Assembly (NCBI RefSeq): GCF_964355755.1
Contig: NC_092676.1
Span: forward strand, 27,882,288 to 27,946,287
DNA from: Antedon mediterranea
Lineage: Eukaryota > Echinodermata > Crinoidea > Comatulida > Antedonidae
Length of the DNA: 64,000 bases
Reading direction: 5' to 3'
How positions within the stretch are numbered: the stretch's first letter is position 1; every line of letters starts with the position of its first letter. The translations under genes and the position numbers were made by a program. Positions 1 through 64,000 of this stretch are shown piece after piece. The notes below the pieces were generated by a model. That model did no database searches. It was given only the letters and a program-made list of their open reading frames with translations, and was not told the DNA's origin.

Positions 1-190
1 CTAATAGTATAAAATAATTACTGTATTAGATATTCATATCATTACAAATTAAAGATTTCCAAGCAAATTGTTAATTCATTTATCCCAAGATGAACTTGAT
101 CAAAACCATTTAATTCTTTATAATGTAATATAATAAATATTGAATGTATTAAATGTTTCTTTATGAATGAATCTCTCTAATAGCCTCTAG

Positions 191-3100
191 CGTTTAACTA
201 TCTCGAGTCTGGCGTTGAACGAGAGACAGACTCTATCCGTAAAGTCAAGTTCCTCTTCTACCTGCTTATCTTCATACACTTACTGGCGTGTGCGTGGTAC
301 TTCAACGCATGTCCGCCGATCACGACGACGGATGTGCCTGCCGACCGCTTCAAAACCAACATTCATTATTGTTACACAAATTCATGGACGAATTATACGG
401 CACTAGATTTTCGTAAGTTACAAATAGAAATAATTTATTTTTCACATTTGTTTAAACTTAATTATTAGAAATATGTTTTGATAATCCAACCATTATCAAG
501 GTTCTGGTGGTATAACGACAATAAGACGTAGGTCCACTGTACACATCTAGCCCATGAACCTAGTACATCTTTCAAAACGAGTATGGGGTTACCCCGATTT
601 ACTAGTTTTCACCCAACCACTATCACACACAGACAGTTATCATAACTCATCATGAGGGCCCCTTGATTGTCACGATACGCTCTATATATAAATAACTTTG
701 AATAAATAAATAAAAGATATTCTAATAAATTGTGTTAGATCCAATAGCAATTAATCCAATATTATTATTCTGTGATGTATAGTTTCTTTGGCTATTTGTG
801 AATAAGAACATTAACATTTCAGTAGCAATGAAACCTAATGTCCTACTGCTAAAATATTATTTAAACTAATAATGATGAATATCTTAAATGTTCTTTATTT
901 TGAAAATGATATTATCATAATGATATTTTGTAGAAACTTAAGGTTGCAATCTATAACAACTTCACTACCTTGTACTGTATTATTTATTCAGTTATTCATC
1001 CCCTAGTGTAGCGGATTATTCTCGTTGTTACATCGTAATTCCTTACAAATTATACTGGATATAAATCAACTGTACCAAGATACCCTGTGCTTCCGTAGCG
1101 TAAAGAGATATTAAATAAAGATCAATTATAAATTATTGGCTTATTTACCAGATGAAAATTACTTAATTTATGTGTGATTTCTTTTTAAACATAATTCTCT
1201 TTTTGTGAGATCGTTGTTGTTACTGACATTTTTCAAACCTCATATTTAAAAAAAGTTCTAGAAAAAGAGTATTAATTTATGTTTAAAAAAAATATAGTTC
1301 ACCTTGTCATCTGCCATTTGGCAGGTCCATGCCAATTTGACATTTTTCAAACATCATATTTTAAAAAAGTTCTAGAAAAAGAGTAATAATTTATGTTAAA
1401 AAATATAACATAGGTGTAAATCAAAAAGCTCAACAGAAAAATAAGTGTAATATATCTATGAAATATTCTACATGTGAAAATTGAGCTACTAAGTTTAATA
1501 TGTATTTTTATCAGGTACAAAATCATATATATAAAAAAAGTTCTAGAAAAAGAGTAACAATTTATGTTTAAAAATACAGTACTGTATAGCATAGGGTAGA
1601 TAAAAAAGCTTAACAGAAAATAGGTGTTAATATATGATTTCTTGAGATGTGAAAATTGAGTGAAGCTGTTTAATATTTTTATCAGGTACAAAATCATATT
1701 AAAAAAAGTTCTAGAAACAGAGTAACAATTTATGTAGGTAAGTAAGTAGGTAAAAAAGCTAAGGTGTTAATATATATATGATGTCTTCTACATATATTAT
1801 TATATTTTTATCAGGTACAAAATCAATTGGCGTTCAGTACATCATCAGTCTGTACTGGGCTTCAGCCACAGGAGCGTCTGTAGGATATGGCGACATTCAC
1901 GCAAACAATGTCAATGAGGTATTCTTCAAGTTTAATAATTTAACAGTTTTTATAGCAAAGTTAATAACAAACAAATCCTCCATAAAAATGTAGACAAAAG
2001 TAAAGAAAGTGAGTTTTGAGAAGTTTTTTGCTTGTCTTCTTTTAAATTCAATAGATGAATAGTTTCAGTGGATTGCTGAGGTACAAATAACTTTAAAATA
2101 ATGTTGTGGTCTAAAGGCTTGAGGCTTGTCATCTAGTGGTTGTGGGTTCAAGTCTCATTACCCAAAAAGTATGCAAGTAAATGTACTAAATATGCAATGC
2201 AATTACAAGAAAATATCCAATGCAAGAAGGCCAAAACATCAATTTAATCATTATTTTTTTTTTTTTTTTGCTTAGATGGTGCTAGCCTTATTGTCGATGA
2301 TAATGGGTATTGTGTTCTTTGGCTACATCATTGCTAGCGTTGCTGCTAGCTTGGCCAATGCTGATGCTCAACGTGCCCGATACCAAGAGAAATTAACAGC
2401 AGTTAAACGATATTTAAAAGTAAGAAATAATTATCATCATTTTTTATAATAATTTATTCATCAAAGTTTATGAAAGATTTCAGAAATACGTTAATTTTTC
2501 TTTAAAAAAAGAAGGTATCTTAAGAGGTGAACTAAAGCACTAGGCTATAAAGCTCTGTCTACACATTTTGTGTGACAAAAATGTGCCCATGTGTCAATCA
2601 TTCAATCAAAATTAACATTTATTTCTAAAATGGTGGCGTCACCAATAGAGCAAAAGCTTGTGTCAGGGACGCCAAAACAAAACATTCAAAAGCAAAAAAA
2701 ACATATATAAAACACAGAAATGAAAATATGGACATGATAATGTAATATCACTATCATATTTGTGCATATCACTACTACTATATTTGGACACATCTTTTTG
2801 TCAAAGTAGTTTGATAGTGTAAAAAGAGCTTTAGTCAATAAATAACAAGTCAAGTATGTAATATCCCATATCACATTCTTTAACCATTCTTGTAACATAA
2901 AAAATTGATCCGTCATTAAACATGAACAAATCTCATAAGTGCCACTTTGCTCTTAGGATCATCAAAGCAATAAGAACTTAGAACAGCGAGTCATCACGTA
3001 CTACAACTACTTGTGGCTTCGTAATAAGGGCGTTGACCCCGACTCGCTATTCGATGGACTACCTCTTTCACTGAAGGCAGATGTCACTCTGAATTTATAT

Positions 3101-6100
3101 CAAGAGATGATAAATAAGGTATGTAAATGTCAAAAAAAAGTATTTATACTATGTTAAACATTTATAGTCCAATTTAAAGTTCTTTAAAGCTAAAAAAAAT
3201 ATATGTAAAGGTGATCGTATAATAAAATAGACAAGTTCGGTTTGCTTTTTGTCATTATTATCTGTTTTTCGTAAACCAGCAAAGTATATTAAAACGTAGA
3301 CTTGCCCCAAGTCTGTATTTAATGTGTCTTTTTTATGTTAGTCTTCTAGTCTGCGTTTAAATTTGCGAGCACAAGTATTATACGTATGAACCGCCATATG
3401 TGCCATTTATCTTTGTATCTTATTAAGTCTAGAACCTAGGCTAATTAAAACATTACTAACACAGCTCAGGGTTGCAGTTCAAGATAGTTTATGTTTATAG
3501 TTCAACCTCCAACATCTTAATAATAATAATATGTTTGAATACAAATCAAGTAAAGCTCTGTCTACACTATCAATGTGTTTGTTTGATGTGCCAAAATATG
3601 GTAGTGATATGCTTTAAATATGGTAGTGATATGCTTTAAATATGGTAGTGATATGCTTAAATATGGTAGTGATATGCTTAAATATGGCAGTGAAATGCTT
3701 AAATATGGTAGTGATATGACATCATCATGTCCATGTATGAGCACGTCACATAAGGATTGATAGTGTAAACAGGGCTTCGGATTATGAACAGTTATTAAGC
3801 TCTTTCTACACTCTCAAACATTATGTGACAAAAAAAATGTTATATGCCCATATATGCACATGATGATGTCATATCACTGCCATATTTTGGCACATCACTA
3901 CCATACATGGGCATGCCACGCTTTTTTTGTCAAAATAATTTGATAGTATAGACAGGGCTTGACGGTTTCAGAGTTATGATTTAAAAATGTGGTTTATTTT
4001 CATCTTTGTCTTGAATTGTTATTACATTAAATAATAAAACGCAAACACCTAAATCAATCGCCATCTTACAATGTACGTTTACTTAACAAAATGTGATACA
4101 TGACATCGATCGGTCGGTTCATTTGTTTCTGCAGTAAATCTCAATTTCTTATGCATTTATAATGACAACCAGACTAGCTCTCTTTTTCCTCAGAGCTACA
4201 GCAATCTGGTTTATTCAATTCTTTATATGTTTGTTCATGATTGAATCCAGGCTGTCTAGCCTAAACTTAGGAAAATATAACCACTAGATATATGTTTTTA
4301 CTAGATAAATGTAGATATATCTCTGTTGGGAAAAACTGGGGATAGGAAAGTGGAGGTGGTAAGTGAGGAAAGCGGAGGTGGTGAGTGTGGAAGGAATGGT
4401 GAGGGAATGAATGGAGGAAGGAAGTCAGAGGCGGTGAGAAGAGTGGAAAAGGGGAGGGGTGAGAGGAGGCTTTTGGCTCAGATTTACCACCAAAATAACA
4501 ATGGATAAAGCTATTGGAAATTGTTTTCAATGCCTAAATAAAAATAGAATAATTCATAAAACGGTGTTAACGATAATAGAAATAAAATTAATATTATTAA
4601 TAATGATGACAATACATCATGACATCCATCACGAGAATGTAGTTACAAATAACCCATAGAATAATTAATTTGTCAGAAACATAGATTGGTTGCCATGACA
4701 ATAAATGTAATCACAGAATCAGTGGTGTTCCTGTGTGTAACAGTCATTTATACACCCTAAGAAAGTTGTTTTTAACAAGAGCAAGATATACGGTCACTTA
4801 CCATCAGAATGACTTATTAGTTTAGAACCATAATTAATCATAGCTATAATGGTTTGTTCTTTTTTCTAGTCTTTTTAAGAATAGTTGCGTTCAGAACATT
4901 AGCGTTATTAATGCTTCCTTCTCTCGACAAATTAAGTTGTAGAAATCAAAGCAAAGATGAAAAAGTAAACAAAAATTAGAAATTTCATCCTGATTAAAAT
5001 CCATCATGCTGTCAAGAATATTAGTAAGATTGTTTTGGATCTCAACCTTGGAAATCAATTATATTTCAAAATGATTGTTGATTTCACATCCTACAATGTG
5101 AGAGGTTTTTTTGATGTCAGTCGGTTAGGGTACCTTATTAATTACAGTATAGATAGGAAATTACCAAAGTATGAAGTGCTAAGTGGGTCAAGTTTAGGTC
5201 AGGTTTAACAGAGACTTAATGTATTGATGTTTTCATTGGTAAAGTTGCTACAATCGTATTTCCATTGGCAAGGTTATATGACTATACAAAATACATCACT
5301 GAGCATTAATAATAATAATAATAACTTGAAATATGCAGAAAGATGCTTCAAAATCAAAACATCTTTTTTTTTTTTAGTTTTTGTAAACTTAAATTCTTAG
5401 GGCCTTGTGAAAAAAGTCTTTTGCATGTTCCGCTTCAGCTGATTCGCTTAAGAGGTTCTTTCAATTCGCATCGTTTCAAATTGTGACTCTAAATATTCAA
5501 AATATTCATTTTGTATTTTGTAGTTTTTAGTCAATTTGATTAAAATTATAGGATAAATTTATAATATATTATATTTATTTATAGGTACCTCTGTTCCAAG
5601 ACAAAGAAGTTGGTTTTCAGAAAATGCTGTCCATGTGTATGCGACCCGTTCTTTTCCTTAGTGGTGAATATGTAGTGAGGAAGTTTGACTTTGGAAAAGA
5701 AGTATGTATATACCTATTTTGTTTTACTGTTTTGTGTATTGTCAATTTTTTTTTCATATTTTATACGCATCGAACAGCGAGCACAAACTCATCATCAATT
5801 ACAGGATGGATAAACTTTTTTATAATTTATCGTGTACTATTAATAAACTAGTATCATTTAAGGTAGTGAAGTTGAGTCGTGAGTTTTAACCCTGGCACTA
5901 GGTCAGGATTGAACCATTGACCTTGAGATTGGAAGGCAAGCATGTTAACCACCAAACTACAGCTCAATTTACAAATGACAGGATGAGAGCAAGAGGATAA
6001 CCCTATTATAGAGGTCTAGGGCTTGTTTCCATAGGGGTTTCCTGTTTTGTACATTTTATTATCAATTGTTAATACTGATGAATAATAATAATAGTTCATG

Positions 6101-9100
6101 CATATTATTACCCCAGTCATATAGAAACATACTCCCATAATGCAGCTAGTAATCAGCGCAAAGTTGTGTCTTGATCTAACCGGGTTCCCATTTATACACC
6201 TTGGTGGAGAGAGGCAAACGTAAGTAAAGTATTTTGCCTAAGGATACAAGCAATGCGGAGAGAGTTGGATTCGAACCTCGATCTCACGATCAGTAGTCAA
6301 ACATCCAACATACTGCGCCACACGCCCTCACAATCAATTAATTTCACTTTGTAGATGTTCTTCATCCATCGAGGTATTGTAGAAGTAGTGTCAGAAGATG
6401 GCTGTACTGTGTATGACACCATGGAGTCTGGTAGATACTTTGGTGAAATCAGTCTAGTATTTAGTTGCCCTAGAACAGCCTCTATTAGGTAATAGCACTC
6501 TGTTATTTATGAATTATTATAATAATATTTCCAGTCAAAATCAGTGCCACTTACAGGATGGGTAATACAGTACACCTTGTTAAACTGAATTTTATATGAC
6601 TACACTGTGTTGGCTATGAGAATTATCCTGGTCCTGTAATGTGACAGCACCAGGAATTGAACCCATGACCCTGGGATTGATAAGCCAGTATTTAACCACT
6701 AATCTACTGTGTTAATACTACTGTATATGCACAGCCAGCAGTAACAAAAACCTTGACTAACTATAGGCTTTTGGAAAAAAAAAAAAATCATACAAATATT
6801 TTCAAACAAACAAACAATTTTTGACATTTAAATGCAGTATCATAAAATATATAAATGTTTATTTCCACAGAGCTCGAACAAATGTAGACATGTTTACCCT
6901 CAACAAAGGTAGCCTAGATGCTGCTTTGACTCACTATCCACCCATCAAAGAGTCGATCTATAAGGTAGCGGAAGAACGTATCAATGCTGTACGCAAACGC
7001 AGCAAAGCTCATATCGGTTCGGTAATTATATCATCAAATTATTTCATTAAAATCGTCAGTGAAACAATCAGCGAACACAAAAATTGAAACATGTACACAA
7101 TTTTTGGTATTTGTTTGTGTACTTGTGTCAAGTTTTCATGTCTATTGTGTCACTGACAGCGTCTTAATGTTTTAGGATTAAGTTTACTTGAAAAACATTT
7201 CAAACTTTTATTCATGTCATTTATTGTCAAATGTCTTTATGGCATATATACTGTGGATATTTTTAACCATATTTTAAGCAACCCTCGTCACGGTGATCAT
7301 CTCATATTCGTACACCCTTTTGCTTGGACAAATACTTTAAAATACTCAATTTTCCACAAAGAAAGAAATTTGAGATTCATTAATTTTAAATACAGGTATT
7401 AAGACTTTTATAAATAGTAAGATTTTGCTATACTTTCAATTTTTAATGATATTGCAATATATTTTAGTTTATTTTGATATAGTTATTATATACTTTTTTA
7501 ATGTTTATACAAATTTTATTCTAAATGTTTTTTTATACAATCCGTGCAATAGTAGACCTACTAGATAGTGATTAGGTTGGCTTTTAAGGAATCATGTCTC
7601 TGCCTGGTTTTGTGTGATGTTTTCTTGTTGTGTGTCCACGTTTTTTTATATTGTACTTTTAAGAACTTTTGCCGAATAAAAATTAATATTAAAGATGTAT
7701 TGTCCTTTGAAATGAAGGTCAAAATATTCTAAATTTAAATTGGCCATATCAAAGTAAAATTAATGTTATTCACTTTAAGTCAAAAATTCAAGCCAAAAAC
7801 AACAAGTTTACGTAATTAACAGGTAAATTAATTTGATTAGATTTCGTCTGGAAAATCATTGCGAGCAAAAGTAAACAAAGATTTCAAACCATGAGTATGC
7901 ATTATGCATGATGCTAATTAGGATTGTTTACAACTCGTCACGGTTGAGAAAGTGTTTTCATACAGTTTTTGAACAACAAAAAACGTCTGTATTTCAGTTA
8001 AATGATTTTATTTAAACTAATTTTTAGTGAAAGTTAATAACTATTATGATACATCAAAATGACCCACTTTTTTCGAAATCTTTTTTTTTTTTGGAATTAG
8101 TTGAAGGTACAATACATCTTTAATATTATTATAATATTATAATAAGTGTTTTCATAAGTGTTTTCATTGTTCAAATGCTGTACTATCTTGTAGCTAAAGA
8201 AGCCAGAGGAAAAGGCGGAAGGAGCAACACCAGATGCAGAGACGGAGGATAAGAAGGATAAGCAAGCCAATGGGAAAGCAACTTCTGCAGGTAACTGAAA
8301 TAAATCTTTAATCAAAATTATGGCCATTAAATCATCATTTTCAGTATTCATTAATAAATGTTATCAGGACACTGTAAACGGTCGGTAAATTAATAAATTT
8401 TTTATTTTACAAATTGGGCAGAAGTCACTTTATATCCGTTGAAACAAACGATTACCGTATATCCTTGGATATAATCCCACTTCTGGTCTAATCCCACCCC
8501 CTATTTTATGTCCAAATTTACAAACAGGCATATCCCCGGGTATAGTCCCAGTATTTACTTTTGGTCTTAATGTAGGCCTCTTTCTAGCCAGTTCAGATGA
8601 GTTTTTACAAGAAATGCTAATTACCAATCCTTTATTTCCTGAAACAAGGTTTCCCTGGGTATAATCTCACCCCTCAAAGTCGGCCCAATTTTGTGTTCTA
8701 GGTTGGAGGATATACGGTATTTAATTTAAGACTTTTTTTTAAATATAGGTCCTACGATACTAGAAGAGACAAGCATTGAGATAGATGAAGTGCAAACTGT
8801 TAGTGGGCGCTGTTGTATAACTCGCAACTATCTGCAGTGGTTTCTGGATTCAAATCGCTTTGTACTCAATCCAGACAGTAAGTTTGTTGTTGGTTTGAAG
8901 CGAGTCACCAGTTTCCTTATATTTCTCACCACCTGGACAATATTGTATCAGGTAATGTATAAAATGACATTTTTTCAATATTTTTATGTTAAAGATGTAT
9001 TGTCCCCCAAAAACATGAAAAAATGAATTTTAACACAATCAAATTTTGAATAGGCCATTTTGCAGTTTTAATAAAGTTATTCACTTCTGTAGAAAAAAAA

Positions 9101-12100
9101 TTCAACAAAAACAATTATTTCACTTATAAAAAGACAAAAACAGTTAGTTTTAGCCAAAAACCCTTTATATTAAATTTTTTTTAGGAAAATAATTTTTTTT
9201 TCGATTCAGTTTTTTGTCAAAGTGAATAACTATTATGTGACATTAAAATGGCATATCAAAAAAAAAAATGTAAAAAAAATTATTTTTTAGGACAATATAT
9301 CTTTAAGTAAAGCGTGTTAAAACAATTTTTTTTTTTTATTTTGATTTATTGAAAGAACAGTAGAACCTGCCTCTACTAAATGTTGACTTATTAACAATAT
9401 CTTGTACTATGATTAAGTTTTTATTCTTGGTTGAAGATATGCAAGTAACCAAGTGAAAATTTGTAATCATTCATATTCTTTTGGGAGACTTTCCTTTCAC
9501 GCAACACAGAACACGTTAGCTGACTGTAATTTGTTGTTTTATTAGGCAGCGATTTATACACCTGAGTACAGGCCTTTTGACAAATCACTCGTAATGATCT
9601 ATTTTAGGGTGGCTGCCTTAATGGCAATTTATCATGTGAATTTATTGTTTAGCTGAGATTAAACATTGTGTGCAGTGAGTAGTGGATATGAAATGAATGA
9701 TAAATTGTACAATTCCCCTACTGACTATTTATTACATTCGCACGATAGATATATTGAACATGGACTGTAAATAGGTATATGTTAATGTTATTAATGTTGT
9801 GACTTAGGTACAGCCACATGGACTGCCATTTTAAAATTCGACATATACAATTCTGTCCCTCACAATAATTATTTTCTGCTACTCATCTAATTCAAAATGT
9901 ATTCAACTAGAGAACCGTTTTAATGCCATATACAATATGTACAGTATATAATTAAATAGTTAGTTTGAAGAAAATTGTCATGAAAACAATCATAAAACAT
10001 AAAACATAAAAAACTAAAGCTATTTCTACACTATCAAACTTCATGTGACAAAAAAGTGTGATGTGCTTATATATGGACATGATGATGTCATATCAATACC
10101 ATATTTGGGCATATCACTACCATATTTGAGCATATCACCACCATATTTGGTCATCAAAAATGACTAAACTCTTTAACACAGATAGCGTGCCTGTTTATTT
10201 ACTCCTGCACAAATTAGCATCGTTGTCGCTCTTTTGGGATAGCTTCATTTCACGCTACACAGCTTCTGCTAGGCTATAATTTACTATATCTTATTAGGTA
10301 CCAATTTAATCTCATAAGTAGAACGTTAAAAGTATGGTAGACCTAGTTTCGGTCAGTAATTAATGTAGTGAAGAACATTGTATTTGTATATACTGTATTA
10401 GTTTAAAGGTGGTTTAGATGCTAGGTTACCAATCCCAGGGTCCTGGGTTCAAATCCTGTCAGATTCCAGGATTTTGTTCTCATGACAAAACAACTTCACT
10501 CTTAAAGACTTGTAATAAGACTTGGTCTGTGTATACTATATGTTTGTCTAAAGTGGTGATTATTTAAGGGGGCGGCTACTTTATTAGCCACTAGCCTTAA
10601 CAGCTTTGTGGCTATCTATCCCAAAGGATGGGGTTTTACTGTTCTGTAAAAGCCCATCTTCAGTATTAACTTATCCTAAAGAATTTATTCACTAAAACTC
10701 TGTCACTATCAAACTAGTTTGACAAAAACAATGTGCCCAAATATGGTAGTGATATTCCCAAATATAGTAGTGATGTGACATCATCATGTCCATATATTGG
10801 CACATCACATTTGTTGTCACATAAAGTTTGATAGTGTAGACAAGACATAATATCATGATTTTGTGTAATTTATTTTCTTTTTTATGTTGTTTTTCTGCAG
10901 GCCTGCTTTCAAGTGTCAAGTAATTACATACTGGTATTCAGTTATGTTTCTGAAGCTGTGTTTGTCTTTGAGGTAAAGTTTTTTATTAAATCATCATTCA
11001 TTAAAGATGGATGTATTGTCCTCCAAAAACATGAAAAATGAAGATTAATAAAATCAGACTTTGAATATGCCATTTTGTAGTTTTAATCAAGTGAATCACT
11101 TCTGTAGAAAAAAAAATGCAGAAAAAAATAATGTTTTCACTTATAAAATGACAAAATAAACAGTTATTTTCAACCAAAACCCCATTGGCTGGCAGCCAAT
11201 TTGACTATTATTTGCTTTAAATTACAGTTTTTTCAGGTAATTATTCTTTTTTTCGATCCAATTTTTGAGCAAAATGGAATAACTCTTATGTGACATTAAA
11301 ATGGCATATTCAAAAAAAAATGTGAAAACAAAAATTATTTAGGGGGACAATATCTTTAAGCACACAATGTCTATAATTGTATCATTTGAAATAATAAGCT
11401 GGCGGTTAACGTGCTTGCCATCTAATCCCAAGGTCCAGCGTTCAGTCCTGTTTAACTCTACCCTCTAAGCCTCAATTTAGTTTATAAGCACGACAAATTA
11501 TAAAATAGTTTATCCATCCTGTAATTGACAAGTTACTTGTTGGATGTGTATGAAATAAAACAATAATAATACCAAAAAATTGCTTGTCATTTATCATCAC
11601 TATCAAACTATCAATACCAATTGACCTTTAAAAAATGGTTGGGTCATGATAAAATGATCCAACGTGATTCCTTGTTAGTATGCCACTGGGTGAATTGTAG
11701 TATGTGCAGCCTAGCTTTGGGATATAAGTAACATTAGGCATCCATGTTACATATCACATATATCTTGACAATGCCGCTCTTGTCTCTATTTGTTGTCAAA
11801 ATTCAAATGCAAAGATTTGTTTCACATTTTTACTTCTTCATCCAAAATCTTATTCTTTTGATTGTACAACTAAAGCTCTGTCTACACTATCAAACTTTAT
11901 GTGACAAAAAAATGTGATGTGCCCATATATGGACATGATGATGTCATATCACTACCGTATTTAATCATATCACTACCATATTTGGGCATATCACACTTTT
12001 TTGTAAAACTAGTTTGATAGTATAAACAGAGCTATTGTTATAACATAAGATAATTCTTTATTCTTATGACCACATATATAGGTAAACATGAACATTTGGT

Positions 12101-15100
12101 TTTTCTTAATGCTTGAAAACACATATAATGTACAGTACATAACATAAGACAGATAAAAACTTTGATTCTATAGAAATCTACAGTAATTTAAAATGTTTAG
12201 TAAAATTTCATGCAGTTTGAAGTAAATTTGGTCTGAGAACTAGACGCAGAATCGTTTGCAGTTACAAAATGACAAATTTCCAAAAAACTATTGGATGAAT
12301 AAATATATTATGTTTATTACACAGATTTATGTAAAATTCCATGTGAGCTGTGCCAACGAATACGGAGATTTAGAGCGAGATTTTAATAAGGTGTACAAGT
12401 CGTATTTGAAAAAGAAAAGTGGTTTCATCTTAGACGTGGTCGCTGCTCTGCCCCTAGACATCCTTGCACTTGCCGGTGGGGACAACAAGCAGAAGTTTCT
12501 AGCGTTGACTATTCTAAGACTGATCCACTTAGTGCGTCTCTACAGGCTCAGTGAATTCTTCAAATCCTGGGAGACTGAGCTTAATATCAAGTGAGCAGAG
12601 CTTTTGTTTACTATTTTATATTTTAATTATTAAGTAGTATCATACATATTTGATTGTAGTCCCACACTGGTTTTAAGCTCTGTCTACACTATTAAACTAG
12701 TTTGACAAAAATGTGTAATGTGACCAGATATGGTAGTGATATGACATCATCATGTCCATATATAGGTACATCACATTTTTTTGTCATATAAAGTTTGATA
12801 GTGTCGACAGAGCTTTAAAGTTGACATTTTACATTTTTTCCCCTGCCTCATAACCTTGGTGCTTCAGAAAAATTACTAAGTTCATGTTTGTAAATGGTAA
12901 ATTTATTTACACATTTTATAAACTACTGTAATACTATATTGTCTTATTTGTTCTCTTTCAGTGTTTTCCATGTCCGTATGACCAAATTCTTTGTAATCTT
13001 GGTGATTGTCATCCATTTCTTTGCCAGTCTCTGGTACCTATTAGCCTGTCCAAACAAAAAATGCAAAAAAGAGTCCTGGGCAGCGTACAATGGTATGTAG
13101 TCTCCGTCGTTCTTTCTACTCTATCAAATTTTATATGATAAAATAAAATGTGATTTGCCCATATATGGACATAATGATGTTATATCGCTACCATATTTGG
13201 GAATATCACTACCATATTCACACTTTTTTTGTCAAACTAGTTTGATAGTGTGGACAGAGCTTTAAACATAATGACATGTATTGCTACAATAATGTAAAAT
13301 AGTTTTTTCATTTCTTTCATTTTCCATTTATTTATTCATGGTCGTCAAACACAATAAAATATAGTACATAGTTTGTTTAAGTTAAAAAGTTAAAAATTCA
13401 CACTACACAAAAATGATGTTAAAATTTAACTAGGTTAAAATTCGGTAAAATACAGATAAAATACATAGCAAGATTGGTGTGTGTAAAGGGTATAGCATTT
13501 TGTAGGGACGTTTTTATAAAGCCAATGTCAATACAAAAAAAATACAATTTACCCTCGAATAAAGGTCCCTTTGATGATAATGGAATAGGCCCCAGATGCC
13601 AAAGTATCCTTTGACATTTCTGATGTTTTTCTTTCTGTTCTTTTGATGTGATGTAAAGTATGTTACAATTGGATACTACGATATGTGCTGTCTTTTATTT
13701 CACCTCAAGGGAAATGTCTGATGTGAAACTATTCTACTAAAACTGCTCATTATATTTCAATATTATTATAATATCTATCTATACCATGTAATAAGCAATA
13801 TGATATACATTGTAGTATATTTTATGATATTAAACATGAAAATATTAAATTCATAATGAGTTATGCACAGAATCGATACTAAAGATATTAATTTTTCAAT
13901 TACCATCAACTTTTTTTTTTCATTGTTTAATTCTGCAGTGTTTTATATATTAATATGTCAAGTAAGTAGATGTAATTTATCTAAAGCTCTGTCTACACTA
14001 TAAAACTTTTTATGACAAACAAATGTGATGTGCCCATATATGGACATGGTGATGTCATATCACTACTATATTTTGGCATATCATTACCATATTTGGGCAC
14101 ATCACACTTTTTTTGTCAGACTAGTTTGATAGTGTAGACAGAGCTTAACAAAAGGTATCTGTGAGTTAACACTACATATCCGCAACAGAAATTGAATTTC
14201 AAAATAAAACTCCTTCATAACAATTTCAAAATCTGTCTACATAATAGTATAGTTTCTCTTATTTTTTTGTTTGCATTAAAATGAAGATATTTTGTTTTGT
14301 CATTAGGGTATTATTATGAGAACCCAGAAGATAAACCAAAAATGTATGAATTGTATGTATACTGTGATTGTATATATTGGTGTGTAGCAACACTGACATC
14401 AACAGGGTATGGAGATATACATGCCTACAGTACTGTTGAAATGGGTAAGTTAGAATAACAATATTTAAGCTCCGTCTACACTATCAAACTAGTTGGACAA
14501 AAGAAGTGTGATGTGGCCAAATGTGGCAGTGATATGACATCATCATGCCCATATATATCACATTTTTTTGTCACATAAAGTTTGATAGTGTAGATAGGGC
14601 TTAGGTTCATCTTTCAAATATGAATAAATGTAGACCATAGACAATATTATATTTAATAACATTAGTGTAAATGATGCAAAACGAAAAAATTTAACAAACA
14701 AAATATATTATAAGATCAACATTTAACTTTATTATAAAACAATTCACATCATTAATTTCAATTCATCTATTCGTCTTTTATTTGTCTAATTCATATAAAA
14801 ATATAAATCAGAAAATCTTTGTTAATACACTTAAGTTTAAAATACATGTACAATGTTTAAAACGATAGAAAGGTACAGATATAATTTAAAATTTAAAAGT
14901 TATAAAAAAAGAATGTGTATAAACAGTAAAAATTTGGCAAAATTGATAAAAAGTATATTTCAAATTATGATCCAGGTGTTCATTTGAGTGAAAACAAAAA
15001 TGAGTTTTAAAAACAGTCTTTTTATAAATATGTTAGCTAAAATAATGCATTTTGTATGCAGTGTTTGCAAGCTTTGTGATGGTAGCAGGACAAGTCTTGT

Positions 15101-18100
15101 TTGGCTCTATTCTTGGTAATATTGCCTCTACACTGGCAAATGCCGATTCTGGAAGAGTTAGCTATGAAGAGAAACTGGATGCCATCAAGGTAAACCACTA
15201 TTTAATGTTGCCTAAAATTCTGTCAATATATAAATACAATCAGTGTACAATCTTCACAAAATCATATGTAAAGCTCTATCTACACTATCAAACTAGTTTA
15301 ACGCAAAATGTGTTATGTGCCCAAATACAGTATGGTAGTGATATGCCCAAATATGGTAGTGATATGCCCAAATATGGTAGTGATATGACATGATCATGTC
15401 CATATATCGGTCCACATTTTTTTTTTGACATCAAGTTTGATAGTGCAGACAAGCTTAATAGTTTGTGATGAATAATTTATACAGGTACACCCTTATTTTA
15501 AACTTTTTTAGAACCAAATGAAAGATCAGAAATTGCCAAGTAAACTTAGGAATCGTGTTATCAGCTACTTTGATTATCTATGGGCTCGTCACAAGTGAGT
15601 TTATTGTTTTTATCTTGTCATTTCATTGTCATTGTTTATGTTTTGTTGCTTCATACTATCGTAATTATGTATAACATAGTAGAACTCTGTTAAAAAAATC
15701 TTAATACACTTTTCCTTGAATATTGGTAGGCCATAGTGTTAAAGCAATGTTTTATCAAGGCAATCTAACAATAGGAAACTAAGCTCACCTTGCCAGGACA
15801 GAAACTTGTAACAGTCCTTTGATCTTATGTCTGGCTGCGACAAATATCAACAATACCGTACTATGTACATATTGTTCATGGCATTCGGTGTATGTTAAAG
15901 GGCCGTGAAGGATCTTGTCGCAGCCACAGATAACGCCTTTGATCTACAGAGCTTGACATCCTGTTGTCAGATTGCCTTGGTTTGATACTCCATCTCATCT
16001 AGTAGTCCCCCTTTTGTTTATTAACTAACTACAGGAGATAGGCACCACTGTGAGATATGGCTTATGCCTGTGTACCGTATCATGATGAGTACAACTGTGT
16101 CTTATCTGCTACGCCCCTACAATCATCTAGGTCATGTGACAACTAGAAAGTGAATTAAACTTTTCTCTGTATTGTTTTCTTTTGTTGTTTCTGTTTCAGT
16201 GGTGTTGATCAGTACACATTGTTTCACGATGCACAATACTGTTTGCAGACAGACATTGGATTTACTATTAATAAAGGCCTTTTAACTAAGGTAATTTTAC
16301 AAATAAAAGATTTAGTATTAAAGTTTAGTAGTATAGTGTACATTACCAAGTGGGAAAGTTTGAGGACGAGGGTAAAATGCTAAAAGTATGTATTTATGTA
16401 ATATGTAAAATTTTGTTAACATTTTTTATCTTGTTGTGTCGTTTTAACATTTGATAAAATATAGAAAATATATATCATACATATTTTAGAAAAAAACTTG
16501 ATACATAAATAACAGTCGAATGAAAACACAAAGGTGAAACATATGAAGATGAATAGATTCAGGAAAACCAAATTAATTATAAAAAAAAAGAATTAGTTTC
16601 CATTGGGGTCCAAAATAATTAATTATTGATTAATATTATTTTTATCAATATACTACAGACAATTAAAACATTGCACATTAATCAAATCTTCTATTCCACC
16701 CAGGAAATAAATAATATTATATTGATGATATTTTAAACTCTATCTTTAGGTTGAGATATTTAAAAGTGCTGAAGACAGCTTTCTAAGGGCACTCAGCCTA
16801 ATGTTGCGACCTGTTCTGTTCATGCCAAATGATTTCATAGTCAGACAGGGAGATGTTGGCGATGAAATGTACTTTATTTACCGTGGAACAGTAAGTAATG
16901 CCAAAAACATACAAATATGATGTATAAAAAGTATACTAATTTAAGCTGTCCACACTATCAAACTAGTTTGACAAAAAAAGTGTGATGTGCCCAAATATGG
17001 CAGTGATATGATTAAATATTTTGATTGAAATTGAAATAAATATTTATACTGGGTAACCTCTTCAGTCAAAGACTGGTCTCCCAGAGGGCCCAGTTGGTGA
17101 TCAGTGGCAGTGATGTACTAATACCCCCTACTCGTCTCGAAAGATGTACTAGGTTCTTTAAAGTGCACACGAGCTAGATGTGTACACTGGACCTACGGTT
17201 TATTGTCCTTATCCGAGAAGACTCGTTCTACCACCAGAACCATGGAGTGAGTGAGCCTCAAACCCCTGCCGATGTTATGGCTACGTAATTACGGTTCCAC
17301 TGTCTTAACCGCTCGGCCACTCACTCACTCTATGGTAAATATGGTAGTGATATGACATCATCATGTCCATATATGGGCACATCACATTTTTTTTTCACAT
17401 ACATTTGATAGTGAAGACAGAGCTTGACCGTGAACACCACATGACCTGGTTCATTTATCCTATATGGATATTTTTTTTGACAAACCTATTCAGGGACATC
17501 CCTAATAAGGAAACATTTTCCTGTAAAAAGAACAAGGGGATATATAATGTTTTAACCCTGATTTTGAGCAATCTTATTAGGAGGACACTTTGTGGTGTCC
17601 ATAAGTGTCCCCTTGATAGAGGTTCTTAATGTTTTAAACAATTCCTTACTTTTTAAACTGCAATGAAAGGTTGTGTGTAAGAATCCATCAATCTGTTTCA
17701 TAAACAAGCACGAATGTGCGATACTCGGGGTACAGCAAAAGAAGCTGTAATGACGTCATAAGACGGGATGTGACGTCACATACACATCAATAACCTACCA
17801 AATACGGCTATATGGTACCATCTTCGAGACGTCATATGGCTGCATCCGGTTTAAAATTTTAAAAAATCCAGCTCTATAGCTTTGAGGACATGTCCCTCCA
17901 GCTCTATACTACAATGGATAAGAGAGGAGTAGTACTTTATAAATCGCACTTTTTACTCAATAGTGTCGGATGGAAGAGAAGATGAGAGAGTCCTAGACTC
18001 GGGTACCCCAAGTAAAAAATGTTATGTAGTTTGTTCGCAATCACCTAAAGTTTTTTTTATATATGTAATGATTAAAATGTACTTATGTAATATACAATAT

Positions 18101-18396
18101 TTGTACAGGTTGAAATTATGGAAGGAAAGAACGAAAAGAAAGTATCAAAGCTATTATTGGAAGGAGACCATTTTGATGATATTAACTTACTCTACGATGT
18201 TCCACGGCGACGGTCTGTGCGGGCTCGCACTCACGTGGACCTCCACGCCCTCTCTTGTAAAGACCTCAAGTCGGTCCTGGAGCAGTTTACTTCGGTACGT
18301 ACCGCAATTCGTGATATTGGACGGAACAAGTATTGGGACTACGCGACGAGCGTTGGCGCTCAGGAACATTTCCCATCGCAAGAAACTACCGTTTAA
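191..18396 (+). CDS. CNGK: CNGK-type pseudotetrameric cyclic-nucleotide-gated K+ channel, C-terminal part (5' end outside window)
   Basis: Exons: 191-412, 1815-1918, 2276-2419, 2957-3118, 5585-5701, 6355-6488, 6871-7021, 8194-8290, 8749-8951, 10901-10972, 12325-12590, 12962-13092, 14307-14444, 15062-15189, 15512-15594, 16200-16290, 16750-16890, 18109-18396 (stop). All phases join, giving 889 aa in the window. Order of domains: S5 (FLFYLLIFIHLLACAWYF), pore with VGYGD, S6, C-linker, cyclic-nucleotide-binding domain (CNBD); a charged linker; then S1 (exon 8749), S2, S3-S4 (LRLIHLVRLYRL), S5, pore with TGYGD, S6, C-linker, a second CNBD and stop. GYGD is the K+-selective filter, not the CNG cation filter. 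Repeated channel plus CNBD units in one reading frame are the hallmark of CNGK, the cGMP-gated K+ channel of sea urchin sperm, which has four repeats; these would be repeats III (partial) and IV. Repeat III keeps the phosphate-binding cassette (FGEIS, PRTASIR); repeat IV has FDDIN and PRRRSVR. An HCN- or EAG-like tandem fusion is a less likely alternative. Confidence 0.9.
486..670. repeat. Fragment related to the SINE-1 family
   Basis: The stretch around GGTTCTGGTGG, GTAGGTCCACTGTACACATC and GTACATCTTTCAAAACGAG matches, in opposite orientation and with divergence, the body of the element at 17021-17330 and 37112-37426. No tRNA-like head is visible here. Confidence 0.6.
1230..1830. repeat. Tandem duplication that includes the intron-exon boundary of the next channel exon
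   Basis: Three diverged units of about 130-170 bp carry AAAGTTCTAGAAAAAGAGTA, an AT-rich middle, and then TTTTTATCAGGTACAAAATC. The last copy (to about 1830) is the true 3' splice site and first bases of the channel exon at 1815. The copies at about 1505-1526 and 1676-1697 repeat the acceptor and the first 11 exon bases, then diverge. A fourth, partial unit lies near 1240-1290. Confidence 0.8.
2549..2832. mobile_element. MITE-1 copy 1 (with inner insertion)
   Basis: Left end AAAGCTCTGTCTACAC and right end TTTGATAGTGTAAAAAGAGC. The centre holds about 90 bp not found in other copies, so this is an insertion or a composite copy. Confidence 0.75.
3552..3778. mobile_element. MITE-1 copy 2, expanded inner repeat
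   Basis: Terminal inverted repeats of the family are present. The inner motif AAATATGGTAGTGATATGCT is repeated six times in tandem with small changes, more than in any other copy. Confidence 0.85.
3796..3960. mobile_element. MITE-1 copy 3
   Basis: Ends TAAGCTCTTTCTACACTCTC and GATAGTATAGACAGGGCTT. It follows copy 2 within 20 bp. Confidence 0.88.
4325..4475 (+). repeat. Purine-rich (GGA-rich) tract
   Basis: About 150 bp of nearly pure A/G on the + strand with recurring GGAGGTGG and GGAAGGAA, inside the channel intron 3119-5584. Apart from two MITEs and this tract, that intron shows nothing recognisable. Confidence 0.8.
5766..5970 (-). mobile_element. SINE-2 copy (tRNA-derived)
   Basis: Read on the minus strand it begins with a tRNA-like head: A-box-like TTTGGTGGTTAACATGCTTG and B-box-like GGTTCAATCC. 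It ends with a body containing CCATCCTGTAATTG. A near match lies at 24287-24483. Confidence 0.7.
6080..6330 (-). mobile_element. SINE-3 copy (tRNA-derived)
   Basis: The minus-strand head has A-box-like TGGCGCAGTATGTTGGA and B-box-like GAGGTTCGAATCCAA. The body includes a GCAAAGTTGTGTCTTGATC segment shared with 43800-43970 and 47950-48237. It ends just before the channel exon at 6355. Confidence 0.7.
6540..6712 (-). mobile_element. SINE-2, diverged copy
   Basis: Shares TTACAGGATGGGTAA and the B-box-like segment (GGAATTGAACCCATGACC on the + strand) with the copies at 5766 and 24287, but is strongly diverged. Confidence 0.5.
7689..8123. mobile_element. MITE-2 copy a (long form)
   Basis: Ends TTAAAGATGTATTGTCC and ACAATACATCTTTAA are inverted repeats. 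The inside matches 48768-49321, including TTTCGTCTGGAAAATC and TATGCATTATGCATGAT. Confidence 0.8.
8453..8719. mobile_element. Inverted-repeat element, ends TACCGTATATCC / GGATATACGGTA
   Basis: 267 bp bounded by matching inverted ends. The inside has repeated TATAATCCCA / TATAATCTCA words. Only one copy is in the window. It lies in a channel intron 29 bp before the exon at 8749. Confidence 0.65.
8989..9306. mobile_element. MITE-2 copy c (short form)
   Basis: Ends TTAAAGATGTATTGTCCC and GGACAATATATCTTTAA. The inner CAAAAACATGAAAAAATGAA is shared with the copies at 11001 and 26658. Confidence 0.8.
10015..10157. mobile_element. MITE-1 copy 4, right end lost
   Basis: Left end TAAAGCTATTTCTACACTAT followed by the usual TGTGATGTGC and GGACATGATGATGTCATATC. 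The sequence leaves the family before the right inverted repeat. Confidence 0.75.
10404..10500 (+). mobile_element. SINE-2-like fragment
   Basis: AGGTGGTTTAGATGCTAGG followed by GGGTTCAAATCCTGTCAG gives an A-box/B-box-like pair at tRNA-like spacing on the + strand. It does not fold as a real tRNA. Confidence 0.45.
10693..10847. mobile_element. MITE-1 copy 5
   Basis: Slightly shortened left end AACTCTGTCACTATCAAAC and right end AGTTTGATAGTGTAGACAAG, with the family's inner words. It ends about 50 bp before the channel exon at 10901. Confidence 0.85.
11001..11359. mobile_element. MITE-2 copy d
   Basis: Ends TTAAAGATGGATGTATTGTC and GGGGACAATATCTTTAA. The inside is like the copy at 8989 plus an extra middle segment. 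Confidence 0.78.
11396..11560 (+). mobile_element. SINE-2 copy, plus orientation
   Basis: GCTGGCGGTTAACGTGCTTG, a diverged B box, and a body with TTATCCATCCTGTAATTGAC, in reverse to the copies at 5766 and 24287. Confidence 0.6.
11872..12033. mobile_element. MITE-1 copy 6 (well preserved)
   Basis: AAAGCTCTGTCTACACTATC at the left and AGTTTGATAGTATAAACAGA at the right. The palindromic core GACATGATGATGTC is intact. Confidence 0.92.
12674..12817. mobile_element. MITE-1 copy 7
   Basis: Both inverted ends are present (TAAGCTCTGTCTACACTATT; TTTGATAGTGTCGACAGAGC). Confidence 0.9.
13109..13264. mobile_element. MITE-1 copy 8
   Basis: Diverged left end TTCTTTCTACTCTATCAAA; good right end AGTTTGATAGTGTGGACAGA. 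It starts 17 bp after the channel exon ending at 13092. Confidence 0.85.
13982..14147. mobile_element. MITE-1 copy 9 (well preserved)
   Basis: TAAAGCTCTGTCTACACTAT and AGTTTGATAGTGTAGACAGA. Full length. Confidence 0.92.
14466..14603. mobile_element. MITE-1 copy 10
   Basis: TAAGCTCCGTCTACACTATC and AGTTTGATAGTGTAGATAGG. It lies 22 bp after the channel exon ending at 14444. Confidence 0.9.
15269..15458. mobile_element. MITE-1 copy 11
   Basis: TAAAGCTCTATCTACACTAT and AAGTTTGATAGTGCAGACAA, with three tandem copies of the inner AAATATGGTAGTGATATG word. Confidence 0.9.
15754..15986. mobile_element. Inverted-repeat element, ends ATCAAGGCAATCTAACAA
   Basis: The left end ATCAAGGCAATCTAACAATA is matched by the reverse complement of the right end (TGTTGTCAGATTGCCTTGG). 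Sub-terminal GGCTGCGACAA and TTGTCGCAGCC also pair. Single copy in the window. Confidence 0.65.
16942..17425. mobile_element. MITE-1 copy 12, split by SINE-1
   Basis: The left half (TTAAGCTGTCCACACTATC to GGCAGTGATATG, about 17010) and the right half (about 17331 onward, to GATAGTGAAGACAGAGCTT) belong to one element. SINE-1 sits between them. Confidence 0.88.
17021..17330 (-). mobile_element. SINE-1 copy (tRNA-derived), nested in MITE-1
   Basis: On the minus strand the head reads GTGGCCGAGCGGTTAAGAC (A box of Leu/Ser-tRNA type), then CATCGGCAGGGGTTTGAGGC (B-box region). The body contains GTAGGTCCAGTGTACACATC, and the tail ends in an AT-rich run. It matches 37112-37426 closely. Similar bases flank it (TATGATTAAATA, TATGGTAAATA), perhaps a diverged target-site duplication. 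Confidence 0.82.
17750..17780. promoter_or_regulatory. Two CRE-like palindromes in the last channel intron
   Basis: AATGACGTCATAA and TGTGACGTCACAT each contain the full 8-bp CRE palindrome TGACGTCA, about 20 bp apart. A third partial site, GAGACGTCATA, lies near 17827. Function is not shown. Confidence 0.4.
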
Positions 18397-19010
18397 AGTG
18401 CAGACTGTTGATCCTATCCCGTTATTTATACGATTACAGTACTTATAATATAATACTGAAAATTAGCACCGTTTTGGTTGTTGTGTTTTTGTCTGTTTAT
18501 ACTTGCACTCTTTAACAATTTTAAAATTTATAGAATTTCTTTTGTATCATTATTGAAATTGTTGTATTATAAGATGACTGAGTTTAAGTTGTTTGAATTT
18601 TAGAAAATTTAATTGTTAATATAAATATCGAATTTTGTTCATTGCCTTAGAAGGCTGTTCAGGGTTTAGTGCAATTTTTAATTAATTAATTAATTAATTA
18701 ATACTACTATTAATTATACTATTAATTATACTATTATGCAAATAAACAGTTTATCTGTAATAAGCTATAGTAATACAGTTTAATATTGAAATACAGCATG
18801 ATTAAAAAAAAAATTACTTGTGATTGTAAAGAAAAAAAATGTTGAAATAAATATAGCAATTTAGTACAATAATAATGGAAATAAAACATGAATTATTAAG
18901 GTTATTATTATAAGCAAGATTAGTGATGATTTATTGTCTTGTGAATATTTAAAATCTCTTTACAAACACTATGTATAGTTACTGGTTGTTATTGTTATTC
19001 AATTACTATA
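18397..19010 (+). other. Probable 3' UTR of the channel gene
   Basis: AT-rich sequence after the stop, with AATAAA at 18741 and further AATAAA words near 18845 and 18880. A run of TTAATTAA repeats lies near 18680-18720. No open frame is worth calling. Confidence 0.55.
18741..18746 (+). terminator. Candidate polyadenylation signal (AATAAA) of the channel gene
   Basis: This is a canonical AATAAA 345 bp after the stop codon. Others follow about 100 bp further on, so the used site is uncertain. Confidence 0.4.
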
Positions 19011-19249
19011 TTCAAATATTAATTCTTGTATCTGATATTTCAAGTGGTATTAACCTGCTTGTATTCCGTGCAATTTCACACATTGTATATAACTTGTATT
19101 TAACTTGTAATTTGGCAATAAACTTTTGACAGCAAGTTTGCTTTTGGAATATGTATATAGTGATGGATAGGGAGAGAATGTAAACATGTTGTGTACAGGG
19201 ATTTTTTACTATATGTCTATAAGATGATAATAATGTGGATTTTTTTCGA

Positions 19250-20560
19250 AAAATGACCAAATTTCGACCTTTTTATTTTTCGACAAAACTTGTTACTATG
19301 ACTCTATAAGTTGATTATAACGCAATATATGCGCATATATGGCAATATTATTGCATAATAATAGAATTTTTAAAAGTTGATATATTTCCCATTTTTGAAA
19401 AAAAAAAAATTTTCGAAAAATAGCCAATTTTCGAACATTTTATTTTTTGACATAAATGGTTACTATAGCATAATAAACATGCGCAGAGTCGAATAATGGG
19501 CTCTGCGCATGCCAATTATGCTATAGTAACCAGCCCTTTTAGTTTTTGACATAAATGGTTACTATAGCATAATAAACATGCGCAAATTCGAATAATGGGC
19601 TCTGCGCATGTCAATAATGCTATAGTAACCAGTTTTATCGAAAAATAAAAAGGTCAAAATTTGGCAATTTTCTGAAAAAATCCCTGTACTATAGTACATG
19701 GAAATTTTAGAAAAATAGGCAATTTTCGACCCTTTTATTTTTTGACATAAATGGTTACTATAGCATAATAAACATGCGCAGAGTCGAATAATGGGTTCTG
19801 CACATGTCAATTATGCTATAGTAACCAGCCCTTTTATTTGTTGACATAAATGGTTACTATAGCATAATACACATGTGCAGAGTCGAATAATGGGCTCTGC
19901 GCATGTCAATAATGCTATAGTAACCAGTTTTATCGAAAAATAAAAAGGTCGAAATTTGGCCATTTTCTGAAAAAATTCCTGTACGTTTATAGTACAGGGA
20001 AATTTTCGAAAAATAGCCAACTTTTGACCCTTTTATTTTTTGACATAAATGGTTACTATAGCATAATAAACATGCGCACAGTCGAATAATGAGTTCTGCG
20101 CATGTCAATTATGCTATAGTTACCAGCCCTTTTACTTTTGGACATAAATGGTTACTATAGCATAATAAACATGCGCAGAATCAAATAATGGGCTCTGCGC
20201 ATGTCAATTAGGCTATAGTAACCAGTTTTATCGAAAAATAAAAAGGTCGATATTTGGCCATTTTCTGAAAAAATTCCTGTACTATAGTACAGGGAAATTT
20301 TTGAAACATAGGCAATTTTCGACCCTTTTATTTTTTGACAAAAATGGTTACTATAGCATAATAAACATGCGCAGAGTCGAATAATGGGTTCTGCGCATGT
20401 CAATTATGCTATAGTAACCAGCCCTTTTACTTTTTGACATAAATGGTTACTATAGCATAATAAACATGCGCAGAATCGAATAATGGGCTCTGCGCATGTC
20501 AATTATGCTATAGTAACCAGTTTTATCGAAAAATAAAAAGATCAAAATTTGGCCATTTAA
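19250..20560. repeat. Hairpin-bearing satellite with ~296-bp higher-order period
   Basis: Eight copies of an imperfect palindrome start with GGTTACTATAGCATAATA at about 19458, 19556, 19751, 19853, 20050, 20149, 20346 and 20446. Each ends with the inverse TATGCTATAGTAACC about 75 bp later, with a CATGCGCAG/CTGCGCATG stem inside. Spacing alternates between about 98-102 and 195-197 bp, so the unit of repetition is a dimer of about 296 bp. Spacers carry TTTTTATCGAAAAATAAAAA-like and CCCTGTACTATAGTACAGGG words. Open frames on the minus strand are by-products of the repeat. Confidence 0.9.
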
Positions 20561-21060
20561 AATACTATTATTATAACTCGTTACTATGACCAGTGAAGAC
20601 TGAATTTCACTCTTCCCTGCTATATGACACCGTATACATAAGATGATTACAACATAATATATATAATCATAAAACAATAATATAATCACACAATAATAAT
20701 AAGTACAGCAGTATCTAACCATAGCGAAAAATAATTTAAAATACATTACAATATTCTAGCTACAATTAAAACATTTCAATTATGTAATATATATATAATA
20801 AAACAAATATTTCAAATAAATACATCAAGGTGATTCAGTGCTCTCAAATTAAATATTCATATTTTTGTCAATATTTTACAGATAAAATTATTAATTTAAA
20901 TAATGTTATCACTCCCAGAGGATTTTAACCAGATAAATAATTGTATGGTAGGTCAAAATAAATTTCAGCATATTACAATAAAAATATTACAGGATACGTT
21001 TAACAAAACATGTTGATATCAGCTGGACACATCGATATTCTCTAAATATTGCATCTTTTC
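20560..21060. other. AT-rich intergenic sequence
   Basis: I see no gene, repeat family or clear signal here beyond AT-rich simple sequence. Confidence 0.6.
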
Positions 21061-21069
21061 TTCCTGCAT

Positions 21070-21385
21070 TTATGTACATGGAATAAATGGTAAACAAGGA
21101 TGAGCCAATGAAAGTGAATCAATTGTGTACATGGAATAAATGGTAAACAAGGATGAGCCAATGAGAGTGAATCATTTGTGTACATGGAATAAATAGTAAA
21201 CAAGGATAAGCCAATGAGAGTGAAGCATTTATGTACATGGAATAAATGGTAAACAAGGATGAGCCAATGAGAGTGAAGCATTTATGTATATGGAATAAAT
21301 AGTAAACAAGGATGAGCCAATGAGAGTGAATCATTTATGTACATGGAATAAGTGGTAAACAAGGATGAACCAATGAGAGTGACTG
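21070..21385. repeat. Minisatellite, 53-bp unit, six copies
   Basis: The unit starts near TGTACATGGAATAAATGGTA and continues with AACAAGGATGAGCCAATGAG. Starts are at about 21080, 21133, 21186, 21239, 21292 and 21345. Confidence 0.92.
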
Positions 21386-21901
21386 ACACTGACACTGACT
21401 CTTGTTTTGGAATGTCATTTTCTTTTCATTATCGGAACTATATTTTGGTTGCTATATCATTGGCGTCCTTTGTCTACTGTCACTCTAAACTTACAGAGAC
21501 CCGTTTCATGTACTTAAATACACTCTACTTTTATGTGTACTATTTTAAATTAAACATATAATTATTTGAAAAGTATTTTGAACAATCAAAATAATTTGGT
21601 GACTGGCGTAAGAAAGCAGATTCAACACATCTAAAATGACACATTGGACAGCTTGATGGTCTTGGACGGTATAACAGTCAGGCACTTGGTGGCAATATGT
21701 GTTATAAAGTGAATGGTTCAAATCTTATAAGAAGAATATGACATTTGTGTTACTTTTTCGCTCCAAGTATAAAATAATATCAGATAAAAGTGAAACTATG
21801 TATTAACTTTTTGTGCATTATTAGAAAACCTCTCGTCCTGTTTCTTGCTATCTATTGGTATTTGGTTAATAAAAAGGAATGTATCAGCTGGATTTGTTGA
21901 A

Positions 21902-24900
21902 CTAAGGGTTGAATTCACTTTCAAGAGAATCTGAAAATAAAACATAAATAATAATTGATTAACAAACTTAAATATTTTCTACAATGAACATAGGTGGATT
22001 CTAGTGGGGGTCCTGCAGGCCCAAGGCTCCCCCTAAATTTTGCAAATTGTAATGCAAAAATAGGACACTAATTTCAGTTCAGCACCTAAAATTTGCAATT
22101 TCTAGGCCCTGGGCCCCCAACTCCATATTTCAAAATCCTGAATCCGCCACTGATGAATGTACTTCTTTCTGATATCAACCAGCACATTTAAATTCAAAAC
22201 AGTCTCTTTATATCAATCAAATTACAATCATTAATCAGGTATAAATTGGAGTTTTAATTTCTTTTAATCGAATACCTTGTTGAACAGAAATAATACACGG
22301 GCCTCCATACAGCCTGATACATTTATGAATATGATATCCTGTGCCTCAAGGTTGAATCACTTACTATTAAATGTCTTCTTTAATTGAATAAAAGCAATAA
22401 GGTATATAATATCTTGAAGTACATTCAACAAATGACTATCAATGTAATGTTCATGGAAAGATATGCAATCAATAATTCCTAAATGTCAAAGGTGGAACCT
22501 TTTGAAACACAGTTTAATTCATATTGCTCAGAATAATATAATAAAATATTGTTACGGCGATGATTTATTAAAAATAGATGTTACCTTGAACGCTGTGCCC
22601 ATTAGTATTGCCTGCCTGGCTACTACTGTTAGACCATCTCATAGACACCTCAGCTGAGCTAAAATAATAATACAAAATATAATTTGAAAGTCAACCTTGA
22701 CCCAACATGTTGTCATTGATAGGAAGAGACGATATGTAATTACATGTTAGATGATGTTGCATGTGTAAAAACGTATTAATCATGTAACGATACTCAATAC
22801 ATCATTGTCATTACCTTAATTCTCTGACTTCACGTTTGGATTTTCTTATTGGTGTCATGTTTCTTCTCTGATCGTCTTTTTGCAGGTGATCGACAGAACC
22901 ACGACTTTCTTGAGGGTTCATATCTATATAAACATAATTTACAAAAAAAATAAAGAGATAATTTCTTCCTGTTTCGAAGGCAATTTTTACAAACAAACCA
23001 ACTACACAGTTTAATGAAAACTCTTCAACAAATTTGAATAGTAAAGTTGTTGAAATCAGGTTTGAACCCATGGGTAGCAAAACATAATAATAATAATAAA
23101 ATCTTTATTTTAAAATGGAGGCTCGTCCACAACAAAATGTGTTCTTCCACGAGGCTGTATGAAAGAAATACAACTACTGTATCACAAAACAAACAGATGA
23201 ACAAACAAGAAAATTATACATTGAAAGGAGAAAAAAGAAAAGCCACTTGTCTGTAATAATTGTATATGTTTACCTTGACCACTAAATACAGTGGAACTTC
23301 CGATAAACTCTCGCAACTTTTTCTTAAGGTCGCGGCTAGTTTTCTTGTAGTAATACAAGTCTTTTTCAAGGGCCTTAATCTTGGCATCATACAAACTGTT
23401 TAAAATAAAATGTCACAATATGAAATAAACATATTGTTGGTGTATTTAAACCAAAGAGAATATAATTTATTATTAATAATAACAACAATATCAATAACAA
23501 CAACAATAATAATAATATGGACCCCAATGGAAATAAGCTGGAATGATATTTACCGGCTTTTTTGGGTTATCCATGGAAGACTACCGTATGTTTTAATTGT
23601 TCTTGTTTACCAATTGTAATGTATATTTGTGTACTTCCGAATAAATTCAAATCAAATATGGATTTATATAGCGCACATACCACTCAAGAGTGCTGAAGGT
23701 GCAGATATACATTACCATTATTATAGAGTTATTACACAACTAGAGGGCTTGGTGTAATTGTATTGGATTGACACTAGTCATACAGTATAACACCACTATG
23801 GGTGTATTCAATACTGTACCTTGGTGTGTTGGACCCAGCTATGGGGTGTATTCAAAACTGTACCTTGGTGTGTTGGACCCAGGGGTGTATTCAATACTGT
23901 ACCTTGGTGTGTTGGACCCAGCTATGGGGTGTATTCAATACTGTACCTTGGTGTGTTGGACCCAGCTATGGGGTGTATTCAATACTGTACCTTGGTGTGT
24001 TGGACCCAGCTATGGGGTGTATTCAATACTGTACCTTGGTGTGTTGGACCCAGACACTTCAATTTGTTTCATGAGAAACTGAACTCTCTCCTGATGTTGT
24101 TTCTGTTGTTCTGTCAATTTTCTATCCATTTCAATTTCTGTTCTCTGCAGTGCCCCATCTAACTCTCTAACAAGCCTTTCCTGCTCATCAATTTTCATCT
24201 AAATTGTTAGTAAAATGCTATGAATTAACTAATGCAGAACATAGTGTTTTATTGATCAACATGTCCTTGATACCAAATTTCTATTATACACATCCAACAG
24301 CGAGGAACTTGCCAATTACAGGATGGATAAACTATTTTCAAATTTATTGTGCTTATAAACTAAGCCTAATTTGAGGCTTAAGGAGTGGAGTTGAAAGAGT
24401 CATGAGTTACAACCCTGGCACTAGGTCAGGATTAAACCCCAGACCTTGGAAGGCAAGCATGTTAACCACCAAGCTACAGCTCCACTACTTTCTGATTAAT
24501 CAAATAAATTTACCTCTAATTCATTAACTTCAAGCTGCTTTTGTTTTTCAATTTCTCGTAAATCGACAACTTTTCCAAAATATCTGGCAAGAAGTGCTTT
24601 TGTTTCAGGAGTTGACAACGAGCTTAGCCTGTCCATTAATTCAGTCTCACTCTATATATAATAAATACTTTCAATGACATAATATATCCATAGCAAAAAA
24701 AGATGCTTAATCTGAGAAATTATTATACAGATAAAAAAAATTGAGGTTGTACAGAATAACAGACAAAATATATAAATATACATGTAAACAACAACCTGCA
24801 ATGAGTAAACAATTGAGTTTGACAAATTTTACTATAAAATACTTTTTCTAAAATTAAAAACCATCAGAAAAAACTTATTTTTCAATAATAAATAATATTT

Positions 24901-27900
24901 GTAATACGATGAGATTGTGGAAGCTAAAAAAAAATCAATAAGTGAAATATAGCAGAAGGCAACAGATGGCATTTAATACTTACAATAATCAATAATTAAT
25001 GTCTCCCAAAAAAATGTTTATTTTCAAATGCAATAAGGGAAAAGATGATTAGCATGCTTTTATAGATTCATTTATTCATTCAATGCACTTTTTCCTTTCT
25101 AATAATTCATTGTGAATTCAGAGAACTTATTAGTTGTAATTGATTCAATCTAACTGTTATAATGCCGGCTAAACCATTGATAAATGTTGCACTGTAAAAG
25201 GCTGTTCTATTAAATGAGCTCTAATAGCTGTTTCAGATTAACAAAAAGATTCTTTTTTTATAATTTCATTTTGGTTAAACTTTGTTAAATGAGGGTGACT
25301 AAAAACACTTAACAGCAAAAGCTGTCCATATGTGGACATGATGATGTCATATAAAAAATCATCATAATTGGGCATATCACTACCATATTTGGGCAAATCA
25401 AACTTTTGTTGTAAAACTAGTTTGATAATGTGGACAGAGCTTAAAACAACAGTCACCTGCGATAAAGTGTTGGTCCGCAGATCTTTCTGTTTGTTAGAGA
25501 TTGTCTCGTTCTTGTAGTCAATTGCTGCATCTAAAGCGTCTATTCCTTCGTTCAACTCAATTAATCTAAAAATAGTAATTATAATAATATATCTTAATGA
25601 TGAATTTCCTGAGATCTGTTTTAAAATAGAAATATGAATTGCTGAATAGAATTGATTGATATTTAGCTGTACTTTAGAGAAAACAGCGTAGTAACGTGTA
25701 GTCTACACTATACAATAAAAAGTCTCTAACCTTCGTTCCTGTCGTGGTGATAGTATGCTGCCTAGCTGTAACTTTTCATCCAGCAGATTTCTCTGTTGAA
25801 CTAATTTATCACTGAAAAAGTATATTAAAATATGTAGAGAAATAAAGATAAAAAAAGAATGGAATTATTTCTCTATTGGAGCACAATCTTTTAGGGGACA
25901 CCCATATATGGAATTATTTTTTTGATTGACAAAAGGAGGGAAAATACAATTAAGAACTAAAGAGACATTTTTTAGTAGTAGAACTAATGTTCTGTCTACA
26001 CTATCAAACTTTATGTGACTAAAAATGTGATGTGCCCATATATGGACATGATGATGTCAAATAACTACCATATTTGAACACATCACTACCATATTTGGGC
26101 ACATCACACATTTTTTGTCAAAGGAGAGGGGAAATGGAACCCCTTATCAAGGAAAGACTGAAGTCCTAAAAGCACAGTATCATTAATTTCTTTTTAATTT
26201 ACCGATCTACAATAAGACCTTCTATCCTTTGTTTGATAGCTGGAAGTGAGTTCTCTACACTCATCCTCATTTCAAGGTCCTTTTCTTCAATCTCTTTATC
26301 TGCATTTTTTATTCGCAATGCTAGCCCGTGAATATCCTAAAAAATATGTAATACATTAAAAAAATCTATCTGTTACAATCTTCAAATCTTATAAATCCTA
26401 TTTTAGTGTCATTTCTGTTTTGTATTGTTTGTTGTATATGGAATTTTTATTCTGAAATAATCTAAATATTTCAATAACAATAAACTGAATGATGTATGTT
26501 ACTGTAATGCCATAATTAACCAAAAATGTAATTATTTATTTATTTGTTTTTTTCATTTCATTTCCTGCCAACAGCGAATCATCACCACTAACAGGCTGGT
26601 TAAAATCTTAAAATAAAACAACTACAACCACCACTACTATTGGATTTATTAATTGTCTTAAAGATGTATTGTCCCCCTCAAAAAAATGTACAAAAAAGGT
26701 ATTTTGGTTGAATTTAACCATTTATTTTGTCATTTTATAAGTGAAAACATAATTTTTTTGTTTTTTTTTTCTACGGAAGTGTTTAACTTTATTAAAACTA
26801 CAAAATAAAATATTCAAAGTCTGATTTAAATAATCTTCATTTTTCATGTTTTTGGGGGACAATACATCTTCAAATTGTATGGTATTATATATTAAAAAAA
26901 TGGTAACATATAATTTAATAAACTTTATATGACATATTCATACCAACAAATCAATCTTCATTTAAAATATGTCAGCATTTATCAATCAATTCATTTTTTA
27001 TTAATAGTCAGAAATGGTTAGATTTTAAATTTCTTGAAATAACCATAATGAAAAATGACTGGCAATGATGTGGCTAATTATTCTCGTAGGTTATTAACCG
27101 CAATCTGTTTCACAAACAATCAATAGCCACAATAGACAATCTTGAAACGTTAAAAGGTTAAAGAATATATTAATTAGACGTAATTAATGATGGTAATTTC
27201 CTGGCTTGTTGTTGTGATGTCATTCCTATTGAGGTCTTTGACTTGTAACAAAAAGATGAGGTTTCTGCACAACAAGCAAATATATATATCTTTCACACAT
27301 AAAATATAAATTTTTTGATAAAGATCTGTCTACACTATCTTTGATTTTTAACAAAAAGATAAGGTTTCTGCACAACATAACACAAAGTGAATATATCCTT
27401 CACACACACACATATTTGTGTACTATTGCATGCCATGTGACCCATAATCGTCCAATCCAATGACAGAAATTTATTTAGGCGTTATGTAAATTAAAATATT
27501 TAACTTTTTTGCTAATATATAGTATACTATTCTAATATTTACAATACTACTATACATTATCAAGACACGCATATAAATATATAACCACAAATTATCTTCT
27601 GTGGTCTAATGGTTGAGACACCCTCCCTGCATGAAAAATGTCATAGGTACAATTCCAACCAAAAGTTCTATATACAATTAAAATCATTTTTCTAATTGTT
27701 TATTAATTTATGACTATTATTTTGAGAACTTATGTATTTGTAAATATATTGTTGTTACTAACCTGTGATAAAACAGTACTTGAACGCAGTTTCTTAATCT
27801 CAAGCTGGCTTTTCTCTCTTAACATTGCCTCTCTTTTGGCAAGAATAATTTCCCTCTTTTGTAGTTCCTAAAAAAAACAAACACATAATTATTAATTACT

Positions 27901-30900
27901 GATCAGATATATATATATATTGTATAAATTATTGTACTGTAAAACTAAATTTTAAGAAAGTACATGTATTTATTTATCCAGAGTATTCTAACGAGTTTGA
28001 GTTAGGTTCTTTTGGAGCCCTGAACATGGATTAACTTTGGAGCCCTGAACATGGATTAACTTTGGAGCCCTGAACATGGATTAACTTTGGAACCTTGAAA
28101 ATCGATTAATTTTAGAGCGCTGAACATGGATTAACTTTACTAACATCCTTTATCAATCACTTACAACTTCAAGTTCCTGGACTTTCTTCTTTTTTTCAAG
28201 AACCTTCTCAACTTCTCCATCCAACCATTTTCTTTGTTCTTCTACCTTCAGCTGTTCATCCGTGATGGTACCACCTCCTGCACTCCTCAACTTCCTCTGA
28301 GCTGCAGCAACCTGGAAATAAATCATCATAGCTCACCCTATTCTGTTTTTTTTTTTCACATAATTTTTTACAATTTCTGTTGTGTGTACTGAGCATGGAC
28401 TTGCAGAACATGTATTTAAAGTTATTTTATTGATTGATGGTAATAAACCATGATGGACATATTGTCAACAAAGATCTTATATACTGTACCTCTTCTGTTT
28501 TTCTTTTAAGAATTTTCTGCTGCTGTTCATTTCTTATCTCAAGTTCCTTAATCCGCTTCTGATCCTGTTTTAGATCCCTCTGTGGATAAATAAAATTATG
28601 CACATTTATAGATAACATAATTATTATATATTTGAAGATCAAGTTAGATTAGAAAGAAGTTTATGATGCGTACCTATTCTATTTCATAAGCATCTAACAT
28701 CTAAACTCTAGCACTAGGTTTGGATTGAACCCCAGACCTTGGGATTGGAAGGCAGGCATGTTAACCACCAAGGCTATAAAACTCACCTCCATCTTGATCT
28801 TGCGTTCACTCTCCTCCTTCAAGCGCCTCTGCATCAGTTCCTGGTGACTCTTCATCTTTTCAATGGCAACTTCTAACTCTGACGCCCGCTTCTCACTCTG
28901 GGTCTGGATTTTAGCCATCTTGTTTGTATCCTAAAATCAATTATATTTAGATAATATATTATTTCACTTGCTTTACAAATGTTCAAACTATTAGAGGACT
29001 CTCACAATTTGGATATATAATTATCATGGCCTTGTAGAAGAACACCTTTGTGGTGACACAAGCTTTTCCGTGTTAAAATAAAGTATTATTATTATTATTG
29101 GAATATTTTTTAAATACCTTACTAGTGTAACCAATGCTTGTTTTTTTTTCTCTTGGATTGTTTCAAATAAATTTGAATGAAATGAAAACAAGCTTTGTTA
29201 TAATTGATGGCATTTACCTGTTGTTTTTTCTCAAGTAATTTCATCTTATTCTTGGCTTCTTCCATCTTCTTTTTATATTCACTTCTTAGTTTTTGTTTCT
29301 GCTTTGTGTCAGCTTGACCTTTAGACTCCAGGTCATGCAAGGCTTGTTGAGCTTCCATCAAATCCTTCTTTGCTGATAACGACTCCTGGAATATTCAAAT
29401 TAGTAAAATAAATTTTATAAGGACCTCACACACACAAATTTATTTTGTCATCTTCTAAAAACATACCTTCTCAAGTTCTTTAATCTTCATAGTGTACAGT
29501 TTATTCATGGCTTCAGACTCTTTTCCAGTTTTTACAAGTTCTCTTATGAGCTCTTCCTTCAGTCTATAAAACAACAGAGATTTTCATATAACACAAAATT
29601 ATAATATCAAACTAAATAATTTTTCTGTATCCATTACAAATAAAACTCACCTAATATTTAAAGTCAATTCTCGCATCTTCTGCTGCGATTGGTTGAAGCG
29701 TAGTTGTGAGTCTCGCACTTTCTTCTCGTTCTGTTCTGTACTTGTTCGCAAGTCTTCAACGTCTATGACGGATTTCTCTAATTCATCCTGTATGACCATT
29801 GTGCCTGATAAACAGGAGACAAAATATTTTACACATCAAAAATTTGCAGAAATATTTATTTGTATATTATATCTTTATCCTATTTAAATAACAAATAGTG
29901 CTTAACAAACAGATGTGCATGATCATAAACAATACTACTCTTGATGCTATGATAGCTTCTGTAACCACCCCAAATAAAGAATGCTTAAACTCAATGTAGA
30001 TTTATTCAGTAATGTTTGTGATTGCAAGTATTCATGTTTGTTATGCTGTTTGATTGTTGCTCTGACTCAAAATAAACAAAAATACATGTGATAGACAATG
30101 ATTTAAAATACCTTTTGGAATTCTACTCTTGCGCCCAGAAGTGGTTCTGGTCTTGACAGGAGCTGACCTAATTGCCTTTTTGTGGCTCCATGTTTTACCC
30201 AATGGACTGCAAGAAAACAGAAACCCAAAATTAGAAACTTCTCTAAAAACTTCATTAAAAAAAAATATTATGGAATATAATAAATGGTTTAAGAAGAAGT
30301 AATACGTGAAGAAGAGGATACAGTTGGAACTGTGATGGCATACCTGTTGCCAGAAAACTCATCATCTGAGCTATCACCGAGGGAGCCACCAAATTCTTGG
30401 TGGAGAACCTCGTCGTCGTCTTCAATACGCTTCACCAGAATCTGACTTCTTGCTCGGAAACCTTGAACGATACGATCTAGAGAAAACTGAAAGAAAGAAA
30501 AATATTTGATAAAAAATGATACTTGTGGTTAAAAATGTCAGTGATTATAACATTATGACCTTGCTGTCAGTGATTATAACCTATGACATTGTTGTCAGTG
30601 ATTATATAACCTATGACCTTTCTACCAGTGATTATAACCTATGACCTTGCTTGTAACCTCATAATAGGTTAGTACAGTACATACCAATGGCGGACTTGTG
30701 TGCAAGCGTCTACTTTGAGGCCTTGCTGGAACACCACCAGATGATTCCGAGGCTATTCGTCTTCGACCAATCATGTGAGCTGGAACTGATTTTGCTCTTT
30801 GACCTTTTGCTGGTGGAGGGTTTATTGGATTGGCATTTTGCTGTTCCTGTAAAAATATTAAATTATAATAATATTAACAATTATTAAACCAAAATATATA

Positions 30901-33900
30901 CTTCAGGACGAAGAAACACTCATGTTTGATATCAAAGGAAATAATTATATAAGTAAAGTAACAGACCTTCTCTTCAAAGTTTCTTAATAGTTCTGTCAGC
31001 TCATCTATCCTGATCTGTTGCTGAACTAAGCCCTCCTCTTGTAATCTGTTCCTTTCCATTGCTTCCTCCAGAAAATGAGCCATCTCCATCCCAGACTTTT
31101 CCTGGAACGAAAAAAAAGATGATGTGTTCTTAATAAAATTAGTGGTAGTAGTTTGAATAAAATGAATGCAATACTAAAAGCTGCGTTCTTTGAAGTTGTC
31201 AAAGTTTTTACTAACCAGTTCCTCAACACGTTCTTGCAGCATGTTGGCCTCCTTTACCTTCTCAGCAAAGATTTCTTCATCACTGGCCAGATCTGCAAGG
31301 GCCTAGGAAATATAAAGAACAGTTTTAAATTAATGAGAAATGATTTAAGGTTTTTATTTCTTCTGGGTTGGTTCCATTTGTTCTTAAGACACCCCTCCCT
31401 CCAGATTGTAAGTAAATATTTCTTCTCTGCATAAAACAACATATAATCAATGAACAAACTATAGTTCTTAATATAAAATGAGTGATGCTCAAATTAGATA
31501 ACTAGATGTACCTTTTTTAGCCTAGATTCCAATTCAGTCACTCTTGTGCTGTCTTGATCAATATCCTCTAGCTCAGAGACTATCTGGTTGTTAGCCTCGA
31601 GTACCAGATCCATCCAGTTTTGAATGGATCCTGTCTGAGGTTTGTTAAGATTCTGAGTGTTCAAGAGGTCAACAAAGATCTTCTTTGCTTCTTCTGTGCA
31701 GACTTTAAAATGGGCACACGTTGTTCTCACACTTAAAGAGAAAAGTTGCAAGTTATGTTGTTGTACATTTGTAAAGCTCTGTAAACACTATCAAACTAGT
31801 TTGACAAAAAAAGTGTGATGTGCCCGAATATGGTAGTGATATGCTTAAATATGGTAGTGATATGACATCATCATGTCCATATATGGGCACATCATATTTA
31901 CATAAAGTTTGATAGTGTAGACAGAAAGTAATGTTAAGAGGTGCTTAACAAAGTTAAACCGGAAATGCTTCTGTTTACAAATGTGTTTTGAGACGTATTT
32001 TGAAAATATTGACGTTTTCTGACGTCATCGTCACCTCTAATTATTGGTTATACTGTTTTAAATAATATCAATAGAATTTTTCAGAAATATTGAAATTTTA
32101 ATTTTGCAAACAAAGCAAATTATGTATTTCTGCAACTTGATACATTTCTAAAAACTTTCTTTTTTTTAATTAACAATAACATATGAACACATGATACCTT
32201 CGTATTTGTCTTTCAAGAACCTCTATCTTCTCTTTATCTTCTTCACTCTGATCAACGGTTCCTAATGCCGTTTTCTGTCGCTGCAACTCCTCCCTTAATG
32301 CCTGGATCTCTGTCTGCATCTCCTCCATTCTAATGGACTGTACATCTTGGTTTACTATTGGTTTATTCTTTATATTCTTGGCCTGTTCAAATAATTTATT
32401 AAAATGTAATATATCTACATCCTCAGTGGCGCAACGCAATGGACAAATGCTCCTAGTTTAGTACTCCTAAAGCGTGGTTCCCACTAGCGACGCAACACAA
32501 GGACGTAACGCAAGTGAATTGACCAATCACAAGCGATTGCTTATTTGCTTGTGATTGCTAACTGTCTATAACTTCGCTTGTCATTGGTTAAAACGCTTGC
32601 ATTGCGTTTACGTCCTTGCGTTACGTTCTAGTGTAGTTATTATTACTATTATTATTATTATTATTAGAAATTCGACACAATAGCAATAGCAATACATCAA
32701 AATTCAAAGAGAAAAAAAAAGGTATGTTCTGGGGCCAAGCTCTGGGAGGCCTGGCTTTAGCAAGTGAGCGCTAATAGTCGGTACATGTACATCATGTTCT
32801 GGGGCCAAGCTCTGAGAGGCCTGGCTTTAGCAAGTGAGTGCTAATAGTTGGTACACTACTGCACATCATGTTCTGGGGCCAAGCTCTGGGAGGCCTGGCT
32901 TTAGCAAGTGAGTGCTAATAGTCGGTACACGTACATCATGTTCTGGGGCCAAGCTCTGAGAGGCCTGGCTTTAGCAAGTGAGCGCTAATAGTCGGTACAC
33001 TACTGCACATCATGTTCTGGGGCCAAGCTCTGGGAGGCCTGGCTTTAGCAAGTGAGCGCTAATAGTCGGTACATGTACATCATGTTCTGGGGCCAAGCTC
33101 TGAGAGGCCTGGCTTTAGCAAGTGAGCGCTAATAGTCGGTACACTACTGCACATCATGTTCTGGGGCCAAGCTCTGGGAGGCCTGGCTTTAGCAAGTGAG
33201 CGCTAATAGTCGGTACATGTACATCATGTTCTGGGGCCAAGCTCTGGGAGGCCTGGCTTTAGCAAGTGAGTGATAGTCAGTACACTACTGCACATCATAT
33301 TCTATTTTGAAAGTAAAGTGTACATTTTATTATTTATTTATAATACTTGGTGCATTGATGCCTTTGCAGCTCAAAACGAAGCTAAACTGGGATTGGGTGC
33401 AGGTAAAGCGTCAAAATGTGGGAAAATGTATATAACACTCTCTTAAATGACAGTAAATTTAAAGAAAAACTGAGGAAAAACAATAATAAGTGATTTACAT
33501 AATTATTCACATACCCTATTTGCGTATTTCAAAGAGTTCAACGTTTCATCAAAGTTGACAGCGGACGGACTTATGCACGTTATCATACAGGTCTTAGCAT
33601 TGCCACCAAGCGAGTCCTTTAAGATTCTTGTTATCTTGGAATCACGGTAAGGAATGTGAATGTTCTTCTTTTTTTGGTCACTGAGGGCGCTGATAACGTT
33701 ACCTAACGCCAACAGACCGCTATTAATATGAACGGATTCTACAGATTGAAGAAAAAAATAAAAATTGTATAATGAAATCAAATTTTGTATGGTTTAAAAA
33801 TATAATGCGGATATATAGGCTGTTTCAACTGAATGATGAAAAACTATAAAGGTTTATTGTATAATGATACCTTTGAAGCGTTCTCCGGCATTGCCTGTGC

Positions 33901-35594
33901 GATGTGCTTGTTCCGAGCCGGCGAGATCAACAAAGTGGAACTTAGATGATCTTAAATGGTTGTATGTTACATCGTCTTCGTCATTCTTGCTTGGTTTCTT
34001 GTCTTTCTCATTTTCATCTTGCCAATTTTGATCTAAAATCGAAGAAATTTAATTTAATTTTGACAAAAATTAATATGAATAATTATTGGTTTGGAAAAAA
34101 GAATATTTTCAATATACTTATACCTACAAACCAGATGAACATTTTCAATCATGATTAAATCATCCAAATATAGAAGAGGTGACTCACTTAAGACTACAGT
34201 AAATATTGCATGAGATCGGCTGGAATATTCGTTCATATTGGTGGAACCAGTCTGTCGATGGGACGAACCAGATGCCAGACAACTCATCACATCTTCCATG
34301 GAATTACATGGCATCTCTTTTGCTCCAATGATAACTGTTGGGAAAATGGATTTAATAATTAAATGTATAAAATAAGATGATAATTGTATTTAACCTTCAG
34401 GGAGTAATTGGTCAGAGCTAGTGATCTTGAAGTCGTGGGTTCGAGTCCTACTCTAAACCTGCCAACTATATACCTGTGTTGCCATTTTCATCTTCCCGTA
34501 TATGCATATCTTTATTGCTAGTCTCCCTATCCAGCAGGTCACGTAATTCCTCTTTGTAGATTTCAATGTACGACACTTTAATGGCATGTTCTACATCTTC
34601 ATTTCCCTACAAAAAATAAAATATAAGTTTTTTTTTGAGTAAAGAAACACAATTTTACTCAAACTCCATATTAAAAAAATATAATACACAATAATTTTGT
34701 AATACCTTGATTTTGTTAAATATTTGCTGCACTGCTCTTGGTATGATTCCATATTCCTCTGTGGTTATATTGATGTAATTACCTCCACCAACGGTGAATG
34801 TTTTTCCTGAACCCTAAAAAGATAAATAAAAACATTCAATTTTAGAACTGTGCCAATATGAATTCAATAAAAATTCAAAAGAAATTAAATACTTACAGTT
34901 TGGCCATAAGCAAATATAGTTGCGTTATACCCCTCAAACAAACTGGAGACTAGACCTTCTACGCAGCTGTTGTATACATCCTCCTATAAAGAAAAAACGA
35001 TACACAGGCTATAAAGATAGATAAAACGCTAGACTTTTTAACAATGAATTTTCTCCTAATAAATGGAAGAAGAAGAAACATATTTGATAATCAAACTGAT
35101 TTTTGATTCGAGAAACATAGTTTTGTATTGTATTTTTTGCTACACAATTGTACAAATATGTAGCAATAAGGTTGTTTTGTATAGCTTTTTGCTATGCTAC
35201 ACTGGCGAAATTATTCCCTGATGTGCAAGTGCCTACTCAACGTACCTGCGTACTCTTCGAGCCTAGAACAGTATCAAAAGTAAATGCACGATCTCGGCCT
35301 ATCACCACCTGATGAGAGTTGGACAGAACACGTACACACTGCTCATGGTGATGAAGCTTCTCTTTGGCAAGTAGTGGCCTTACCTAGTATAAATAAATAT
35401 ATTAATAATAAACAATTATTATGTATTTCTGAAAGCAATTTATTATAAAACTAATTCTTCATTCATCACACAGACAATAGCATCATGGTAAATTATAAAC
35501 AAAGACTACTCATCATATAACAATATTAGTTTTTATATCTGTCATTTATGATACTTACTCTTACAGCAACACGGACTGGAACTTCTTGTGTCAT
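21902..35594 (-). CDS. KIF27: KIF27/KIF7-family kinesin, complete, 31 coding exons, 1308 aa
   Basis: Exons (high to low): 35559-35594 (ATG), 35246-35383, 34897-34983, 34706-34813, 34474-34606, 34188-34334, 33871-34032, 33515-33738, 32198-32382, 31512-31731, 31216-31302, 30967-31101, 30685-30846, 30344-30486, 30112-30206, 29651-29804, 29467-29563, 29218-29385, 28787-28930, 28490-28579, 28165-28311, 27763-27867, 26203-26336, 25731-25811, 25457-25565, 24514-24651, 24035-24198, 23274-23395, 22815-22923, 22585-22658, 21902-21930 (stop). They sum to 3927 nt in frame. The N-terminal motor has P-loop GQTGSGKT, switch I NEYSSRSH and switch II VDLAGSE, all intact. It also has the family's acidic loop insertion before switch II and [18 protein letters not shown] at its end. 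A long coiled coil follows with family signatures [26 protein letters not shown] and [12 protein letters not shown]. The family acts in cilia (KIF27) and as the Hedgehog regulator Costal-2/KIF7; a pre-duplication KIF7/27 gene is expected outside vertebrates. KIF4 and KIF21 fit worse. Confidence 0.93.
21992..22154. mobile_element. Possible hAT-like short inverted-repeat element
   Basis: The left end AGGTGGATTCTAGTGGGGG and the reverse complement of the right end (TCAGTGGCGGATTCAGGA) resemble each other and common hAT-type ends. The inside is a gene-poor GGCCC-rich stretch. Single copy, weak. Confidence 0.4.
23800..24058. repeat. 44-bp minisatellite that multiplies a KIF27 splice donor
   Basis: The unit contains CTATGGGGTGTATTCAATAC, then TGTACCTTGGTGTGTTGGAC, then CCAG. 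There are six copies; one lacks 5 bp. The rightmost copy is the real 3' end of the KIF27 exon 24035-24198 with its donor (minus strand ACCAAG|GTACAG). The other five repeat the exon end and donor within the downstream intron. The + strand open frames across it are by-products. Confidence 0.9.
24287..24483 (-). mobile_element. SINE-2 copy (tRNA-derived)
   Basis: The minus-strand head GCTTGGTGGTTAACATGC, B-box-like GGGTTTAATCCTGACC, and a body with CCATCCTGTAATTGGC. It is the closest relative of 5766-5970. Confidence 0.72.
25317..25443. mobile_element. MITE-1 copy 13, left end degenerate
   Basis: Core and right end (AGTTTGATAATGTGGACAGA) are clear; the left end is reduced to AAAAGCTGTCC. It lies 13 bp from the KIF27 exon 25457-25565. 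Confidence 0.82.
25987..26122. mobile_element. MITE-1 copy 14, right end lost
   Basis: Left end GTTCTGTCTACACTATCAAA and the full core are present; the sequence changes after TTTTTTGTCAAA. Confidence 0.82.
26658..26872. mobile_element. MITE-2 copy e (shortest form)
   Basis: TTAAAGATGTATTGTCCCCC at the left and GGGGGACAATACATCTT at the right. About 215 bp. Confidence 0.85.
27317..27346. repeat. MITE-1 end fragment
   Basis: AAAGATCTGTCTACACTATC only; no core or right end follows. Confidence 0.5.
28005..28140. repeat. 27-bp tandem repeat, about five copies
   Basis: Unit TTTGGAGCCCTGAACATGGA followed by TTAACT, in a KIF27 intron ending about 25 bp from the exon at 28165. Confidence 0.9.
28688..28779 (-). 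mobile_element. SINE-2 head fragment
   Basis: Contains GGATTGAACCCCAGACCTTG and GGCATGTTAACCACCAAGG, the reverse of the SINE-2 tRNA-like head. It ends about 8 bp from the donor of the KIF27 exon 28787-28930. Confidence 0.65.
30528..30662. repeat. Short tandem repeat, about 28-bp unit
   Basis: CAGTGATTATAACCTATGAC and variants occur four times in a KIF27 intron. Confidence 0.8.
31772..31928. mobile_element. MITE-1 copy 15
   Basis: AAAGCTCTGTAAACACTATC and AGTTTGATAGTGTAGACAGA; the core is present. It lies 40 bp upstream (gene sense) of the KIF27 exon 31512-31731. Confidence 0.9.
32471..32640. mobile_element. Palindromic non-autonomous DNA element (single copy)
   Basis: Inner arms pair over long stretches: GGACGTAACGCAAG with CTTGCGTTACGT, and CAATCACAAGCGATTGC with GCTTGTGATTGC. 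The ends AGCGTGGTTCCCACTAGCG and TTCTAGTGTAG are a weak inverted pair. The whole could fold into one hairpin. Confidence 0.7.
32723..33297. repeat. Minisatellite of alternating 71- and 74-bp units, eight copies
   Basis: GTTCTGGGGCCAAGCTCTGG starts at about 32725, 32796, 32869, 32940, 33014, 33084, 33158 and 33228. Units alternate between a GTACATGTACATCAT and a GTACACTACTGCACATCAT junction, so the true period is about 144 bp. It lies in the KIF27 intron just after the motor domain. Confidence 0.92.
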
Positions 35595-35623
35595 TTTATG
35601 GTTCTTTCTATTATTTTGTTGTT
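35559..35623 (-). other. First coding exon of KIF27 with its 5' UTR part
   Basis: The ATG at 35594 is preceded on the minus strand by a TTTGCAG acceptor at 35624-35630, so the 5' UTR is probably split by an intron. The protein then starts [12 protein letters not shown], in register with family N termini. Confidence 0.6.
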
Positions 35624-35720
35624 CTGCAAATATAATTATAATTATTATTCATTAAATATAAAAACAAAATAATTAGAAGAAGGAATTGACGAGGAAAGTC
35701 GGTTGATACGGTTTCGATCC

Positions 35721-36546
35721 AAGTCGGCCCTAAACCGTCTCGGCCAAAGTCAAGTCGGCCTCAAGTCAAGTCGGCCTCAAGTCAAGTCGGCCTCAAGTCA
35801 ACTCGGCCTCAAGTCAACTCGTCCTCACGTCAACTCGGCCAAAAAATAATCGGTCAACTCGGCCCCGTTAAAGTATGGAACGCAAAAAGTGCAAATGAAG
35901 GGATTGATAAAATAATATTTCTTCACAATTTTTTAACTATAAATAATTCTGACTTTTAATGAATATTAATATTTAGACAATAATATATTTAGCAAAAAAA
36001 ATAGGAATGATTTCACCAACTTTCCTTTATTAATACGTTTAATAAAATTTCAAATTGCACAATTGAAAACAATTCGTAGCTGCGCCTCCCTGCGCCTTTG
36101 GCAGCTTTTTCGATATCTACAACTGCTACTGCTACGTGTTTTCCCTGACCGGGGATTCCCCCTTTTTTTTAACGCAAATCATGGACAAAAACGATCATGT
36201 ACGATCATTTTTTCTATGGCCAAATGGTGGAACGTAGGCCTCCGTCTTCGATTTACTAAAATGCGGTACCTGCACGTGTTTTTGTAACACGCGGGTACTT
36301 ATATTCATATCGGCAATGAGTTCATTTTTTTATATATTATTTAATTATATATTTTTTTTTTATTTCTTCATTTTTTTTAAAGCGTGGATAGTAAGATTCA
36401 TAATAATATTAAGCACTTTTTGCGTTCCATGGCCGAGTTGACCGATTAGTTTTTGGCCGAGTTGACGTGAGGCCGAGTTGACTTGAGGCCGACTTGACGT
36501 GGGGCCGACTTGACTTTGGCCGAGACGGTTTAGGGCCGACTTGACC
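35721..36546. mobile_element. Foldback-type element with repetitive inverted arms
   Basis: The left arm (35721-35905) starts AAGTCGGCCCTAAACCGTCT and holds tandem copies of a CTCGGCCTCAAGTCAA word. The right arm (36410-36546) is its inverse and ends AGACGGTTTAGGGCCGACTT. GGAACGCAAAAAGTGC also pairs with GCACTTTTTGCGTTCC at the inner edges. A ~500-bp unique centre has no convincing gene. Long inverted arms built of short tandem repeats are typical of foldback elements. Confidence 0.85.
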
Positions 36547-36882
36547 TGCACCTGGAAAGTCAGATGCATCGTACCTCAGGGCCTAGTAGTAGAATAGGTC
36601 TAAACCTCACTCATCTGAAAAAGGGAAACCCTACTACTAGCTAGGCCTAGTGATGATGAGGAGGTTGGTACCAACATGGATTGGAGGAGGGTGGCAGGAC
36701 ATGGATGGGATGGGCCAACCATTCAACTAGCTACATATAATGATGAAAACGAGGCCTAGCATACGATACGACCAGCATACGACTCACAGCAATAAGAGAG
36801 CTACTAGACGTCCTTAAACATCAAGGACTTTTAATTTATCACACTTTGCTTTATAATAACATTTATAATGACAAAAACTCAC

Positions 36883-37020
36883 CCAGTCTAATATTTGATC
36901 AATCTATACTACATAATATTTAAATTTAACTTTGAGAAATCCAGTCCGTTGGCAAGTTTTTGTTGTTTACCAACGAAACGATGTATTGAATTACGCCCTC
37001 TATATTAAACGACATAATGT
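36883..37020 (-). other. Candidate non-coding first exon of KIF27
   Basis: A good donor (minus strand GACTGG|GTGAGT, boundary 36882/36883) lies upstream of the acceptor at 35624. If used, the foldback element would sit in intron 1. The exon's 5' limit is not visible. Confidence 0.35.
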
Positions 37021-37111
37021 GAGACACGCCCTCTCAAGTCTCAAACATTTTCTCTTGAGTATAGGGAGTTTATACAGAGCCTCGTTTTGAATATTTATCG
37101 ATATTGATTGA

Positions 37112-37426
37112 TTGATTGAAATATATATTTATACTGGGTAACCTCTTCAGTCAAAGACTGGTCTCCCAGAGTGCCCAGTTGGTAATCAGTGGCTGTGATG
37201 TACTAATACACCGGGGTAACCCCCTACTCGTCTCGAAAGATGTACTAGGTTCTTTGAAGTGCACACGAGCTAGATGTGTACACTGGACCTACGGTTTATA
37301 GTCCTTATCCGAGAAGACTCGTTCTACCACCAGAACCATGGAGTGAGTGAGAATCGAACCCATGCCGATGTTATGGCTACGTAATTACGGTTCCACTGTC
37401 TTAACCGCTCGGCCACTCACTCACTC
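37112..37426 (-). mobile_element. SINE-1 copy (tRNA-derived)
   Basis: Minus-strand head GTGGCCGAGCGGTTAAGAC and B box GGGTTCGATTC, closer to a tRNA than the copy at 17021. It shares the whole body with that copy. Confidence 0.85.
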
Positions 37427-37895
37427 AATAACGACGCATAATTATCATTACTATTATAATTATTTGAGAGGCAGTGCATTTTGACTAAATAATATCTTCA
37501 CATAATAACTTAGATTAGTTGAAACAATAAAGGCACGGTGATATTGCAAAAGTGTTAAATATTATGTTTATATATTTGTTCCATCATTAAATTTTAAGTA
37601 CATAATTATAATAACATGATATAAGTGTCTTTTTTAAGACTATATAGGCTAGATTTTTATGACATTTTTAAAATACACATTTTACCGTTAGCCTGTAACA
37701 AAACTAACTGTTACTACCGTCGAAATGACACTTAAAATCACCGACCTAAAACCAACCCCCTCTGAAATTTCCAGTACTATATTTACTACATGCAACATAT
37801 ACCGAGTAATTTTTCTTTCAATATCTTTCTTGAATGATTGCTTTCAAGCTTACGTCGTGGACGTATTAACTGCAACTCATGTTAGAATCCTAATT

Positions 37896-37921
37896 GGGGG
37901 GTGGGGTGTGGGGGGGGGGGG
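37896..37921 (+). repeat. G-rich run, possible G-quadruplex
   Basis: A run of guanines broken only by single T and GTGT interruptions (25 of about 26 bases are G or T). Confidence 0.55.
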
Positions 37922-38365
37922 CGAAGTGAGGGAGATCACATATTACTGTTTGAGCTACAGCAATTTTGTCTTAATTTAAAGATTCCTACATTTTAAATCG
38001 TTAAACTTATAATAATGTTGGATAGTAAAGTGTACGGCGAGGGCTACTTATGTTTTTTTTTTATTATGAAGGAATGTGCATTTTTTACCAGCTGAATCTC
38101 AAGTTACTAAATACTATATACTATTGTTTTTAATATTAAATCATTGTCATATTGTATTATTACTAGCTTATTTAAAAACAAATTACAAAAACGATACTCT
38201 AAACGGAATATTTATATTCATCAATACATTCTACTAAATGACACTAAATATTATATATAAACATTGCATAAAATAATAATTACATAGAGGAATGTACATA
38301 TATAGGATATAGTATAATATAGCAATAAAAACTAATAGATATTCAATACAGATGTTTGTGCATGT

Positions 38366-38501
38366 TAAGCTCTGTCTACACTACCAAACTTATATGACAA
38401 AAAAATGTGATGTGCCCATATACGATGATGTCATATCACTACCATATTTGGGCACATCACATTTTTTTTCACATAAACTTTGATAGTGTAGACAGAGCTT
38501 A
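38366..38501. mobile_element. MITE-1 copy 16
   Basis: TAAGCTCTGTCTACACTACC and TTTGATAGTGTAGACAGAGC. Short core, one of the few intergenic copies. Confidence 0.9.
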
Positions 38502-40492
38502 AGATGTGAGAATTATTTAAACTACAGTCTTTTTATTTATAATATATCTTTGTATAACAAATCTTATCTACACACACCTACAAGCATGTTTATAAATTGC
38601 AATTATATTATTTTAAATAAAAAAACAAGTGTACAATTACTCGAGCCTTAAAATAAAAATCTGACACTTGTCAGGAGTATGTTAACATAAATCTACTTTT
38701 TGCATGCACAATAAAACCTTTTTTGAATGGAAATTCCTGGTCTTGTGGTGGATATGATGAAACTAATACTGTACTAACCTCTAAGCACCACAAACTTTTC
38801 CCTTTAAATCTAACTAAGACATTTTTACATTTTTATATTTTACAAATACTAATTGAATTTACAAAACGAACATGTAAAATCTTGGCAATTCTATTGGCTA
38901 GTTTGTTTTGAACCCTTGCGGAGGAGAACACTTAATAGCTAGGAGGCCTATATATGTATAAAACTATAATACATAATATAAAGGTTATCTGCATTAAAAA
39001 AAACTTTAATTAATATGCAGCTATAAAATGCTGTAAAAATGAATAAATAATAATCTAATAAAAAAATTAAATCATAAAATCTAATTTTAAAAAAAATACT
39101 ATAATCAATTTAAACAAAAATTAAACATAAATCTTGTTTGAATAAAAATTGGAAGTTAAACTGAAAAATATATTTTGTTATAGTACTGGATAGAAAACAA
39201 GTTGACATGACATCAAGGATCTTTGTGGTGCTGTTCCGCATGTGATGCCTTCAGAATTTATTCCTAGCTTTCCACGGGAGCTGGGGATTAGTTTAAACCT
39301 TGTAGCTGATTCCGAGGAGTAATATATTCAGTAAATCTAAAATTGTGCAAGAGAGCTAAATAAAGCCATAGATCATCCAAACCTATAAAAAGGTAGCGCT
39401 ATTTCAATGTTGTATCCAAGTCTTGTTTCTGCCGAATGCACTAAAAGTTGTGAGTGCACAAGAAGTGCAGTGATCAAGATAAAGCCTGAAAGATAATTAA
39501 TATAAATTACAAGTCTAAGATATGTGAAAGGAGACCAACAAGAAAAAGATGGACTGGTGCTGGTGTATTTGGTTCTACTACAGAATTAATGGAAGGTAAC
39601 ATAAAGCACATGTCATGTTGATATTTGGGTGTAATATGACCATGAAGCATGGGTAATACAGAATAATATACAGGGCTGGGAACACATTAAAGACAATGCT
39701 GTGCATACCATTAGCAAGAAAAAACATCAAAATATGGAAAGAGGGAGAGCGAGAGCAAGAAGTACCACACCTAATATAAAGCAATTACACCAAAAAACGT
39801 AGGGTTTTTGAAAATGTATAAAGACATAACAAGTGCAACTGGATTGTACATTCTAAACGTCTCACTGTGCTGTTATTTTGACATTGACATGGAAACAATA
39901 TGCATCTTTTCAGAAGGAAAAATGTATAGGAAACCAAATGGTTGAAGCAAGCAAAAACTTAAAAAGCATGCAACATACAGATCAATTTGAGAAACAAATC
40001 AGAGAAAATAAATTTAAATAAAAACAACCAATGAAATAGAAGGTGAATAACGTGTCATGCAGCATAACATAAATTGGTGACAATGTATTTAAAGCCTATT
40101 GATGACAACCAGACCAAACAATTACAAGAGAAATGTGAAGAAAGAAAGTAATTACAAAAAACGTGAAACAAATAAAGTTTGTGGTTCATGCAGTCAGGAG
40201 GTAAAGATTAAAGCTGAAACTTAAAGATACCGATGCATGGTGTACATGGGTGATGCTAAAGCACAAGCAACAAGACGCTAGAGTGGTTCCCAACTTTATC
40301 AATCATCACTTTATCAATTTTAATTTTCACCACCTCTAAATGCTAGAAAACAGTACAGTGATATGTAATTTTTCTCAAATGTTTTGGCAGATTTCTGAAT
40401 CTATGGAAGATCTAATTTGGGCACATTGCCAAACAATATTATTTTTGCAGACCTCTAAGTTTGGGAACCACTGAGTCAAATGACAAAAAAAG

Positions 40493-43400
40493 TTATAAAT
40501 ATGTATCTACATCTTCCTTGTTGATAACTTTCATGGTTGACGGTCGATTCGGTAATCGTGGCGGGGCATTCCCTCCGTCGACTGAATCACTAGGAGTCTT
40601 TTTCTTTCTTGGTCTAGCTGTAGGAACAGGTGGTGGTGTGTCCACTTCTTTATTCAAATTTACAGGTGCTGGAGCAGGAGGAGGTAGACCAAACTTTTCT
40701 ATTAGTGCTGATTCTTCATTTTTTATCGTGCTTCGTGGTCTAGCACGGGGAACTGGAGGAGCCGGTCGACTCGGTGCTGCTTTAACAGTTTCAGTAACCT
40801 CTGGTTTAACTTCGGAAGGAGGTTGAGAACTAGCAGCTGGTTGGGTACTTTGCTTAACCATCACGGATGTACGCTTGGGTCTTGTAGGAGGTACCGGAGG
40901 TGGTGGTTCATTTTTCTCTGGTATTTCCTGCGATAATAGTTTACTTCTGGGTCTCCTTGGTACGGGTTGTGGTGCTGGTTTGGTCTCCTTATTTTCATTG
41001 TTTGTTTGTTCAATTCCAACAGTTTGTTTACTATCCATATTTCTAGGTAATGAAGCAGATGATGAGGGTGCCATTCCAAGGTTGTGCAGCAGCACAAGTG
41101 CTTCTTCCTCAGAGTTGGCATGGACATCATGGTTGAATTCAAATGGATTGCCAATAGACTGTGGCTGTGAAAGAGATTGTCAATATTTATTAACATTTTC
41201 AATAGATTAAATATATTCAAAAGATCATTTTAATATATGGACATGATGATGTCATATGCCATATTTGGGCGCATCACACTTTTTTTGTCAAACTATTTTG
41301 ATAGTGTAGACAGAGCTTAAGGCATTAGGTTCAAACTTTTAAGCCAGCTAAAACTACTATTTAACATCAGGCAAGCTCTATCACAATAACAATTTTTCTA
41401 TAAAACTAAAAATAAATTTTCATGTTTGCTTTGATATAGTAAATAGTTGACAAAAATTCATAACTTACTCTGCCAACTCCCTGCTTAGGTAGTGAATTAG
41501 ATTTTGATTTAGTGCTGGCTGTTCGGCTTGCTGGCCTACCATGTGGAATTGGTGGAGCTTCTTCATTCTTACTAGCAGACGATGTTACTTCAACTGATTG
41601 ACTAGATTCAAACGATGTTGCTGAACTAGATTGTGAAGAACTGTTATTATGTAAAGGAATTTCTGCAAAAACTGGTTCTGGTGACAATGGAGTGGTTGAA
41701 GGTCTCATTGGTACAGGTAATGGTCCAGTGGCTGGTCTTCCTGGTTTTACTGATCCTGGTGTAGTTACTGGACTGTTAGATGGTCTTCCGGGTGGCACAG
41801 GACTACTTGATGGCCGACCTGGCGGCACTGGATTAGAGTTTGGTCTTGGGGGTGGCCCTGACCCATTAATACTGCTACTAGTGTTTTGTAAAGTATTTGG
41901 TGTTCTGGGTCTTCTTGGTGGTGCATTAGGGCGACTTGGTCCTGTTTTTGGTCTTTCAGGCGGTGCATTTGGTCTAGGAGGTCTTGTCTTCGACAAAGGG
42001 GGTGGTCTTGACGGCCTTGAAGGTCTTTGAGCAGCAGAGTCTGTTATTTGATTTTCAATTGATGGACTGGGTGATCTTGACTTTAAAACGTGCGGCACAA
42101 GAGGAGCTTGGAGTGATAACCCATAATTTCCTTCATTTTCAATAAACTGCATCTCTTCATCTAAAATAAACAAGGCTTATTACTTAATTATTTTATTTTT
42201 ATCCTTCCATCTTTTCAGACCATATAAACAACATCCAAATCTTTAACTTTGAACAGTCAGTAGAGTATAATAAAATAAGAGGAACCCCACCCCTATTAAG
42301 AGAAACCCCACCCCTATTAAGAGAAACCCCACCCTATTAAGAGAAACCCCACCCTATTAAGAGGATCCTTTTTAGGTCCCAAGTGTGTTCCCTTAATAGA
42401 GTTCTACTGTAAAGATACAACATTCCACACAAATGTATTATTTCCTAATTTAAAAAAAAAAAAAAAAATTATTTATATTTACCATCATATTCAAAGCTCA
42501 TTGAAGGATAATCAAAGCTCTCTCCTAGCAGACTGTTGCTGACTGGTTCATAGAGACGTTCCGTGTTTAAAGTGCAAAGGGATATCTCATCTTCTACTTG
42601 CTGTAACCAGTCTGTCTGTTGCAACTCAATGACCAGCTCATGTCCAAACACTTCATGGCCATTTAGACCGGATGCTGCCAGAGCACTTCGTCCGTCACGG
42701 AAGGTGACCACCATACTGGCCTCTACAAATCTTTTAAATGATTTTAAATAAATAATTTATTGTAATTATTGATAAAGACCATCATGTAGAATGGCATGTT
42801 TTAATACTAAAAACTACAAACAAAATAAATTTCAATGTGTCAAAACAAAATAAATATATAAATTTAATCAATCAAAAAACAACATTAGAAAAAGCAATAA
42901 AAAAACAAAAAATGTGAAACATACCTTACAAGAACCACTTGTCCGATTTGATCTAACAATCTTAAAATCTCATCCACAATCGCATCGGTAAAGTCTACAC
43001 CGCCCCCGATACCGAGGTGAATGATGATGCTGCCATCAGTTGGGCCTTTTTGACAGAGTATCTCTTTATAGATGTTGTCACGGTTGTCTTCATCTACTTG
43101 CTGGACAATGATCTCAAGCACTGCTATGACTGGACTGTGAAACGGAGGAGTAAATCTAAATTTTTACTGGAGCATGTACTATACATGTTACACATTGATA
43201 GAGGAACATTTATCTCTGTTATTTACTTTATTTAAACAATATTTAATGAGGGTGGTCCATCCAGATTCAGTCTATAATTAAAATAAAATTAACTAATGGG
43301 TTATTTTCTTTGTTTATTTTGGTAGCAGAAAATGGTTCATTTGCAGATGGTAGCAGATAAGTCCATTTAAAATACTCCGATGTTACGACTTAAAATCTAC

Positions 43401-46400
43401 AGATATCCTACCGATGATCAGACGTCTTTAATTCAGCACGACCATAATGTAGAATTTTCCCAGCATTCCATTTGTCTTCCTTTCCGTTATCCTCATCTAT
43501 GTACAATCAAACATTAATGTAAACTATTGTGTAATAGACACATCAGACACTAATAGAACATTATTAGTATATAGTATTTCTTTTATCGATTAATCTTCTA
43601 TTTCATTTGTCAACCTTTGACATACCATGCATTTGGTGGGGAAGACGTCTTCGGCACCAAAGTACGCGGTCTGTCCACGCCGGTGTTCGGTTTTTCTCAC
43701 TCGTGTCATAATCATCAGAAAACAGATCATATTTGTAAGTTGGAGCAAACTGGATATCACCTTCTAAAAATCCTTGGAAAACCTAGAAAAAATGTTATAA
43801 TAATAATAATAGTTCATTCTTATATAGTGCATATAAGCAAGCTGTCAATGCGCTGCACATTATTACTCCGGTTATTCTTTTGGATCAAACATAATAATGC
43901 AGCTAGTAATCAGTGCAAAGTTGTTGTGTACCCATTTTATACCCCTGGGTGGAGAGGCAAATGTAATTATTATAAGTTCATTCTCCTCTTTTGTTTAACA
44001 ATGGAAATGTGGCCATTTGATGTGGTCATTTAATTCTCTTTTATATAACAATGTCATTATGATAATTAGATGACCACACACCTGGTCATCTGCATGTTGT
44101 ATTAGAAGTTGATCATAACTTTTGAGTGCTTCCCAATTGTCACTGGTCACTAGACTTTTGACCTCTTCATTATCAAGGTCAATTCTGTAATTGAAGTCAC
44201 CGCACCAGAAAACGTAATCGTGAGATGCCAGTGTTCTACCCTGTAAAACGTGAAGAAGAAATGTTTCAATTTAATGCACTACTGTCTATTAGGGCATCTT
44301 AAGGTCAAATTTTATAAATAGACTAAAGTAAAGATTGGATGCAAGAACAAACAAAGATAAAAAAATGTAAATATCTAACTACAATTACGTTACAATGCGT
44401 TATCGATACTTACCATTGGAAACATAATACGTTTAGTGATTTCAGCATAATCTTCATTCCGATCTTTGACCTGGGACTGACCTGCCGCGAAATGGGCACA
44501 TACAAAACACATTGAGGTATTGTGCAAGAGGAAGCGTATTGCCACAGCTCCCTTGTTGCCAGATTTACCTTTTAGTCCTGTTTTAACTTTATCAAATGCA
44601 ACATCCCTGAAAAGAAATCAAAATAATGTAAACTTAAGCTCTGTCTACACTATCAAACTATATGTGATGTGCCCATATATGGACACAATGATGTCATATC
44701 ACTACCATATTTGGGCATATCACTACCATATTGGGGCACATTACACTTTTTTGTCAAACTAGTTTGATAGAGTAGACAAGAGCTTTGGAAACTGCATCTT
44801 ACAATGAATACTGAAAACCGTTATTGGAACCACATCAACAATTAATAAAACATCCTTACCGTATAAAAGGAAGCAATTTCGGTCTAATAAATACATATAA
44901 ACAGACACCGACAAGCTGTTCTGACGTAAGCAACACATATTTATGATTTCTTGATAATGTTTTCTGTAATTCTTCACCCCATTGTTTTTGATTTGTTGTA
45001 CTAAAAAGACAGAAAAAAGCAATTTAAGTCCATCAGTTAAAGATATCTTATATTGATGCTAAATGGGTAAGTGCAGAAATTTGTTTACATACCTTGCACT
45101 AATAATATTACTAGCATTCAAATCTACCATTTCTTCAAATCCTATTGAATATATATCTATAGGTACTGAAAAGTCAATGCTATCATCCACTGACCCTACA
45201 TAAGTAAAGAAAAAAATAAATAAATACAAGAGAATATAGTTATACTGTACTGTTTTTAGCAAAACTAATATAAAGCTCTATTTACACAATCAAATTAGTT
45301 TGATGTGCCCAAATACGGTAGTGATATGCCCAAATATGGTAGTGATATGACATCATCATGTCCATGTATGGGCACATCACATTTTTTTTTCACATAAAGT
45401 TTGATAGTGTAGACAGAGCTTTAGCATGAGGAAACTTTGACATGACCTTTGACATGACCTTTCATAAACCCATTGCCCTAATATATTCATATACTGTACA
45501 CTCACCAGGAAAATGTTGTTGCATTGTTTTATGATTGTCTAAGAGCCAGTCGGTCATCGATTCATTTTTGTACGCCACACTTCGGAAATGTTTTCCTCCA
45601 TTAACATTCCACGTACCTACGCTTACGCGAATACTAGACATCTTAGAAAATTGATCTTCGCGTTCACACATTGAATGTAGAGTAGAGGGAGAGGCTAAAA
45701 AGTGTAAAAATTAACATGTATATTAAGATAATAAGATTGAATGAGGGGTGCGCTACTGTAAGAGGCTATAAGGGCTTGTAATTTTTTTAGACTATTTAGG
45801 GCATAATAAACTTTGAAAAGGACATAGAATTTAAGATGAATAGTGTATAACGATGCATGGTTCAAATAACCGTCTCACAGAGACATCTGGTAGCCATTGA
45901 CTTAAAGTTGGCATTTGGATGTGTTACTTTTAAATGTACAGTACGAGAGTGACTACTACCAAATTGCACAGTCACAATACAACTTATAAAACAGTTCATA
46001 TATACAGTTAAAACATTGCTGGGAATTATAAATTTCTGTTGAAGCAGGCTCCAATGAAGTTCCATCTAGTAAGTTGACTTTGTGGTACAACTCTATCAAG
46101 TACTGATGGTATCTTCCGACCTCTTCGTTTACTTTGTGTTGTGTGAAAAGTAAGAATTTTTGGGTATATATATTATGATGGAAACAAGATGGAAACAAAA
46201 TGTAATACATACTATGCAAAAACTCTCTTGGTAATATATTGCCCGCTTTATCCGCTAATTTGCCTACTAGTGAGTTGCCTAGCAACAATATATCAATCGC
46301 TTCTTGTTTGCTGCCATCAAAGAAATTGTTCTGTATCGTCCGTGTTACTGAGCGTGCTCCGTCCCGTAATTTTCCCGCCTATACAAAATAATAATAATAT

Positions 46401-49400
46401 AATTTTACAGTTTTGTAGGATTGCTAATAACTAATGACAACATACTGCATGGCTGCAGTGAACCTATTGACCAGAGGTTGACACACAGATACTACAGTAA
46501 TCTAGTATAAAGCTCTGTTTAACAGACTAGTTTGACAAAAAAGTGTGGCCAAATATGGTAGTAATATACCCAAATATGATAGTGATATGACATCATATGT
46601 CCATATATGGGCACATCACATTTTTTTTGTCACATAAAGTTTGAAAGTGTAGACAGAGCTTAAGATTCTACTCACCGTTGTCTTGCCTTCCAGTGCACCT
46701 GTACCAGCATAGATCTTACTCACATGGTCGCCATTTTGCACCCACATTGTTTTAAATACTTCCTCAAATCTTGAGAGATGAGACTTAACTGGGATGCTGA
46801 TGCTTTCCAACTGTTTCTGCAGCATCTGTTAGTAAACAAAGTTTGACTCTCTAGAAGTTTATTAGTATCTCTATGGTTGTAAACAAAGATAGTTGTCTAA
46901 TTGACTCTCTGGTTGTTTACTAGTATCTATATTGTTAGTTATCAAAGTTGTTTAAACTAGTCTTTAGTTGTTTAATAATCTCTATTGTAACAAAAATAGT
47001 ATGCTACTAAAATATACCACTCTGAACTTTCACAATTATTAAATTCTACATTTTGCCATAATTTTATTCTTAAAACAAACAGGAAAACAGTCTTGTAAAC
47101 TTTATTGACTTGAAAAATATGAGGAAATAGGAATAGAAAATCAAAATTTTCATAGTAATTGCAAACACTAACGTTGAGTACTTCTATTCACGCATGTTGT
47201 CAAGAGTCATTGAGTTACGTACGCCTCGATATAAACTTGGTTTATCATTGAACATCGTATGCTTGCTTTTCTCAAGATGTGTCTTAGATCCTGGTTGTCT
47301 CAAATTACAGATCACACTTGTTTTTACCAGGCAATAAAACAACCAGACTGAATATTTTACACTTAAAAACAAAATACCTGCATTCCGAAGAACATTTGCA
47401 CAGCGTTGGTTCGGTCTAGACAGTCCATGCAATTGGTTCTAAAGCACCCTATTTGTTGTCTACAATTACAAAAACGTTTTATTAATACATAAGCAGAAGA
47501 TATTAAAAACACTCGTCATAAACTCAACCATGGAGTAAAGAATAATTCTTTACTCCATGACTCAACATATTAACTTAATTTTTTTGTCATGTTCTGAACA
47601 GTAGTATTTAGAGGGCCTCCTATCACAAGCCCCTTGAGGTTTCTTGAAGGTCCCTTTCATCTTCTTTAAATTGTTTACTCTTTCTTGTTATGTTTATTGT
47701 TTTGATAATAAAGGAACAAATAAATTAAATAAAACAAATTGAGAAATATAGTCTTGATTTATCTACATACGTTTTGACTTCTTCTCCATCATATGCAAAG
47801 AACTGGAAGCTGTCAATGTATTTAGCAACCCTTTGTTTGAGTACTGTTTGGAGGTTATCTACCTTACCCCCACGCATCATCTGATGATAGTCAAAAAGGA
47901 CGTGTGGGATGTCTTGTGAATGCGATGACGCCTTATGATGACTCTACAATAATATAATAGTTCATTTTTATATAACATAAATAAGCAAGCTCTCAATGCG
48001 CTGCACATTATTACCCCAGTAATTTTTTTAGATCAAACCCGTATGGAAACATACTCCAATTATAATGCAGCTGGTAATCAGCGCAAAGTTGTGTCTTGAT
48101 CTAACCAGTACCCATTTATACACCTGGGTGGAGAGAGGCAAATTTAAGTAAAGTGTATTGCCTAAGGATACAATCAATGCGGAGAGTTGGATTCAAACCA
48201 CGATCATGAATCCAACACACTGTGCCACACGCCCTCATAAATGGTTGAAAAATACGCAAAATATTAAACTATAATAATGATATGCAATATTTGAGATAAC
48301 TGATTTTAAACTCTTTCTTCCCTAGTATATAGACTATAATATAGAAAGGTTAGATGCAACATTAATAGAATAAAATGAAAGTAACATTTAAGTAAGAAAT
48401 CAAATTATTGAACTTTTGATGAGAAACTATAACTGGTAATAATAACCCTTTTTGTATCTCATTATAAAATTGAAGAATAAACAGAAAGTGCTAATCAGCA
48501 ACTCCTTCAGTTTCATGAATATTTGTATCAAGTACTCTAACCCTTAACCTAGCCATACATGATACAGGCACCACATATAAATGAGATGCCAAATATTCCT
48601 ATGTTTCGGAAAAAGATATTATGTGGAAATACTGGGAATCGGTGGCCGTACTCAACAATCACACTTAGGCGAAGCGAAACACTAACCTTTAAGTTTAAAA
48701 AATCTCCTATCTATAGTGAATACAATTTAAGGAAATACTTAAACAATTATTGAGTTAAGTGAAATACTTAAAGATGTTTTGTCCCTTGAAACACAAAAAA
48801 ATGAAAGTCAAGATATTGTAAATTTGAATTGGCCATATCAAAGTAATATTAAAGTTATTCACTTTAAGTCGAAAATTCGAGCAAAAAACATCAAGTTTAC
48901 GTAATTAACAGGTAAATTAGTTTGATTACATTTCGTCTGGAAAATCGTCACCAGCGAAAGTAAACAAAGATTTCAAACCAAGAGTATGCATTATGCATGA
49001 TCCTAATAGGATTGTTTACAACTCGTCACGGTTGAGAAGGTGTTTTCACACAGATCGCGAGGAAGTTTATGATTATGCATACAGAGTAGCCAAACAAGCG
49101 CGTTGCATTATGAGATATGTTTTGATCAAAAACTTTGACTGGCAGTCACAGTTTTTTTTTTAACTAAAAAAGGTCTGTATTTCAGTGAGATAATTTTTTT
49201 GTTTGACTAATTTTTGGAGAAAGTTAATAACTATTATGATACTTCAAAATGACCCACTTTTTTTCGAAATCTTCTAATTTTTATTTTTTTTTTATTTGAC
49301 AAAGGGACAATACATCTTTAATATTTAAGGGAAATTTCTCACTTTAGTATGTGAATACAGCCACAGGTGCTTTTCCTTGCATTTCATATTTGCCTCAAAC

Positions 49401-52382
49401 ATAGTTTCTTAAGTTTTTGTTGACTAAGTTAGCTATACTTACTTGAAATAGCTTGCTTAGCATAGCCTCTCCCTCTTTGTTTCCAAGCAAATTGATTATC
49501 ACCTGACCACCATATTGAACTTTTAGTGTACATAAATGCCTGTGAATTTTATAGACAAATTATTAACAGTTAAAGCTCTGTCTACAAAAATGTGATGTGC
49601 CCAAATACGGAAGTGATATGGCTAAATATGGTAGTGATATGCCCAAATACGGTAGTGATATGACATTATCGTGTCCGTATATGGGCACATCCCATTTTTT
49701 GTCACATAAAGTTTGATAGTGTAAACAGAGCTTAACACTCAATAATCATAGTGGAAGTTTCTTTGAGTGGGCTTATATTATAGTAGGGTGGGATTATACA
49801 CAGATCAATACATGATTGTAAATTAGACTATGTTATTATATTACATATTATATATATATATTTAATGTATGCATAGAAAATGAAATGAAACACAAAATGA
49901 AAGTACAAAATGAAAATTACTTGAAATAAAAAATGTCACAAGTTAAACCAAATACTGATTTGTAATTACCTATCAAAAGCTGGAGCCGAAGCCTCATATC
50001 CTCGTGACATCTTGACCTTGTGTGACCCCACTTGTAAACCAGGCTGTTCCCAGTAAAGAGGAACCGACCCCCTCGTCTGGATATATGATGTCATCTTATC
50101 TTCTAAATATATTACCTGAAATACAAAATGAACCTGATAAGAATCTGTCTATTACTATCAAATTAGTTTGACCAAAAAAAGTGTGATACAGTATACCCAA
50201 ATATGGTAGTGATATGCTTAAATATGATAGTGATATGACATCATCATGTCCATATATGGGCACATCACATTTTTTTGTCACATAAAGTTTGATAGTGTAG
50301 ACAGAGCTTAACATTGTATATAATCTACAGTAATAAACAAAACTGCAGTAACTGCATTAGAATAATTTTAACAATCCTACGAACCTGTTCAGTTTCACAA
50401 AAATTGGCAACATGCCCATAATCGTTCGTGCCCCTGACATTGAACCGAGTGCCGACACGTTCGCAGCTCAGACGTGAGATGATGCACGCTTTTGCGAGAT
50501 GACTCCCACAATAGATTGTCTTGATCTCGACACCTCCGCACATTGTTACTAACAGCCATTTGGTACAGTCTACATTGTAACGTTTTAAATGAAGGTGTAA
50601 GGTCCTATTCCTATAATATATATAAACAAAATCTTTATAATCTTATCAAACTTGGTTAGCAAAAAAATCATCTATCATTGTTTTAATCAATTATTTTTAA
50701 AATCATTTTTTTAAAATAATATACATAGGCAAATGTTTGTGCAAATAAAAGTTTATTACTTATAATAAAAAGAACTTGTTTGATAATAAAGCTTTAGTTT
50801 TTTATCACTTTACGTAATGGTTATTTATCTATTCTTGATTTAAGCAAAAAGATTGTTGAGCCAGCCCTGATCAACAAATTCAAAGAATAATAATATGGTC
50901 AACTCCAATTAAAAAAAAGATATTTATGTAATAAATAAAGAGAATATCAAAGGTACTCAATGTCAGTACACAAAAATAAACAAAAAATAAACAAACCAGA
51001 AAAAGCGGTTATCAGTGCTGTGAGACTGTTGTTGGCGCTGTGCACACAGCGTAAGGTCAAATCTTTCTTCCGCAGTAGACGAATATGTGAAGTAAAATGT
51101 GCCGGAGTTGAGAAGTTTTCGTACTTCTGCTATGCGCTCTTCATCTGCTTGATTGTTTCTCAGTGAGATGAATGATGTAGCAGTAATTCGAAACACCTCG
51201 GTGTTGCCGATCTTTCCTAGAGACACGGTTCCTGTCACCATGACAAGGTACAGGACAGTTTCATCACCTTAAAAAATTAAAATTGTTGTTAACATACTAA
51301 GTGATAATTATTACTTATCTCTTTTTGAATGTTATAAGCTCACAGTACAGTACCAATTCAACCTAGTTACATATCAGCACGTATGACCTTGAATAATAAA
51401 CTTACATAAATTTTCTAAAACTCTGGCTACAGTATCAAAGTTTATGTGAAAAAGAAATGTAAGGTGCCCTTTTATTGACATGATGATGTCATATCACTAC
51501 CATATTTGGGCACATCACATTTTTTTGTAAAATTAGATAGTGTAGATAGAGCTTGAGTTTATATTAACAATACATTGGGGTTATTCTATTGATGTAAGAC
51601 GATAAAGATGATGGCAACAAAAATGACAAACAATGTCAAGATGATGAAAATGATGTAGATGATTTAATAAATGGAGAGAATCGATGATAACAATTAAAAT
51701 AGATTATTGATGACAGGGATGATGATAAATTTAAATTTAAAAAAAAAGGAATCCATCAGAAAATATAAACATCCTGTATGTATTGACCATGGAGGTATAA
51801 TACCTCCATGTATTGAAATTGGTTGATTTGATTTATTTCAGCATCATAAAAACAATTAAATAAAATACAATGGTTGAATTGGTTGATTTATTTTATCATA
51901 CCTGTATTGAGTTTAAGTATTCCCAGACACCCATAAGCCTCAAGAATCTTCTCATATTGTTTTTTCAATGAATCGACCTCAGAATAACCTTGAAATAAAA
52001 CAGATATTACTCATTCATATCATAACTTCAATATTAAATTTATTAAATAATGTATTAAAAGAAACCAAAAAAATAGCTTTAACAATAAATAATCCTACCA
52101 CAAGGTAAAACGTTTATCCATTAATTCAATAATAAAAACAAATTTTCAGGAGCTGCTGGATAAATATAATAACAGGCTAGGCCTAGCTGATAATGATTTG
52201 TGCCCGGGGCTGAAATGTGTTTGCCAGGCACAGTGCAATAAAAATCAAACGTCGCACCTACCCAAAATCGCAACGACGTCCGATTCAAAAAGTAAAGATT
52301 CTTCGATATCTGTTGATTCCAAAATGACAGAATATGGTGGCTCAGTCTTGTGGAAAACTCTAAATGACTTTCTCATAGACAT
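40493..52382 (-). CDS. SYNJ1: Synaptojanin (Sac + inositol 5-phosphatase), complete, 21 coding exons, 1455 aa
   Basis: Exons (high to low): 52262-52382 (ATG), 51902-51988, 50997-51267, 50385-50610, 49970-50115, 49443-49539, 47771-47943, 47378-47459, 46676-46825, 46213-46378, 45506-45694, 45093-45195, 44860-45000, 44414-44606, 44082-44240, 43626-43782, 43412-43496, 42925-43134, 42483-42730, 41469-42160, 40493-41164 (stop). Total 4368 nt in frame. It removes phosphates from phosphoinositides during clathrin-vesicle uncoating. The N-terminal Sac domain carries the CX5R(T) active site [10 protein letters not shown]. The central 5-phosphatase has [30 protein letters not shown] and SDHRPV. An RRM-like domain (exons 42925 and 42483) follows. 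The last two large exons encode a proline-rich tail (PPPRP, PPGRP words), with one NPF motif in the last exon, the usual EH-domain ligand. The invertebrate gene precedes the SYNJ1/SYNJ2 split, so the symbol is approximate. It is head to head with ILVBL. Confidence 0.95.
41232..41320. mobile_element. MITE-1 copy 17, left half lost
   Basis: Core TATATGGACATGATGATGTC and right end TTTGATAGTGTAGACAGAGC only, in the last synaptojanin intron. Confidence 0.82.
42278..42410. repeat. 21-bp tandem repeat inside a MITE-like end pair
   Basis: GAAACCCCACCCCTATTAAGA is repeated about four times, followed by TTAATAGAGTTCTACTGTA. A similar word (CCTTGATAGAGGTTCTTAA) lies near 17610, so this may be a diverged DNA element with internal amplification. 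Confidence 0.65.
43800..43970 (-). mobile_element. SINE-3 fragment
   Basis: Shares AATGCGCTGCACATTATTAC and AATGCAGCTAGTAATCAG with 47950-48237 and 6080-6330. The tRNA-like head is missing. Confidence 0.6.
44635..44786. mobile_element. MITE-1 copy 18
   Basis: TTAAGCTCTGTCTACACTAT and AGTTTGATAGAGTAGACAAG, between synaptojanin exons. Confidence 0.9.
45272..45422. mobile_element. MITE-1 copy 19
   Basis: AAAGCTCTATTTACACAATC and TTTGATAGTGTAGACAGAGC. Confidence 0.9.
46508..46662. mobile_element. MITE-1 copy 20, next to an exon
   Basis: Shortened left end AAAGCTCTGTTTAACAGAC and right end TTTGAAAGTGTAGACAGAGC. It ends 13 bp from the synaptojanin exon 46676-46825, directly beside its donor. Confidence 0.88.
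47950..48237 (-). mobile_element. SINE-3 copy
   Basis: Body and head are as in 6080-6330; the head contains a diverged GGCACAGTGTGTTGGATTC on the minus strand. Confidence 0.68.
48768..49321. mobile_element. MITE-2 copy b (longest form)
   Basis: TTAAAGATGTTTTGTCCC and GGGACAATACATCTTTAA ends. The inside is like 7689-8123 with an extra segment near 49050-49140. Confidence 0.85.
49572..49733. mobile_element. MITE-1 copy 21
   Basis: AAAGCTCTGTCTACAAAAATG (left end shortened) and AGTTTGATAGTGTAAACAGA. Confidence 0.88.
50141..50310. mobile_element. MITE-1 copy 22
   Basis: GAATCTGTCTATTACTATC and AGTTTGATAGTGTAGACAGA, 26 bp from the synaptojanin exon ending at 50115. Confidence 0.88.
51416..51555. 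mobile_element. MITE-1 copy 23
   Basis: AAAACTCTGGCTACAGTATC and TTAGATAGTGTAGATAGAGC; both ends diverged. Confidence 0.83.
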
Positions 52383-52838
52383 TGTACAATTATAAAACAC
52401 TCATGTAAAGCGTAATTTATCTATAAAATATGAAAACATTTCAGGCAGCCAGCCATCCGACCCAATACCGGAAGATTGTTTACCTAAAACGAAAAATCCC
52501 TTTCTATATTTTGGACTAGGCTACTTTATGTAGGGGTAATAAAATGCATTTGTATTATTTACTATTAAACGTGGAATTAAATAATTCATACAAATGTTAC
52601 TTAATTGATTTAGTGATATATCCTTTTGTGTATTTGCTTATAAAAAGTGTTGTTTAGCATCCTTAGTCATTTTAAATTTACAATAAAATTAACAAAATCC
52701 CTACAAAGAATGGTGAGGCCAAAGGGGGAGGTCTCCATCATTAGGGAATTTCTCAATTCTCCCTACTCCATCGTGAGCCGTTTGAGAGTTTAGTTTTGCC
52801 TAATCTAGCTAAAAGTACCAGATCCAGGGCCCTTCAAA
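52383..52838. promoter_or_regulatory. Shared promoter region of synaptojanin and ILVBL
   Basis: 456 bp separate the two divergent start codons. There is an ETS-type CCGGAAG at 52468-52474 and no obvious TATA box in either useful position. Both 5' UTRs must lie here. Confidence 0.6.
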
Positions 52839-55800
52839 ATGATCGAATATTTGTTAGCTGGATTTGCTCTGTTAATTGTTATTCTATTAAATTTTCTAGA
52901 ATCACATCTTGGTATTATATTTCAACTTTTTCACAAGGTACGTCTAGGCCTAACATAACTAGGAGGCTAGGGCTAAACAACTAAAACGAAAGGCCTAAAT
53001 CGAGGGTAGCACCTGACTCTAGCTAGGCAGGCTCATACATTACTATGGCCTATATATAGAGGTTCATTTTAAAATATAGCTCTGCCACGCTAAAAAGAAA
53101 AGAAAGGCATTGGCTGTGCCTACTAGTAAAGTAGGTTGTTTTTGTTTTGGCAATTATAAACTATTGTATTATTGTTTATTAATTAAAGCATAGACCTATC
53201 AATTTAATTTATATATAGATAACCTATATGCTACATGATGATTAAAAGGTCTGCATGATGAATAAACAATAGTCAATTGTTAGGATTGCGTAACACCACG
53301 TGTCCAAAAGGAAATGAAGTATTGTATTCATAAATACATATATGCAATCATACTGTATAATCCTGTGTTTAATATAATAATTCATCATAGTGTATTTCCT
53401 TTTGAACTTTACTATTAGTCAATTGTTTATTGTTTAACAACAATGCCTCCTTTGTCTTCTTTTTGTAGAAAATCAATGATGCATGACCATGAAATTTAAG
53501 AAGAATTTATTTTTTTTAATAATTTTTTTTTCCATTTTTACAGGCAGATGCAGACTCTCCTCGTAATGGTGGAGAACTTGTCGCGGCTGTCCTAAAAGAA
53601 CATGGAGTCAAGTATTTATTTACACTTTGCGGTGGACACATATCCCCAGTTCTTGTGGCGTCGGAAAAGTGTGGCATTCGTGTAGTAGATGTTCGGCATG
53701 AGGTGCACATAAAATTCTTTTCATGATTGTTCTGCATCTTACAAATTAACCATTAGTGTAATAACAAAATTATAAGTACATAATTTACGTTTGAAATACA
53801 TTTTCTACATTCCTCATTGTGTATAAGTAATTTGCATATATGAATCCAAAGGCAAATTACTGAAAATAATGACAATGTTGTGGGTATTAGTGGCTGGATC
53901 TCAATGGAGATACAAAATAAAATAAGCAAAAATGATAAAGACAGCCAGAAAAATTAGCAGAGATTTCGGTTGCATATATGATGTGCAAAGTAATTTGCAT
54001 ATGGTGTACCTAAGTAATTTGCATATGATGTACATTTGTAATTTGCATAGAGGTGCCATAATTTTCCCAATTTCTTGACCCTCACTTCTTCAGTAAATGA
54101 CACCAAAAATAATGACATTTTTTAACAGGTGACATCAGTATTTGCCGCTGATGCAGTCGCAAGACTCTCCGGTACTGTCGGTGTTGCCATCGTTACAGCT
54201 GGACCCGGTCTAACAAATACAATCACTGCCGTTAAAAACGCTCAAATGGCTGAATCACCTGTACTTCTAATGGGAGGTGCTGCCGCAAACTTACTTAAGG
54301 TAAATTACTTACAGTTATTTATGTTGATATACTGTATAAGGAGAATATTTACAATATTAATAAAATGATTTTCGTTTTTTTTTTCAGGGTCGCGGGGCTC
54401 TTCAAGACATTGATCAAATGTCGTTATTCAAACCATTATGCAAATACTGCGGCACGATCAAGCGTGTCCGTGACATTGTACCGACGGTACGCAAAGCTCT
54501 GGCCATTGCTCAATCTGGTACACCAGGTAACAACCATGTTATTTAAAGCTCAGTTGTCTACCCTATCAAACCAATTTGACAAAAAAAGTGTGCCAATTAT
54601 TAGTGATATGCCAAATTTGGTATTGATATGACATCATCATGTCCATATATGGCCACATCACATTTTGTTGTCTGATAGTGTAGACAGAGCGCAAGGCTAT
54701 AGGTTTTTCAGTACACCATCACTCACTTTGCACCATTACTTTTGATGGATTTTAAAACCCTTTTTGTCATTTTTTCAGGTCCAGTGTTTGTTGAATTGCC
54801 GATCGATACACTTTATTCATACCAATCTGTCCAGAAAGAAGTTGGAGGAGGAGGCGGTCCCAAAAAAGGTCTTGTCAATAATATTCTGTCATGGTAAGCC
54901 AATGAATTGTGGGTAAGAAGTAGCACAAGCCAAAATTGACTTTGGAAAAGCACAAATATTTATCAAGGGTTTTAAATTTGTTTTACAGGTATTTGAACAA
55001 TTATGTATCAAATATGTTTGCTGGAGCATTTGATAGCCAAGATGTTACACCATTGCCTGTGGATCTACCTCTTGCAACGGAATCACAAGGTACGCTGTTA
55101 TTGACCTACTGTGACCTTCCAAAAGTGTCCCTTACCTGTGATGTCCCAAAGGTTCCCCTCTTCATAGATCTATCTGGCAATACTAAAGAAAGTTATGGGA
55201 TAGACAGATGATATTCAAAGGATTTAACTTAAATTGATGTTTTTTTTTTCAATTTTTAGTGCAATCAGCAATTGAGATTGTAAGTAGAGCTAAGAAGCCA
55301 GTTTTAGTACTCGGAAGCCAGGCAACACTGCCCCCAGTTCCAGCAGATCAGATTCGATCTTCCCTCGAGGTAGAGTAAATGATTTTTTTAATTCAGCAAC
55401 CAGGGAGGAAATATCTATATATTTCCTCCATGGTACAACTACTAATTTGTGAATAAACTTATGTAAAGCTTTAATTAAAATGTATCAACTTATTCGTTCA
55501 AACTGTAACTGTTATAAAATATTACATATTTTAGACAATGGGGATACCATGTTTCCTGGGAGGAATGTCTCGTGGCATGCTGGGAAGGAACAGCGATATT
55601 CACATAAGACAAAAGAGACGAGATGCACTCAGAGAAGCAGACGTTGTAGTGTTAGCCGGTACTCTATTTCTTTGTTATTTAAATCAATAAAAATCATCTT
55701 TTCTCTAGTGAGAAATGATTCATATATAGTGTAGAATTTAGTCTACTTGAATTTACAACTATGCTATACAGTAATTACAATTTTTTTGCATTTTAGGAGC

Positions 55801-57590
55801 TGTACCAGATTTTCGTTTAAATTATGGTCGTCATTTAAGTAGAAAATCGAAAATTATCGCAGTAAATAGAAATAAGGAGCAACTGTATAAGGTATGCATT
55901 CAATCAATAATACAAACCAAACCTCATGGTCAAAGGGCTAGAGTATTGGGTCAACTTCCTAAAGCTTTGTCTATATTATCAAACTTTGTGACAACAAAAT
56001 GTGATGTGCCCATATATGGACATGATGATGTCATATCTCTACCATATTTGGGCACATGACACTTTTTTGTCAAACTATTTGATAGTGGAGACAGTGCTTA
56101 TTTATTTAGGTGATATTTTTCGTTGCAGAACACTGATGCATTTTGGAAGCCTAGCCTAGCTGTTCAGGCAGACGTTGGCAGTTTCTTGTTGTCTCTACAA
56201 AAAGGTCTAAAAGACTTCAAATGTGATGAAGAATGGGTGAAATCATTGAAGGCAAAAGATCAGGAAAAGGAGGACTCAAACAGGCAAGGAATATTAATTT
56301 ACAGTCTACAGTCACTGGGCATGAATTTGGTCCGACCACTGGACAGGAATCCAATCTCAGTAGCTTTACAGTCTACAGTCACTGGGCATGAATTTGGTCC
56401 GACCACTGGACAGGAATCCAATCTCAGTAGCTTTACAGTCTACAGTCACTGGGCATGAATTTGGTCCGACCACTGGACAGGAATCCAATCTCAGTAGCTT
56501 TACAGTCTACAGTCACTGGGCATGAATTTGGTCCGACCACTGGACAGGAATCCAATCTCAGTAGCTTTACAGTCTACAGTCACTGGGCATGAATTTGGTC
56601 CGACCACTGGACAGGAATCCAGTCTCAGTAGCTTTACAGTCTACAGTCACTGGGCATGAATTTGGTCCGACCACTGGACAGGAATCCAATCTCAGTAGCT
56701 TTACAATGTTCAGTTACGAAAATATGGAACAAAAAACGCAATATGATAGTTTTCTACTTGCATTTTTTTCTTATGAACGCTCTATTTTTTCTATCGTTTT
56801 AGGAAGAAAGCCGCAGAACCTGTGAACAAGTATCTTAATCCTCTTCAAGTACTTTACCATGTAGAGTCTACGTTGGACGACAACAGCATCTTAGTGGCTG
56901 ATGGTGGCGACTTCGTCGGTAGTGCGGCCTATATTGTCAGGTACAGTATCTATCTATACTTCTTGGCTTCTCTAAAATGAATCACATACAGTATTATATT
57001 GTTATTTGTTTTGTCATGATTTTGTTTTTTATTTTTTAGGCCCAGGGGTCCAATGCGCTGGCTTGATCCAGGTGCCTTCGGTACACTAGGAGTTGGAGGT
57101 GGATTCGCTTTAGGTGCCAAGCTGGTGAGGCCAGATGCCGAGGTCTGGATCATGTACGGGGATGGATCACTTGGGTACAGTGTAGCTGAATTTGACACTT
57201 TTACTCGTCATAAATGCCCCGTGATAGCTGTGGTTGGTAACGATGCTTGTTGGACGCAAATTGTTCGGGAACAGGAGCCGATGCTGGGGTCAAGAGTTGG
57301 ATGCGACCTCGCTGTAAGCTGTTTAGATTAAATACATATTAAATATATACTGCATTGTTTTTAAACTTTAAAAAGAATTACTAATTCTAATTTCCATTTC
57401 CTAGTTCTGTGATTACGATACGGTTGCGAGAGGCTACGGTGGTTATGGACTGAAGCTGTGTGGTGAGGAAGGTGAAGATGTACTGAAGACACTCCAGTCC
57501 GCTCAGAAGCTCTGCAAGGAGGGACAACCTGTCCTAGTTAACTGTCTGATTGGTAGAACTAACTTCAGGGATGGATCTATCTCTGTTTAA
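52839..57590 (+). CDS. ILVBL: ILVBL-like 2-hydroxyacyl-CoA lyase / acetolactate synthase-like protein, complete, 13 exons, 621 aa
   Basis: Exons: 52839-52937 (ATG), 53544-53702, 54129-54299, 54388-54526, 54779-54893, 54989-55089, 55260-55369, 55535-55658, 55797-55891, 56129-56283, 56803-56940, 57040-57313, 57405-57590 (stop); 1866 nt in frame. It is a thiamine-diphosphate enzyme; the vertebrate protein (HACL2) is an ER membrane 2-hydroxyacyl-CoA lyase acting in fatty-acid alpha-oxidation. A hydrophobic N-terminal segment (residues about 4-22, [16 protein letters not shown]) fits the ER anchor. The catalytic glutamate sits in VVDVRHE, followed by [12 protein letters not shown] and TAGPGLTN. 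The C-terminal cofactor motif is GDGSLGYSV...GND, and FRDGSI is at the end. The length is close to the human 632 aa. The junction 56283/56803 uses a GC donor (AACAG|GCAAGG). ILVB of bacteria is only a distant relative. Confidence 0.96.
54544..54691. mobile_element. MITE-1 copy 24
   Basis: TAAAGCTCAGTTGTCTACCC and GTCTGATAGTGTAGACAGAG, starting 18 bp after the ILVBL exon ending at 54526. Confidence 0.85.
55960..56100. mobile_element. MITE-1 copy 25
   Basis: TAAAGCTTTGTCTATATTAT and ATTTGATAGTGGAGACAGTG, ending 28 bp before the ILVBL exon 56129-56283. Confidence 0.87.
56297..56708. repeat. 67-bp minisatellite, six copies, in an ILVBL intron
   Basis: ACAGTCTACAGTCACTGGGC then ATGAATTTGGTCCGACCACT and GACAGGAATCCAATCTCAGT. 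Copies start about every 67 bp from 56313. They begin 13 bp after the GC donor at 56283 and fill most of the intron. Copies are nearly identical, so the array is recent. Confidence 0.93.
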
Positions 57591-58286
57591 AGTAGAGACA
57601 TACATTATCTCGGCCAGATAATTTTACTATTGTTGGCTAGCCATAAATTAAGACCAAAAATTACCGTTACAAGCTGTGACTTGTATTCTAAAGCAAATTT
57701 TAAATCCTAAATAATCAGATATAATTTTTAGTCGAACTACTGGAAGTAAAAAATCATCAATATAATTGAACTCACAATAAAAACTGCATAAAAGTATTAA
57801 TGAAATGTAAAATTAGAGACATTTATTTGTTACAAAAATGGTTATTATGTTCGTTTGTGTCAATTATTTTCCAAATTTAGAATCATTGTGTAAATTCTCT
57901 ATAAATAGTACTGAAAAAGAAAATATTAAGTTAAATGACCAAGAATATTAAAAATTATATGAAATTGAATTTGTTGTTATTCTTGTTTGTAAACTAAAGA
58001 TTACAACAAGCATAGTAAAAGCAAGGACGTGAGCAAATTGATTTGAGCGTATCATCACGAAAAGAAGAACTCTTATCAAACAATTTATAATTATATAAAT
58101 AAATACTAACTAACAGGAAATATCATATTGAGTATTCTGAGACTATCCCAGAATTGACACACAAATATAAAAACAAATCTGAAAGAGTATAAAAATATAT
58201 ATAAACTAAATCATATTGTTAAATATTACTGCTCTTGGTTTTGTATTTATGAATCCACTCCTGAAAATCATAATCCATCGTATCGA
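57591..58286. other. Tail-to-tail spacer of ILVBL and chitobiase A
   Basis: AT-rich sequence between two stop codons of converging genes; it must hold both 3' UTRs. AATAAA at 57776 (+) and TTTATT (AATAAA on the minus strand) at 57822 are the best polyadenylation candidates. No gene or repeat is seen. Confidence 0.6.
57776..57781 (+). terminator. Candidate polyadenylation signal of ILVBL
   Basis: AATAAA 186 bp after the ILVBL stop codon. Confidence 0.5.
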
Positions 58287-61194
58287 TTAGAGAAATGACG
58301 CCATTGCTTGCCACATGTCTTTTGCCTGTTGTTTTCCTTTGGCGTCGCCATCATAATCAAGCGTATCTCCATGCCACGCACCGACGCCGCGTAGGTTACC
58401 GATCTTTGCATAATCATATCGGTACTTTAGACTTTCTGGGTCGTCGTACCACATTTGATGCATTGCTCCCGTTTCAGCGCTCTATACAAATAAATTATTT
58501 CAAATCATTTGCAAAAAAATGTAGATGTACAATAGCAGTGGGTGTGAATTCAGTTTTAATTCACACAACATACACAATATATATAAATAATAATAAAACA
58601 TGAGTGTGTGTGGAGATTACAATAAGCCATAGCATGGCTTTAAGTCTGAACCTCCAGATAAAACAGTAATTTATCAAGTGAATAACATTGTTCTACCTGA
58701 TGCATAAGAAAAATCAAAAGGATGAAGTATGGTACTAGATACCAAAAGTATAGACTATTAAACAAGTGTATACCTTATATTGGAAGTAGGGTGCTGCATA
58801 TGTACTGTTCCACTGCCGTCCTGTTGTTGAACTTGTACTTAAAATCTTCTGTATATAGCGATACTCCACTTGTTTGCCAGCTGCATCGCTACAAGGTACT
58901 CCACGAAATGGTATCTTCTTGATGCTGCATACATCCTCCTAAACAACAATCAATGATAACAATACTATTGTACTGATAACAGATTTTGTACACAAATTGG
59001 ACAGCTAAAGCTTTGTCTACACTATCAAACTTGTTTGACAAAAAAAGTGTGTCTAAATATGGTAGTGATATGACATCATCATGTCCATATAAATGGACAC
59101 ATCCCATTTTTTGTCACATAAAGTTTTATAAGGTTAAGCGTCAAACTTACCTCAGTTAAAGTTACACAAGGGTAATCATACCCATACCAAGGCACACCAA
59201 GCACAAGTTTATAAGGTGAAATTCCCAGTTTTATAAACTTTTCAACACCTACAACAAAAATACAGAATCTGTTGTGAATAAAAGAAAGTGTATATCACAA
59301 GGAACTTATTCCTCTTTTAGTTTGATTCAGAATTGTAATTTAATTTTTAGCACTGTTAAAAATAGTTAAATAGTTATATAACTACTTTTTTTTTGCTTTT
59401 TTACTATTACAGTAGAGATAAAATGAAGTAAATTATGAAATAATTTAAATAAAGATCACAAACCACTAGCTGTCTTATTGTATGGTGAGTTTGCCATGGC
59501 AATACAGTCACCGTATATCTGACTCTGCTCGTCGTATGACATCACAAACACAAAGTCACATGCATCTGCAATATCTTTGTAGTTATAGCAACGCTTGTCA
59601 ATGCAATCAGGTGACCAAGCAACATCAGTGGTAACCTGAATAATGTATAATTGAATGATAATTAATTTTTTTACTTTCATTTGCGCCATCTGCATATCAT
59701 GGATTAGATTTCAAAAGATACTATCAATAGTGAAGCTCTGTCTACACTATCAAACTTTGTGTGACAAAAAAATGTGATGAAAATGTTATATATGTGAACT
59801 TTATTCAATCAATCGTACATTTGTTATAATGGTAACCACAATAAGATATAATATTACAGTAGATTTTTACAAAAAAACAAGACCAATATAAATATTAATT
59901 ATAAAATATATACAATGATTATTTACAGTAATGATAATAATAAAAATTAATTGTTTATATTGAATATTATTGGAAACAGAAGTTGAATAATAAAATACTG
60001 GAAAGTTTAATTAGAGGTTTACAATCAATGGAAAAGATGAAAACATATAATATTGTGATATACCAATAATGGACATGATGTTGTCATATTACTACCATAT
60101 CTGGTCACATCACACAATTTTTGTCAAACTAGTTTGATAGTGTAGACAGAGCTTTAGCAAGTTAAAAAAGTACCTGTGATCCAGGTATCATTTCATGAAA
60201 AACTAGGGTAGTCTCTGCAACGAGTTTTGTAAGTAACGGTGCATCTGATTTGTCCAAAGGATCTTCAATATCGATGTTGATACCATCCATAAACTGATCC
60301 TGAGCCAGCTTAACTTGCTGCGTTATCCACAAATTGGTATACGTTGAATTATTCAGTTGGTCTGCTGATACAACACCTTTAAAAAGTAAACAACTGATAG
60401 GTTATCATAACTTAGTCTACTATAAAAATAAAGAGAATTGAATTGAATTCTTTTTCTTTTCACAACCAACATGCACACACAATCCTGATTCAATTTCTCA
60501 AGTTCTTACTACACTTTTATATTATTTTATCATTAATTTATTATTTAGTATAAACATATTTTTGTTTTTATACCAATAGACCCTATGCACCATTTCATGA
60601 AAAAGTGTACAGTTTTGAAACCATTTATTTTACCATATTTATAAATTAAAATTAGAACCTTATAGCTGAAAAGGGATACCTTTCAATACAACCCTTGCTC
60701 CGTGTGAGTGTGCATAGCACATCAGATCAGGGTCATATTTCCCAAACATTGCAACTGTTGTAACTATTGACCAATCATAGCTCTTCCAGTCTGATCCGCC
60801 AAGTTGGAATATGAAAATCTGAAAAATAACAAACCTCAATATAGCCTACCACTAGAGTGCACTGGACAATATTAAAATGTGGGTGACCAATAAATGAAAT
60901 ATCATATGCACTGTAGATGTTGATGCTGATGCATGGCTGTCACAGGCCAGGACCATCATGCTGCATGTGGATTATGATGATACCTACAAGGTAGGTGCTT
61001 GTTTCGCAAATTGTTGCCTGGCTGATGATACGCCGAGGACGAGGTTGCCTCCTGGAACTTACCTCTTTTCTTGGAGAACTAGATATTGGTTTGCAAAGGG
61101 AACTATCAGAGCAAGGACAAGAGGTCGAACATATGACCAATGATATCATTAATTTAATAATGCTCAAAACGAGCAAAAAACTCCGGTTTTTCAT
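58287..61194 (-). CDS. CTBS: Di-N-acetylchitobiase-like (GH18) gene A, complete, 7 exons, 367 aa
   Basis: Exons (high to low): 61063-61194 (ATG), 60680-60818, 60174-60376, 59464-59635, 59151-59248, 58774-58938, 58287-58481 (stop); 1104 nt in frame. The lysosomal enzyme removes N-acetylglucosamine from the reducing end of N-glycan core fragments. The N terminus is hydrophobic (LLVLSIIKLMISLVIC), a signal peptide, followed by the family's cysteine start CPCSDSSLC. The GH18 active site DGINIDIE is intact, with acid/base Glu and the DxD aspartates. Further family words are MSYDEQSQIYG, GVPWYGYDY and PFRGVPCSDAAG. Near the C terminus the usual GMWN is GAWH. The donor after exon 60174 (GTAC) is weak but required by frame. 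The length is near that of vertebrate CTBS (385 aa). Gene B (61729 on) is a divergent paralog with the same exon phases. Confidence 0.95.
59006..59130. mobile_element. MITE-1 copy 26, right end decayed
   Basis: TAAAGCTTTGTCTACACTAT at the left; the right end stops at AAAGTTTTATA. It ends 20 bp from the chitobiase A exon 59151-59248. Confidence 0.82.
59732..60155. mobile_element. MITE-1 copy 27, interrupted by AT-rich insert
   Basis: Left part 59732-59790 (AAGCTCTGTCTACACTATC) and right part about 60055-60155 (TTTGATAGTGTAGACAGAGC). About 265 bp of AT-rich sequence, unlike any other repeat here, separates them. The element ends 18 bp from the exon 60174-60376. Confidence 0.8.
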
Positions 61195-61245
61195 CTTTAA
61201 ATACGATGGACTCGACTAGAATCAGTGTGTTAGTTTCCTCCTAGA

Positions 61246-61254
61246 TCACGTGAC
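61246..61254. promoter_or_regulatory. CLEAR-like E-box 1
   Basis: TCACGTGAC is the inner nine bases of the CLEAR consensus GTCACGTGAC bound by TFEB/MITF proteins at lysosomal genes. It lies about 50 bp upstream of the gene A ATG. Confidence 0.55.
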
Positions 61255-61266
61255 ATAACAGTTCTA

Positions 61267-61275
61267 TCACATGAC
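61267..61275. promoter_or_regulatory. CLEAR-like E-box 2
   Basis: TCACATGAC is the CATG variant also accepted by MITF/TFE factors, 21 bp from E-box 1. Confidence 0.45.
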
Positions 61276-61728
61276 AGGGCTTAAAAACCACTGAAGTGTG
61301 ACGTCGATGGCTTTGAAACTCAGGGGAATAACCCTAAAAGTGGAAAAACGCTGCACAATTACTTTAATCCTATAATTGGTAAAATTAATTTTTTCCATTT
61401 TGATGAATGATTGAATTAATATAATTAGGCCTATAATGCCTAAAAAAGCGTAAACTTTAAAATACTATTTAAATAAGGCCTACGTAGTCATTTATTCATT
61501 TAAATGGTGCTACATAGGCCTTATAATATATACAGTGTGACCTTATTACGGAACTCTTTTATATTATGATTTGCTCATGCGGCAAAACAATAAAGACGAA
61601 AAGAAAATTGTTTTGTGTTCATGCCCATGATCAACGAGGAAATAAAATCGTATAATTGGTATTATAGCAGGGTTTAGGCTTACTACTCTACCCTATTTTA
61701 TTAATAGAATAAGCACTTCTTCGAGAAT

Positions 61729-63781
61729 ATGGATTCCTTTTGGCTCCCTGTGAGCATCATCCTTTCTATTTTATCATCCCCCGTCTTTAGCTTGACGACT
61801 TGCCCATGCTCAGATAGTTCTCTCTGTAATCCAGTCAGCAGTCCTCCAAGAAAAGAGGTAAGAAATAATATATTATTGTAGGCAATTTATGAAATATAGA
61901 TAGTGGTGCAATAATAATGCAATTATAGGCCTATTCGCAAACATGCAAATTTATTGTCGGCCTATTTTATTTACCGCCGAAGCCGAGACTAAATTCAACT
62001 CTACAGTTTAATGCAGGTGATGATGACGGAAATTGTTATGATTTTTTGGGGGTTTCTTCTTGTATAAGCCTGCTTTTAAAATTAAAAAATATGATTTTAG
62101 ATTATGAAATAGGCTAACACTCTGGCAATTATAGGTTTTAGTATTCCAGCACCGAGGAACGTTATGGAAGAGCTATGATTGGTCAATAGTTACAACAGTT
62201 GCGATGTTTGGGAAATATGACCCTGATCTGATGTGCTATGCACATTCCAAAGGAGCAAGAGTTGTTTTAAAAGGTAGGCCTCATGGTTTTATTATTACTC
62301 CATGTTATATCCCAGTTGGTTGTAGTTAGCCACACAGTAATAATTGATATATGAATAAAACCCCCTCAAAGAAATAACGATAACGAAACCAGAAACAAAA
62401 GACGCCTTAAGTTAATGAAAGTAGGCCTATAAGTATAATGATGCATTATAAAATAATAAAAACAATCGTGACGTGTTGGGATTCAATGTTTCCACATAAA
62501 CTAAAGCTCAGTTCAGTTTGAGAAAAAAAAGTACCCAAATATGGTATAGTGATATACCCAAATATGGTAGTGATATGACATCATCATGTCCATATATAGG
62601 CACATCAGATTTTTTGTCACATGAAGTCATGATGTGTAGACAGAGCTTAAGTCTTAATTATATGCCTATTTTAAATCCTGACACGATGGCGATTAGCGTA
62701 TACAGCACATACCAATAACTCTGAACATAATCCATTTTGTTTTTCATACTTTTTTTGGTACTGAAATTTGACAGGCGATCTACCAGTTGCACAATTAAAG
62801 AATTCAACGTATACCAAGTTGTGGATAAAGCAGCAAGTTAAACTGGCTCAGGATCAGTTTATGGATGGTATCAACATCGACATTGAAGAGGCTTTACCGA
62901 AATCAGAAGCTCCCTTGCTAACAAAACTAATTGCAGATACTTCTAAGGCTTTTCACGAAGCTATACCAGGGTCTCAGGTACCATTTTAAAAGCTTTTCTG
63001 TTATTAATTGTATAATTTTCAGCAGGCATCATTATTAATATTATTAAAATCGTTAAAGAGGCGTTTCGTCGGGCCTCGTCGTACGATGCTGTCTGAGTTG
63101 GCCCAGTACGCTCTAATTCGAGGATTAATATAATTTTATACAGGTTAGTACTGACGTTATGTACTCCCCAAACTGCATAAATGAATGCTGTTTTGACTAC
63201 AAAGGCATCGCAGACGCATGTGACTTTCTGATGCTGATGTCATATGACGAGCAAAGTCAGATATACGGTGACTGTATTGCCATGGCAAACTCGCCATACA
63301 ACAAGACAGCTAAAGGTTTGTAGAAACAACATTTTGTAAATTACGAATTTTAAAGCATACATTGTTTCCAACGAATGGGTTTCACAAACGCATTTCGATC
63401 TCGAATTAATAAAAAGGAGAATATTAAACAGGTAAAAATGATTCTACGTGTATGTAGAAAAGGTTAGTTTCCAATAACCGCCAGAGCAGCAGGAGTTTGA
63501 AACAAACGTGTAATCGATTTTGTCCGTTAAAAAATGTTTAAATGTGCGCATTTATATCCACAAACATTTTAGTTTGGTATAAGTACAAACCGATTATCGC
63601 CACATACTAATCATTTTGTAATTAAAAATACATTTTAGTGGAAATTGTGTTCGAAAAGTGATTTAACTTTTGTATGTTTGCAGGTGTGACAGAATACCTA
63701 AAATTAGGGATTTCACCCGATAAACTAGTACTTGGCGTACCATGGTACGGATATGATTACACATGTCTCCATCTAACACAG
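61729..63781 (+). CDS. CTBS: Di-N-acetylchitobiase-like (GH18) gene B, first five exons (3' end outside window)
   Basis: Exons: 61729-61857 (ATG), 62135-62273, 62775-62977, 63144-63315, 63684-63781. The last one or more exons (two, if the structure follows gene A) are beyond the window. Exons 2-5 have exactly the same lengths as in gene A (139, 203, 172, 98 nt) and the same phases. Signal peptide (FWLPVSIILSILSSPVFSL), then CPCSDSSLC. The active site DGINIDIE, MSYDEQSQIYG and GVPWYGYDY are kept, so this copy looks enzymatically intact as far as seen. It differs from gene A where substrate loops are expected (CINECCFDY against CIDKRCYNY). Some exon parts are nearly identical to gene A at the DNA level while neighbouring parts are not. 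Confidence 0.93.
62502..62649. mobile_element. MITE-1 copy 28
   Basis: Left end shortened (TAAAGCTCAGTTCAGTTTG); right end GATGTGTAGACAGAGCTTA; core with two AAATATGGTA words. Confidence 0.8.
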
Positions 63782-64000
63782 GTAACTAGCAGTTGTGACC
63801 ATTTTTAACAAGTACTGTAAAGTGTTTATCTGAACGAGACCTGTAGAGAAATTTCAATCTTTTGGTTTAATTCTAAAATCAAATTCAGATTCATTTTGGT
63901 CACTAAAAAGACTTTTCAGGCTAGAGGGGAAAAGCATTTAAAGACAGTACGCTGTCATAAAGCTTGGTTCTCTCGCTAGACACAGCGCAATGACGTAAGC

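Follow-up and report, generated by a model that had tools for sequence, protein, structure and literature searches.

The 64,000-nucleotide stretch of the Antedon mediterranea genome analysed here (the window, C7:27882288-27946287) is densely populated by a short palindromic element that is near certainly a high-copy MITE, i.e. a non-autonomous DNA transposon. The sequence-only reading had proposed such a palindromic family, and it is upheld because the element has inverted ends, is short, lies dispersed with thousands of ends genome-wide, shows differing flanks in the copies compared and has a consensus that folds on itself. Regarding its mobilisation, the reading favoured here, at about even odds (probability around 0.5), is that it was moved by a transposase of the PHIS kind, most like Spy, without target site duplication.

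In the window, 28 copies and one short fragment (Table 1) cover about 7.7% of the sequence, inserts included, in agreement with the tally of the sequence-only reading. The shared ends it had described are equally borne out, with 40 matches to the end AAGCTCTGTCTACACTATC at up to 3 mismatches vs. none in 100 dinucleotide shuffles, while the core GACATGATGATGTC matches 44 times at up to 2 mismatches (shuffle mean 0.48), many of these sites being counted on both strands as the core is near-palindromic. BLAST with a hand-made consensus returned 30 merged intervals, which therefore amount to 28 elements, since three insert-split elements give two intervals each and one interval comprises two adjacent copies. 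The previously given figure of one copy per 2.3 kb is right as a mean (64000/28) but hides uneven spacing (start-to-previous-end 20 to 7898) as well as a local density about five times the genome mean, namely 23 ends with 0-1 mismatch per 64 kb vs. 24,890 per 354.4 Mb.

Table 1. Copies of the MITE family in the window, with strand and supporting evidence.
Feature	Position	Strand	Evidence
MITE copy, ~145-bp insert	2550..2831	+	end match + BLAST
MITE copy, about six 22-bp units	3553..3777	-	end match + BLAST
MITE copy, 19 bp from copy at 3553..3777	3797..3960	+	end match + BLAST
MITE copy, right end lost	10017..10138	+	end match + BLAST
MITE copy	10695..10848	-	BLAST
MITE copy	11873..12034	+	end match + BLAST
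MITE copy, 98 bp from ion-channel exon match	12675..12815	-	end match + BLAST
MITE copy	13107..13262	+	BLAST
MITE copy, near consensus	13984..14146	+	end match + BLAST
MITE copy	14467..14602	-	end match + BLAST
MITE copy	15271..15456	-	end match + BLAST
MITE copy, 483 bp, broken by another dispersed repeat (17021-17333)	16943..17425	-	BLAST
MITE copy, left end lost	25323..25442	+	BLAST
MITE copy, right end lost	25987..26122	+	end match + BLAST
Isolated end-only fragment	27321..27339	.	end match
MITE copy	31774..31929	-	end match + BLAST
MITE copy	38367..38500	+	end match + BLAST
MITE copy, left end lost	41233..41318	+	end match + BLAST
MITE copy	44636..44785	+	end match + BLAST
MITE copy, 4.8% from consensus	45273..45421	-	end match + BLAST
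MITE copy, left end decayed, left limit by eye	46510..46661	-	end match + BLAST
MITE copy	49573..49733	-	end match + BLAST
MITE copy	50139..50309	-	end match + BLAST
MITE copy	51418..51554	+	end match + BLAST
MITE copy	54546..54692	-	end match + BLAST
MITE copy	55962..56099	+	end match + BLAST
MITE copy, right end decayed	59008..59130	-	end match + BLAST
MITE copy, 422 bp, with insert of ~300 bp, flanked by two exon-like conserved blocks of duplicated gene	59733..60154	+	BLAST
MITE copy, left end decayed, left limit by eye	62504..62648	-	BLAST

Read in one orientation, the element runs from the end GCTCTGTCTACACTATCAAACT through the sub-end TGTGACAAAAAAATGTGATGTGCCC and the core GGACATGATGATGTC to one or several CATATCACTACCATATTTGGG units, followed by the inverted sub-end and end. 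The inverted ends, of about 26 bp on both sides, adjoin TWAA/TTWA; the element is a near-complete palindrome, with an asymmetric core GACATGATGATGTC. The CATATCACTACCATATTTGGG unit measures 22 bp and is usually present once or twice, up to six times; by fuzzy counting in 66 elements drawn from the window and the genome, two units were found in 31, one in 26, three in 4, four in 2, six in 1 and none in 2, a number that would have risen and fallen by slippage or unequal exchange. The consensus of the family folds end to end at -54.2 kcal/mol (DNA parameters) vs. -14.1 +/- 2.7 for shuffles (n=200; z = -14.7, none as low). The self-folding previously described thus stands at the level of the consensus, but the inside is asymmetric, the core being followed by a unit repeated 0 to 6 times. 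End-to-end distances range from 76 to 414 bp and fall within 110-170 bp in 58 of the 66 elements; the former range of 90-280 bp is exceeded by the insert-enlarged copies at 16943-17425 and 59733-60154. Judged by such sizes, the element has no room for a transposase gene. Divergence from the consensus has a median of 8.3% in these 66 elements, a sample of copies with well-kept ends.

None of the 11 exon stretches tested in the window (9 derived from Pfam matches, including one under the curated threshold, and 2 from a duplicated gene) overlaps a copy, and the claim that no copy lies in an exon holds for those 11. The Pfam matches comprise an ion-channel domain with a sub-threshold cyclic-nucleotide-binding match, a kinesin motor, a synaptojanin-like set (Syja_N, Exo_endo_phos2 and DUF1866) and a TPP-enzyme domain. 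The duplicated gene, presumably chitinase-like as judged by eye, consists of inverted paralogous blocks at 59457-60359 and 62792-63321 (reverse), with a MITE in one intron only; the paralogous stretch 62989-63136 is free of the copy found at 59733..60154.

Other repeats share the window. The dispersed repeat lying inside the copy at 16943-17425 (17021-17333) recurs at 37108-37429, as well as at two loci elsewhere (L026 and L034). Another family that is palindromic and MITE-like, its ends being TTAA|AGATRTATTGTCC..., is present at 8994-9307, 11010-11360 and 26676-26873; of these three copies as read, two have ATCT|TTAA at the far end and one has TTCAA. Tandem repeats occupy 19407-20594 (spacing of about 295 bp), 21013-21435 (about 53), 23755-24053 (about 44), 27986-28163 (about 25), 32724-33303 (about 144) and 56231-56766 (about 67).

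Across the assembly (354,431,138 bases in 18 contigs, the first 11 of 22-41 Mb each and the later ones queried of at most 567 kb), 12,348 + 12,542 = 24,890 family ends were counted at 0-1 mismatch, ends inside tandem arrays included, vs. 0 in the reversed control; confinement of the repeat to this locus is thereby excluded. The copy number would be around ten thousand or a few tens of thousands. The distribution is patchy, the window being one of the dense parts; 10 kb sampled at the same coordinate of each of 11 chromosomes gave 3 copies in all, two of them incomplete. An exact 26-mer of the family occurs 2,834 times in the genome; among the first 100 places listed, all on chromosome 1, 37 lie in two arrays, 37 are spread over 0-15 Mb and 26 fall in 15.0-16.65 Mb. 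Elsewhere, 12 viral contigs have a 17-mer in common with the family, the resemblance in each being limited to at most 22 bp of the end at that site; an end 23-mer had 0 matches in genome_contigs and a core 25-mer 0 in viral_contigs, and seven end or core words of the family had no occurrence in the literature searched.

Some copies have seeded tandem arrays. At C1:410889-412384, 38 head-to-tail units of 42 bp, beginning with the element end, lead into an element fragment; at another chromosome 1 locus (L033) 5 units of 134 bp lead into a complete element. Besides, C1:1406556-1410628 is a head-to-tail array with units beginning with the element end, where the ends listed are a multiple of 92 bp apart in 11 of 12 cases.

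Evidence on insertion comes from 54 copies retaining both ends, whose flanks were tabulated; they stem from the window and mostly chromosome 1 and were picked for well-preserved ends. Left out were the members of one array (L015-L020), repeats of the L061 locus (L063-L066), a place already covered (L076, in L034), a duplicate (L125, of L124) and copies of which one or both ends are unreadable; eight loci (L121-L128) owe their selection to a TTAA left end, a source of bias at that base. On the left, position -1 is A in 53, -2 is A in 53, -3 is A in 34, T in 19 and G in 1, and -4 is T in 48; on the right, +1 is T in all 54, +2 is T in 50, +3 is T in 29, A in 19, G in 4 and C in 2, and +4 is A in 45. 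The junction is accordingly a palindromic A/T-rich motif, TWAA^TTWA, around the element, beyond which C is preferred at -5 (20/54) and G at +5 (27/54). In the 35 clean copies, defined by TWAA/TTWA on both flanks, the other 19 being set aside, the W base is the same on the two sides in 18, and the two are independent of each other (Fisher p = 0.72; 18/35 and p = 0.43 in an earlier flank set). They agree in 4 of the 10 least diverged (<6%) clean copies, and the 18/35 would have a binomial p of about 0.0001 were 80% agreement expected. As G or C is rare at -3 (1/54) and +3 (6/54), the A/T mismatches are poorly explained by an identical duplication that later decayed. A comparison of flank columns in 49 copies, blind to an invariant TA, found no pair matching above chance (best z 2.27, 400 pairs). 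That the flanks appear not to be copies of each other speaks against exact duplication of TWA, TNA or TTAA, while a TA duplication at insertion may be compatible with these data.

These apparently non-copied flanks, together with the palindromic motif, fit duplication-free insertion as in Spy. Duplication-free insertion is rare among cut-and-paste transposons. Spy elements insert in AAATTT or AAWTT without duplication according to two sources (PMC4482050, PMC11304231), the latter of which records them in arthropods, cnidarians and molluscs only. The family resembles Spy as there described by an AAA|TTT-like junction, by inverted ends and by an apparent lack of target site duplication, exact TAAA|TTTA flanks occurring in 13/54 copies, but departs from it by a flank consensus TWAA|TTWA with C/G favoured beyond. 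The proposed course of events would be cut-and-paste by a transposase encoded elsewhere and recognising the ends of about 26 bp, perhaps a member of the PHIS superfamily (PIF/Harbinger, ISL2EU, Spy, Nuwa) and most like Spy, with Spy-like joining of the element into an AAATTT-like site without duplication. In terms of flanks, spread without an ordinary target duplication, either by Spy-like insertion into TWAATTWA or by a donor TWA overhang setting each central base independently, is put forward tentatively, at somewhat less than even odds.

The C at -5 and G at +5 are as reminiscent of the NuwaII site C|TNA|G as of AAATTT, and they raise the alternative of a PIF/Harbinger- or NuwaII-type MITE, where a 3-bp TWA or TNA duplicated within CTWAG would have had its middle base altered by repair or by an overhang-carrying step. 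TWA by each end, C and G outside it and the abundance of DDE_Tnp_4 in the genome are all as in PIF/Harbinger and NuwaII MITEs; however, the two TWA agree no more than by chance. Neither an identical 3-bp TWA as in PIF/Harbinger nor a TNA in CTNAG as in NuwaII is found, for duplication predicts near-complete agreement of the middle base and not the proportions seen in the clean and youngest copies, which leaves this explanation unlikely.

A Tc1/mariner-like (Stowaway-like) MITE that duplicates TA and whose ends, (A)AGCTC, vary a little in length is judged a little less probable again. A TA can be read by the ends in every clean flank class, and TA|AAGCTC...GAGCTT|TA is found in 13/54 copies and in 6 of the 10 least diverged clean ones; yet the bases outside TA are constrained, the shorter-end classes having T there in 10/14 on the left and A in 12/16 on the right, and matches to DDE_3, the domain of Tc1/mariner type, number only 8 in the genome.

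Insertion at TTAA by a piggyBac- or Kolobok-type element is very improbable: two other repeats in the genome end at TTAA and such transposases probably worked there, but TTAA flanks the family on both sides in only 4/54 copies, even though TTAA at the left end had been a selection criterion for some loci, and no TTAA duplication emerges. As for these other repeats, one of high copy number, read at three loci (L061, L119 and L120), ends in ...GCAGGGAAGGGGTC adjoining TTTAA in the three copies read and is present in at least 40 places (40 scored of 1104 candidates); it looks like a TTAA-inserting element. A Helitron-type element, which inserts between A and T with no duplication, or a local satellite would account for the A|T junction and the head-to-tail arrays, but is scarcely credible given inverted ends of about 26 bp on both sides of a near-complete palindrome and the 63 of 100 listed 26-mer places outside the two arrays.

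The search for a source of transposase centred on DDE_Tnp_4, which we take to be the PHIS-type domain, with at least 150 matches in the genome (150 scored of 216 candidates). The autonomous partner with the same ends envisaged by the sequence-only reading, and likewise a Spy transposase with these ends, was not found at the 28 loci examined (8 with both flanks and 20 with 0.9 kb of the 3' side). At two of them (L061 and L113) a complete MITE copy merely lies downstream of the match, an arrangement seen in 4 of the 5 places inspected for the L061 repeat family (L061, L063, L064 and L066), the fifth (L065) not aligning; in this repeat family the copy adjoins the end of a second high-copy repeat.

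Nor did empty sites come to light. The joined flanks of one copy (L021) are unique, those of L124/L125 have two places, both filled, and those of L061 match on one side only, the left flank being another high-copy repeat that ends there. BLAST of element flanks against the sequences compared gave no clean empty site, and in the paralogous gene block of the window free of the MITE the intron does not align. The tRNA-like look of a further locus (L054) was discounted, its A- and B-box spacing being too short, with no tRNA by ARAGORN and no other copy among the sequences compared.

The kind of MITE described here is well known, and its possible duplication-free insertion would be its sole unusual feature. 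If true, the thousands of copies would document on a large scale, and in nature, how targets are chosen and ends joined; otherwise, the family is an abundant MITE of a sort typical of animals, enlarging the non-coding DNA and seeding tandem arrays.
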